A stretch of DNA of 38,737 bases from Paludibacteraceae bacterium (lineage in GTDB: Bacteria; Bacteroidota; Bacteroidia; Bacteroidales; Paludibacteraceae). The notes under the pieces were generated by a model, which searched no databases, was not told where the DNA came from, and worked only from the letters and a program-made list of their open reading frames with translations. The position numbers were made by a program, and so were the translations under genes. Every line of letters begins with the position of its first letter. Within the stretch, counting starts at the first letter, position 1. Shown in pieces: positions 1 through 38,737 of the stretch. The stretch spans positions 1 to 38,737 of the forward strand of contig JAKSNF010000021.1 in assembly GCA_024400115.1 (NCBI GenBank), in the 5' to 3' direction.

Positions 1-35
1 GTCGCAATACTGCCCTCTTGCACAATGTCAACCTT

Positions 36-57
36 GGTTAGATTTTCCAATCTAACC
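36..57. terminator. Hairpin, possible terminator of an upstream gene
   Basis: A perfect 9-bp stem (GGTTAGATT / AATCTAACC) closes a 4-base TTCC loop. Only a weak pyrimidine run follows, so it could be a terminator for a gene left of the window or just a palindrome. No coding frame was supported in 1-167 on either strand. Confidence 0.35.
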
Positions 58-100
58 TTCCCTAAGTAAGTCGTATCAATAGTTCAAAAACAAAGAAAGA

Positions 101-138
101 AAATAACCTCACGCCCACGCGCGTAGATATAAATAAGG
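101..138 (+). repeat. CGCGCG-TATATATAA leader element, copy 1
   Basis: This is one of three related stretches (also 2077-2116 and 3485-3515). Each runs AATAAC, then a C/G-rich part ending in CGCGCG, then an alternating TATA tract and AA. Each lies 10-75 bp upstream of a gene start in the accessory block, so a promoter or regulatory role is possible. This copy ends about 30 bp before the ORF6N gene. Confidence 0.5.
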
Positions 139-167
139 AAAAAGATAACGAACAATAACTAAAACAT

Positions 168-794
168 ATGCCAAAGAAAAACGACATAGTTACATTAGCT
201 CCGCAAGGTTGGCTGTTAGGAGACATCCGTAGCCGTATCTTTGTGATTCGCGGTGAGCAAGTCATGCTCGATCGCGATCTCGCCGTGCTGTATGGCGTTG
301 AGGTTAGAACGCTTAACCAAGCTGTCAAACGTAACATTGCGAGATTTCCGAAAGAGTTTATGTATCAACTTACAAATCAGGAACTTGCAGAGTATAAATC
401 ACAATTTGTGACCTATCCCAAGGAGATATTAAGTTATCGCCGAGCACCTTATGCCTTTACAGAACAAGGGGTAGCTATGTTATCCGCAGTACTGAAAAGT
501 CCAACCGCTATACAAGTGAGCATCGGTATAATGAAAGCTTTTGTCCAAGCGCGTCAGATTTTGTCTCTTGGGCAGTTACAAGGAGCGGAGATAGGAGAAT
601 TGCGTGCAAGGATTGAAAAGTTAGAGAAGTTGATGGAGGTCAATCAAGATAGTACCAAAGCCATCGGGGAGGAGGTTAGCCATATTTACCAAGCGATAAA
701 TGCCTTATCGGCAGCGAACCAAGAACCTCTTCCCGAAATCGGCTTTGAGGCGAAGAGGTATAAGGAACAAATAACAAGAAAAAATAAATATTGA
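168..794 (+). CDS. ORF6N-domain DNA-binding protein
   Basis: A 208-residue protein. Residues about 20-110 match the ORF6N domain, a presumed DNA-binding module of phage antirepressors (KilA-N/BRO class) that is common in Bacteroidota islands. Recognisable pieces are IRGEQVMLDRDLAVLYGV, VKRNIARFPKEFMYQLT and APYAFTEQGVAMLSAVL. The C-terminal third (about 140-208) is charged and probably helical or coiled coil, which suits oligomerisation. The ATG has only an A-rich leader before it, as expected in this phylum. It stands alone, with the repeat-rich 795-1059 gap after it. The family assignment is firm; the regulatory target is unknown. A phage or mobile-element origin is likely from the family. 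Confidence 0.85.
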   Translation: MPKKNDIVTLAPQGWLLGDIRSRIFVIRGEQVMLDRDLAVLYGVEVRTLNQAVKRNIARFPKEFMYQLTNQELAEYKSQFVTYPKEILSYRRAPYAFTEQGVAMLSAVLKSPTAIQVSIGIMKAFVQARQILSLGQLQGAEIGELRARIEKLEKLMEVNQDSTKAIGEEVSHIYQAINALSAANQEPLPEIGFEAKRYKEQITRKNKY

Positions 795-837
795 TGTTAT
801 GTTTTGACAAAAAGTTCGTAATCAGAATAGTAGAGGA

Positions 838-910
838 GCCCAAAGGGCGAGTTTAGAGGGAGCGAGACCCTCGAATGAGTGTCGAGTGAGTGTCGGCCGA
901 GTGTCGGCTT
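838..910. repeat. Hairpin-rich iterated stretch (GAGTGTCG units)
   Basis: The gap between the ORF6N gene and the transposase holds small palindromes (GCCC-AAA-GGGC; GAGGG...CCCTC) followed by three or four units of GAGTGTCG with GAGTGA and GCCGAG spacers. No coding frame is supported. It resembles the other short-unit repeat tracts of this genome. Function unknown. Confidence 0.45.
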
Positions 911-984
911 AAAAAGAGAGCAAAAACACAGATGAAAGACAGATAGAAGTGGAGAAGAAAAAGGAAGAATATAAGAAAACAAAT

Positions 985-1018
985 ATTTTCGTTTCATTGG
1001 CCTCGCATTGAATGCGAG
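985..1018. repeat. REP-like palindrome, left copy flanking the Y1 transposase
   Basis: This 34-bp sequence recurs at 2031-2065 in the same orientation with only a few differences. The shared part begins TTTTCGTTT, continues ATTGG and ends in the palindrome CTCGCATTGAATGCGAG (7-8 bp stem). A short tetranucleotide next to a hairpin, present on both sides of the gene, is what REP-associated tyrosine transposases are known to recognise. Confidence 0.7.
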
Positions 1019-1059
1019 TAAAAAAGAACGAAAAACGAAGAACGAAAAAAAGACACACT

Positions 1060-2031
1060 ATGCAAGATCAGGAATCGCAATGGCATTGGCAACAATGGGG
1101 GACGCAGTGGCATGGTAAAGGAATCTACCACATCACCCTCTCTACCGCCAATCACCGGCCGCTATTAGGCACATTGCTCATTCCGGAGCGGGAGGGGAGG
1201 AAGATGCCGAACGAGGCAACCGTGGAGCGTAGTGAGTTAGGGAAAGGGGTCATTGACAGTTTGTACCGCATGCAGCAACTCCACGAGGAGGTTAAACCCA
1301 TTGCTTACGCATTGATGCCGACCCATGTGCATGTGGTGTTGCAAGTGATGAGGGAGATGCCGATTAGTATGCGCAAACTGATGCAGGGCTTTTGGCAGGG
1401 GTGCAAACAGGCGGCATGGCGATTAGGGATGAATGGTGGCGATGTGTTTCCAGAGCGACCCTATATACGGACGATGTGGCATAGAGGACAATTGCGGACG
1501 ATGATTGATTATGTGCGCCTCAATCCTCAACGGAAGGCGGTGCAGATGGTGGAGCCGGAAAACTTCTTGGTGCAGGAGGGGATTGAATTAGGGGATGTGA
1601 CTTGCCGTGGAGTGGGAAATGTGAAGCTACTCTTTGAGCAGAACCTTTTTCCGGTGCATGTGCATAAGGAGTGGGTGTGGGACGCAGAAAAAGGGAATGA
1701 CCAAGCGTTGCGGGATTATAAGAACCGCTGCATTATAGAGGCGCGTAAGGGGGCGGTGTTGGTTAGTCCGTTTATCAACGAGCACGAGCGACAAGTGTTG
1801 CAAGTAGCGTTGGCAGAAGGTGCGCGAGCGATATACATACTGGACAACGGCTTGCCGGATAGGAGGACATATAAACCGAGTGGGGCTTATTTCGAGGCTT
1901 GCAGAGAGGGGCGAATGTTGTTCCTTAGTCCGTGGGACTATGATGCACAAAAGAAGCACTGCACTCGTGAGGAATGTGTACGAATGAACCAATTGGCAGA
2001 GGAGATGTGTAAGAGAGAGAAAGAAGAATGA
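1060..2031 (+). CDS. REP-associated Y1 (HUH) transposase with an extra C-terminal domain
   Basis: A 323-residue protein. The first ~170 residues are a Y1/IS200-like HUH transposase: the metal-binding motif MPTHVHVVL gives His89 and His91, and MIDYVRLNP supplies the likely catalytic Tyr151. Such enzymes (RAYT/TnpA-REP) cut and join single-stranded DNA at REP hairpins, and matching hairpins lie immediately on both sides. About 150 more residues follow, with GAVLVSPF (about 230), a proposed nucleotide-binding-like strand-loop, then EACREGRMLFLSPWDY near 290. This part vaguely recalls DprA/SLOG Rossmann proteins, but that is a guess. I chose the ATG at 1060 because the in-frame ATG at 1012 lies inside the left palindrome and would add a Lys/Arg-rich repeat-derived tail. 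Confidence 0.8.
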   Translation: MQDQESQWHWQQWGTQWHGKGIYHITLSTANHRPLLGTLLIPEREGRKMPNEATVERSELGKGVIDSLYRMQQLHEEVKPIAYALMPTHVHVVLQVMREMPISMRKLMQGFWQGCKQAAWRLGMNGGDVFPERPYIRTMWHRGQLRTMIDYVRLNPQRKAVQMVEPENFLVQEGIELGDVTCRGVGNVKLLFEQNLFPVHVHKEWVWDAEKGNDQALRDYKNRCIIEARKGAVLVSPFINEHERQVLQVALAEGARAIYILDNGLPDRRTYKPSGAYFEACREGRMLFLSPWDYDAQKKHCTREECVRMNQLAEEMCKREKEE

Positions 2032-2065
2032 TTTTTCGTTTAATTGGTCTCGCATTGAATGCGAG
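2031..2065. repeat. REP-like palindrome, right copy flanking the Y1 transposase
   Basis: It begins at the last base of the transposase stop codon and repeats the 985-1018 sequence almost exactly, including the CTCGCATTGAATGCGAG palindrome. The two copies are direct repeats that bracket the gene. Confidence 0.7.
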
Positions 2066-2076
2066 AAAGGGGAAGA

Positions 2077-2116
2077 AATAACTCTCGCATACACGCGCGC
2101 ATATATATAATAAGGG
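2077..2116 (+). repeat. CGCGCG-TATATATAA leader element, copy 2
   Basis: Second copy of the element described at 101-138: AATAACTCTCGCA, then CACGCGCGC, then TATATATAATAAGG. It ends 33 bp before the chosen ATG of the DUF2971 gene. Confidence 0.5.
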
Positions 2117-2149
2117 GAAAAATAGTTGAAACTAAAAAAATACAACAGA

Positions 2150-3490
2150 ATGGAAAGATTAAGAGAAATAGACAACTATATGCGGTATTCGCATATAATT
2201 GATTTCCAAGAAAAACTAACTAAGGAATTTTCGGAAGAACTCCGAAGTATTTGGACAATCAAGAAACCTGAAAATATTTTTCAGGATTTGCATATGGGAG
2301 ATTTGGTGGTTACTAGAGGGACATTCCCTATGGTAACTGTTAGAATAGTTCCTTTGTTAATAAATTCTGAGTTGGATAAGATATATGCTGATTATTATAC
2401 TTCTTCACTGAGAGATGATATATATGTAGCTATTTCTGATGGAACGCAATTATATTACAAGCAACATTTTATATCGGAAAAAAATGAGTGGCAAAAAATC
2501 TCGTTTGCTAATTTTGTGAAGATTTTAGTAGAAACCCCTATTTCAACAATTGAAAAGGATACTGTGTATAAATTGCTTAAACTTGTATTTGAAAATCATT
2601 CTTTCGCCAAAGAAAAAAATATATCAATTGAGGCTTCTGATTTGGTCTTTGACACAAATAAATATATAGTTTCTCTAACAGAAAAAAAAGAGAATGAATT
2701 GCTTAATTTAATAATTCCATCATTAACCAAAACGAGTCTTCAGGCAACTATTACAAGATTTACAAGTATAGAAACCTTGTTTGCTATTCTTATAAATAAT
2801 TCAATTCGAATGTATTCGGCTGAAAGTATGAACGATAAAGAGGATTGCGATTTTTTATGGAAAGATTTGTACGGATCAATGAGCAAAGAACCGAGGTGCC
2901 CTTTGTGCGCGCCAATCTATTTGATGTCTTGTTCCTTGGCAGAAGATACGGATTTGACGATGTGGCGTTTATATGGAGACGATACTCGAGGAGTGTGCCT
3001 AAAATATAATGTGCCCACAAAAAAAATGGCAGGTGGATTTTATCTTAGTCGTATAGTATATAGCGATGACACTAAATATGACTTTATCAAAGCAATTGTT
3101 GGTTCTACACTGAAATTTGGAATGCCGCTCATGCTGAATAAATGGAATATTTGGAGCGCATTTTTTAAGGATAAGGAGTATAAAATAGAACAAGAAGTTC
3201 GTTTACTATATGTTTTCGAAATGGATTCATGTAGTCGCCAGCCATCAGACAAAGGGTGGGTAATGTCGAAGGCTAATAACATTGCAAATCGCTATGTCGA
3301 TTTTCAAATTACGCCAACAGCTCCTTTTCCGCTGCAAATGACAGATGTTTATATAGGTGCAAATAATGATGAGCAAGAAGTAAATATTAAACAATTTCAA
3401 CAACTGATTGATGATTCAATTGGATTTAAGAGCCATAATATCCATGTGCGTCCAGCGGAAAGCACTTCTTATAGACCGACGAAAAAATAA
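2150..3490 (+). CDS. DUF2971-domain protein
   Basis: A 446-residue, AT-rich gene. The C-terminal half (from about residue 205) matches DUF2971: FTSIETLFAILINNSIRMYS, then ESMNDKEDC, then DLTMWRLYGDDTRGVCL, and the late motif EQEVRLLY. The function of DUF2971 is not settled; its genes often lie in phage-defence islands, and the start-of-domain pattern loosely recalls DarT-type ADP-ribosyltransferases, but I see no proof of catalysis. The N-terminal ~200 residues are not recognised; they are rich in hydrophobic strands and helices, and no signal peptide is visible. The frame also allows a TTG start at 2126; I chose the ATG. The neighbours (transposase before, Kiwa-like pair after) fit a defence role by context only. 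Confidence 0.7.
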   Translation: MERLREIDNYMRYSHIIDFQEKLTKEFSEELRSIWTIKKPENIFQDLHMGDLVVTRGTFPMVTVRIVPLLINSELDKIYADYYTSSLRDDIYVAISDGTQLYYKQHFISEKNEWQKISFANFVKILVETPISTIEKDTVYKLLKLVFENHSFAKEKNISIEASDLVFDTNKYIVSLTEKKENELLNLIIPSLTKTSLQATITRFTSIETLFAILINNSIRMYSAESMNDKEDCDFLWKDLYGSMSKEPRCPLCAPIYLMSCSLAEDTDLTMWRLYGDDTRGVCLKYNVPTKKMAGGFYLSRIVYSDDTKYDFIKAIVGSTLKFGMPLMLNKWNIWSAFFKDKEYKIEQEVRLLYVFEMDSCSRQPSDKGWVMSKANNIANRYVDFQITPTAPFPLQMTDVYIGANNDEQEVNIKQFQQLIDDSIGFKSHNIHVRPAESTSYRPTKK

Positions 3491-3515
3491 CTTCGCCCCC
3501 GCGCGTATATATAAA
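3485..3515 (+). repeat. CGCGCG-TATATATAA leader element, copy 3
   Basis: Third copy of the element (AATAACTTCGCCCC, CGCGCG, TATATATAAA). It overlaps the stop of the DUF2971 gene and lies about 75 bp upstream of the next gene. Confidence 0.5.
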
Positions 3516-3591
3516 CTTAAAGAACAATCAAAATTTAGAAATAAACAATTAACATTAACAATCTTTATTTACTAACTTAAATTCAAATCTT

Positions 3592-4080
3592 ATGAAAAAG
3601 TACTTAAACCCCAATAGCAAACAGCTTAAAGAACATTTACAATCAAGAAAAGATAAAAAATGCAGGGCAACTTCTGTTTATTGTGAAGAAGGACGACCAA
3701 AGTATGCGACTCGTATTTGGATTTCTTATGATATTAATGATGATGCACCGGATGGATGCAGAACCAATTTGGAAAAATGGCTTACTTCTCAAGAAGCAGA
3801 ATCTTTTGGAGAGAGTGTGGCAACATTTTTAATTCCATGGACCTGTTATTCAACTAATAGTAGTGTGGCTAATTGGCTTTTGCCAAGATTGAAGGATGCA
3901 GGAATAATTAATAACACGGATACTATTACTGATGAGAAACCATATTTGGAAACACCAGGACTCTCCTTATATGTTATTTATCGTTCTCGCAATAACGGAG
4001 ACGGAAGTGCTATGAAACTATATAGTGGACACTTTGTGCTGATTCAAAATGCAAATATTACACATTCAGGAGGATATTAA
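3592..4080 (+). CDS. Hypothetical protein upstream of the Kiwa-like pair
   Basis: A 162-residue soluble protein that I do not recognise. It has no signal peptide or membrane segment. The middle contains WLTSQEAESFGESVATF and a Trp/Cys stretch (IPWTCYSTNSS); the end is Gly/Ser/Tyr-rich. Its leader (ACTAACTTAAATTC...CTTATGAAAAA) closely matches those of the next gene at 4140 and the secreted protein at 5596. The base composition matches the next two genes, and it lies 59 bp before the membrane protein in the same direction, so it may belong to the same transcript. It could be an accessory component of the defence locus or an unrelated cargo gene. Confidence 0.6.
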   Translation: MKKYLNPNSKQLKEHLQSRKDKKCRATSVYCEEGRPKYATRIWISYDINDDAPDGCRTNLEKWLTSQEAESFGESVATFLIPWTCYSTNSSVANWLLPRLKDAGIINNTDTITDEKPYLETPGLSLYVIYRSRNNGDGSAMKLYSGHFVLIQNANITHSGGY

Positions 4081-4139
4081 AAGAAACAATCAAACAAATA
4101 ATATAACTAATAATTTTTATTAACTTAATTTTTACTTTT

Positions 4140-4733
4140 ATGAAAAAAAATCTCGATCGATTTATTGAAAATCTTAGATCAGGTAGATTTTGGATTAACG
4201 CCATGAATGTCTGCTCTGCTATGCTTTTGTTGATTTTTGTCTATTGTATCAATAAACCGGTAACAATTTTAAAGATATTAACCAAGATGGGATTTGAAGT
4301 AGATTGTCAGATTTTGGATAATGTTTTGCTTTCCGGTGGGGTCTACCTCATATTAATGGCAATTGCAACTACTCTCTCATTCTTGGCTATTAAAAAACTC
4401 AAGGCCGAATCTGTCAATGAGATAAGTAATATTAATCCGGCAGGTAACACTATGCTTCCTATCTATGTGGCTTATATCTTTATAGCGTTAAGTATTGGTA
4501 ATTCGACTGCTCTGTGGATTACGTATGCTATTCTATCATTATTAATTATCATATTTAACACATATACCATCAATCCAATCTTGTTTTTTGTTGGCTACCG
4601 ATTCTATATTGCGATTATTAACCAAAAATCTGTAATTATTATAACAAAGACTCCTATTGGTACAGGAGATGGGTATAAAAATAGGGACCTTATTAAGTTG
4701 AACGAATATACATATATAGAAAAACATGAATAA
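4140..4733 (+). CDS. kwaA: Four-helix membrane protein, KwaA-like (Kiwa defence)
   Basis: A 197-residue protein with four clear hydrophobic helices at about residues 20-38, 62-86, 104-121 and 124-144. The pattern NPILFFVGYRFY comes next, then a soluble tail with IIITKTPIGTGDG and LIKLNEYTYIE. Length, four membrane helices and the tail after the last helix fit KwaA, the membrane sensor of the two-gene Kiwa anti-phage system. The strongest support is the partner: the next gene overlaps by 8 bp and looks like KwaB. In known Kiwa systems KwaA senses phage attack at the inner membrane and acts with KwaB. The identification rests on architecture and remembered sequence features, so an unrelated membrane protein is still possible. 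Confidence 0.6.
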   Translation: MKKNLDRFIENLRSGRFWINAMNVCSAMLLLIFVYCINKPVTILKILTKMGFEVDCQILDNVLLSGGVYLILMAIATTLSFLAIKKLKAESVNEISNINPAGNTMLPIYVAYIFIALSIGNSTALWITYAILSLLIIIFNTYTINPILFFVGYRFYIAIINQKSVIIITKTPIGTGDGYKNRDLIKLNEYTYIEKHE

Positions 4734-5547
4734 ATTATTAGCTAGGTATGTTTCCAGAGAAGGTAATTCTGGCTACCGTTTCATTTTTGAGGGACAACAG
4801 ATATTCCCTATGGATTTTGACTTTACGCATAGAAGAGTTTATAGTCCTAACGATAAACTTCAGAATGACGAGTGGTTCTATTTGCAAAATTTTATGAGTC
4901 AAGACTATTCAATTGAATGCGTGCGAGATGATTTTAATACGGATGGTTATGACTCTTTGTCTGAAATGGATTTGAATAATGTCCCATACATCTTCCAAGT
5001 TGAAGATGATATGATTCTTTTCCAAAAGATGACAACCGCTAAAGTATATAGAAAGCCTATTATTAGTTTGGAGGGGGAGTTCTCTCTTAAAGAGAATCCT
5101 AAGATCATATTAATAAATGATATTCCGGATGCTATATATAAAAGAGATGAAGATAGGTTATATTTTAAAGAATTATCAACAATAAAATCAATCTTTACCG
5201 GACTAGATGCAATATATAAAGAAGCCACGAATGAGGAAGTGGAAACTTTCTTGCAGATTGATTTGTTTTCAATCTCTGAAGGATTTTCAGCAACAGATGT
5301 AAAAACATATAATCGTTCGAGAATTAAAAGAGCAAAAGAAGTTTACGATAGTTTTAGTGATGCGGAAAAAAATCAATTGAGAGTTTATATTCATACATGG
5401 AGACCAACTATTAACCAAGATGGTAATAAGTTTAATATCTCTAGTGATAATGAATTGAGAGACATCATCAACTGTATAGAACAACGTTTCTACGAAGCTC
5501 CAATTAACTCTGAGAAACGACAAGTATCTGCATTCAGTTTGGAATAA
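4726..5547 (+). CDS. kwaB: DUF4868-like protein, KwaB-like (Kiwa defence)
   Basis: A 273-residue soluble protein. Its middle resembles the DUF4868 core of KwaB: VPYIFQVEDDMILFQKMTTA, a strand with KIILINDIPDAIY, and LYFKELSTIKSIFTGLDAIY followed by a helix with TNEEVETFL. Residues 180-240 hold the basic stretch YNRSRIKRAKEVYDSF, a possible nucleic-acid contact. KwaB in known Kiwa systems is slightly longer (about 315 residues) and acts with the membrane protein KwaA to stop phage DNA replication or late transcription. The ATG overlaps the end of the membrane-protein gene by 8 bp, which suggests translational coupling. The call depends on the pair as a whole; the sequence is divergent. Confidence 0.6.
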   Translation: MNKLLARYVSREGNSGYRFIFEGQQIFPMDFDFTHRRVYSPNDKLQNDEWFYLQNFMSQDYSIECVRDDFNTDGYDSLSEMDLNNVPYIFQVEDDMILFQKMTTAKVYRKPIISLEGEFSLKENPKIILINDIPDAIYKRDEDRLYFKELSTIKSIFTGLDAIYKEATNEEVETFLQIDLFSISEGFSATDVKTYNRSRIKRAKEVYDSFSDAEKNQLRVYIHTWRPTINQDGNKFNISSDNELRDIINCIEQRFYEAPINSEKRQVSAFSLE

Positions 5548-5595
5548 TTAATCAAACTTTCAACAATATTAACTAACTTAAAATTTTTAATTCTT

Positions 5596-8500
5596 ATGAA
5601 AAAATTAACTAAATTTCTCGTCTTGAGCAGCCTAATACTATTAAGTACAGGACAAATGTGGGCGTGGGCTCTTAAGGCCAATTGCGTCTATTTAGATAAC
5701 TATGGCGCCAATTGGACACCTTGGATCCATATTTATACAGGATCTGAAGATCAGTATTATGCATTAAAAAAAGTTGACGGAACAGATTATTATGTGAGAG
5801 AATATGACTATGGCTCATATGCGGGATTTGATTTATACAATGCTAGTAATACAGGACAGAGAACTTCATGGCAAATTGAAAGTTTTGAATCACCTATTTG
5901 TTTTAGTTTGAGTGGTTCATCATGGATAAAAAAAGCTGTCGGTGTAAAAGATGTTAAACTTAGCGATAATGGTTCAACCACTTACGGTGGTAATGGTACA
6001 TCTAGCACGCCTTATTTGATATGGCCTGGTGAGGATATTAAAGCAATTATGAGTTGTACTAAAATTGCAAGCACGAATCACACTCGTCAGTATCAATTTG
6101 AAAGCAATTCTTTCAGTACAACCGATACTTATCAAAAGACTACAAGCACTACATCCGGTACATCGTATGAAATTTATGGTAAAGCGCGGGCAGTGCTAAC
6201 AAGTAACACATCAACCACTTCTCGTGAATTTAGTGCTACCAGTTTGTATTATAAAACCGCAACGTTTTATTTGATGCAACCAAACGGACAAGATAAAGGC
6301 TCATCGGTTGGTACAATGACAAGAGATGGAAGTGGCAATTACACATACAACTGGACATGCTCTACTCCCGGAACATACAAATTCTATGTAACAACCAACA
6401 CAAGTAGTAGTGCCCACGAAAATTGCGACTTTTTAAATAGTAATAGTTCATTCTCTGATGGAACTCCTATTCAGTTGTATTTATATGGAAACACCTCAGA
6501 TGCTGCTAATAAATATGGTGATGCTATAACCCTAACTACAACCTATGCAGGAACATACACATTTACATTCTATAAAAGCAACGACAAATACTACTTTAAA
6601 TGCGATTATCCAGCAGCATATTCCAGTTTGAGCGCAGTACGCACCCCTGAAGCAGCTGCTGATGCACCGCAAATCAGCAATACTATCGTTGCTCAAGGTA
6701 GTAGTGTGACCGTTACAGCAAAAACGCCGAAAACAGGTTACAAATTTGATAATTGGACCTCTTCCAATGGTACTTTTGGCACAGCTACAGACTTGTCAAC
6801 TACATTCACTCCTAATGCCAATAATGCCGTAGCAACAGCCAACTATTCGTTGATTAATTACTCCATCACCTATGATCCCGTCACTCCTATAAACTTTGAA
6901 TATACCACAAAACCGACTTCTGCGACATATAACACTAACGTAGCAATGGCATTTACTCCGGCTACAAACTACGTCATCGCAAGCGTTAATGTATATAAGA
7001 CAGGAGATGAAGGAACGACTGTTGAAGTTACTAGAAATGGAGAAACAAATAACTATTCTTTCACTCAACCCGCATACAATGTAACCGTCAAAGTGGAGGT
7101 ATCTCTTAGCCAAGTACAAGTTACTTATGGAAAAGTTGGAGAAGGTACAATTGTGGCTAAAGTAGAAGGAACAGACATTGGAGCATCTCCTGCAAGTGTT
7201 GATGGTGGTGCAACAGTAGTCTTTACTGCCACTCCAGATGCCAATTATACCGTAGAGGGTTGGTATGCTAATTCCACTTGCACCGGAGACAAACTGCAAA
7301 ATGGTGACAATACGGGAGTTGTCCAAACGTACACCATCAACAATATTGCAGAAGCCCAAACGGTTTATGTTAAGTTTAAGGAAACTAAATACGCAGTTAA
7401 CATTCAAACGAGCACCGGTATCCAATCCGTTACTCCTTCTGGCGAACAACCAGTTGGTAATGTAACTCCTGTCAATATTTCGGCTGAGGTTGCAACTGGT
7501 TATACTTGGAGTCAATGGACAGCATCTTCTGTCAATGTAACAATTACAGACGCAACATTGGCTTCAACTACCATCAAGGCAACGGGAGAAGGTACTGTAA
7601 CCGCTACTGCGACCGAAATTCTCCTACCTCTTACCACTTCGGTAACTGAATCATATATGGGTACTGTAGAGAAAACAAAAGCGGAAATCGGTGTGGCAAC
7701 AACCTCAACATTGACGGCATCATCTGCTAATCACAACTATAAATTCAAACAATGGAATTTGACCAATTGTACAATTACAAGTGGTACTATTAACGATGCA
7801 ACCATTACTATCAAAGGCGATGGTATTAATACCCCATCAGCCGAGGCTGAATTTGAAGTAGCGTGGTATGTTAATGGTGATGGCGTCTTCTCCGGTTGGG
7901 GAACTGATGGACACCAAATGACGGAACAAAGTGAGGGAGTATTTGCTGTAACTATAAATGTTACTCAAATCGCGTCTCAAAGCACAGACTTTGGTTGCAA
8001 AATCTACAACGCATCGCAAGGCTGGTATTATGAATACAACAATACAGAAGGCGATGGCTTTTGGTTTACACGTGAGAATCCTTCTACAACCATAGGACAT
8101 AATAACAAAACTAATATGCGTTTACGCTCCGATATGGTCGGTGACTATACCTTTACTTTGGATTGCAGCACCAGCCGTGAGAATCCAACGTTAACTGTCA
8201 CCTTCCCAACATCCACTACTTACGATGTCGATATCTATTACGATGGTGTAACCAAGACGACCGTAGAAGGTGGTTCATTTACCAAACAGATTACTGCTCA
8301 AGTTCCTGAAAGTATGCAATTTGACCACTGGGAGGTAGAAGGTGAGACAACTCATGTTAGTATCACCAATGCTCAAAGTCAAACAACCACCTTTACCGCT
8401 TCGGGCACAGGTGCCATCATTCGCGCTAAGTTCAATACCAACAAACGCATTTACCTCAAAGGCGGCTCGAACTTTAGCGATGCGTATATAAATTTCTATA

Positions 8501-11500
8501 AGGGAGCATATTGGAACTCTGATTTAGGTTCTGGAAATACAGGTTCAGAATGTGTTCAGAGGAACCAACATATGACCAAAATACAAAATACCGATATATT
8601 CTGGTATGACTTGAATAATGCATCAAATCAACGGAGTAACTATTTTACATTTGTCAATAAGAGTGGCGATTACAATAACTTCTACATGTGCAATGTCGTC
8701 TATCGCAATGATATGAAAGATGCACTTCCGTTCTATGTGCCTCGAAATAGTTATGCCAATGAGCACCATAATTCGTCTCAATACTTTAACGAAGGTATTT
8801 GGATGAAGTATAACAACACATATTCAGGATATAGATTATGGATTAAAAATACAGTTACTTCAGTCGTACAAGATGAAAACTACTTTAATGCAGAAATCCC
8901 TGGCGGATACGAGTTCCAAACCAAGGTTTCTTTGGCTGCTGGAGCAACGTATGAATTCAAAATCTATAATGAGAATGGAACTTGGTATGGTGCCACTGAT
9001 CAAACAATGACCGCTACCAGTTGCACAAACTGGAAGATGCATTTGAATAATGACAACTGTAAAATCACAGCATCTGAGGCTGGTAACTACACCTTTATCT
9101 TGAATCTCGGTTCGGGTGAAGTGATTGTCAGCGTGGAATATCCGCTTTCTGCCAGTGACTACCGCGTAGTCGCCAAAAAGGATTCCGAAGATAAGTGGGT
9201 AGGCGACCTAATCAAGCATTCGGACGTTGCCAAGAACGATACAACCTCGTTCTTCAATAACAACTACACCTACCAATTGCAACAATATGATAATGAAGGT
9301 AATTGGAGCGATGTTACGGGTCAAACCGTTATTCCTCCTGATAGTGCTAAACAAGGCGTTATCAACTTCATCGTTACTCAAGACGGAAACGGTTCTGCAA
9401 CCCTGGCTTATGAAGGCATTTATACCGGTAACTACTACATCCGTACCGATGGTGTAGATGGCGGTTGGGGAGATTATGAAAACAACTCTGACAACAAGAT
9501 GGATAATTATGGCTCATCGATTCAAGCCGATCCCGAATATCAGTATGATGTCTATAAAGCCAAATGGATTACTTCGGGAAAGAACGTTAAGTTCCGCGTA
9601 GCGAATGATTATAGTAAGGCTATCTCTGATGAACTGAAGGGTGATGCTGTGATTGGCAATGATAAAGAAACATTACCTCAATCTGCTAATGTTCGCTTTA
9701 TGTGGAATAGCACCACCAACCAACTCAAACGCGCCTACCTATCCGGTTCATCAAATGCTTCTGACCGCTACCTTATCCTTGAAGGCGATGATAAGATGTT
9801 TGATGAGAATGGTGATGCGTTAACAACCGAAGGTGGCGGTAAGATTGAAGGTCTCGACGACAATGAACTCAACTTTAAAGACATGAACAACTGGGTTTAT
9901 CAAGCCGACATCCAAGCACAACCCGGCTGCGAAGTCAAACTGACCGCTAAGTATAACGGCATAGTTCAGTACTTCATTGGTAAAGAAGATGACGGAGATG
10001 ATTCTCGCAGAAAGATTATTGATGGTTCCGGAACGGATAAATATAATCTCCGCGCTGTTTATGACTTTAAAACCAATCGCCTTGTGGTAGGTTGGATGCC
10101 GGGTGACACAATCAAATCTTCGATAGAGCTTGGTTCCGATATGTTGATTGAGCGCACCGGACAAGGAGACGCTTCGCAAATCGTCTTCGGTGGAGAGAGT
10201 GCAGCAAATTTGTCTATCTCTAAGATTCAACACATCTATGGTGTGCTGAAGTTGACGAAGGAGTCGATGTTAGCGGCTACCGCTACTACCTACGGTAAGT
10301 GTATCTACTGGATTAGCTTCCCGTTCGATGTCAAAGTGAGCGAAATCTTCGGTGTAGAAAAATACGGCGAAGTATGGGTCATCTCCAACTACCGTGGCGA
10401 CCTTCGTGCTCAAAAGGGTTGGTTTAAGGAAGATACTCCTACGTTCTGGGAATACCTCAAACCGACGGACATTATGAAAGCTAACGTCGGTTATACCCTT
10501 AACCTCGATCCCGACTATTTCAATAAGGAAACATCCGAACCTTGGAAGAGCGGTGCAGAAGAAGTGGCTTGGTATTTCCCCTCCATGCAGGCAAATATCG
10601 GTGTGGTTAGTCTGGCACAAAAAGATACTACCCTACTCCCTCAACACTGCGAAATCGATCGCGAGTTTAATGCGGGAACAGAAGAATCTCCAAGAATGGT
10701 CAACCATAAATTCACCGACTCCAACTGGCGCGTGATTGGTGTTCCTGCCTTCCAAAATCTGCAAGCTCCGACATTTGACCCTGCTCCTGTAACAAATCCA
10801 GATGATGAAGGAAAGAAGAACTTTGGTTTGACAGGATTCTATGAGTGGCAACCCTCAACGAACACCTATACGGTTCGGATAACAGATGGTTATACGTTCA
10901 AGGCTACCGGTGCTTACATGGTTCAATACGAAGGTAAGATTACTTGGAGTAACGCCTCTGCAATTACAACAAAGAATAGCGCACCTTGGCATGCTTCTGC
11001 CGATAGTAAGAGTTATAGCATCAAGTTAGAGTTTGGCAACGAGGCTTATACCGACCAAACATTCGTTACTTTGACTGAGAAGGCTTCGACCGACTTCGTG
11101 CTCAACGAGGACATGATGAAAATTGATAATGCCGGATTCCCGAATATCTACTCATTCGCAGGCGCTTACAACGTGGCTTACAACGAAACGAAGATGGATA
11201 ACCAAACGGTAACACTCGGTGTGAGCGCTCCGAAGGCAGGAACATACACCTTCGCTATGCCGAATCAGTTCAGCGGAACGGCTAAACTCGTTGACCTCGT
11301 AGAGGGTATCACTACCGACCTCAATGTAAGTAACTATAGCGTTGACCTCAGTAAGGGTACCTATAACGACCGCTTCCAACTCCTCCTCGAAGTAGAAGCT
11401 AAAGCGCCCACCTCTATGGAGAATGTGGATGGTGGAAAGTGGAATGTGGATGGTAAGACATTGAAGTTGCTCCGCAACGGCAATATCTACCTCATCAACG

Positions 11501-11541
11501 CCGGACGGGTGTATAACGCCACCGGAGCGGAGCTGCGCTAA
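5596..11541 (+). CDS. Giant secreted repeat protein with a short type IX-like C-terminal tail
   Basis: A 1981-residue protein. Residues 1-25 are a signal peptide (MKKLTKFLVLSSLILLSTGQ, then MWAWA). The body is a chain of beta-rich modules: sheet domains at about 30-120 and 222-337, then InlB-like B-repeats marked by GYKFDNW (~381), ANYTVEGWY (~550), GYTWSQW (~635), NYKFKQW (~714) and MQFDHWEVEG (~908), with a further module from ~757 (YVNGDGVFSGWGTD). Residues ~1559-1620 hold a conserved-looking ISFPFDVKVSEIFG segment. The end (RNGNIYLINAGRVYN...) is the short tail seen on many Bacteroidales outer-surface proteins and probably directs type IX export. Asn/Thr/Ser-rich and Cys-poor. It is probably a surface adhesin or glycan-binding protein; the ligand is unknown. 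Its leader matches those at 3592 and 4140. A type B repeat lies just before the tail (11421-11453). Confidence 0.8.
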   Translation: MKKLTKFLVLSSLILLSTGQMWAWALKANCVYLDNYGANWTPWIHIYTGSEDQYYALKKVDGTDYYVREYDYGSYAGFDLYNASNTGQRTSWQIESFESPICFSLSGSSWIKKAVGVKDVKLSDNGSTTYGGNGTSSTPYLIWPGEDIKAIMSCTKIASTNHTRQYQFESNSFSTTDTYQKTTSTTSGTSYEIYGKARAVLTSNTSTTSREFSATSLYYKTATFYLMQPNGQDKGSSVGTMTRDGSGNYTYNWTCSTPGTYKFYVTTNTSSSAHENCDFLNSNSSFSDGTPIQLYLYGNTSDAANKYGDAITLTTTYAGTYTFTFYKSNDKYYFKCDYPAAYSSLSAVRTPEAAADAPQISNTIVAQGSSVTVTAKTPKTGYKFDNWTSSNGTFGTATDLSTTFTPNANNAVATANYSLINYSITYDPVTPINFEYTTKPTSATYNTNVAMAFTPATNYVIASVNVYKTGDEGTTVEVTRNGETNNYSFTQPAYNVTVKVEVSLSQVQVTYGKVGEGTIVAKVEGTDIGASPASVDGGATVVFTATPDANYTVEGWYANSTCTGDKLQNGDNTGVVQTYTINNIAEAQTVYVKFKETKYAVNIQTSTGIQSVTPSGEQPVGNVTPVNISAEVATGYTWSQWTASSVNVTITDATLASTTIKATGEGTVTATATEILLPLTTSVTESYMGTVEKTKAEIGVATTSTLTASSANHNYKFKQWNLTNCTITSGTINDATITIKGDGINTPSAEAEFEVAWYVNGDGVFSGWGTDGHQMTEQSEGVFAVTINVTQIASQSTDFGCKIYNASQGWYYEYNNTEGDGFWFTRENPSTTIGHNNKTNMRLRSDMVGDYTFTLDCSTSRENPTLTVTFPTSTTYDVDIYYDGVTKTTVEGGSFTKQITAQVPESMQFDHWEVEGETTHVSITNAQSQTTTFTASGTGAIIRAKFNTNKRIYLKGGSNFSDAYINFYKGAYWNSDLGSGNTGSECVQRNQHMTKIQNTDIFWYDLNNASNQRSNYFTFVNKSGDYNNFYMCNVVYRNDMKDALPFYVPRNSYANEHHNSSQYFNEGIWMKYNNTYSGYRLWIKNTVTSVVQDENYFNAEIPGGYEFQTKVSLAAGATYEFKIYNENGTWYGATDQTMTATSCTNWKMHLNNDNCKITASEAGNYTFILNLGSGEVIVSVEYPLSASDYRVVAKKDSEDKWVGDLIKHSDVAKNDTTSFFNNNYTYQLQQYDNEGNWSDVTGQTVIPPDSAKQGVINFIVTQDGNGSATLAYEGIYTGNYYIRTDGVDGGWGDYENNSDNKMDNYGSSIQADPEYQYDVYKAKWITSGKNVKFRVANDYSKAISDELKGDAVIGNDKETLPQSANVRFMWNSTTNQLKRAYLSGSSNASDRYLILEGDDKMFDENGDALTTEGGGKIEGLDDNELNFKDMNNWVYQADIQAQPGCEVKLTAKYNGIVQYFIGKEDDGDDSRRKIIDGSGTDKYNLRAVYDFKTNRLVVGWMPGDTIKSSIELGSDMLIERTGQGDASQIVFGGESAANLSISKIQHIYGVLKLTKESMLAATATTYGKCIYWISFPFDVKVSEIFGVEKYGEVWVISNYRGDLRAQKGWFKEDTPTFWEYLKPTDIMKANVGYTLNLDPDYFNKETSEPWKSGAEEVAWYFPSMQANIGVVSLAQKDTTLLPQHCEIDREFNAGTEESPRMVNHKFTDSNWRVIGVPAFQNLQAPTFDPAPVTNPDDEGKKNFGLTGFYEWQPSTNTYTVRITDGYTFKATGAYMVQYEGKITWSNASAITTKNSAPWHASADSKSYSIKLEFGNEAYTDQTFVTLTEKASTDFVLNEDMMKIDNAGFPNIYSFAGAYNVAYNETKMDNQTVTLGVSAPKAGTYTFAMPNQFSGTAKLVDLVEGITTDLNVSNYSVDLSKGTYNDRFQLLLEVEAKAPTSMENVDGGKWNVDGKTLKLLRNGNIYLINAGRVYNATGAELR
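11421..11453 (-). repeat. Type B repeat (CCATCCACATTCCAC), inside the secreted-protein gene
   Basis: Read on the minus strand this is CCATCCACATTCCACTTTCC plus another CCATCCAC unit, matching the type B tracts at 13599-13626 and 15848-15882. It encodes ENVDGGKWNVDG in the linker just before the C-terminal tail. Confidence 0.6.
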
Positions 11542-11543
11542 TA

Positions 11544-11576
11544 GTTTAGAGTGGAGAGTGTAGAGTTTAGAGAATA
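11544..11576 (+). repeat. Type A repeat (GTTTAGAGTGGAGAGT), intergenic
   Basis: It starts three bases after the stop of the secreted protein and precedes its terminator. Units are GTTTAGAGT, GGAGAGT, GTAGAGT and TTAGAG. First of ten type A copies found, all on the plus strand. Confidence 0.8.
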
Positions 11577-11583
11577 ACAAAAC

Positions 11584-11617
11584 CGAGCCTCGTGTGCAAT
11601 GCACGGGGCTCGTTTTT
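11584..11617 (+). terminator. Rho-independent terminator of the secreted-protein gene
   Basis: An 11-bp stem with one T-G wobble (CGAGCCTCGTG / CACGGGGCTCG) and a 7-base loop, followed by six T residues. Confidence 0.9.
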
Positions 11618-11637
11618 TGCTGAAAATGCAAGAAATA

Positions 11638-11669
11638 TTTGCATATATCAAAAAAAAGTTGTAATTTTG
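11638..11669 (+). promoter_or_regulatory. Bacteroidota-type promoter upstream of the truncated ATPase
   Basis: TTTG at 11638-11641 (-33 box) and TAATTTTG at 11662-11669 (-7 box) are 20 bp apart, with an A-tract between. The same long arrangement TTTGCATATATCAAAAAA occurs at 13142, 14584 and, on the minus strand, 38568. Confidence 0.7.
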
Positions 11670-11680
11670 CAGCGTGTTCG

Positions 11681-12427
11681 GTGAATCGGACAAAAATTAA
11701 ACAAATATGTCCTGTGCAGCGGACAAATTTAGATTATATTTTGCAGAACGCAGGAGATATTTGTAGCGAAGTAAATTCTTTATGCAAACCGGTGGCGACC
11801 TTTCATGAATATCTAAAAGTTGGTTACTATCCCTATTATCAGCACAATAAGATTGATTACTATGATATAATTGAGCATGTCGTTAACTATATTGTTGATG
11901 AAGAGATTCCGAGAATTTGTAAGGTAGAGTTAAGTAATACTCGTAAGATTAAAGCTTTGCTTTATGTACTTGCACAAAGCGAACCATTTGAAGTAGATAT
12001 GAATCGTTTGTCAATTCAAAGTGGATTAAGGCGAGAAACGATACTTAACTATTTTCAGTATTTACAAAAAGCGAAACTTATAAACCTTATCTACAACGAT
12101 TTTAAAAACGTGAAGAAATTACAAAAACCGGACAAGATCTTCATTGCAGATCCAAATATGCTGCAAGCATTGACTAATGTTCCTATTAAGGCGGGCACTA
12201 TCCGTGAAACTTTTGCAGTGAATCAGCTATCAACTCAGCATATAGTTGAATATGGTCGCAATAAAGGAGACTTCTTGGTAGATGGAAAATATACGTTTGA
12301 AGTCGGAGGAGAAGATAAAGACTATACACAAATAGCCAATATACCAGATTCCTACATTCTGGCTGACAATATAGAGTATGCTTCTGGTCACAAATTACCA
12401 TTGTGGATGGTCGGGTTATTGTACTAA
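11681..12427 (+). pseudogene. AAA family ATPase (DUF4143-type), C-terminal part only
   Basis: From about 11720 the frame matches the C-terminal ~235 residues of Bacteroidota AAA ATPases: KPVATFHEYLKVGYYPYY, RKIKALLYVLAQSEPFEVDM, QKAKLINLIYND, IRETFAVNQLSTQH, DFLVDGKYTFEVGGEDK and the ending HKLPLWMVGLLY. The N-terminal ATPase domain, with Walker A and B, is absent: the promoter at 11638-11669 abuts the remnant, separated by a short leader with two CGGACAAA motifs. Possible starts are GTG at 11681 or 11714. I call it a truncated gene; expression of the C-terminal domain alone is possible but unproven. The end fuses directly to a copy of the secreted protein's tail (12426-12503). Confidence 0.75.
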
Positions 12428-12503
12428 ACTCCTCATCAACGATAACATCTACCTCATCAACGCCGGACGGGTGTATAACGCTACCGGAGCGGAGCTGAAA
12501 TAA
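12426..12503 (+). pseudogene. Orphan second copy of the secreted-protein C-terminal tail
   Basis: In the frame starting at 12426 this reads KLLINDNIYLINAGRVYN, then ATGAELK and a stop. It is nearly identical in DNA to the last ~60 bases of the 1981-residue protein. It begins within the stop codon of the truncated ATPase, with no start codon of its own, so it is a leftover tail from a related gene. Confidence 0.8.
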
Positions 12504-12840
12504 TAGATCCACCCCCAACCCCTCCTTCAAAAAAAGGGGGGGGGGCGGAAAAGGCTACAGGCTACAGATGTGGAACCTAAGATTTTTATGGAGATTTTGG
12601 AAAAGATTTTGAATGATTTCTGAGGGCGTAGCCCGAAATGAAAAGAAGTTGAGCAAATAAGATTTTTGGTACTTCTTTAGTGTAAGATTTCGAAATAATT
12701 CTGTAAAATCTATCGTAAGGGAATATCAAAGAAATAATAATTTAGCAAAATATGAGAAAGCTCCTACGGAGCAGAAATCTTATAAAAATCTGACTAAAAA
12801 TCAGAACAAAAAATATAGTGGCGGACGAAACTAATGTTCC
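12504..12840. other. Non-coding stretch with small repeats
   Basis: No supported gene. It holds a C-tract/G-tract pair (CCCCCAACCCCTCC then a run of ten G), a short type C repeat (12551-12568), then AT-rich sequence with several AAGATTTT-like words. It looks like degraded intergenic DNA. Confidence 0.5.
12551..12568 (+). repeat. Type C repeat (GGCTACAGGCTACAG), intergenic
   Basis: A two-unit example of the GGCTACAGGCGACAG family that also lies inside the aminopeptidase P, ClpB and AroC genes. Confidence 0.6.
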
Positions 12841-12947
12841 CCATAGTTACATCTATGGAATAAAGCGCTGCATAATCTTATTATGGTGCGGGTAACCGCA
12901 CGGACTGGGAGTAGCGAGCAGTCCCTATATAGACATTTATTTATAGG
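12841..12947 (+). ncRNA. Cluster of stable hairpins, possible structured RNA
   Basis: Consecutive stems are visible: CCATAG/CTATGG (12841-12858), GTGCGG/CCGCAC with a GTAA tetraloop (12886-12901), GGACTG/CAGTCC (12902-12924) and CCTATA/TATAGG (12924-12947, sharing one base). No coding frame covers them. A GNRA tetraloop and tandem stems suggest an RNA, but no family was recognised and no promoter precedes it, so this is tentative. Confidence 0.3.
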
Positions 12948-12948
12948 A

Positions 12949-13040
12949 TGGGAGTTTACTCACAATCCGAGAATAAATGGATATATAGAATAAGATATAA
13001 AGGGTGGTTCTGTGAAATCGGTGTAATCTGTGAGAGATAA
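12949..13040 (+). repeat. Two-block intergenic repeat (GGGAGTTTACTCACAA ... ATCTGTGAGAGAT)
   Basis: TGGGAGTTTACTCACAA (12949-12965) and AATCTGTGAGAGAT (~13025-13038) recur in the same order at 38068-38183. A relative of the second block lies inverted at 34158-34188. Non-coding; function unknown. Confidence 0.55.
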
Positions 13041-13141
13041 AATAAGTAGTTATATAGAAGCCAAATTTGGAAAATGCATTTGCCAGTTTTGCGTAAAATG
13101 TGGTAAATAAGTTTGCCATTTTTGCAAAAAATGCAGATTTA

Positions 13142-13173
13142 TTTGCATATATCAAAAAAAAATAGTACCTTTG
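13142..13173 (+). promoter_or_regulatory. Bacteroidota-type promoter upstream of the second ATPase remnant
   Basis: TTTG (13142-13145) and TACCTTTG (13166-13173) are 20 bp apart. The sequence between is nearly identical to the promoters at 11638 and 14584. It is followed directly by the iterated motif at 13181-13290. Confidence 0.75.
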
Positions 13174-13180
13174 CAGCCGA

Positions 13181-13290
13181 ATTCGTTCGGAAAAGTGTAA
13201 TTAAACCCAACTAATTCGCTTGGAAAAGTGTATAGTTTGACATATTGTTCGCTTGGAAAAGTGTTATCTAACTGAAAATCAGCTTGGAAA
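13181..13290 (+). repeat. Iterated TTCGCTTGGAAAAGTGT motif, ~32-bp period
   Basis: Three near-identical copies of TTCG(T/C)T(T/C)GGAAAAGTGT start near 13185, 13216 and 13248, and a shorter fourth (CAGCTTGGAAAT) near 13280, with unlike spacers of 13-15 bp. They fill the space between the promoter and the remaining ATPase codons. Iterated protein-binding sites are one possibility. Confidence 0.6.
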
Positions 13291-13499
13291 TAGATTTCGT
13301 GATGCGATATAACGGACAATGCACACTCTTGGAGTGCAAATCCACTACAGGGCGAGCAAAATCTCTTCAAACTATTTTGCATAATAAAGATAAATATCAT
13401 ATCTCCCAAGCCCTCAAGGTTGGAGATTATAACATTGGTCGCAATGATTCTTTATTAACCCTTCCACTATATCTAACCTTCTTATTGACGGATATGTAA
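13272..13499 (+). pseudogene. AAA/DUF4143-type ATPase, C-terminal end only
   Basis: The frame encodes about 72 residues that match the extreme C-terminus of a different AAA/DUF4143 ATPase: LEIDFVMRYNGQCTLLECKS, KYHISQALKVGDYNIGRND and LTLPLYLTFLL. This restriction-endonuclease-like end (E-IDFV ... LLECKS) is all that remains; the ATPase domain is missing and the frame is closed upstream by TAA at 13269. No ATG precedes the homology (TTG at 13284 is the only candidate), so it is a remnant. Confidence 0.75.
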
Positions 13500-13504
13500 T
13501 TTTG
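13497..13504 (+). promoter_or_regulatory. Probable -7 box of the sugar-isomerase-like gene
   Basis: TAATTTTG lies 21 bp before the ATG at 13525. No good -33 TTG lies at the usual distance, so the promoter is tentative. Confidence 0.4.
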
Positions 13505-13524
13505 CAAAAACAAACAATCAAATT

Positions 13525-13836
13525 ATGATTATACAACTCAAATCGTCCTTACACACCGAGGACCTACCGGACACAATAGCCACGCAAGTGGCGCACCATC
13601 TACAATCCACCATCCACAATCCACAAAACTCCCAAGTCATCTATGTCATGACCGGAGGAACGGAAAACCAATTCGTCCAGAAAGTACAGTTGGGCGAGAT
13701 AGACCTTGCCAAACCCGTTTATCTCGTCGCAAGCGGACAAAGTAATTCATTAGCAGCCTCGTTAGAGATTTTAGCTTACATCAACCAACATGGCGGAAAG
13801 GGGGAAATAGTTGAGAGTGTAGAGTTTAAAGTGTAG
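13525..13836 (+). CDS. Fucose-isomerase-like protein, N-terminal part
   Basis: A 103-residue frame. QVIYVMTGGTENQFV and KPVYLVASGQSNSLAASLEI resemble the first domain of the fucose/arabinose isomerase-like proteins of Bacteroidetes; ISOMERASE function on a specific sugar is not established. In intact relatives the chain runs on after the G(G/Y)KGEI-like segment through a ~25-residue helical connector to the LGIIGKPSDWL domain. Here it stops in a type A repeat that encodes ESVEFKV and a stop codon. A type B repeat encodes the LQSTIHNPQN loop. The next frame starts 8 bp later and carries the second half, so the gene is either split into two polypeptides or inactivated. Confidence 0.6.
   Translation: MIIQLKSSLHTEDLPDTIATQVAHHLQSTIHNPQNSQVIYVMTGGTENQFVQKVQLGEIDLAKPVYLVASGQSNSLAASLEILAYINQHGGKGEIVESVEFKV
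13599..13626 (+). repeat. Type B repeat (CTACAATCCACCATCCACAA), in frame
   Basis: CTACAATCCACCATCCACAA continues with TCCACAA. The same tract with one more unit lies in the aminopeptidase P gene at 15848. It encodes LQSTIHNPQN here and LQSTIHIPQSTN there. Confidence 0.8.
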
Positions 13837-13843
13837 AGTTTTT
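13808..13843 (+). repeat. Type A repeat at the break in the isomerase-like gene
   Basis: Units GTTGAGAGT, GTAGAGT, TTAAAGT and GTAGAGT end at the ATG of the second half. It occupies the place where a helical connector is expected. Confidence 0.75.
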
Positions 13844-14596
13844 ATGAATATGCGTTTAGGAATTATAGGTAAGCCGAGTGATTGGCTCATTGCCTCTACT
13901 TATGATAAAGAAACGGTAGCCACCACATTTGGCTTTGAACTCGTCGATATACCCATCGAAGAAGTCACCTCCTTAGGCAAGGTCGATGGCGGCAAAGCAG
14001 GTGCCGAACTCATCTATGAGCGCCTCAAGTCAATTATTGCCAAGTACGATTTAGCGGGTCTTACGCTGCGTTGTTTTGACCTCCTTACCACCGTCTATAA
14101 CACCGGCTGTTGGGCATTAGCCAAACTCAATAGCGAAGGTATCCCTGCCGCTTGCGAGGGCGATGTGCCTACCCTCATCACCATGATGATAGCCAAACAA
14201 ATCAGCGGCTGTCCCGGCTTCCAAGCCAATCCTGCAAGGATAGAAGGCAGAGAGATGCTCTTCGCGCACTGTACGCTTCCGCTATCCATGTGCGAGCGTT
14301 ATAGTCTAACGACGCATTTCGAGTCAGGTATTGGCGTAGCCATTCACGGCGAGTTGCCTTTGGGGGATTATACGCTCATGAAGGTCAATGGGGATGGAAC
14401 GCGCATCTTTGCGGAGGATGTCAAACTCATTCGTAATCAGTACGAACCAAACCTATGTAGAACACAAGTGTGGCTCGAAATGCGCAAGGAAACAATTGAG
14501 TACTTCTTGACTAACCCAATCGCCAATCATCATGTCCTCGTTCCGGGCCATTGGGCAATTATTTTACAAAAAATGCAAAAAAATTTGCATATATAA
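13844..14596 (+). CDS. Fucose-isomerase-like protein, C-terminal part
   Basis: A 250-residue frame. MNMRLGIIGKPSDWLIAS is the start of the second domain; LTLRCFDLLTT, GIPAACEGDVPTLITMMIA and FAHCTLP are typical of the L-fucose isomerase-like C-terminal domain, with E and D residues of the metal site in the ACEGD region. The end is odd: after NHHVLVPGH the frame runs into the promoter at 14584-14615 and stops there (LQKMQKNLHI), which suggests the native 3' end was replaced. Together with the preceding frame it represents one split gene; the two halves could still associate. Confidence 0.65.
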   Translation: MNMRLGIIGKPSDWLIASTYDKETVATTFGFELVDIPIEEVTSLGKVDGGKAGAELIYERLKSIIAKYDLAGLTLRCFDLLTTVYNTGCWALAKLNSEGIPAACEGDVPTLITMMIAKQISGCPGFQANPARIEGREMLFAHCTLPLSMCERYSLTTHFESGIGVAIHGELPLGDYTLMKVNGDGTRIFAEDVKLIRNQYEPNLCRTQVWLEMRKETIEYFLTNPIANHHVLVPGHWAIILQKMQKNLHI

Positions 14597-14615
14597 AAAA
14601 AAAGTTGTACCTTTG
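14584..14615 (+). promoter_or_regulatory. Strong Bacteroidota-type promoter of the Cys-rich lipoprotein
   Basis: TTTG (14584-14587) and TACCTTTG (14608-14615) are 20 bp apart with an A-tract. The sequence is nearly identical to the promoters at 11638, 13142 and 38568 (minus). It overlaps the last codons of the isomerase-like frame. Confidence 0.8.
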
Positions 14616-14619
14616 CAGC

Positions 14620-14660
14620 GTTTTTGTAGTATAATGGTTAGTACGCGCGTTAGCAAGGAC
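14620..14660 (+). other. tRNA-like 5' half in the leader
   Basis: TAGTATAATGGTTAGTAC has the exact form of a tRNA D-arm (TA, GTA stem, loop with GG, TAC stem) and stands seven bases after the start of the segment, as in a real tRNA. The anticodon stem does not pair and no T-arm (GGTTCGAATCC-like) follows, so only a 5' half is present. It lies in the transcribed leader of the Cys-rich gene. Confidence 0.4.
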
Positions 14661-14718
14661 ACCAAAACTCAAAACACAGAATTAAATTATTGTACAATTA
14701 AACAGTTTTTTCTTACGT

Positions 14719-14922
14719 ATGAAAAAGATGATGTTTATCGCTGCTATCGCTATGTGCGCTATGGCATGCGGAACCAAAGCTACCAAATGCGATGGTAAAT
14801 GCGAAGGCAAATGCGAACAACAATGCGAGCAGAAGTGTGACTCTACTTGCAAGCATGATTGCGAGCAAGCTTGCGCTGACAGCGCTACTGTTGAGGTTGC
14901 AACTGAGGACGTTGCTAAGTAA
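14719..14922 (+). CDS. Small lipoprotein with eight cysteines at exact four-residue spacing
   Basis: A 67-residue protein. Residues 1-16 are a lipoprotein signal (MKKMMFIAAIAMCAMA) with a plausible lipobox A-M-A-C at Cys17. The mature part has Cys at 24, 28, 32, 36, 40, 44, 48 and 52, a perfect C-x3 rhythm with Lys/Glu/Gln/Asp between, then an acidic tail. In a helix this would place cysteines along one slowly twisting stripe. At DNA level the segment consists of 12-bp units (AAATGCGATGGT-like), so it grew by tandem duplication. It has its own strong promoter and terminator. The function is unknown; metal binding or disulfide-linked envelope structure is possible, and a peptide-modification precursor is less likely because no maturase is nearby. 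Confidence 0.8.
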   Translation: MKKMMFIAAIAMCAMACGTKATKCDGKCEGKCEQQCEQKCDSTCKHDCEQACADSATVEVATEDVAK

Positions 14923-14943
14923 TTATCAGTAGCCAAACAAAAA

Positions 14944-14974
14944 GCACTGCCACCAACCGTGGCAGTGCCTTTTG
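14944..14974 (+). terminator. Rho-independent terminator of the Cys-rich lipoprotein gene
   Basis: Perfect 10-bp stem GCACTGCCAC / GTGGCAGTGC with a CAACC loop, followed by CTTTTGATTTTT. It ends 65 bp before the next gene. Confidence 0.93.
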
Positions 14975-14980
14975 ATTTTT

Positions 14981-15037
14981 TAAGGATAAAGGATAGAGGA
15001 TTGAGGATAAAGGATTAAGGATAAAGGATTAAGGATA
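14981..15037 (+). repeat. Type E repeat (AAGGATAAAGGAT), intergenic
   Basis: Seven units of (A)AGGAT(A/T)(A) with small variations fill the space between the terminator and the aminopeptidase P start. Related tracts lie at 18806-18858 and, on the minus strand inside aroC, at 28871-28916. Confidence 0.75.
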
Positions 15038-15038
15038 T

Positions 15039-16940
15039 ATGACAGTTATTGAGAAAATAGAAGCCCTTAGGGCATTGATGAGAGAGAATGAGTTAGCCGC
15101 GTATATCGTACCCGGTACGGATCCACACGCGAGCGAGTATATGGCACCCCACTGGGCAGAGATGAATTGGCTCAGCGGTTTCACCGGCGAAAGCGGAACG
15201 ATGGTCGTCACCTTAGACGACGCACGCCTATTCACCGACAGCCGTTACTACCTCCAAGCCGAAACAGAACTGCAAGGTAGCGGCATCACCCTGATGCGCG
15301 CCTCCGATGTTGATTGCCCAAGTGTCAACCAATGGCTGACCGAAAAGTTTAGAGTGGAGAGTGTAGAGTGTAGAGTAGCTGATGAGTTCAAAAGTTTAGA
15401 GTTAATTGGCGTTAATCCGGAGATGTGGAGCATCAATCAGTTTAAGGAAATGAAGGAGGCGACAGGCGACAGGCTACAGGTGGTGTCGATTGACCTTATT
15501 CGTCCGCTGTGGACAGAGGCTCGTCCCGCTATTCCTCAACACCCTTTCTATGAATACGAAGAACAATATGCCGGCGAATCAGTAGCGTCCAAACTGCAAC
15601 GCGTACGCGAGGCTATCCAAGCCAAAGGCGCAAACGCTATCGTCATCAGCGAACTGGACGAGATAGGCTGGCTACTCAATATACGAGGCAAAGATGTCGA
15701 TTATACACCCTGCGTGATAGCCTACGTGGTAGTCGATATGAATCAATGCACCCTCTTTATCGACCCCGCCAAGGTAACACCTCAAGGACGCGCCTACATG
15801 CAACGCATCGGCGTGGAGATACAAGGATACGAGGAAGTCTTTGACTTCCTACAATCCACCATCCACATTCCACAATCCACCAATAAAGTACTAATGGACG
15901 GCAATCGCGTTAACGAGCGTTTATACGAAGCCGTGGGAGCAGAGAACGCTGTGGTAGTAACCCCCAGTCCCGTACAAGTGATGATGTCCATCAAGAACGA
16001 CACCGAGATAGCCGGAGAGAAAGAGGCACACCTCGTCGATGGAGTAGCACTTGTTAAGTTCCTCAAATGGCTTGAGGAACAGTTTAGAGTGGAGAGTTTA
16101 GAGTGTAGAGTAGTTGATAAGTTTAAGAGTTTAGAGTTGAACGAGATTGATTTGGCGGATAAGTTACACGAGTTCCGCACGATGGGTAAGAACTTCACGG
16201 ACGAGAGTTTTGCTACTATCGCCGGTTGGAAAGGTAATGGCGCTATCGTTCACTACCACGCCGAACCCGGCGAGTGCGCCACCATCGACGGCGAAGGCGT
16301 GCTGCTCCTCGATAGTGGAGGTCAGTACCTCGACGGCACCACCGACATCACTCGCACCCTGTGGATTGGCAATCCTGCCCATATACCTGCTGAAGTCAAA
16401 CACGATTATACTCTCGTTCTGAAGGGACACATAGCCCTTGCTAAAGCCCGTTTCCCCAAAGGCACACGCGGTAACCAACTCGACGTGCTCGCCCACCAGT
16501 TCATGTGGCAAGAAGGAATCACTTACGGACACGGAACAGGACACGGTGTGGGTCACTTCATGGGCTGCCATGAAGGTCCGGCAAATATCCGAACGGACAA
16601 CAACACGAACCCCATCCAACTCGGCAATATCTTCTCCGACGAACCCGGTATCTATCGTGCTAACGAGTATGGCATCCGAATAGAGAATCTGGTAGTAACA
16701 AAAGAGGTTACAGGCGACAGGCTACAGGCGACAGGCTATAAGAGTACGGGAGAGACGTACTATGAGTTTGAGGCACTGACCCGCTGCCCGTACGACAAGA
16801 ACCTCATGGATCTTGATATGCTCACCGAAGACGAGAAAGCGTGGATCAACGCCTACCACGCACAAGTATATAAAGACCTCGCACCTCGTTTGAACGCTGA
16901 CGAGGCAGCATGGCTAAACGAACAATGCAAGGCATTGTGA
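15039..16940 (+). CDS. pepP: Aminopeptidase P (Xaa-Pro aminopeptidase, M24B) with five repeat-derived inserts
   Basis: A 633-residue cytosolic metallopeptidase that removes N-terminal residues next to proline. It has two N-terminal creatinase-like domains and a C-terminal pita-bread domain. Metal ligands are visible: Asp425 in LLLDSGGQYLDG, Asp436 in TTDITRT, His in HGTGHGVGHFMGCHEGP, and Glu in EPGIYRANEYGIRIEN and near YYEFEALT. Usual length in the phylum is about 595, and the excess is explained by inserts encoded by repeats: two type A (15347-15403, FRVESVECRVADEFKSLE; 16081-16140), one type B (15848-15882) and two type C (15457-15480; 16707-16740, VTGDRLQATGYK). All keep the frame and avoid the metal site, so the enzyme is probably active. 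The ATG follows the type E tract directly. Confidence 0.93.
   Translation: MTVIEKIEALRALMRENELAAYIVPGTDPHASEYMAPHWAEMNWLSGFTGESGTMVVTLDDARLFTDSRYYLQAETELQGSGITLMRASDVDCPSVNQWLTEKFRVESVECRVADEFKSLELIGVNPEMWSINQFKEMKEATGDRLQVVSIDLIRPLWTEARPAIPQHPFYEYEEQYAGESVASKLQRVREAIQAKGANAIVISELDEIGWLLNIRGKDVDYTPCVIAYVVVDMNQCTLFIDPAKVTPQGRAYMQRIGVEIQGYEEVFDFLQSTIHIPQSTNKVLMDGNRVNERLYEAVGAENAVVVTPSPVQVMMSIKNDTEIAGEKEAHLVDGVALVKFLKWLEEQFRVESLECRVVDKFKSLELNEIDLADKLHEFRTMGKNFTDESFATIAGWKGNGAIVHYHAEPGECATIDGEGVLLLDSGGQYLDGTTDITRTLWIGNPAHIPAEVKHDYTLVLKGHIALAKARFPKGTRGNQLDVLAHQFMWQEGITYGHGTGHGVGHFMGCHEGPANIRTDNNTNPIQLGNIFSDEPGIYRANEYGIRIENLVVTKEVTGDRLQATGYKSTGETYYEFEALTRCPYDKNLMDLDMLTEDEKAWINAYHAQVYKDLAPRLNADEAAWLNEQCKAL
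15347..15403 (+). repeat. Type A repeat, in frame in pepP (first copy)
   Basis: Composite form: GTTTAGAGTGGAGAGTGTAG block, a linker TAGCTGATGAG, and a closing AGTTTAGAGTT. The linker corresponds to TAGCCGTCTAG in the intergenic copies at 16939 and 33221. Confidence 0.85.
15457..15480 (+). repeat. Type C repeat, in frame in pepP (first copy)
   Basis: GGCGACAGGCGACAGGCTAC plus AGG. It encodes EATGDRLQ. Confidence 0.75.
15848..15882 (+). repeat. Type B repeat, in frame in pepP
   Basis: CTACAATCCACCATCCACAT followed by TCCACAATCCACC. It encodes LQSTIHIPQSTN in a surface-like position before KVLMDG. Confidence 0.8.
16081..16140 (+). repeat. Type A repeat, in frame in pepP (second copy)
   Basis: The same composite layout as 15347-15403, with linker TAGTTGATAAG. 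It encodes FRVESLECRVVDKFKSLEL. Confidence 0.85.
16707..16740 (+). repeat. Type C repeat, in frame in pepP (second copy)
   Basis: Three ACAGGCGACAGGCT-like units encode TGDRLQATGY between the last two metal-ligand segments. Confidence 0.75.
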
Positions 16941-16999
16941 GTGTAGAGTGTAGAGTGTAGAGTAGCCGTCTAGTTTGATAGTTTAGAGTTGAAAGTTTT
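16939..16999 (+). repeat. Type A repeat, intergenic between pepP and argS
   Basis: Full composite copy: three GTGTAGA units, TAGCCGTCTAG, TTTGATAGTTTAGAGTTGAA and AGTTT. It begins at the pepP stop and ends nine bases before the argS start. Confidence 0.85.
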
Positions 17000-17007
17000 T
17001 ATAGTAT

Positions 17008-18807
17008 ATGCTTGAAGAGATATTAACAAAACAAGTTAAAGCCATTGTGAAAGACCTCTACGGAATAGAGGTCGAGGATAAAATGATTCAGTTGCAGAAG
17101 ACCCGTCCCGAGTTTGAAGGCAACATAACCCTCGTGGTCTTCCCCTTCGTGAAAGCTGCTCGCAAAGCTCCTGCCGTAGTAGCAGAGGAAATTGGTCAAA
17201 GATTACAAAGCGGTCTTGTATCTAAATACAACGCCGTACAGGGTTTCCTCAATCTCACGATTGCGTCCGATTTCTGGCTCAGTCAGTTAGACGCTATCGC
17301 TAAGGACGATAATTACGGTCTGTTACCCAAGCGCAACCAACTGATGATGGTGGAGTACTCCTCCCCCAACACGAATAAACCCCTACACTTGGGTCACGTG
17401 CGCAATAACCTACTCGGTTACTCGATTGCCCAGATACAGAAAGCCTGCGGTTGGAGAGTGGTGAAGACCAATATCGTCAACGACCGCGGTATCCACATCT
17501 GCAAATCTATGCTCGCGTGGAAACTATTCGGCAACGGTGAGACTCCCGAATCGACAGGCAAGAAAGGTGACCACTTGATTGGTGACTACTATGTTCGTTT
17601 TGACAAAGAGTACAAAGCCCAAGTAGCCGAACTCATGTCCAAAGGCTTAGACGAGGACGCTGCCAAAGCGCAAGCTCCCCTCATGCAAGAGGCACAAGCT
17701 ATGCTTCTCCAATGGGAACAAGGCGACCCCGAAGTGCGCCAGTTATGGGCACAGATGAACGGTTGGGTTTATGCCGGCTTCGACGAGACCTACAAAACCA
17801 TGGGCGTTGATTTCGACAAGATTTACTACGAGTCCCAAACTTACCTCGAGGGCAAGTCCGAAGTGGAGAAAGGACTGGCTTCCGGCGCATTCTACCGCCG
17901 CGAGGATGGTAGTGTGTGGGCAGACCTAACCTCCAACGGATTGGACGAGAAACTGCTGCTCCGTAAGGACGGCACGTCCGTTTATATGACCCAAGACATA
18001 GGTACAGCCAAGATACGTTTCCAAGACTACCCCATTGACAAGATGGTTTATGTCGTGGGTAACGAACAAGAATACCATTTCCAAGTGCTCTCTATCCTCC
18101 TCGACCGCCTCGGTTTCCCGTTCGGTAAGGAGTTAGTGCACTTCTCCTACGGCATGGTTGAACTGCCTAACGGCAAGATGAAGAGCCGCGAAGGAACAGT
18201 AGTCGATGCCGACGACCTGATGGCAAAAATGATTGAAGACGCGCGCGAGATAAGTAAGGATAAGGTGAATACCCTACCCGACATCACCGAAGCGGAAGCC
18301 AACGAGATAGCCCGCAAAGTGGGACTGGGTGCCCTCAAGTACTTCATCCTCAAAGTCGATCCGAGAAAGAACATGCTCTTCAATCCCGCCGAGAGTATTG
18401 ACTTTAACGGCAATACAGGTCCGTTCATTCAATATACCTACGCGCGTATTCAGTCTATTCTTAGAAAGTTTAAAGTTGAAAGTTTAAAGTTGAAAGAAGT
18501 TGATAAGTTTAATAGTTTAGAGTTGGAAGTGGAGAGTTTGAATGAGAAAGAGACACAACTCATTCAGCGTCTGGCTGAGTATCCAAATATCGTTAAGCAA
18601 GCCGGAGAGGATTTCTCGCCTGCCGTGATTGCCAACTACGCTTATGCCTTAGCCTGCGACTTCAACTCGTTCTATCACGACTATTCGATACTGAACGAAG
18701 AGAACGAAGCCGTTCGCGCTATGCGTATTCAACTCAGCGGTGTGGTAGCCAAAGTGTTAGAGAAAGCCATGAGCCTACTTGGCATCGAGATGCCGGAGAG
18801 GATGTAA
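17008..18807 (+). CDS. argS: Arginyl-tRNA synthetase
   Basis: A 599-residue class I aminoacyl-tRNA synthetase that charges tRNA-Arg. The N-terminal Add-1-like domain is followed by the HIGH motif (SSPNTNKPLHLGHVRNN), VNDRGIHICKSM, the KMSKS counterpart GKMKSREGTVV, and the anticodon-binding region with FIQYTYARIQSIL. The length fits the family. After RIQSIL a type A repeat (18466-18540) adds the stretch KFKVESLKLKEVDKFNSLEL before the normal NEKETQLIQRLAEYP; this is a surface linker in the anticodon-binding part, so activity is probably kept. It lies 67 bp after pepP, with only repeats in between. Confidence 0.95.
   Translation: MLEEILTKQVKAIVKDLYGIEVEDKMIQLQKTRPEFEGNITLVVFPFVKAARKAPAVVAEEIGQRLQSGLVSKYNAVQGFLNLTIASDFWLSQLDAIAKDDNYGLLPKRNQLMMVEYSSPNTNKPLHLGHVRNNLLGYSIAQIQKACGWRVVKTNIVNDRGIHICKSMLAWKLFGNGETPESTGKKGDHLIGDYYVRFDKEYKAQVAELMSKGLDEDAAKAQAPLMQEAQAMLLQWEQGDPEVRQLWAQMNGWVYAGFDETYKTMGVDFDKIYYESQTYLEGKSEVEKGLASGAFYRREDGSVWADLTSNGLDEKLLLRKDGTSVYMTQDIGTAKIRFQDYPIDKMVYVVGNEQEYHFQVLSILLDRLGFPFGKELVHFSYGMVELPNGKMKSREGTVVDADDLMAKMIEDAREISKDKVNTLPDITEAEANEIARKVGLGALKYFILKVDPRKNMLFNPAESIDFNGNTGPFIQYTYARIQSILRKFKVESLKLKEVDKFNSLELEVESLNEKETQLIQRLAEYPNIVKQAGEDFSPAVIANYAYALACDFNSFYHDYSILNEENEAVRAMRIQLSGVVAKVLEKAMSLLGIEMPERM
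18466..18540 (+). repeat. Type A repeat, in frame in argS
   Basis: Degenerate composite copy: AAAGTTTAAAGTTGAAAGTT, linker GAAGTTGATAAG, then AATAGTTTAGAGTTGGAAGT. It lies between the helix ending in RIQSIL and the NEKE helix. Confidence 0.8.
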
Positions 18808-18858
18808 GGAGAAAGGATGAAGGAGAAAGGATGAAGGAAAAAGGAGAAAGGAGAAAGG
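18806..18858 (+). repeat. Type E repeat (GGAGAAAGGATGAA), intergenic
   Basis: Units of AAGGAGAAAGGATGA repeated with small changes, ending directly at the ATG of the next gene; the last unit supplies GGAGAAAGG, which could act as a Shine-Dalgarno-like sequence. Confidence 0.75.
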
Positions 18859-20040
18859 ATGACAAATTCTGAAATACAAACGATTAAGCAACGATTTGGG
18901 ATTATCGGCAATAATGCCCAACTCAATCGTGCTATCGAAGTAGCGGTACAAGTGGCCGTTACGGATCTGTCCGTTCTGGTAACCGGCGAGTCGGGTGTGG
19001 GTAAGGAGTTCTTCCCGCAAATCATTCACGCCAACTCAGCACGTAAGCACGGTCCGTACTTCGCCGTTAACTGCGGTGCTATCCCCGAAGGAACGATTGA
19101 TAGTGAACTCTTTGGCCACGAGAAAGGTGCTTTCACCGATGCCAAAGCCGACCGTAAGGGTTATTTCGAGATAGCCAACGGCGGAACACTCTTCCTCGAT
19201 GAAGTGGGCGAACTACCCCTCTCCACCCAAGTGAGACTACTGCGTGTCTTAGAGACCGGCGAATTCATTAAGATGGGTTCCAGTCAAGTACAGAAGACCA
19301 ACGTTCGCGTAGTGGCAGCCACGAACTTAGATATGAAAACGGCTATACAAGAAGGACGTTTCCGCGAGGACCTCTACTACCGTTTGAACACAGTAGAAAT
19401 CAAAGTGCCTGCTTTACGCGACAGACGGGAGGATATACCATTGCTCTTCCGTAAGTTCGCTGTCGATTTTAGCGACCGCTACCGCATGCCCGCTATTCGT
19501 CTCAACGAGGAGGCTAATCGGTTACTGCAATCGTACTACTGGAACGGTAACATAAGACAACTCAAGAACGTGGCAGAACAGATCTCTATCATTGAAACCA
19601 ACCATGATATTAATGCCGAGACGCTGCGTAAGTATATACCCGAAACGGAAAAACAGAACGGAATAGCTTTGGTAGGGCACAAGATGAACGGCGATTCATT
19701 TATGAACGAGCGTGAGTTACTCTATAAGGTTCTTTTCGATATGAAACGCGACATGACCGAACTCAAAGCGCAATTCAATGAACTCAAAGCCGGAGCCGCC
19801 AACACGATGGTTCAATACCCTACTCCCCTACACCCCTACTCCTCTACTCCTAATAATGAGGACTACCAAATGGCTGACGAAGTGAGAGAGGAACCCGAAA
19901 AAACGATGGAGGAGATAGAGCGTGAACGCATAGCCGATGCTTTAGCGCATCATAAGGGCAACCGCAAGAAAGCGGCAGAGGAATTAGGTATGACGGAACG
20001 AACACTCTACCGACGTCTAAAGGAGTACGGGCTGTCATAG
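18859..20040 (+). CDS. Sigma-54-type AAA+ transcriptional regulator without receiver domain
   Basis: A 393-residue protein. It starts directly with the AAA+ domain: Walker A GESGVGKE (residues 43-50), the sigma-54 contact loop GAFTDA (90-95, canonical GAFTGA), Walker B TLFLDEVGELP, and the arginine region FREDLYYRLN. A Fis-type helix-turn-helix closes the chain (HHKGNRKKAAEELGMTERTL, then YRRLKEYGLS). No N-terminal sensory domain is present, which is common for this gene in Bacteroidales. A type F repeat (19816-19853) encodes YPTPLHPYSSTP between the AAA+ and DNA-binding parts. It lies upstream of LptE and SecG, an order often seen in the group. Confidence 0.9.
   Translation: MTNSEIQTIKQRFGIIGNNAQLNRAIEVAVQVAVTDLSVLVTGESGVGKEFFPQIIHANSARKHGPYFAVNCGAIPEGTIDSELFGHEKGAFTDAKADRKGYFEIANGGTLFLDEVGELPLSTQVRLLRVLETGEFIKMGSSQVQKTNVRVVAATNLDMKTAIQEGRFREDLYYRLNTVEIKVPALRDRREDIPLLFRKFAVDFSDRYRMPAIRLNEEANRLLQSYYWNGNIRQLKNVAEQISIIETNHDINAETLRKYIPETEKQNGIALVGHKMNGDSFMNERELLYKVLFDMKRDMTELKAQFNELKAGAANTMVQYPTPLHPYSSTPNNEDYQMADEVREEPEKTMEEIERERIADALAHHKGNRKKAAEELGMTERTLYRRLKEYGLS
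19816..19853 (+). repeat. Type F repeat (CCTACTCCCCTACACCCC), in frame
   Basis: Units CCTACTCC, CCTACACC, CCTACTCC and TCTACTCC. The reverse complement occurs as GGAGTAGGGTGTAGAGGAGT in the glycosyltransferase gene (26992-27037). Confidence 0.75.
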
Positions 20041-20097
20041 TTTAGAGTGGAGAGTTGAGAGTGTAAAGTAGCCTTCTAGTTTATAAGTTGAGAGTTA
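20040..20097 (+). repeat. Type A repeat, intergenic before lptE
   Basis: GTTTAGAGTGGAGAGTTGAG, GTGTAAA, linker GTAGCCTTCTAG, then TTTATAAGTTGAGAGTT, ending at the ATG of the next gene. Confidence 0.85.
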
Positions 20098-20598
20098 ATG
20101 AAGAAAATATATTTAATATTAGTATTAGGGTTGCTCACGGGTTGTTCGATTTCGTATAAGTTTAACGGAGCGAGCATTGATTACAGCACCACCCACTCGA
20201 TTGCGATTGCGGACTTTCCCAATAACGCAGCTTTGGTACATCCTCCCCTCAGTAACCAACTGAGTGAAGCCATCCGTGACCTCTATATCCGCCAAACGCG
20301 ATTACAAGTCAATCGTAAAGGCGGCGATTTGGAGTTAGAGGGTGAGATCATTGGTTATGACCTTACTCCAATGGGTATATCCGCCAGCGGCTATTCGGCA
20401 GAAACCAAACTGACCCTCAGTATTCGTGTGAGATACACCAATAACATCAACCCCGATGAGAGTTTTGAAAAGACCTATTCGGCTTACCAAACCTTCGACT
20501 CCAGTCAGATGTTAACCGACGTGCAAGATGCCCTCTGCGAGACCATGGTTAAGGAGATTTCGGAGAGTATATACAACGATACAGTCGCAAAATGGTAA
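20098..20598 (+). CDS. lptE: LPS-assembly lipoprotein LptE
   Basis: A 166-residue outer-membrane lipoprotein. The signal peptide ends in the lipobox LTGC (Cys16). The mature part begins with YKFNGASIDYS and contains SIAIADFPNNAALV and the LELEGEIIGYDLTPMGI strand pattern of Bacteroidota LptE (DUF4384-like/lipopolysaccharide-assembly family). LptE plugs the LptD barrel and helps deliver LPS to the cell surface. It sits between the sigma-54-type regulator and secG. Confidence 0.88.
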   Translation: MKKIYLILVLGLLTGCSISYKFNGASIDYSTTHSIAIADFPNNAALVHPPLSNQLSEAIRDLYIRQTRLQVNRKGGDLELEGEIIGYDLTPMGISASGYSAETKLTLSIRVRYTNNINPDESFEKTYSAYQTFDSSQMLTDVQDALCETMVKEISESIYNDTVAKW

Positions 20599-20634
20599 AA
20601 AAAGAGGGTATAATCTCAAAAAAGTAGAAATAAA

Positions 20635-20666
20635 TTTGCACAATTAAAAAAAATATAGTAACTTTG
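20635..20666 (+). promoter_or_regulatory. Bacteroidota-type promoter of secG
   Basis: TTTG (20635-20638) and TAACTTTG (20659-20666) are 20 bp apart, 52 bp before the secG ATG. The A/T-rich leader TTTAACTTTTTAAATTATAA follows. Confidence 0.8.
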
Positions 20667-20717
20667 CACGCTCAAATGAGTCGAAGTATGAATTGTTTAA
20701 CTTTTTAAATTATAATT

Positions 20718-21065
20718 ATGGATACAGCACTTACAATTATCCTCATCTTTCTTTCTATTCTTTTAATTGCTTTGGTTTTGTTCCAAAAAAGTAAAGGAGG
20801 AGGTTTAGCTTCCGGTTTTGCTAGCGGAAATCAGGTTTTAGGAGCTCCTAAAACGACTGAGTTTTTAGAAAAAGCCACTTGGACACTTGCTGCCCTTATT
20901 GTAGCATTAAGTATTATCGCTGTTGGTGTCTCTAAAGGGGAAAAAGAAGACCAACCCGTATCTAATCAAGGACAAACTCAAGAAATGCCTGTGGAAACAA
21001 ATCAATCCGATGAGGGGGCATTACCACTCCCGTCTGATGATCAACCCGGCGAGAATGCTAAATAA
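20718..21065 (+). CDS. secG: Preprotein translocase subunit SecG
   Basis: A 115-residue membrane protein of the SecYEG channel. The first helix (about 4-22), then LFQKSKGGGLASGFASGNQVLG (here split by the family's Gly-rich loop), then ATWTLAALIVALSIIAV. The acidic, Gln-rich tail is typical in Bacteroidales. Own promoter. Its last 45 bp overlap the end of the convergent glycosyltransferase, and its terminator lies inside that gene. Confidence 0.93.
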   Translation: MDTALTIILIFLSILLIALVLFQKSKGGGLASGFASGNQVLGAPKTTEFLEKATWTLAALIVALSIIAVGVSKGEKEDQPVSNQGQTQEMPVETNQSDEGALPLPSDDQPGENAK

Positions 21066-21761
21066 TAGATACCAAGGATATAAAACCTCAAGTATTAAAG
21101 CAAGCCAGAGAGAGACAGAAATGTCTCTCTTTTTTATGAGTTTATATTCTAACGGAAACTTAATCAGTATAATCGGAAAACAAAGTATTTGCAACACATT
21201 CGCCGCCACAACAACCATCCCCCAACGACGAATATCCCTATCCGTATAATGCGGGGCTTTTCCTGCCCAACGCATTCGTTGACGTAAGAACGCCCTCAAC
21301 GACTCTTGCGGTTGAACGATAGCTTCATACTGCTTTTGGTCTTTGGCTACTATTCTCCAACCTCTGCGTTTGGCACTCTCCAAGAGAAACATATCATCTC
21401 CACTGGGTATCTCAAAATGCAAGTCATCCTTGGCTTCAAGCCATTTATCACGCCTAACAATAAGATTGGCTCCCGAACACATAATCGGGTGACCTGCCTT
21501 GGCAGTCATCATCGTCAATTCCTGAATAGCGGCATACTCAGCTTGCTGCAACCGACAAAGCAATGATCCCGAACCCGCAGCCATACGCAAAGGCAAGATA
21601 ATAAGGTCAGCATTAAGGTCTGGAGTGGCAGACGGCGGCGTTATATCGTCATCTTGCAACCACACATAATCGGAAGTGGCTGCAGAAATGAGTTTCAAAA
21701 GGGCGTATTTCTTACCCTTCCCCTCATCGTTTATGCCTCGGCGTGGAATAATAACTTGCAT
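21021..21761 (-). CDS. Short family 2-type glycosyltransferase
   Basis: A 246-residue membrane-linked glycosyltransferase. Motifs: DYVWLQDDD (metal-binding D-x-D region, about 36), GHPIMCSGANLIVRRDKW, IPSGDDMFLLE and the Q-x-x-R-W motif LRQRMRWAGK; two hydrophobic segments near the C-terminus. The usual N-terminal half of the nucleotide-binding fold is missing or very short: the chain starts MQVIIPRRGINDEGKGKKYA, compared with ~60 more residues in relatives, so it may be truncated. The start lies inside the end of aroA (31-bp overlap). The 3' end carries the secG terminator antisense. Confidence 0.75.
   Translation of the reverse strand: MQVIIPRRGINDEGKGKKYALLKLISAATSDYVWLQDDDITPPSATPDLNADLIILPLRMAAGSGSLLCRLQQAEYAAIQELTMMTAKAGHPIMCSGANLIVRRDKWLEAKDDLHFEIPSGDDMFLLESAKRRGWRIVAKDQKQYEAIVQPQESLRAFLRQRMRWAGKAPHYTDRDIRRWGMVVVAANVLQILCFPIILIKFPLEYKLIKKRDISVSLWLALILEVLYPWYLLFSILAGLIIRREW
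21109..21135 (+). terminator. Rho-independent terminator of secG
   Basis: Perfect 9-bp stem AGAGAGACA / TGTCTCTCT with a GAAA tetraloop, followed by a run of T. It lies inside the coding part of the convergent glycosyltransferase gene, so the same bases encode its ...KRDISVSLW... segment. Confidence 0.9.
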
Positions 21762-22840
21762 TGTTCTTGCTTGAAATTAGGATAAGACTTATTCACGCAG
21801 TCTTCATCATCCACCTTATACCCTGCCACCATCGCCGCCATGGCTATACGATGGTCGTGCTCCGTCATGACCACTCCACCCTCCTGTGTAAGCAACATCG
21901 CCTCAACCGAAGCCACGCGGTCACTCTCCTTATAACGTAGGTTCTCTATTCCCGTCGCCTGTAACGCATAACCCAACACCTTACACGTCATCGCTACCGC
22001 CGGATAGAGATCGGGACAGGAAGAGAAGTCTATATTTAATGTTTGATGTTGGGTGTCTGGTGTTTGGTGTTTAGTACCTCGCACGCGTACGCCCGCGTTA
22101 GTATATAAGGTGTCCACACCCAATTGCTCAAAGATATCTGCTACTACCCTATCCCCTTGAACTGAGTCGCGACTCAGTCCTTGCATTTCTATCTCGCCTC
22201 CGTGAATAGCCACATACTCGTACCAGAAAGCGGCAGAAGACCAATCTTTTTCTGGTGTTTGGTATTTGGTGTCTGGTGTCTGGTAATCTTGAATAAGGGC
22301 ACGTGTCATCGTTAGATAAGGAGAAGCGGGGGCATCGCACGGAATACCAATTAACTCCAATGCCGAAGCAAACTGCGAACTAACCCCATTGTGCATTGTG
22401 CATCGTGCATGGTGAATCTTTTGCCCTTTAATGTGCAGCGGTGGAAAACCCTCTTGACCGAGGTAGTCAATCTTAGCCCCAAACGTACGCAATGCCTCTA
22501 CGAGCGGACCTATCGGGCGATGGTGCATCCTTTCGCATCCATCTAACACCACCTCACAACCAACAAGTTGCGCACAATAAGCCGTCAGGAAACGAAATGC
22601 AGTGCCGGCATTTCCCACATTCAGCGTCAGCGGTCCTACAGCAGCCAACGTTTCGTTGGCGCAGCGGTCTTGCAGGCGAAGCCGGTCAAGGGCTGCTTTG
22701 AGTAGCACCACATCCTGTGGCATAGCATCGGTGACCTCCATAAGGGGGTCACCGTGCATAGCCTGAAGAATGAGTATTCGATTGGCTATTGATTTCGATA
22801 TGGGTAGTTCAATTAACACTCGGCAGATTAGAGTAATCAC
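21731..22840 (-). CDS. aroA: EPSP synthase (3-phosphoshikimate 1-carboxyvinyltransferase) with repeat inserts
   Basis: A 369-residue shikimate-pathway enzyme that joins PEP to shikimate 3-phosphate. Motifs: LPISKSIANR, NAGTAFRFLTA, LDGCERMHHRPIGPLVEAL, VSSQFASAL, the catalytic Asp in DLYPAVAM, RYKESDRVAS, DHRIAMA and KSYPNF. It is shorter than the usual ~430 because the N-terminus is trimmed. Inserts are encoded by repeats: type J (22387-22417, HHARCTMHNG), and two type D tracts (22251-22285, YQTPDTKYQTPEK; 22036-22075, GTKHQTPDTQHQTLN). The start codon is GTG (22840 or 22819), both inside the end of the upstream peptidase gene, so translation is likely coupled. The last residues overlap the glycosyltransferase start. 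Confidence 0.93.
   Translation of the reverse strand: MITLICRVLIELPISKSIANRILILQAMHGDPLMEVTDAMPQDVVLLKAALDRLRLQDRCANETLAAVGPLTLNVGNAGTAFRFLTAYCAQLVGCEVVLDGCERMHHRPIGPLVEALRTFGAKIDYLGQEGFPPLHIKGQKIHHARCTMHNGVSSQFASALELIGIPCDAPASPYLTMTRALIQDYQTPDTKYQTPEKDWSSAAFWYEYVAIHGGEIEMQGLSRDSVQGDRVVADIFEQLGVDTLYTNAGVRVRGTKHQTPDTQHQTLNIDFSSCPDLYPAVAMTCKVLGYALQATGIENLRYKESDRVASVEAMLLTQEGGVVMTEHDHRIAMAAMVAGYKVDDEDCVNKSYPNFKQEQCKLLFHAEA
22036..22075 (+). repeat. Type D repeat (GGTGTCTGGTGTTTGGTGTT), in frame in aroA (first)
   Basis: Units of TTTGATGT, TGGGTGTC, TGGTGTT and TGGTGTTTA. Read on the coding strand it encodes KHQTPDTQHQTLN. Confidence 0.8.
22251..22285 (+). repeat. Type D repeat, in frame in aroA (second)
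   Basis: TCTGGTGTTTGGTATTTGGT, then GTCTGGTGTCTGGTA. It encodes YQTPDTKYQTPEK on the minus strand. Confidence 0.8.
22387..22417 (+). repeat. Type J repeat (CATTGTGCATTGTGCATCGT), in frame in aroA
   Basis: Four tandem CAT(T/C)GTG-like units. On the coding strand this gives HHARCTMHNG before the conserved VSSQ segment. Confidence 0.65.
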
Positions 22841-24788
22841 GCGAGTAACGCAGGTGTTGCTCTACATATCCTTCCGTGAAGTCAAGCGTGATGTCCGTTA
22901 TATTACCCTGTTGGTCTTGCTTCACAACATAACGCGGATTAACAAATCCCTTATACGGAGCGAGGTCGAGTTTGGTATAACGCTCCAATATCTGCTGATG
23001 CAGTTCTTGGTTGACCTTAACGGCATATTGCTCTACGAGTGCCTTACCGGCTTCGTAATCGCCTTCGGAAGTGATACGTTGAATCTCTTTCAGCAATTCG
23101 CCATAGAGACGGCGCAATCCCTCATAATCGTTTACCTTTAAATAAGACTTACCGTCACGTTCGATAATCTCAACCTCTTTGTTAGTAGCGTGTTCATACA
23201 CCCAATTAGCGATAAGAGCGCGGTCACGCATATGCGACTCCTCTATATCCTTACCGGGTTCGATACGAACGAGTTGGGTCATCAGACCATTCATCATTTG
23301 TTGATAATAACCGGCTTGATAAGCGTCCTTGGGCAGCAAACCGAGTTCAACGAGTTTATTGTCTGCCAGATAGTACAAACCAAACAAGTCGGCACGCGCC
23401 TCCTCAATAGTCGAAGCGTGCTCTTTAAGCGAGGTCTTACTAACGCCCGGCATGAGTTTACCCGAACCGTGTCCCACGCATTCATGCAAATCCGTGTGGA
23501 GGTCAGAGCAGATAACACCGTACTTGTCCATCAACTGACGAGTAGCCTCATCAATAACGAACTCCTCGTTGAAACCGTTTCCTTTGGCTGCCTCCGAATA
23601 AGCATGCGAGAGGTTATCAATACTAACGGACTTACTGCCATAATTAGCACGAATCCATGAAGCGTTAGGCAGGTTGATACCAATCGGCGTAGCCGGATAG
23701 CAATCGCCCGCAAGGATAGCGGCAGTAATAACCTTTGCCGTTACACCCTTCACTTCCTCCTTCTTGTACTTCGGGTCGGTGGTGGAGTGGTCTTCAAACC
23801 ACTGTGCATTATCGGAGATAGCAGTCGTACGTTTGGTTGCCTCTAAGTCCTTGAAGTTAACCATTGACTCCCATGTACCGGTAACACCCAACGGGTCTTC
23901 ATATGTCTCCGTGAAGCCGTTCACAAAATCAATACGACTATTGAGGTCTTTCACCCAAGCGATACAATAATCGTTGAAAGCCTTGAGGTCACCTGTCTTA
24001 TTGAGTTCAATCATGTGCTCAATGGCCGTCTTCTGTTCCTCTGTCTCGGCATAAGGCAAGGCTTTCTCAAGCCAATAAACGACTTTCTCTAATGCCTCAC
24101 CATAGAGACCACCTACCTTATAAGTACGCTCGTAGATATTGCCCTTTTCGTCCTTGCATAATTGGCTATTAAGACCTATCCACAGCGGTTCGGGCGAGTT
24201 ATCCTCGTGCTCGGCATACCATTTCTCGGCTTCGGCTTGGGTAACGCCCTCACCGTAGTAGTTACCGGCAGAAGTGACGATGAGATCCACACCATCGGCT
24301 TGATTGAGTTTCTTTGCCATCAGTTCGGGAATGAACATAACATCTAACACCTCTTTGTCTAAGGTGCAGTTTGTTTGTGCCAAAGCGGCTTCAAACCACT
24401 CACGACTAAACTCGGGCAAGAACTTATCTGCCGAATAGTGGTGGTAGATACCGTTCGAGAACCACACGCGCTTGAGGTATTTCTCCATGAGCACAAACTC
24501 AGGATCACTCTTATCAGCGTAGTCCACATACACCTGCTCCAACGCACGGCGGATACGGAGGTTATAACGTCCGTTTTGGTCAAAGAGGATATCACGTCCT
24601 TGCAAAGCCGCCTCGCTTAAGTAGTAAACGAGAATCTTTTGGTTCAGGCTCAGTTGGTCAAACTCAGGCACCTTATAGCGCAATATCTCTAAATCATAAA
24701 ATTTATCCACGGTGTATTCAAATTTCTGTTCTTTTTGACAAGCCATCAGTGCCATAGCAGCAATAGCGATAACCATTATTTTCTTCAT
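22809..24788 (-). CDS. Dipeptidyl peptidase III lipoprotein (M49 zinc peptidase)
   Basis: A 659-residue protein. The signal peptide ends in LMAC (lipobox Cys17), so it is lipid-anchored in the envelope. The zinc motif is the M49 hexapeptide H-E-C-V-G-H (435-440), and the second ligand motif EEARAD follows 22 residues later. The upstream part includes the family's TSAGNYYGEGVT and WFEDHSTTDP segments. It removes dipeptides from peptide N-termini and is probably used in peptide nutrition. It lies 3 bp after udp and overlaps aroA by 32 bp. No repeat inserts were seen. Confidence 0.92.
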   Translation of the reverse strand: MKKIMVIAIAAMALMACQKEQKFEYTVDKFYDLEILRYKVPEFDQLSLNQKILVYYLSEAALQGRDILFDQNGRYNLRIRRALEQVYVDYADKSDPEFVLMEKYLKRVWFSNGIYHHYSADKFLPEFSREWFEAALAQTNCTLDKEVLDVMFIPELMAKKLNQADGVDLIVTSAGNYYGEGVTQAEAEKWYAEHEDNSPEPLWIGLNSQLCKDEKGNIYERTYKVGGLYGEALEKVVYWLEKALPYAETEEQKTAIEHMIELNKTGDLKAFNDYCIAWVKDLNSRIDFVNGFTETYEDPLGVTGTWESMVNFKDLEATKRTTAISDNAQWFEDHSTTDPKYKKEEVKGVTAKVITAAILAGDCYPATPIGINLPNASWIRANYGSKSVSIDNLSHAYSEAAKGNGFNEEFVIDEATRQLMDKYGVICSDLHTDLHECVGHGSGKLMPGVSKTSLKEHASTIEEARADLFGLYYLADNKLVELGLLPKDAYQAGYYQQMMNGLMTQLVRIEPGKDIEESHMRDRALIANWVYEHATNKEVEIIERDGKSYLKVNDYEGLRRLYGELLKEIQRITSEGDYEAGKALVEQYAVKVNQELHQQILERYTKLDLAPYKGFVNPRYVVKQDQQGNITDITLDFTEGYVEQHLRYSRDYSNLPSVN

Positions 24789-24791
24789 ATA

Positions 24792-25670
24792 CTAAATTCG
24801 TTCTAATACGGTTTCAACAAGTTGTTTAATTCTCGGTTTATAGTCGGTGTTAGCCGCTTCTACCTTACGTTGCGCAATAACGCAACAAACGGTCATAGCT
24901 TTATGCCCCATCAACAGACTCAGACCCGCAATGCACGAACCCTCCATCTCGTAGTTCGTGATACGTTGTCCCTCATAACGGAAGTCTGTTATACGTTCAT
25001 TGATATCCGGCACAGCAATCGGGCAACGGAGTACACGTCCTTGCGGACCGTAGAAACCGTTGGCAGCAATCGTGCAGCCACGTAACATATCCGTGCCGGC
25101 AATACGGTCAACTAATGCAGGATTAGCAGCCACCACGTAGGGGCGAGCGGCTTTGGCAGGATAATGAATAGCCTCTACTAAGGCGTTCTCAAAGCCGACA
25201 TCGGCTACGCGGTCACGACCGTCATAGAAAGCCAACACGCCATCAAAACCGATGGACTTTTGGCTAACAAGGAACGAACCCAGCGGTATATCCTCTTGCA
25301 TCGCGCCACAAGTACCTACCCTAACAATCTCAAGGGAACGCTTAGTTGCCTTCTCCTCTCGGGTCGTATAATCGACATTAGCGAGGGTGTCTATCTCGTT
25401 CATCACGATATCGCAGTTATCGGTACCTATACCCGTAGAGATACAAGAGATACGTTTGCCCTTATACTTACCGGTGATAGTGTGAAACTCGCGACTCTGT
25501 ATGTCGCACTCGATACTGCCCTCGTCAAAGAACGAGGCTACCATATTAACGCGGTCTTGGTCGCCGACAAGGATAATCTTATCCGCCAAGAACTCAGGTT
25601 TGAGGTGTAAATGAAATGCGCTTCCGTCTGCATTGATAATCAGTTGGGAAGCCGGAAAGATTTTGCTCAT
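24792..25670 (-). CDS. udp: Uridine phosphorylase-type nucleoside phosphorylase
   Basis: A 292-residue enzyme of the PNP/UDP family that splits nucleosides with phosphate. Motifs: ISCISTGIGTDNCDIV (phosphate site), IVRVGTCGAMQ, ANGFYGPQGR and ITNYEMEGSCIAGL (ribose-contact Glu). It is longer than E. coli Udp (about 253), as usual in this phylum. Overlap with the DUF3467 gene is 4 bp (ATGA type). Uridine is the likely substrate; other nucleosides cannot be excluded. Confidence 0.88.
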   Translation of the reverse strand: MSKIFPASQLIINADGSAFHLHLKPEFLADKIILVGDQDRVNMVASFFDEGSIECDIQSREFHTITGKYKGKRISCISTGIGTDNCDIVMNEIDTLANVDYTTREEKATKRSLEIVRVGTCGAMQEDIPLGSFLVSQKSIGFDGVLAFYDGRDRVADVGFENALVEAIHYPAKAARPYVVAANPALVDRIAGTDMLRGCTIAANGFYGPQGRVLRCPIAVPDINERITDFRYEGQRITNYEMEGSCIAGLSLLMGHKAMTVCCVIAQRKVEAANTDYKPRIKQLVETVLERI

Positions 25671-25972
25671 GCTTCTCCTCCTCCAAAGGACATTGGGATA
25701 GTAGAACCGGGAGCCGGGGTGCCGGTCAGTTGGATCTTACCAAACTGGTTCTCGTATTTGCCGATATTATCCTGTAACGCAAAGAGCAGTTTCTTTGCAT
25801 GCTCCGGGGTAAGAATAACACGCGACTTAACGTTAGCTTGTTTAATACCGGGCATCATTCGAACAAAGTCCAGCACGAACTCCGAAGACGAATGAGACAC
25901 AATCACTAAGTTTGAGTAAACACCCTCGGCCACTTCCGGGGTTAAGTTAATGTTTAATTTGTTTTCTTCCAT
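25667..25972 (-). CDS. DUF3467-domain protein
   Basis: A 101-residue small protein of the DUF3467 family: NLNINLTPEVAEGVYSNLV-like start (LNINLTPEVAEGVYSNLVIV), SSSEFVLDFVRMMPG, SRVILTPEHAKKLLFALQDN. Function unknown; members are soluble and very conserved in Bacteroidota, where they often sit near transcription or metabolic genes. It lies 23 bp after the glycosyltransferase and overlaps udp by 4 bp. Confidence 0.9.
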   Translation of the reverse strand: MEENKLNINLTPEVAEGVYSNLVIVSHSSSEFVLDFVRMMPGIKQANVKSRVILTPEHAKKLLFALQDNIGKYENQFGKIQLTGTPAPGSTIPMSFGGGEA

Positions 25973-25995
25973 AGCTTTTTATATTAAATATTTTT

Positions 25996-27147
25996 TCACC
26001 ACCTGTTTCCCTTATATTTCCACTTGGTTGCCATCAAGTACGCTTGCACCAAGGGCATTGTTATATCGTAGAACAATATCTCTATTCCCCACCTTGGGTG
26101 CTTCCACTCGCGTGTAGCGCTATTGATGAAAGCGAGCATTACAGCAAGTCTTACCCATAATACCACAAAGATTATGCCACACAGTAGCGGTCCACCAAGC
26201 ACCAAACCCACGATGCTACTTGCATAAAACAGGCCACGTGTGAACGGTTCAATAAAGAGGTGCCACTTGGTTTGAGTTTTGTATAAGGGAGACACGCTCA
26301 AATGACGGCGTTTCTGCTCCACCCAACTCTTCCAATTCGTTTTAGCTTTTGACCATGTTACCGATTCTTGACTTGTCACCACTGCGGTATTCGTTTTATT
26401 TGCCACTTTATTAACAAACAAATCATCATCTCCTGCACGCGTCTCCATGAGATGACTAAACCCTCCCGATTCAAGGAAACAACTCTTGCGATAGGCGAGG
26501 TTACGCCCAACGCCCATGTAAGGCTGATGACGGAGCGCTGCCCCTAAAAAATGCAGAGCATTAAACTGCGTGTCGTACTGTATCCACTCATTGATGAACG
26601 AGTCTTCCTCAAAATAGGCACCGTAACCAATAACAATATCTATGTTTGGGTCACTAAAGCCACTCATCATCTGACTAATCCAATCGGGGGACTCGGGTCG
26701 GCAATCGGCATCCGTGAGTAATAAGTAATCGTATTTAGCCGCTTTGGCAGCAAGCGTGAGAGCTAATTTCTTAGTACTCATCACGCGAGCATTAACCGGA
26801 ACAAAAGTGGTGCGTAACTTGAAGTCCTGCTTCATATAGCGAGCCAACACCTCTTCCGTATGGTCTATAGACCCATCGTTAACAACAATCACCTCATAAA
26901 TAGGATAATCTTGCGAAAGAAGACTATGCAGATATTCCTCTAAATGCTCTTCCTCGTTCTTGGCACACACCACCACGGTTACAGGTGGTTGATCCCCTAC
27001 TCCTCTACACCCTACTCCTCTACACCCCTTTCCTCTCACTGCTCCTACGTAATAGGCATAGTAAAAGACTTGGTACACCAAAGCGATGCCCAAAATCGCG
27101 ATTATCAACCACTCAAACCAGTTAATATCAATAAACAAGTGCCACAT
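25996..27147 (-). CDS. Family 2 glycosyltransferase, membrane-anchored
   Basis: A 383-residue enzyme. An N-terminal membrane helix (WLIIAILGIALVYQVFYYAY) precedes the GT2 fold: TVVVCAKNEEEHLEEYL, VIVVNDGS, LLLTDADC (D-x-D), GDDDLFVNKVA and the EQKRRH catalytic-region motif, then two or three C-terminal helices. A type F repeat (26992-27037) encodes KGCRGVGCRGVGD between the anchor and the catalytic fold. It probably adds sugars to envelope glycans; the product is unknown. It overlaps the PCMD gene by 20 bp and lies 23 bp before DUF3467. Confidence 0.9.
   Translation of the reverse strand: MWHLFIDINWFEWLIIAILGIALVYQVFYYAYYVGAVRGKGCRGVGCRGVGDQPPVTVVVCAKNEEEHLEEYLHSLLSQDYPIYEVIVVNDGSIDHTEEVLARYMKQDFKLRTTFVPVNARVMSTKKLALTLAAKAAKYDYLLLTDADCRPESPDWISQMMSGFSDPNIDIVIGYGAYFEEDSFINEWIQYDTQFNALHFLGAALRHQPYMGVGRNLAYRKSCFLESGGFSHLMETRAGDDDLFVNKVANKTNTAVVTSQESVTWSKAKTNWKSWVEQKRRHLSVSPLYKTQTKWHLFIEPFTRGLFYASSIVGLVLGGPLLCGIIFVVLWVRLAVMLAFINSATREWKHPRWGIEILFYDITMPLVQAYLMATKWKYKGNRW
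26992..27037 (-). repeat. Type F repeat, in frame in the glycosyltransferase gene
   Basis: On the coding strand the units are GTGTAGAGGAGTAGG repeated, encoding CRGVGCRGVGDQ. Confidence 0.75.
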
Positions 27148-28084
27148 TATCTACCCAAAGGACATTACCATCATGCCCAATGAAAGCTTCGTATCTACCG
27201 GACGAGATCATGAGTACCATATGCGTTGGTTCGGCATCACTATAACCCACCTCGTTGACATAGACCATGTCGCCTTTGCTGTTTTTAGTACGGAACTTAT
27301 GTTGGTTCAGTCCTTCATAGTCTTGATAATCAGGTTGTTGCGTTATATCCCCATAACGAATAGGAATACGATGATCGTTCACCCATTCGGGAATATCGTT
27401 CCAAATACGTTCATAACCCGTAGCAACACGCTCGGCATATATCTTGCCCTTCTCTTCCCAACGACGCTGTAAATATACGTATATCTCTGCGCAGTCGCGC
27501 CCTTCACGCAGTTTAGGATTTGCCACAGCCTTGGCATAAGTCACTACGTTCTCGTCTGCCACTTTGGCCTTATAATCTAATTGCAGTGCTTTTGGATGTC
27601 CTGTAAATGGAACGCCGAAATCTACTACTCCGTAAGGATCATTAGCCGCCTTAAGCGGAATAGGCTCGTACGTCCAACCGAGGAAAATCGTTCCTGCTAT
27701 CTGTACTTTAAGGTCTATACTAAGGGCTACCACCGGCTCTAATTTGCAATCCATTCGGGCACACCAACCGCTGTCACGACGCTCAGGACGAGTCGTTCCA
27801 CTAACTTTGTCCAAGCCCAACACGCGTATATAAGCATTACTAACCGACCAAGGATTACCATTCTGACCATAATAGAACGGCTTAGCACCTAAAATAGTAT
27901 CTGTCGGACCTATGGCATAAATCTTTTTGACTTTTCCACTGAAAACGTCAGATTCTTTAATCTTACGGACTACCCATTGTTCAAAATCACCAAAAGGAAT
28001 GAGTTCAACTCTTTCTGTCTCTTGCGCCATCATACTCGAACAAGCGCAAATCATAAACAATACAAAAACATTAATTTTCTTCAT
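27128..28084 (-). CDS. PCMD-domain (putative carbohydrate metabolism) secreted protein
   Basis: A 318-residue protein with a signal peptide (MKKINVFVLFMICACSSMMA) that may also hold a lipobox-like Cys. The mature chain begins ELIPFGDFEQWVVR. The central segment YGVVDFGVPFTGHPKALQLD and the C-terminal HMVLMISSGRYEAFIGHDGN pattern are typical of the PCMD domain, a beta-sandwich often seen in Bacteroidales carbohydrate-binding surface proteins. Its ligand is unknown. It lies 2 bp after aroC. Confidence 0.85.
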   Translation of the reverse strand: MKKINVFVLFMICACSSMMAQETERVELIPFGDFEQWVVRKIKESDVFSGKVKKIYAIGPTDTILGAKPFYYGQNGNPWSVSNAYIRVLGLDKVSGTTRPERRDSGWCARMDCKLEPVVALSIDLKVQIAGTIFLGWTYEPIPLKAANDPYGVVDFGVPFTGHPKALQLDYKAKVADENVVTYAKAVANPKLREGRDCAEIYVYLQRRWEEKGKIYAERVATGYERIWNDIPEWVNDHRIPIRYGDITQQPDYQDYEGLNQHKFRTKNSKGDMVYVNEVGYSDAEPTHMVLMISSGRYEAFIGHDGNVLWVDNVALVY

Positions 28085-28086
28085 AA

Positions 28087-29055
28087 CTATAATTTATTAA
28101 CTTGACTTATAACCAATGCTGCCATTGCTTCCACAATCGGAACTGCCCTCGGCACGAAACATATATCCGTCCTTAACGTAATCTCTCCACTTGTAGCCTG
28201 TAGTCCGTCCTTTTTCGCCTGTAGCCTCGTACTTGGCGTTGGTCTAAACACACATCTAAACGTAAGGGGTGTTCCATCGCTGATACCACCACTGATACCG
28301 CCACTGACGCCATTGATTTCAGAACCGAGTTTATCCACTCCCTCAAAACCGCTACCGTAATCAAAGCCCTTGCAACCATTAATACTCATTATTGCGTAGG
28401 CTAAATGGCTTTGCAGTTTATCAAAAATAGGTTCACCTATACCCACAGGCAATCCTGTAATCGTACAGGTAATGATTCCACCCACCGAATCGCCCTTTGC
28501 TGCCGCACGCTTAATCTCCTCATCAAAATGAGCAGGATTAACCTCCCTACCTATTTGTGCCACGTGGGCATGAATATGTATTCCTTTTTGTGCCAATACT
28601 TGTTTAGCCATCGCTCCTGCCACTACCCGACCTGCCGTCTCGCGAGCCGAAGCACGTCCTCCTCCGCGATGGTCACGAATGCCATATTTGAGTTGATACA
28701 CGCGGTCAGCATGACCGGTGCGAAACGTATGACGAAAAACCTCATAGTCCTCGGGGCGTGCGTCCGTATTACGAATAAGGAACGCTATCGGCGTGCCCAA
28801 TGTCTTACCTTCAAACACACCACTAAGCCATTCTACTTCATCCTTCTCACGCCTCGCCCGTGGCGAAGTACCATCCTCAATCCTCCTTCCTTCCTCCTTC
28901 ATCCGCCTTCCTCCCCTTCGGTTGAGTTCCTCGCGAATCATGTCAAGGTCGATGGTCAGTCCGGCAGGCACGCCGTCAATCACTCCGCCGATAGCAACCG
29001 AGTGCGATTCACCAAAAGAGGTAAAACTAAAACTATTTCCAAACCGATTGGACAT
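28087..29055 (-). CDS. aroC: Chorismate synthase with repeat inserts
   Basis: A 322-residue FMN-dependent enzyme that makes chorismate, the last shikimate step. Motifs: FTSFGESHSVAIGGVIDG, SGVFEGKTLGTPIAFLIRN, GHADRVYQLKYGIRDHRGGG, SARETAGRVV and FVPRAVPIVEAMAALV. In place of the usual RRRPG...TxR loop after ELNRR, a type E tract adds about ten Arg/Glu-rich residues (GGRRMKEEGRRIEDGTSP). A type C tract (28190-28231) encodes LQAKKDGLQATS near the C-terminus. I chose ATG 29055 because the ATG at 29085 lies in the promoter. First gene of an eight-gene operon. Confidence 0.93.
   Translation of the reverse strand: MSNRFGNSFSFTSFGESHSVAIGGVIDGVPAGLTIDLDMIREELNRRGGRRMKEEGRRIEDGTSPRARREKDEVEWLSGVFEGKTLGTPIAFLIRNTDARPEDYEVFRHTFRTGHADRVYQLKYGIRDHRGGGRASARETAGRVVAGAMAKQVLAQKGIHIHAHVAQIGREVNPAHFDEEIKRAAAKGDSVGGIITCTITGLPVGIGEPIFDKLQSHLAYAIMSINGCKGFDYGSGFEGVDKLGSEINGVSGGISGGISDGTPLTFRCVFRPTPSTRLQAKKDGLQATSGEITLRTDICFVPRAVPIVEAMAALVISQVNKL
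28190..28231 (-). repeat. Type C repeat, in frame in aroC
   Basis: On the coding strand: GAGGCTACAGGCGAAAAAGG, then ACTACAGGCTACAA. It encodes RLQAKKDGLQATSG. Confidence 0.7.
28871..28916 (-). repeat. Type E repeat, in frame in aroC
   Basis: On the coding strand the units are GGAAGGCGGATGAAGGAGGA, AGGAAGGAGGATTGAGGATG. It resembles the intergenic tracts at 14981-15037 and 18806-18858 and encodes the Arg/Glu-rich insert. Confidence 0.75.
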
Positions 29056-29074
29056 ATTAACACAAAATGAGCTG

Positions 29075-29107
29075 CAAAGATACAAAAAAAAAAGTAAATG
29101 TACAAAT
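29075..29107 (-). promoter_or_regulatory. Promoter of the aroC operon
   Basis: On the minus strand ATTTG (29107-29103) and TATCTTTG (29082-29075) are 20 bp apart, separated by a T-tract. The transcript would start near 29070, about 15 bp before the chosen ATG. It is back to back with the promoter at 29163-29194. Confidence 0.8.
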
Positions 29108-29162
29108 ATTTCGATAGAATCTATCTTTTTTTATTAATAAAAGATATTTCTTTTTCAAAATT

Positions 29163-29194
29163 ATTGCATATGTCAAAAATTTTTGGTATCTTTG
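29163..29194 (+). promoter_or_regulatory. Promoter of the lipoprotein gene at 29216
   Basis: ATTGCATATG (-33) and TATCTTTG (29187-29194) in the long form shared with 11638, 13142 and 14584. The ATG lies 22 bp downstream. Confidence 0.8.
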
Positions 29195-29215
29195 CAGCGT
29201 AAAATTGTTTTAATC

Positions 29216-30214
29216 ATGAAAAAGTTCATTACTGTAACCTTTTTAGGTGTTTGTGCCATTTTAATGGCGAGTTGTGGCTCATCCACGTCTTCTGAATCCC
29301 AATCGGATTCGCAGTCGCAATCTCAAGCTCAAAGTGATTTACAACTCCCCTCTTATGAGGATGACGGAGTGTCTATTTTTGACTCCTATTCGGAAAATCA
29401 ACTTAAAAAGTTGACACAAACAGATTCTAAGTTTGCCAATTTCTACAAACGCGCTTATCGCACCATATCCTCTAAAGAGTGGACTAAAGACCAAAAGAAA
29501 ACCTTTGGTGACTTAACCTATCGTCGCTTGTATCATTATCAGAACTTACCTAATGACACAACCGTTTGGAAACCTTTCTATGCTGATTGGGAAAAGGAGT
29601 GGCGCGAACTTTACGGCTATTACTATTACGAAGGAGCCGATTCGGCAGCTGCTTATTGGAAGCAAGTGATTGATGAGCAAATCAATTCTTATGCCCAGAT
29701 TGAACCGGAGGCTATTTTAGTGACCGGTGAGTTTGATTTCAGTTTGGAAACAGCCTATTGGAACTTCACCGTAACCCCAACTAAGGGCACTATCAATGAG
29801 ATGTTTGCTGTTTTCTCCACCGGACTCATTGCCGATAACGGGCATAATTTTGACACCTACACTATCTATTCCTATGAAGAATTGATTCAACCCACTACCG
29901 TTCGCTCTCGTATTGGTAATCCCGATAACTGGAGGGATATCTCGATGGCGGATTACCTGAAAGATCACTGGGTAACGGTACAAGTTCGTGAGATTACTGT
30001 AGATGGTGTTAAGCATAATTTCAAGGAGCTCAATGTACCGGCAGGTATTGAGCGTCTTCTCATCGAGGATATACCGCTTCATCGTGACCAAACGGCTTAT
30101 GAACTCAATCCCGATTTCGTAACGCTCAAGCGTTTCTTAGAGTTGAAGAAAAAGCAAGCAATAGAGCAATACGACCCCCTCGCTGCTATGTTCTTTGAGA
30201 TGGTGTCGTTATAA
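29216..30214 (+). CDS. Hypothetical lipoprotein
   Basis: A 332-residue protein. Residues 1-19 are a lipoprotein signal ending in LMASC. A Ser/Gln-rich linker (SSTSSESQSDSQSQSQAQS) follows. The rest is a soluble domain rich in Tyr and Trp (WRELYGYYYYEGADSAAAYW) with no family I recognise. It has its own promoter and a strong terminator, so it is a single-gene unit. The frame is open to a TTG at 29183, but the ATG at 29216 gives the normal signal peptide. Probably an envelope protein of unknown role. Confidence 0.8.
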   Translation: MKKFITVTFLGVCAILMASCGSSTSSESQSDSQSQSQAQSDLQLPSYEDDGVSIFDSYSENQLKKLTQTDSKFANFYKRAYRTISSKEWTKDQKKTFGDLTYRRLYHYQNLPNDTTVWKPFYADWEKEWRELYGYYYYEGADSAAAYWKQVIDEQINSYAQIEPEAILVTGEFDFSLETAYWNFTVTPTKGTINEMFAVFSTGLIADNGHNFDTYTIYSYEELIQPTTVRSRIGNPDNWRDISMADYLKDHWVTVQVREITVDGVKHNFKELNVPAGIERLLIEDIPLHRDQTAYELNPDFVTLKRFLELKKKQAIEQYDPLAAMFFEMVSL

Positions 30215-30275
30215 GACGACTAATGGCTCATTACAAATTATACCTATTCGTCAATAGACTGACAATTAAACTGAC

Positions 30276-30309
30276 AACGGCTGCCAATTTGGCAGTCGTT
30301 TGTTTTTTG
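30276..30309 (+). terminator. Rho-independent terminator of the lipoprotein gene
   Basis: Stem AACGGCTGCCA / TGGCAGTCGTT (11 bp with one G-T) and a 3-base loop, followed by TGTTTTTT. Confidence 0.85.
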
Positions 30310-30375
30310 GTACGCCTTTTGTACTCTTACAGCCAAAGCCGGTCCTACAACGAAGTGGTCAAATAAATATAAGCT

Positions 30376-32436
30376 ATGAACAAGACAGAGAATTTAAACA
30401 AGTTCGCCATTAACTTATGCGAACGTGCCCAAGCGGGCAAACTCGACCCCGTCATCGGACGGGACGACGAGATAAGGCGCGTATTGCAAATACTATCGCG
30501 CCGAACGAAGAATAACCCTATCCTCATCGGTGAACCCGGTGTAGGTAAAACGGCTATTGCCGAAGGACTTGCCCACCGTATCATTCGCGGTGACGTGCCC
30601 GAGAACCTCAAGCGCAAACTCATTTACTCGCTGGATATGGGTGCCCTCGTTGCCGGTGCTAAGTACCAAGGCGAGTTCGAGGAGCGCCTCAAAGGCGTCA
30701 TCAACGAAGTAGTCGAAGCCGCCGGCGAGATTATCCTTTTCATTGACGAGATACACGTACTCGTAGGTGCCGGCAAGAGTGCCGGAGCGATGGATGCCGC
30801 CAATATCCTCAAACCTGCCCTCGCACGAGGCGAACTGCGCGCTATCGGAGCCACCACGCTTGACGAGTATCAGAAGTACTTTGAGACGGACAAAGCCCTT
30901 GAACGCCGCTTCCAGAAAGTGATGGTAAGCGAACCCGACGAGGCGGCTACTATCTCTATTCTCCGCGGACTAAAAGAACGCTACGAGACACACCACCGCG
31001 TGCGTATTCAAGACGATGCTCTCATTGCCGCTGTCAGTCTATCCGCACGGTACATAACCGACCGTTTCCTGCCCGATAAAGCGATTGACCTCATCGACGA
31101 GGCGGCTGCTAAACTCAGACTCGAGGTCGATTCCGTTCCTGAAGTAATCGACGATATAGAACGCCAAATCAAGCAGTTGGAGATTGAAAGAGTGAGCCTC
31201 AAGAGGGAGGCTACAGGCGACAGGCAACAGGCGACAGGCGATAGGCTACAAGGTATTGAGAAGCAGTTAGAGGAGTTGAAGGCGAAAGATAAAGAACTGC
31301 GTGCACAATGGGATAAGGAGAAAGGCTATGTAACCACCATCCAGAACGAGAAAGCACGTATAGAGACAATGAAACACGAAGCCGAGGTTGCCGAACGCGA
31401 AGGTAATTACGAACAAGTGGCTAAGATACGCTACGAGTCTATTCCCGCTGCCGAAGCCACCATCAAAGCCGCCCAAGAACACCTCGTCTCTCAACCTCTT
31501 ATCAAAGAGGAAGTCACCGGCGAGGACATCGCCGATATAGTGGCTCGTTGGACGGGTATTCCGGTCAGTAAGATGATGCAATCAGAGCGCAACAAACTGC
31601 TCCAATTGGAAACGGAACTGCACAAGCGCGTCATTGGTCAAGAGGAGGCTATCGAAGCCGTTAGTGACGCTATTCGTCGCTCTCGTGCGGGACTGCAAGA
31701 CCCCAAACGTCCGATTGGTTCGTTTATCTTCTTAGGTACGACAGGCGTAGGTAAAACCGAACTGGCAAAAGCCTTAGCCGATTACCTGTTTGATGACGAG
31801 AATATGATTACGCGTATCGACATGAGCGAGTACCAAGAGAAGTTCTCCGCCACGCGTCTCATCGGAGCGCCTCCCGGATACGTGGGCTATGACGAGGGCG
31901 GTCAGTTGACAGAAGCTATTCGTCGCAAACCCTACTCCGTCATCCTCTTTGACGAGATAGAAAAAGCCCATCCCGATGTGTTCAATGTGCTCTTGCAACT
32001 ATTAGACGATGGTCGTTTGACGGATAACAAGGGGCGTACCGTGAACTTCAAGAACACGCTTATTATCCTCACTTCTAACCTCACGGAGGAGCAATTGAGA
32101 GCGCAAGTAAGACCGGAGTTTATCAATCGCATAGACGATATTATTCGCTTCACAGAACTCAGTGAAGACGACATCCGCAAGGTAGTGGAATTACAGATTG
32201 GGCGCGTACACAAGATGCTGTTAGAGAACGGTATCGAACTGCGTGTAACGAAGGATGCTGTCGATTATATCGCTCATGAGGGTTATGATCCTGCTTTTGG
32301 TGCTCGTCCGGTCAAGAGAGCTTTGCAACGCTTGGTTCTCAACGAATTGAGTAAGTCTATTATTGCAGGGAAGGTAAACGGTCAACAGCCGGTTATTGTC
32401 GAGCTCCGCGATGGAGAGTTGCATTTCAAGAATTAA
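30376..32436 (+). CDS. clpB: ClpB-type disaggregase lacking the N-terminal domain
   Basis: A 686-residue AAA+ protein that threads aggregated proteins with ATP. Two AAA modules are present: Walker [10 protein letters not shown] (from residue 52) and GTTGVGKTE (from 454), with Walker [14 protein letters not shown] and [13 protein letters not shown], a coiled-coil M-domain at about 265-380, and the C-terminal [17 protein letters not shown] segment ([16 protein letters not shown]). The Clp-N repeats, about 150 residues in normal ClpB (~860), are absent: the chain starts at the position of the internal start of ClpB. A type C repeat (31208-31252) encodes [16 protein letters not shown] in the M-domain, and the usual stretch between TSN and RPEFINRID is shortened by about 15-20 residues. 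Probably active. Confidence 0.92.
31208..31252 (+). repeat. Type C repeat, in frame in the ClpB M-domain
   Basis: Five units: GGCTACAGGCGACAGGCAAC, then AGGCGACAGGCGATAGGCTA, CAAGG. The inserted peptide lies in the coiled coil, where a heptad shift would be expected. Confidence 0.85.
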
Positions 32437-33218
32437 ACATTATTCGGATAATGCAAATGTAATCTCATACGCTCTTGTTTTAGGTGTTCCGCAAAAGCCG
32501 CAGCCTCGGGTGAATCGGGGTGAAGCGGACGATGGTGCTCATCTAACCATAACTGGTGAAGCGGTTCCAACTGCTTGAGCGTATGGGGCTCGAAATAAGT
32601 AGCACAGAAACGCTCCCAAAGAATATCAACCGCCACCTGAGAGGGATGAACAAGGTCAGAGGCGTAAAAACGATAGTCACGAAGTTCGTCCAGCAGAAGC
32701 TCGTAAGATGGGAAATAGTTTATAGTTGAAAGTTGAATGTTTAATGTATCAACTGCTTGTAGGAGAATGCCCTTTGATATTTGGTTCTCATGAAGACCAT
32801 CTTTCTTATGACGAATAGGCGAAACGGTAAAGATCCAACGCTTTTCGGCATAATGCTCTACGATAGGTTGCCACAGCGAGACAATCTCCTCTACCGTCAA
32901 TCGGCGACGAATAAAGTCCGTAGCCGGACGCTTCTCGCAGTTATCGACAACGGCAGAAAGGCTTTTATCAACATAGACCCAAGCGGTGCCAAAAGTGATG
33001 ATGATAACATCAGCTTGAGGGGCGTACTCGTCAATATGATGCGCAATAGAGACGGGGTTATAAAGCGTTCCTGTCGGATTAGCCGTAACACGGAGATAAC
33101 ACTCGCGCATCTTGTCCGCTATGCGGTCGGAGAAACACGAACCCAAAAGTAATATACGGTCCTCAAGACCAATCTTCCAAGTAGAGGGAGTTATATCAAC
33201 GGGAGTAGTTAATGTCAT
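32433..33218 (-). CDS. GSCFA-domain protein
   Basis: A 261-residue protein. [15 protein letters not shown] is the signature at about 25-40; [21 protein letters not shown] and [12 protein letters not shown] follow. GSCFA proteins resemble SGNH hydrolases and are widespread in Bacteroidota, but their substrate is unknown. A type A repeat (32716-32750) encodes NIQLSTINY before [18 protein letters not shown]. The stop codon overlaps that of clpB (4 bp, convergent). Confidence 0.9.
32716..32750 (+). repeat. Type A repeat, in frame in the GSCFA gene
   Basis: TAGTTTATAGTTGAAAGTTG, then AATGTTTAATGTATC. It is the second half of the type A composite and reads on the plus strand, opposite to its host gene. 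Confidence 0.65.
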
Positions 33219-33220
33219 AT

Positions 33221-33294
33221 AGTGTAGAGTGGAGAGTTTAGAGTGTAGAGTAGCCGTCTAGTGATATAGTTTATAGTTTAGAGTTGATAGTTGA
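33221..33294 (+). repeat. Type A repeat, between GSCFA and lpxH genes
   Basis: Full composite: AGTGTAGAGTGGAGAGTTTA, GAGTGTAGAG, linker TAGCCGTCTAG, TGATATAGTTTATAGTTTAG, AGTTGATAGTTGAG. It overlaps the last codons of lpxH (ending LLNYQL). Confidence 0.85.
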
Positions 33295-34084
33295 GTAAAG
33301 AGAGGTTGCCGTTTTCGTCCAAGGCGGCATAAGTTCCTTGGCGGAAGAGGTCTCCTAATATGACCACACGTGTGCGAGCACTAATCTGCAAGTCCAATTC
33401 GATATGGCGATGACCGAAAATGAAGTAATCCACTTCGTGGGTCTTACTGTATTCTTTAGCAAACTGCACCAACGCTTCGTTGGCTTCGCCCTTATACTCC
33501 GTTGGTTCTACCATCTCGCGACGACGTGACTTAGCTGCCCACGAGAAACCGATAGCGTCCCCCACACACGGAGGCACCAAGCGGAAAAAGAACTGCGCCA
33601 CACGGCAGTGGAAGAAACGGCGCAACCATTGGTAGTGGTTCTCCCAACAGAACTCGTCGCCATGAGCAAGGAAACAGACCACTTCGTTGAATGACCGCTG
33701 CGCTGTAAGACCCGCTGACGCTGCTGCGTCTGAAAGACCGCTTCGCTGAAAGACGGTAGTAAGAGGTTTTTTATGGATAATAGCACCGGTCATTTGGGCG
33801 AGTTGACCAAACGTCCAAAGGTCGTGATTACCCGTGAAGAAATGCACCTCAATGCCACGGTCGGTAAGGGAACGGAGTTCGTTTAAGAACGAACCAAAAC
33901 GATGTTGTTTGGAACGTGTAGGCCAGAAATACTCGAACCAGAAGTCGAAGATGTCACCCATCAGATAGATAGCGGTGGCATCTTTGCTGAGTGTCTCCAA
34001 CAAAGTCACTATCTTGTCTTGGTGATTACGTGCATCTGGCAACGCCTTCGAGCCTAAGTGTATGTCGCTTAAAAAATAGACCAT
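33278..34084 (-). CDS. lpxH: UDP-2,3-diacylglucosamine hydrolase-like phosphoesterase
   Basis: A 268-residue calcineurin-like metal phosphoesterase. Metal ligands: Asp7 and His9 in FLSDIHLGS, Asp44 in MGDIFDFWFEYFW, Asn/His in FTGNHDLWTFG, His in LAHGDE and FGHRHIELDL. It removes UMP from UDP-2,3-diacylglucosamine in lipid A synthesis. A type H tract (33693-33755) encodes QRSGLSDAAASAGLTAQRSF between GAIIHKKPLTTVF and NEVVCFLAHGDE, inside the catalytic domain but away from the ligands. The last residues come from a type A repeat. Confidence 0.9.
   Translation of the reverse strand: MVYFLSDIHLGSKALPDARNHQDKIVTLLETLSKDATAIYLMGDIFDFWFEYFWPTRSKQHRFGSFLNELRSLTDRGIEVHFFTGNHDLWTFGQLAQMTGAIIHKKPLTTVFQRSGLSDAAASAGLTAQRSFNEVVCFLAHGDEFCWENHYQWLRRFFHCRVAQFFFRLVPPCVGDAIGFSWAAKSRRREMVEPTEYKGEANEALVQFAKEYSKTHEVDYFIFGHRHIELDLQISARTRVVILGDLFRQGTYAALDENGNLSLLNYQL
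33693..33755. repeat. Type H repeat (AGACCGCTTCGCTGAA), in frame in lpxH
   Basis: Units TGACCGCTGCGCTGTA, AGACCCGCTGACGCTGCTGC and AGACCGCTTCGCTGAA. Each unit holds a small palindrome. A second tract lies in rsmE at 34873-34944. Confidence 0.75.
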
Positions 34085-34194
34085 GATTATTTACGATTTA
34101 TTATTTTTCTTTTAATTATTTATCTCTCGCATATTAACACTTATTCCTTAGTTTTTTTCTCCCGCAGATGACGCAGATTTTACAGATTTTTTTA

Positions 34195-34624
34195 TCTCCC
34201 GCTCACTCGCGTTGCTCGTTATTTCGCTCGCTACGCTATTTCGCCTCATCGCAATAGCCTCGCTTTATGCTTTTATTCCGGGCGGTTACGCACGCCCTAC
34301 CCCCGTCGAAGCAACCTCACAACGATTGGAAATCCAGTAGGTTCCCAATGGGATGTTTCGGTAGCTTCTCCTTAATTACGCAGATAAGATACATTTCGTT
34401 TTCCTTCCTTTTGTACACAAATAATAATGTAGCGTAATTGAGGAGGGCTGGCTTGCAAATTACATGAGGAACCCACCGGATTGCTCATCATTTTGCTAGC
34501 CTGACCGACGGGCAAAGCGTGTGCTTTAGCCACGCGGAATGAACTAAATAAGCGCGGGTTTTAGCCATGGCGGCTAATAGCCGAAGGCGTGCGTAATAGC
34601 GGACCACTGTCCGCGAGCGGGAGA
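34195..34624. repeat. Non-coding ~430-bp element with inverted-repeat ends
   Basis: The left end TCTCCCGCTCACTCGCG (34195-34211) is inverted as CGCGAGCGGGAGA at 34612-34624. A second pair lies inside: GGGCGGTTACGCACGCCC (34276-34293) against GGCGTGCGTAATAGCGG (34586-34602). An internal long stem joins AGCTTCTCCTTAATTACGC (34361-34380) to GCGTAATTGAGGAGGGCT (34434-34452). Several small hairpins follow. No frame longer than background covers it. It could be a miniature transposon or a structured RNA; it separates lpxH from rsmE. Confidence 0.5.
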
Positions 34625-34628
34625 CAAC

Positions 34629-35402
34629 TTACTCATTTAGCAATATAGCGGTGTGACAAGCTACGACAGCGGCGGTTTCGGTGCGGAGGCGACTATTACC
34701 CAAACTGACGGGCACATAGCCGTTCTTCAACGCCAAATCAATCTCCGCTTCGCTAAAATCCCCTTCGGGACCGATCAGTATCGTGATAGAGTTTAGAGTG
34801 GAGAGTTTAGAGTGGAGAGTTATCTCGTCTTTGAGTTCGCGCTTGTCTTGCTCGTAACAGTGAGCGATATATAGACCGCCCTGCGGGCTACAAGACCGTC
34901 CTGCGGACTGAAGGACCGCGTCGCTGAAAGACCGCTTCGCTGAATGATTTTGGATGAAATCATCAAACGGAGTTAAGTCGTTAACGACCGGCAGATAAGG
35001 GGTAAGGGACTGCTTAGCCGCGGAGAGAACAATCTTCTCCAAGCGGTCAAGGCGTAGCGTCTTACGCTCGCTAAAACGGCAGAGCAAAGGCGTTATCTCA
35101 TCTACACCTATCTCGGTACATTTCTCAATAGCCCACTCCAATCGCTCTATGTTTTTCGTAGGAGCAATGGCTATGTGCAGATGGAAATGGTGATGAGGCT
35201 CTTGCTTTTGGGAAGAGATAATCTCAAACTCACAATGTTTAGGGTGCGGGTTCGTGATACGCGCCGTATAGGTAGTGCCACGTCCGTCAGTAAGCAGGAT
35301 CTCGTCGCCACGGTCGTACCTCAGTACGCGAACACAGTGCTGCGACTCTTCTTCAGAGAGGGTGTGTGACGTGGCAATATCAGGGGTATAAAAGAGATAC
35401 AT
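34629..35402 (-). CDS. rsmE: 16S rRNA m3U1498 methyltransferase
   Basis: A 257-residue SPOUT-class enzyme that methylates U1498 of 16S rRNA with SAM. N-terminal PUA-like domain (HCVRVLRYDRGDEILLTDG), then NIERLEWAIEKCTEIGVDEI, the knot segment ILIGPEGDFSEAEIDLAL and LGNSRLRTETAAVVA. Two repeats are in frame: type H (34873-34944, RSFSDAVLQSAGRSCSPQGG) and type A (34790-34821, LHSKLSTLNS) just before the GPEGDF knot. It starts one base after the permease stop. Confidence 0.92.
   Translation of the reverse strand: MYLFYTPDIATSHTLSEEESQHCVRVLRYDRGDEILLTDGRGTTYTARITNPHPKHCEFEIISSQKQEPHHHFHLHIAIAPTKNIERLEWAIEKCTEIGVDEITPLLCRFSERKTLRLDRLEKIVLSAAKQSLTPYLPVVNDLTPFDDFIQNHSAKRSFSDAVLQSAGRSCSPQGGLYIAHCYEQDKRELKDEITLHSKLSTLNSITILIGPEGDFSEAEIDLALKNGYVPVSLGNSRLRTETAAVVACHTAILLNE
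34790..34821 (+). repeat. Type A repeat, in frame in rsmE
   Basis: AGTTTAGAGTGGAGAGTTTA, GAGTGGAGAGTT: two units on the plus strand, opposite to the host gene. Confidence 0.85.
34873..34944. repeat. Type H repeat, in frame in rsmE
   Basis: Four units of about 18-20 bp: AGACCGCCCTGCGGGCTACA, AGACCGTCCTGCGGACTGAA, GGACCGCGTCGCTGAA and AGACCGCTTCGCTGAA. Each unit carries a hairpin such as GCCC-TGC-GGGC or GTCC-TGC-GGAC. Confidence 0.8.
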
Positions 35403-35403
35403 A

Positions 35404-36627
35404 TTATTCGTATTTCATTACTTGTGATGGGGATATTCTGGATATGATTGTTGCCGGTAAGAGCAATATCAACACGGATATAACAAGGAAGAGTACATTG
35501 AGCACCATGATCCACCACCACGGGAAGGCAATGGGCACAAAGGGTACATAGTACGAAGCCGAGTCAAGGGGTATGAGGTGGGTATAGTACTGTAATGCAC
35601 ACAGTCCGAGCCCGAGGGCATTACCTATCAGCATACCTCGTGTGATAAGTCGTGCCGCCTGCTTAATAAAGATCGTTTTTACAAAGCGGTTATTGGCCCC
35701 TAAGGCTTTGAGTGTGCCGATGAGTTGAACACTATTCAAGATAAGAATAATCAGTCCGGAGATGATGGCAAAGCCGGAGACGGCTAACATAAGGAAGATA
35801 ATGACAAGCACATTCATATCCAGCAAATCGAGCCACGCAAAGATCTGCGGATTGAGTTGTTGCAGGTTTTGGGTGTAAAGGGCATTGCCGTCTGCATCTA
35901 ACCGATTAGCGGTAGCAAAATAGACCTCGTCCGAAGCGGCATAGAGGTGACTGAGGTCGTCTATCCATATATCAATGCCGGAGGCTTGGTTTTCTTTCCA
36001 CTTATTCAGCCCCTGAATGAGTACGGGAGACGCCATAACAAAGAGGTTATCGTATTCCGAAACGCCGGTCTCGTATATGCCGACGAGTTGCAGTTTGCGC
36101 ACCTGAACGGAAGAACCGATAAAGTACGCGTACACCACATCGGATAGGTTCAGTCCTAATTTGCGAGCAAGTAAAGCGGACACTATCACTTGGTTGTTTT
36201 GTTCGGGTAGGTGTCCTTCCTTGAGGTTTTGCTCAAAATAAGTCCAATGAGTAGTTGCCTTGATAACAACGCCCGAATAATCGGTTTCCGACTTGATAAC
36301 CCCGGGTTTGGTATAGAACGGGGAGACGGTAGTAACATACGGCAAGGACGATAGTTTAGCGAGTAACGAGTCACTCACCGCAACGGGTAACATCTCGAAA
36401 GTGTTATTATTATCGTAATTAACGACTTCTATATGCGAACCAAAACCGGCTACTTGAGAAGCCACCGTGTCCTTAAAACCGATAACCACACAGACAGTGA
36501 CAATCATCACCATGATACCGATAATGAGTCCTATGAGAGCTACCTTAACGGCGGGTTTAACGGCTCCACGACGAGAAGACGACGCATAATAGAGTCTATG
36601 GGCAATATAAGAAGTGGCGTTTGGCAC
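35404..36627 (-). CDS. LolC/LolE-type ABC transporter permease
   Basis: A 407-residue membrane protein of the FtsX/MacB-permease fold. The first helix (VALIGLIIGIMVMIVTVCVVIGF) precedes a periplasmic domain (GHLPEQNNQVIVSALLARKL and the SGIDIWIDDL region), then three C-terminal helices with ILNSVQLIGTLKALGANNRF and a final PSQVMKYE. It belongs to the lipoprotein-release group; the matching ATPase (LolD) is not in the window. Gap to rsmE is 1 bp, so they are co-transcribed. LolC and LolE types cannot be separated by sight. Confidence 0.88.
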   Translation of the reverse strand: MPNATSYIAHRLYYASSSRRGAVKPAVKVALIGLIIGIMVMIVTVCVVIGFKDTVASQVAGFGSHIEVVNYDNNNTFEMLPVAVSDSLLAKLSSLPYVTTVSPFYTKPGVIKSETDYSGVVIKATTHWTYFEQNLKEGHLPEQNNQVIVSALLARKLGLNLSDVVYAYFIGSSVQVRKLQLVGIYETGVSEYDNLFVMASPVLIQGLNKWKENQASGIDIWIDDLSHLYAASDEVYFATANRLDADGNALYTQNLQQLNPQIFAWLDLLDMNVLVIIFLMLAVSGFAIISGLIILILNSVQLIGTLKALGANNRFVKTIFIKQAARLITRGMLIGNALGLGLCALQYYTHLIPLDSASYYVPFVPIAFPWWWIMVLNVLFLVISVLILLLPATIISRISPSQVMKYE

Positions 36628-36678
36628 GGTTTTTGTTTTTATAGTGATGTTTTGTTGTTTTTTGTCATCATTAACCTT

Positions 36679-37095
36679 ATGAAAAAACTATTTCTATTCT
36701 TATTATCGGTCCTTGCGGTCGGTTGGGTTCAGGCGCAAGACGTTCAAGACCGTCGTCCCTCGGCAGAAGAGCAAGCTCTCAAGCAAACCGAAATGATTGT
36801 GCGCGAACTTCGCATAGATGATTCGGTTCAGTATCATCAGTTATTTGACATGCATCTGCGTTATGCTCGCCAGTACGAGGATGGTTGCACGCGTGCTCAG
36901 TGGTTAGACAAGATGGAGTCTATGAACAAGGACCTTCAAACAATCTTAACCCCGGAGCAGTACGAGGCTTTCATGAACAAGCAGGTGCAGGAGGGACCTC
37001 ATGGTCCGAGACCTCAAGTGGGGCGGTTTGGTTATCGTCCGGAAGGGGCGGCAAGACCCGTTTCAGTCCCACAAAGAGAACAAGAGCAACCGTAG
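36679..37095 (+). CDS. Small periplasmic Spy/LTxxQ-like protein
   Basis: A 138-residue protein. Signal peptide MKKLFLFLLSVLAVGWVQAQ, then a helical region with two lengths of about 35 residues (ALKQTEMIVRELRI; YHQLFDMHLRYARQYEDG) and the LTPEQYEAFMNKQ stretch that resembles the LTxxQ motif of Spy/CpxP chaperones. The C-terminus is Pro/Gly-rich. The function is likely periplasmic stress or metal sensing, but the family is diverse. The last 125 bp overlap the convergent PAP2 gene. Confidence 0.7.
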   Translation: MKKLFLFLLSVLAVGWVQAQDVQDRRPSAEEQALKQTEMIVRELRIDDSVQYHQLFDMHLRYARQYEDGCTRAQWLDKMESMNKDLQTILTPEQYEAFMNKQVQEGPHGPRPQVGRFGYRPEGAARPVSVPQREQEQP

Positions 37096-37636
37096 CTCCA
37101 ACCACTAATCCTCCTATTATATCTCCCGGGTAATGCACCCCGAGGTACATGCGGCTATAACAATTGAGAGCCACCCAAACCATCAGCGGTAACGTGACGG
37201 AGAGGTGAACTCTTTTTTTATTGTCTGATGTATAAGCCCAAAAGAGGGAGAAGGACAGCGCACACGCCATTGTGTTCGCTGCATGGGAGGAGACAAAACC
37301 ATATTGTCCCCCCGTATAACCGTTCACAAGGTGAATCAGCCCCGCCAGTGCCGGCTCGTGCGTTGGGCGAAGGCGGCAAACGGCATGCTTAATAATGCCC
37401 GACGATATAAAGTCCGCCAATCCCGCCGAACCGGCTACCGCCACGATGACTATCAGCGCCATCAGCCATCCCCGCTTCTTGCAACGGATAAAGATGAGGG
37501 TGATGAGGAGGGCGTATAGTGGCAACCACGTGAGTTTGCCGCTGATAATCCACATCAGCGTATCCGCCCACGGGGCGTGGCAACCATTGATAGCCAATAG
37601 CCACTGTTGATCTATATGTATCAGTTCTTCGAACAT
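36971..37636 (-). CDS. PAP2-family membrane phosphatase
   Basis: A 221-residue phosphatase with five or six helices. The three catalytic motifs are visible: KHAVCRLRP (K-x6-R-P), FVSSHAANT (usually PSGH) and SRMYLGVHYPGD (S-R-x5-H-x3-D). It could dephosphorylate undecaprenyl pyrophosphate, phosphatidate or lipid A; the sequence does not separate these. The C-terminal ~40 residues (LPPLPDDNQTAPLEVSD...) lie outside the phosphatase fold and overlap the Spy-like gene on the other strand. Confidence 0.9.
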   Translation of the reverse strand: MFEELIHIDQQWLLAINGCHAPWADTLMWIISGKLTWLPLYALLITLIFIRCKKRGWLMALIVIVAVAGSAGLADFISSGIIKHAVCRLRPTHEPALAGLIHLVNGYTGGQYGFVSSHAANTMACALSFSLFWAYTSDNKKRVHLSVTLPLMVWVALNCYSRMYLGVHYPGDIIGGLVVGATVALVLFVGLKRVLPPLPDDNQTAPLEVSDHEVPPAPACS

Positions 37637-37867
37637 ACTACATTATCTGTTTTTTCTCTCCTTCTCTGCCTCGTCGGAGCGTCTTGTCGCCCCTGATTTT
37701 TCGGGGCCCCCGCAAAGTACCACTTTGTGGGGAGAGGAGCAATCGCGGGTACTACATGCCGAACCGTAGGTTTGTCATCGTACCAAGCGAATTGCGACGA
37801 GGGGCGCTCCCTCTCGCCTATAGGTACGGCCTTTTTTTCGTCCGCGCCCTTCGGTCGCTGACCGTAC

Positions 37868-37957
37868 TCGTTTCTTGTTTCTCGTTTCTCGTTTCTTGTT
37901 TCTCGTTTCTCGTTTCTCGTTTCTTGTTTCTCGTTTCTTGTTTCTCGTTTCTTGCTT
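37868..37957 (+). repeat. Type G tandem array, 7-bp unit GTTTCTC/GTTTCTT
   Basis: About thirteen units of GTTTCT(T/C) with the last base alternating between C and T. On the other strand it would encode KRETRNE repeats. Confidence 0.9.
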
Positions 37958-38067
37958 CCTACTGCCGCATCTGCGGAATAGTTCTCCAATAATTTATTAT
38001 TGTGTTGGCAACAACACGGGATGTGAGTTTACGAACATTCCTTTTTTTAGTTCTTCTTTTTTGGTAG

Positions 38068-38183
38068 TGGGAGTTTACTCACAACTAACGAAAAAAAGAA
38101 ATAAAAAAATAATAAATTATAAGACCATCTGTGTTTTCTGCGTTTTCAGCGAGAGATTAAAATCTGTGCAATCTGTGAGAGAT
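38068..38183 (+). repeat. Two-block intergenic repeat, second copy
   Basis: TGGGAGTTTACTCACAA (38068-38084) is identical to 12949-12965, and CAATCTGTGAGAGAT (38169-38183) matches 13024-13038; the order and orientation are the same. Confidence 0.6.
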
Positions 38184-38189
38184 TTCAAT

Positions 38190-38504
38190 CTACATAAAGC
38201 CAAGTTCGAGTTTGGCCTCATCGGACATCATATCCTTAGTCCACTCGGGTTCAAAAACGATATTAACCGTCACTTTCTCTATCCCCTCCACGCTCTCTAC
38301 TTTCTGTTTTATATCCTCCACGAGGAAATCCGCCGCCGGACACGAGGGAGCAGTGAGGGTCATATCAATGATACATTCGGAACCATTAATGTCTATACGA
38401 TAAATCAGACCGAGGTCATAAACGTTCACCGGTATCTCGGGATCAAAGACCGTCTTGAGCATGCGCAAGACCTCTTCTTCCTTATTTAAAAACTCGTTTT
38501 GCAT
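38190..38504 (-). CDS. MIP18/DUF59 family iron-sulfur assembly protein
   Basis: A 104-residue protein of the MIP18 (DUF59, SufT/PaaD-like) family. LKTVFDPEIPVNVYDLGLIY is the family signature; MTLTAPSCPAADFL holds the conserved Cys, and the end VFEPEWTKDMMSDEAKLELG is also typical. These proteins help mature Fe-S clusters in client proteins. It has its own promoter; no suf or isc gene lies in the window. Confidence 0.92.
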   Translation of the reverse strand: MQNEFLNKEEEVLRMLKTVFDPEIPVNVYDLGLIYRIDINGSECIIDMTLTAPSCPAADFLVEDIKQKVESVEGIEKVTVNIVFEPEWTKDMMSDEAKLELGFM

Positions 38505-38536
38505 AGGATTATTGAGTCAACAATCATAATCGAGTG

Positions 38537-38568
38537 CAAAAGTACTGCTTTTTTTTGATATATGCAAG
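38537..38568 (-). promoter_or_regulatory. Promoter of the MIP18 gene
   Basis: On the minus strand CTTG (38568-38565) and TACTTTTG (38544-38537) are 20 bp apart; the spacer TTGCATATATCAAAAAAAAG is the same long form seen at 11638, 13142 and 14584. Confidence 0.8.
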
Positions 38569-38681
38569 AAAAAAGTGCGACTTTTAACAAAATCACCATT
38601 ATAAAGGCATTGTAGGAAGCGTAAGATGAAAAAAAAGAATCCTATGCCGTTTTTGGAAAAAATGGCGTAAAATATAAAAGG

Positions 38682-38737
38682 GATGTCTTATCCTGAAATA
38701 AGTAGACACTAAAAAGTCTACAAAATGTATCAAAGAG
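38682..38737 (+). mobile_element. Possible left end of an insertion sequence (partial)
   Basis: TGTCTTATCCTGAAATAAG recalls the ends of IS3-group elements, which often carry TGAAATAAGT-GACA. GTAGACACT/AAGTCTAC forms a palindrome, and ATG at 38725 begins a frame (MYQR...) cut by the window edge. Too short to prove. Confidence 0.25.

Follow-up and report, generated by a model that had tools for sequence, protein, structure and literature searches.

Type A repeat elements lie 3' of hairpins more often than chance, between and inside genes, in a Paludibacteraceae bacterium

Introduction

In the genome of a Paludibacteraceae bacterium, the same short repeats occupy the spaces between genes and, in frame, the interior of conserved proteins, which raises the question of what process places them there. 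Several known phenomena share one feature or another with this pattern. Cyanobacterial STRR heptanucleotide repeats are 7-bp tandem units dispersed in the genome, group IIC introns insert 3' of hairpins and need a reverse transcriptase, and quasipalindrome template switching perfects imperfect palindromes by self-templated synthesis.

An earlier note on this DNA knew of no named system with such behaviour, a statement that goes too far in view of closer precedents. Rickettsia palindromic elements (RPEs), palindromic sequences of 105-146 bp with terminal inverted repeats, are found in intergenic DNA as well as in frame within conserved proteins (PMC2229807). Arrays of the heptamer TAACTGA occur in Beggiatoaceae, cyanobacteria and some Bacteroidetes, mostly in intergenic regions and partly in ORFs, and other heptamers have been noted in intergenic regions of Bacteroidetes (PMC4679880).

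Materials and methods

The window, that is, the whole stretch of DNA analysed, comprises 38,737 nt of Paludibacteraceae bacterium (GCA_024400115.1, contig JAKSNF010000021.1, positions 1 to 38,737, forward strand). A larger sample of 838,737 bp, window included, covered 39% of the 2.1 Mb genome. Hairpins beside type A elements were defined by a perfect stem of at least 7 within 6 nt of the element end. Among the window hosts, comparison with homologues covered pepP, argS, aroA, aroC, clpB, the GSCFA gene and the sigma-54-type gene; no relative covered the glycosyltransferase site. Window features are given on the plus strand unless marked as minus or unstranded.

Results

Short repeats within and beyond the window

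The window contains 17 period-7 arrays with a score of at least 12, and five Markov shuffles averaged 0; an excess was also found at periods 14, 21 and 28, with 0-2 arrays at the remaining periods tested. Period 7 is not universal, as period 16 (lpxH, rsmE) and period 15 (glycosyltransferase) are present in the window too. The larger sample held 252 period-7 arrays, of which 241 fell into 12 unit families and 11 were left unassigned. The period recurs over many unrelated unit families with varying unit numbers, both in intergenic space and within genes, and the host genes are real. A genome-wide search, proposed in the earlier note, located the repeats beyond the window: GTTTAGAGTGGAGAGT with at most 2 mismatches gave 350 matches, compared with 7 for a reversed-pattern control. 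Viral contigs searched with one exact 23-mer repeat pattern gave no match, and neither did the window in Rfam.

Families B to E resemble plain arrays. In the window they include a type C array (ATCCACN, 13598..13626) inside ORF 13525-13836, type E arrays directly upstream of the pepP start (AAGGANN, 14982..15036) and between argS and the sigma-54-type gene (18806..18859), and a type D array of 12 units (GTTTCTY, 37867..37952).

The type A element

Type A, the commonest repeat, is a dispersed element of about 58 bp in which 7-bp direct units surround a non-repetitive core. The core, AGAGTAGCCGTCTRGTT, had 85 copies in the genome and none in the control, which rules out a microsatellite made of units only and argues against slippage as the origin of type A. 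The term 'low-complexity tracts', applied earlier to all these repeats, therefore falls short for type A. A profile of 160 copies, drawn from 39% of the genome, has a sharp 5' end. Of the two marks of a MITE, a terminal inverted repeat is not visible in this profile, and the position of the ends, which may shift by a few bases, allowed no target-site duplication to be fixed. At several sites there are composite variants that contain hairpins of their own. Neighbouring copies lie on the same strand in 97 of 120 pairs, and strand and GC skew are linked only marginally (rho 0.31, p 0.05), a link that is confounded and in part self-made.

Outside the genes treated below, type A is represented in the window by the array part of an element just after the giant secreted gene (11543..11572), an array over the end of ORF 13525-13836 (13809..13838), an element between the sigma-54-type gene and the gene that follows it (20039..20097), and an element between the GSCFA gene and lpxH that reaches into the lpxH ORF end (33221..33294). 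A further array, antisense to its host, lies inside rsmE (34788..34821).

Insertions in coding sequence

More than half of the type A copies (89/160, 56%) lie inside ORFs of at least 150 aa, 64 antisense and 25 sense, and their use of the three reading frames (antisense 48/11/5, sense 15/9/1) is far from random. These counts support the earlier proposal of a process that places short repeats, combined with a filter for frame and loop tolerance. The hosts are unrelated genes, among them those for PepP, ArgS, LpxB, AroB and SerS, and Pfam domains were present in all ten hosts scanned, which were picked from 20 hosts with hairpins.

The pepP gene gains about 12-15, 5, 13 and 6 residues at four repeat sites relative to most of 11 relatives. 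One type A element (15346..15404), in frame at about residues 103-122, is an insertion with respect to the 11 relatives, two of which hold other inserts there; a second (16081..16139) is in frame at about residues 348-367. The gene also contains type B arrays at 15457..15480 (ACAGGNN) and 16705..16738 (about six additional residues) and a type C array at 15854..15880 (five additional residues). A third type A element with core matches (16940..17007) fills the gap to argS, its first base being the final base of the stop codon of pepP; in 6 of the 11 relatives the stop of pepP shares an ATGA with the probable start of argS. In the AlphaFold model of PepP the stretch encoded at 15346..15404 is low-confidence coil; for this stretch and that at 16081..16139, the assignment of residues 108-117 and 351-365 to loops is only weakly supported, because the mean pLDDT is 68.8 and the conserved core has weak parts too.

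Two of these elements adjoin unstranded hairpins. The hairpin GTTCCTCAAATGGCTTGAGGAAC (16058..16080), with a 9-bp stem, lies directly 5' of the element at 16081 (gap 0), and a 6-bp version of it stands in L004 and L008, where the type A element is missing. At the pepP 3' end, ACAATGCAAGGCATTGT (16922..16938), with a 7-bp stem, stands 1 nt from the element in the gap. Both hairpins are more perfect than in relatives (9 vs 6 bp; 7/7 vs 5/7 pairs in L011), and the better pairing is accompanied by the substitutions F to L and K to Q. Their arms are native coding sequence, present in relatives without type A. Formation of the palindrome by an added inverted copy of the flank was ruled out for the second pepP element, both arms aligning with native residues.

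The gain of 8-25 residues stated in the earlier note holds only in part. Besides the pepP sites, a short repeat in aroC (28880..28919, minus) adds about 10 residues relative to PDB 5z9a, and the type B array in the clpB middle region (31208..31250) adds 4 relative to PDB 1qvr. The aroA arrays, all on the minus strand, add 2 (type F, 22035..22072), 1 (type F, 22253..22284) and 0 (type I, 22387..22414). A type A-like array in the GSCFA gene (32715..32747, minus) brings no gain, the protein being one residue shorter than in G077, the closest relative found with type A. L008 has a longer sigma-54-type protein than this genome, and ArgS, with an in-frame AAAGT variant of type A (18467..18529), is one residue shorter than in L002 and longer than in the other seven relatives shown. 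At several sites, then, a repeat has replaced a loop of similar length, so that homologues of equal length without the repeat, which the earlier note had named as evidence against insertion, do exist in part. Reuse of the same loops by different repeats in different species was borne out in pepP and aroA: the G077 orthologue of aroA has type A at the place of the array at 22035, GCTGATT heptads at that of 22253, and a repeat-free sequence of equal length at 22387. Other repeats inside genes have period 15 (glycosyltransferase, 26995..27036, minus), period 16 (AGACCGCTGCGCTGAA in lpxH, 33676..33754, unstranded) and periods 20 and 16 (rsmE, 34873..34944, unstranded).

Hairpins at the 5' end of type A

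Perfect hairpins lay directly 5' of type A at 15/68 copies in a first sample and 10/83 in a second, compared with 50/5000 and 42/5000 random sites, about 1% (Fisher p 2e-15 and 7e-9), and are thus about 18 times commoner than chance. On the 3' side the counts were 0/68 and 1/83, together 1/151; with array ends rather than element ends as the reference, 3/83 A arrays had a hairpin on the 3' side, above the 1% control. The excess extends to copies inside ORFs (20/89, control 41/6000), and in a second species 10 of 56 copies had a hairpin under slightly laxer settings, a count without matched control. The hairpin sequences are unrelated and differ from site to site. As 126 of the 151 copies have no perfect stem of 7, the hairpin is either not obligatory or has decayed. 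The non-A families follow no such rule (2/85 upstream, 1/85 downstream).

Shared sites in a relative

DNA that could be aligned between the two genomes is about 69-87% identical in G077. About 28 of 32 own type A sites are also filled there, a count inflated by the choice of G077 contigs for carrying A copies. The script had given 28/34; on reading the rows, L106:5212 was filled rather than empty, L026:19474 was mis-mapped and dropped, and own rows L099:18447 and 18527 face a single G077 element. Units and cores differ between the two genomes at shared sites. Conversely, 13 of 39 G077 type A sites were called empty in the own genome; after removal of the mis-mapped L153 row, 9 of the remaining 12 hold another repeat family by reading, L149:2558 and L162:1437 being less surely placed among them. 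When own-repeat sites were compared with G077, six held a repeat there, one of the same family, in counts left uncorrected for L103:18836, which was scored 'none' and in fact holds the same heptads.

Five of six own stems of at least 6 at shared sites are also stems in G077, compared with 49/255 control stems (p 0.0016), in a test that rests on these six sites; in a few rows whose own stem is 5, the start of the G077 element had been set wrongly, which leaves the six rows unaffected. Two of the five conserved stems differ in almost all letters; stems with mostly different letters in the two species are those at L026:16877 and L099:15502. One own stem of 8 is missing in G077. At L018:15436, by reading, G077 has a hairpin without a type A element. 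The hairpin rule and the rewriting at shared sites go beyond the earlier note.

Candidate enzymes and repair genes

A divergent RAYT/TnpA-Y1 gene at 1060..2028 is a candidate mobiliser. It matched NCBIfam NF047646 (REP_Tyr_transpos) with E 4.1e-6 and 26.8 bits, under the cut-off of 80, and had no Pfam hit; H89-x-H91 (HuH) and Y151-x3-N155-P156 are invariant in 7 aligned proteins. A 36-nt hairpin repeat, CTCGCATTGAATGCGAG, lies 5' of the gene (986..1021) and is 92% identical to the copy 3' of it (2033..2068). The genome has three divergent RAYTs, all with adjoining hairpin repeats; the window and C22 copies are flanked on either side, the C11 copy on one. These hairpins are not those adjoining type A. 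Searched in 98 loci, the window RAYT hairpin occurred at 1, the window's own. Over species, RAYT presence showed no link with GTKKAGA arrays: with 28 and 31 exact matches, G016 and G017 gave no RAYT hit, and G008, G015 and G019 have RAYTs and no match.

No RVT_1 match was obtained in this genome (98.95% complete), which rules out reverse-transcriptase copying here and type A as a retroelement (group II intron, retron or DGR). SbcD, a relative of Mre11, scored over the cut-off in 0/9 genomes of the genus vs 3/4 from other families; weak matches below it occurred in four of the nine, none in the own genome. Loss of MutS was ruled out by two MutS-type genes. Loops of 7 nt lie beyond the usual reach of MutS.

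Discussion

Type A is best described as a cored element of about 58 bp that lies 3' of hairpins far more often than chance, likely inserted there as single-stranded DNA, probably by an HUH (RAYT-like) transposase; the prediction is that it survives only in intergenic DNA or where an open frame tolerates a loop. We give this account an even chance of being right. The RAYT may be the enzyme that moves type A. The account starts from dispersed, cored copies whose 5' end is sharp, and from hairpins that adjoin this end far more than the 3' end, in genes too. The element would be accepted at a nick in the hairpin foot. The 3' end of the left flank would then fold back and copy one arm onto the other, perfecting a palindrome that, with the hairpin nuclease SbcD lacking, would survive; the weaker versions of the same stems in relatives at two pepP sites suggest such perfecting. 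Selection against stops would cause the frame bias, and slippage and conversion among copies may have rewritten the units and cores that differ at shared sites. Heptamer families B to L, which use the same loops without the hairpin link, may spread differently.

A bolder form of this account, which we regard as speculative and probably wrong, makes type A a new class of mobile DNA addressed by DNA shape instead of sequence: it would enter the 3' foot of any hairpin and, through foldback copying, turn the flank into a perfect palindrome; with SbcD absent from the genus, hairpins inside conserved genes would become docking sites where families replace one another, steadily writing new loops into core enzymes. 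A simpler alternative, somewhat unlikely in our judgement, takes the hairpins as an insertion target only, inherited normally, sought by any structure-seeking enzyme and left unaltered. The native pepP arms in relatives without the element and the element-free hairpin of G077 at L018:15436 speak for it; yet both pepP stems are more perfect than in relatives, with amino-acid changes, and the stems at L026:16877 and L099:15502 persist with mostly different letters, although the numbers are small.

Two further explanations dispense with a mobile element. That replication slippage makes heptamer arrays everywhere, with selection keeping those in loops and gaps, would fit the common 7-bp period over unrelated families, the variable unit numbers, the array-like families B to E, and loops that escape MutS although it is present; it is nevertheless improbable for the repeats as a whole, given the type A core in 85 copies, the recurrence at several sites of composite variants that contain hairpins, and the one-sided hairpin link, which it leaves unexplained. 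A function for the elements, for example as regulatory or RNA hairpin signals under selection, could be read from the roughly 28/32 filled sites, inflated as this figure is by contig choice, and from hairpins that persist despite changed letters. Such a function is highly improbable, as elements inside ORFs occur in both orientations and in unrelated genes, units and cores differ at the same site, and the window has no Rfam match.

Like STRR, the present repeats consist of 7-bp tandem units dispersed in the genome, though we know of no cored element or hairpin rule in STRR. Type A resembles group IIC introns in its position 3' of hairpins, and differs in that this genome has no RVT_1 match. 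It shares with RPEs its dispersal between genes and in frame in conserved proteins, but is about 58 bp long and built of 7-bp direct units, with the palindrome in the flank and specific to each site in sequence. TAACTGA repeats are likewise tandem 7-bp units in intergenic DNA and ORFs; they form one unit family, whereas here at least 12 families, a cored element, biased frames in many conserved genes, the hairpin link and swapping of families are found. The HuH and Y-x3-NP motifs and flanking hairpin repeats of the window RAYT recall REP/RAYT (TnpA-REP) systems (PMC6006769), but no fixed hairpin sequence is common to RAYT flanks and A elements, and across species the number of RAYTs does not track that of arrays. 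Foldback priming without the Mre11 nuclease perfects imperfect palindromes by self-templated synthesis (PMC10622511); neither it nor quasipalindrome switching is known to be linked to insertion of a repeat element, to which perfecting would be tied in the present case. In-frame repeat insertion is thus already known from RPEs, and the hairpin rule and family swapping are new here, no earlier report of them having been found in the literature searched, which leaves out most subscription papers.

If the proposed account is true, insertion inside conserved coding genes of a bacterium would be independent of sequence and guided by structure. With 160 copies of a single element, 56% of them in ORFs, found in 39% of a 2.1 Mb genome, its scale would exceed the 19 reading frames that a review gives for the first Rickettsia report (PMC2229807). 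Tests would become possible of how core enzymes acquire new peptide segments, of how the heptamer repeats of several phyla, which lack an explanation, originate and spread, and of what makes hairpins rare in other genomes. Variable repeat-coded protein loops in this group can, as a warning, be young DNA insertions.

Heptamer repeat families and the type A element

Period-7 arrays (score at least 12) numbered 17 in the window and none in shuffled sequence; 116 were counted in 439 kb of the source genome (2.14 Mb, 60 contigs), with 0 in one shuffled copy, and 252 in 839 kb. These 252 were assigned to family A (133), E (21), B (20), C (18), D (16) and J (10), the remainder comprising six smaller families and 11 arrays in no family. 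The families follow a common rule, each unit having about five fixed positions and two variable ones (AGAGT-KK, ACAGG-NN, AAGGA-NN), and periods other than 7 were rarer in the 839 kb (period 16, n = 33; period 11, n = 30; period 8, n = 28). Arrays of periods 11, 12, 15 and 16, besides 7, were also seen in other species of the group (stretches L002, L003, L004, L008, L009 and L011), some of them in frame within pepP.

A typical copy of type A, the commonest element, reads 5' to 3' AGTTTAGAGTGGAGAGTTTAGAGTTTAGAGTAGCCGTCTAGTTTATTAGTTTAGAGTT, according to letter frequencies from 160 copies. With at most two mismatches allowed, the genome holds 85 copies of its non-repetitive core, AGAGTAGCCGTCTRGTT (reversed control, 0), and variants with other cores exist, some holding a small hairpin.

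Two AAGGA-type arrays (14982-15036 and 18806-18859 of the window) immediately precede start codons and hold many Shine-Dalgarno-like AAGGA units. The conserved strings ATTTGCATATAT...TTTGCA and TGTAATTTTGCA, which may be promoter-like elements, were found in 21 and 14 copies, respectively, in 439 kb of the source genome.

Type A within genes

With ORFs called mechanically and covering 89% of the 839 kb, 89 of the 160 type A copies lay within ORFs of at least 150 aa and 71 at edges or in intergenic space. The intra-ORF copies were antisense in 64 cases and sense in 25, and their phases departed from even use in both orientations (48/11/5, p = 9e-12, and 15/9/1, p = 0.003, respectively). Pfam domains were present in all ten host ORFs scanned, which were drawn from the 20 hosts with a hairpin adjoining type A: Phos_pyr_kin, GH2, DHH, GHMP kinase, tRNA_Me_trans, LpxB, DHQ synthase, SpoIID, formyl transferase and seryl-tRNA synthetase. 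In the LpxB host, the element, near residues 256-275, falls within one domain match covering residues 4-392.

The four repeat sites of pepP are extra sequence relative to most of 11 relatives, two of which (L003 and L009) carry unrelated repeats at the same loops. At the pepP-argS junction, the genes overlap by ATGA in 6 of the 11 relatives, while the source genome has a 67-bp gap consisting of a type A element. The ClpB encoded at 30376-32436 seems, from its sequence, to lack the N-terminal domain; its start lies close to the first AAA domain, with residue 7 aligned to residue 153 of ClpB in PDB 1qvr.

Hairpins adjoining type A

On reading the first 20 stretches, a palindrome was often noticed just 5' of type A, its sequence different each time; in the window, GTTCCTCAAATGGCTTGAGGAAC precedes the second pepP element and ACAATGCAAGGCATTGT the pepP-argS element. 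Requiring a perfect stem of at least 7 ending no more than 6 nt from the element, hairpins lay 5' of 15/68 copies in the sample where the pattern was noticed and 10/83 in a second sample, fetched later and chosen for A copies rather than hairpins, against 50/5000 and 42/5000 random positions. On the 3' side (taken at +59) the counts were 0/68 and 1/83, and no hairpin was found (0/67 each) in windows lying upstream by 100-145 nt or downstream by 150-195 nt. Measured from array ends, hairpins adjoined 15/83 type A arrays upstream and 3/83 downstream (control, 1%); the other repeat families gave 2/85 and 1/85. The association was found at 20/89 intra-ORF copies (control, 41/6000), at 6/71 edge or intergenic copies and, under laxer settings, at 10/56 copies in G077, a relative in the genus. 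By the strict test, the rule holds for about one type A copy in six.

In pepP, aligned relatives show that the hairpins predate the elements in a weaker form. At the second pepP site L004 and L008 carry TTCTTCAAATGGCTGGAAGAA, encoding FFKWLEE, where the source genome has a 9-bp stem with one F to L change; at the pepP 3' end, 7/7 positions are paired against 5/7 in L011 (by reading). Among 25 type A sites common to the source genome and G077, six have stems of at least 6 in the former, five of which are also stems in G077, against 49/255 control stems, a small sample with slightly different definitions for sites and controls. At L026:16877 and L099:15502 the G077 stems have nearly all letters changed; the stem at L018:13917 is not one in G077, and two G077 stems have no partner. 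The excess over the control points to copying or repair that would keep hairpin arms matched.

Candidate machinery

The window gene at 1060-2028 has a weak NCBIfam match to RAYT, the REP-associated HUH/Tyr transposase, and HuH and Y-x3-NP are invariant in an alignment of seven proteins including it. Y-x3-NP is described as the class 2 signature (PMC6006769). On these grounds the gene is a divergent RAYT. The source genome has three RAYT genes, each with its own hairpin repeats alongside, and G077 has one; hairpin-unit arrays lie by the other two at L097:1403-1702 (44-bp spacing) and L098:1635-3039 (49-74-bp spacing). In all three proteins, Y-x3-NP is followed by a conserved stretch of some 150 residues at the C terminus (HVRR...SPFIS...KP...SPW), which by eye resembles a Rossmann-type domain.

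RAYT is the best candidate mobiliser of type A, since a hairpin-reading single-strand enzyme fits one-sided insertion; its presence does not track repeat arrays across genomes. MutS was found in the source genome, and no reverse transcriptase or match to the hairpin nuclease SbcD (TIGR00619) was. SbcD scored above cut-off in 0/9 genomes of the genus, four of which had weak matches below it, against 3/4 from other families of the order. In the model considered, the transposase would place type A as a single strand at the hairpin foot and foldback copying would perfect the palindrome; SbcD may also have a role.

Turnover and distribution

Within the stretches compared, type A sites of the source genome were also filled in G077 in 28/34 cases by script and 28/32 after reading, a rate inflated because the contigs of this 66% complete genome were chosen for carrying type A copies. 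Orthologous elements matched at 24.8/31 positions, scarcely above other pairs between the two genomes (23.8), the true partner was the best match for 8/25, and all three AAAGT-class elements of the source genome face AGAGT-class ones in G077. Nine of 12 sites with type A in G077 only hold another family in the source genome (by reading). In a systematic comparison, 6/16 of the non-A sites of the source genome carry a repeat in G077 (control, 6/150; p = 2e-4), namely four type A, one another heptad and one of the same family. At the ten without a called G077 repeat, net length changes were +12, +36, +27, +9, +9, 0, +18, +179, 0 and -9 nt, nine being multiples of three.

Those relatives that have names are MAGs of uncultured Bacteroidales and Paludibacteraceae, several of ruminant or horse-faeces origin by record titles; the genomes compared are drafts. 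Among 101 genomes of the genus, the core (at most one mismatch) occurs in 15 and is absent from 86, with 80 copies in the source genome, 29 in G077 and 1 to 4 in thirteen others; the type A burst is therefore confined to a small subset of the genus.
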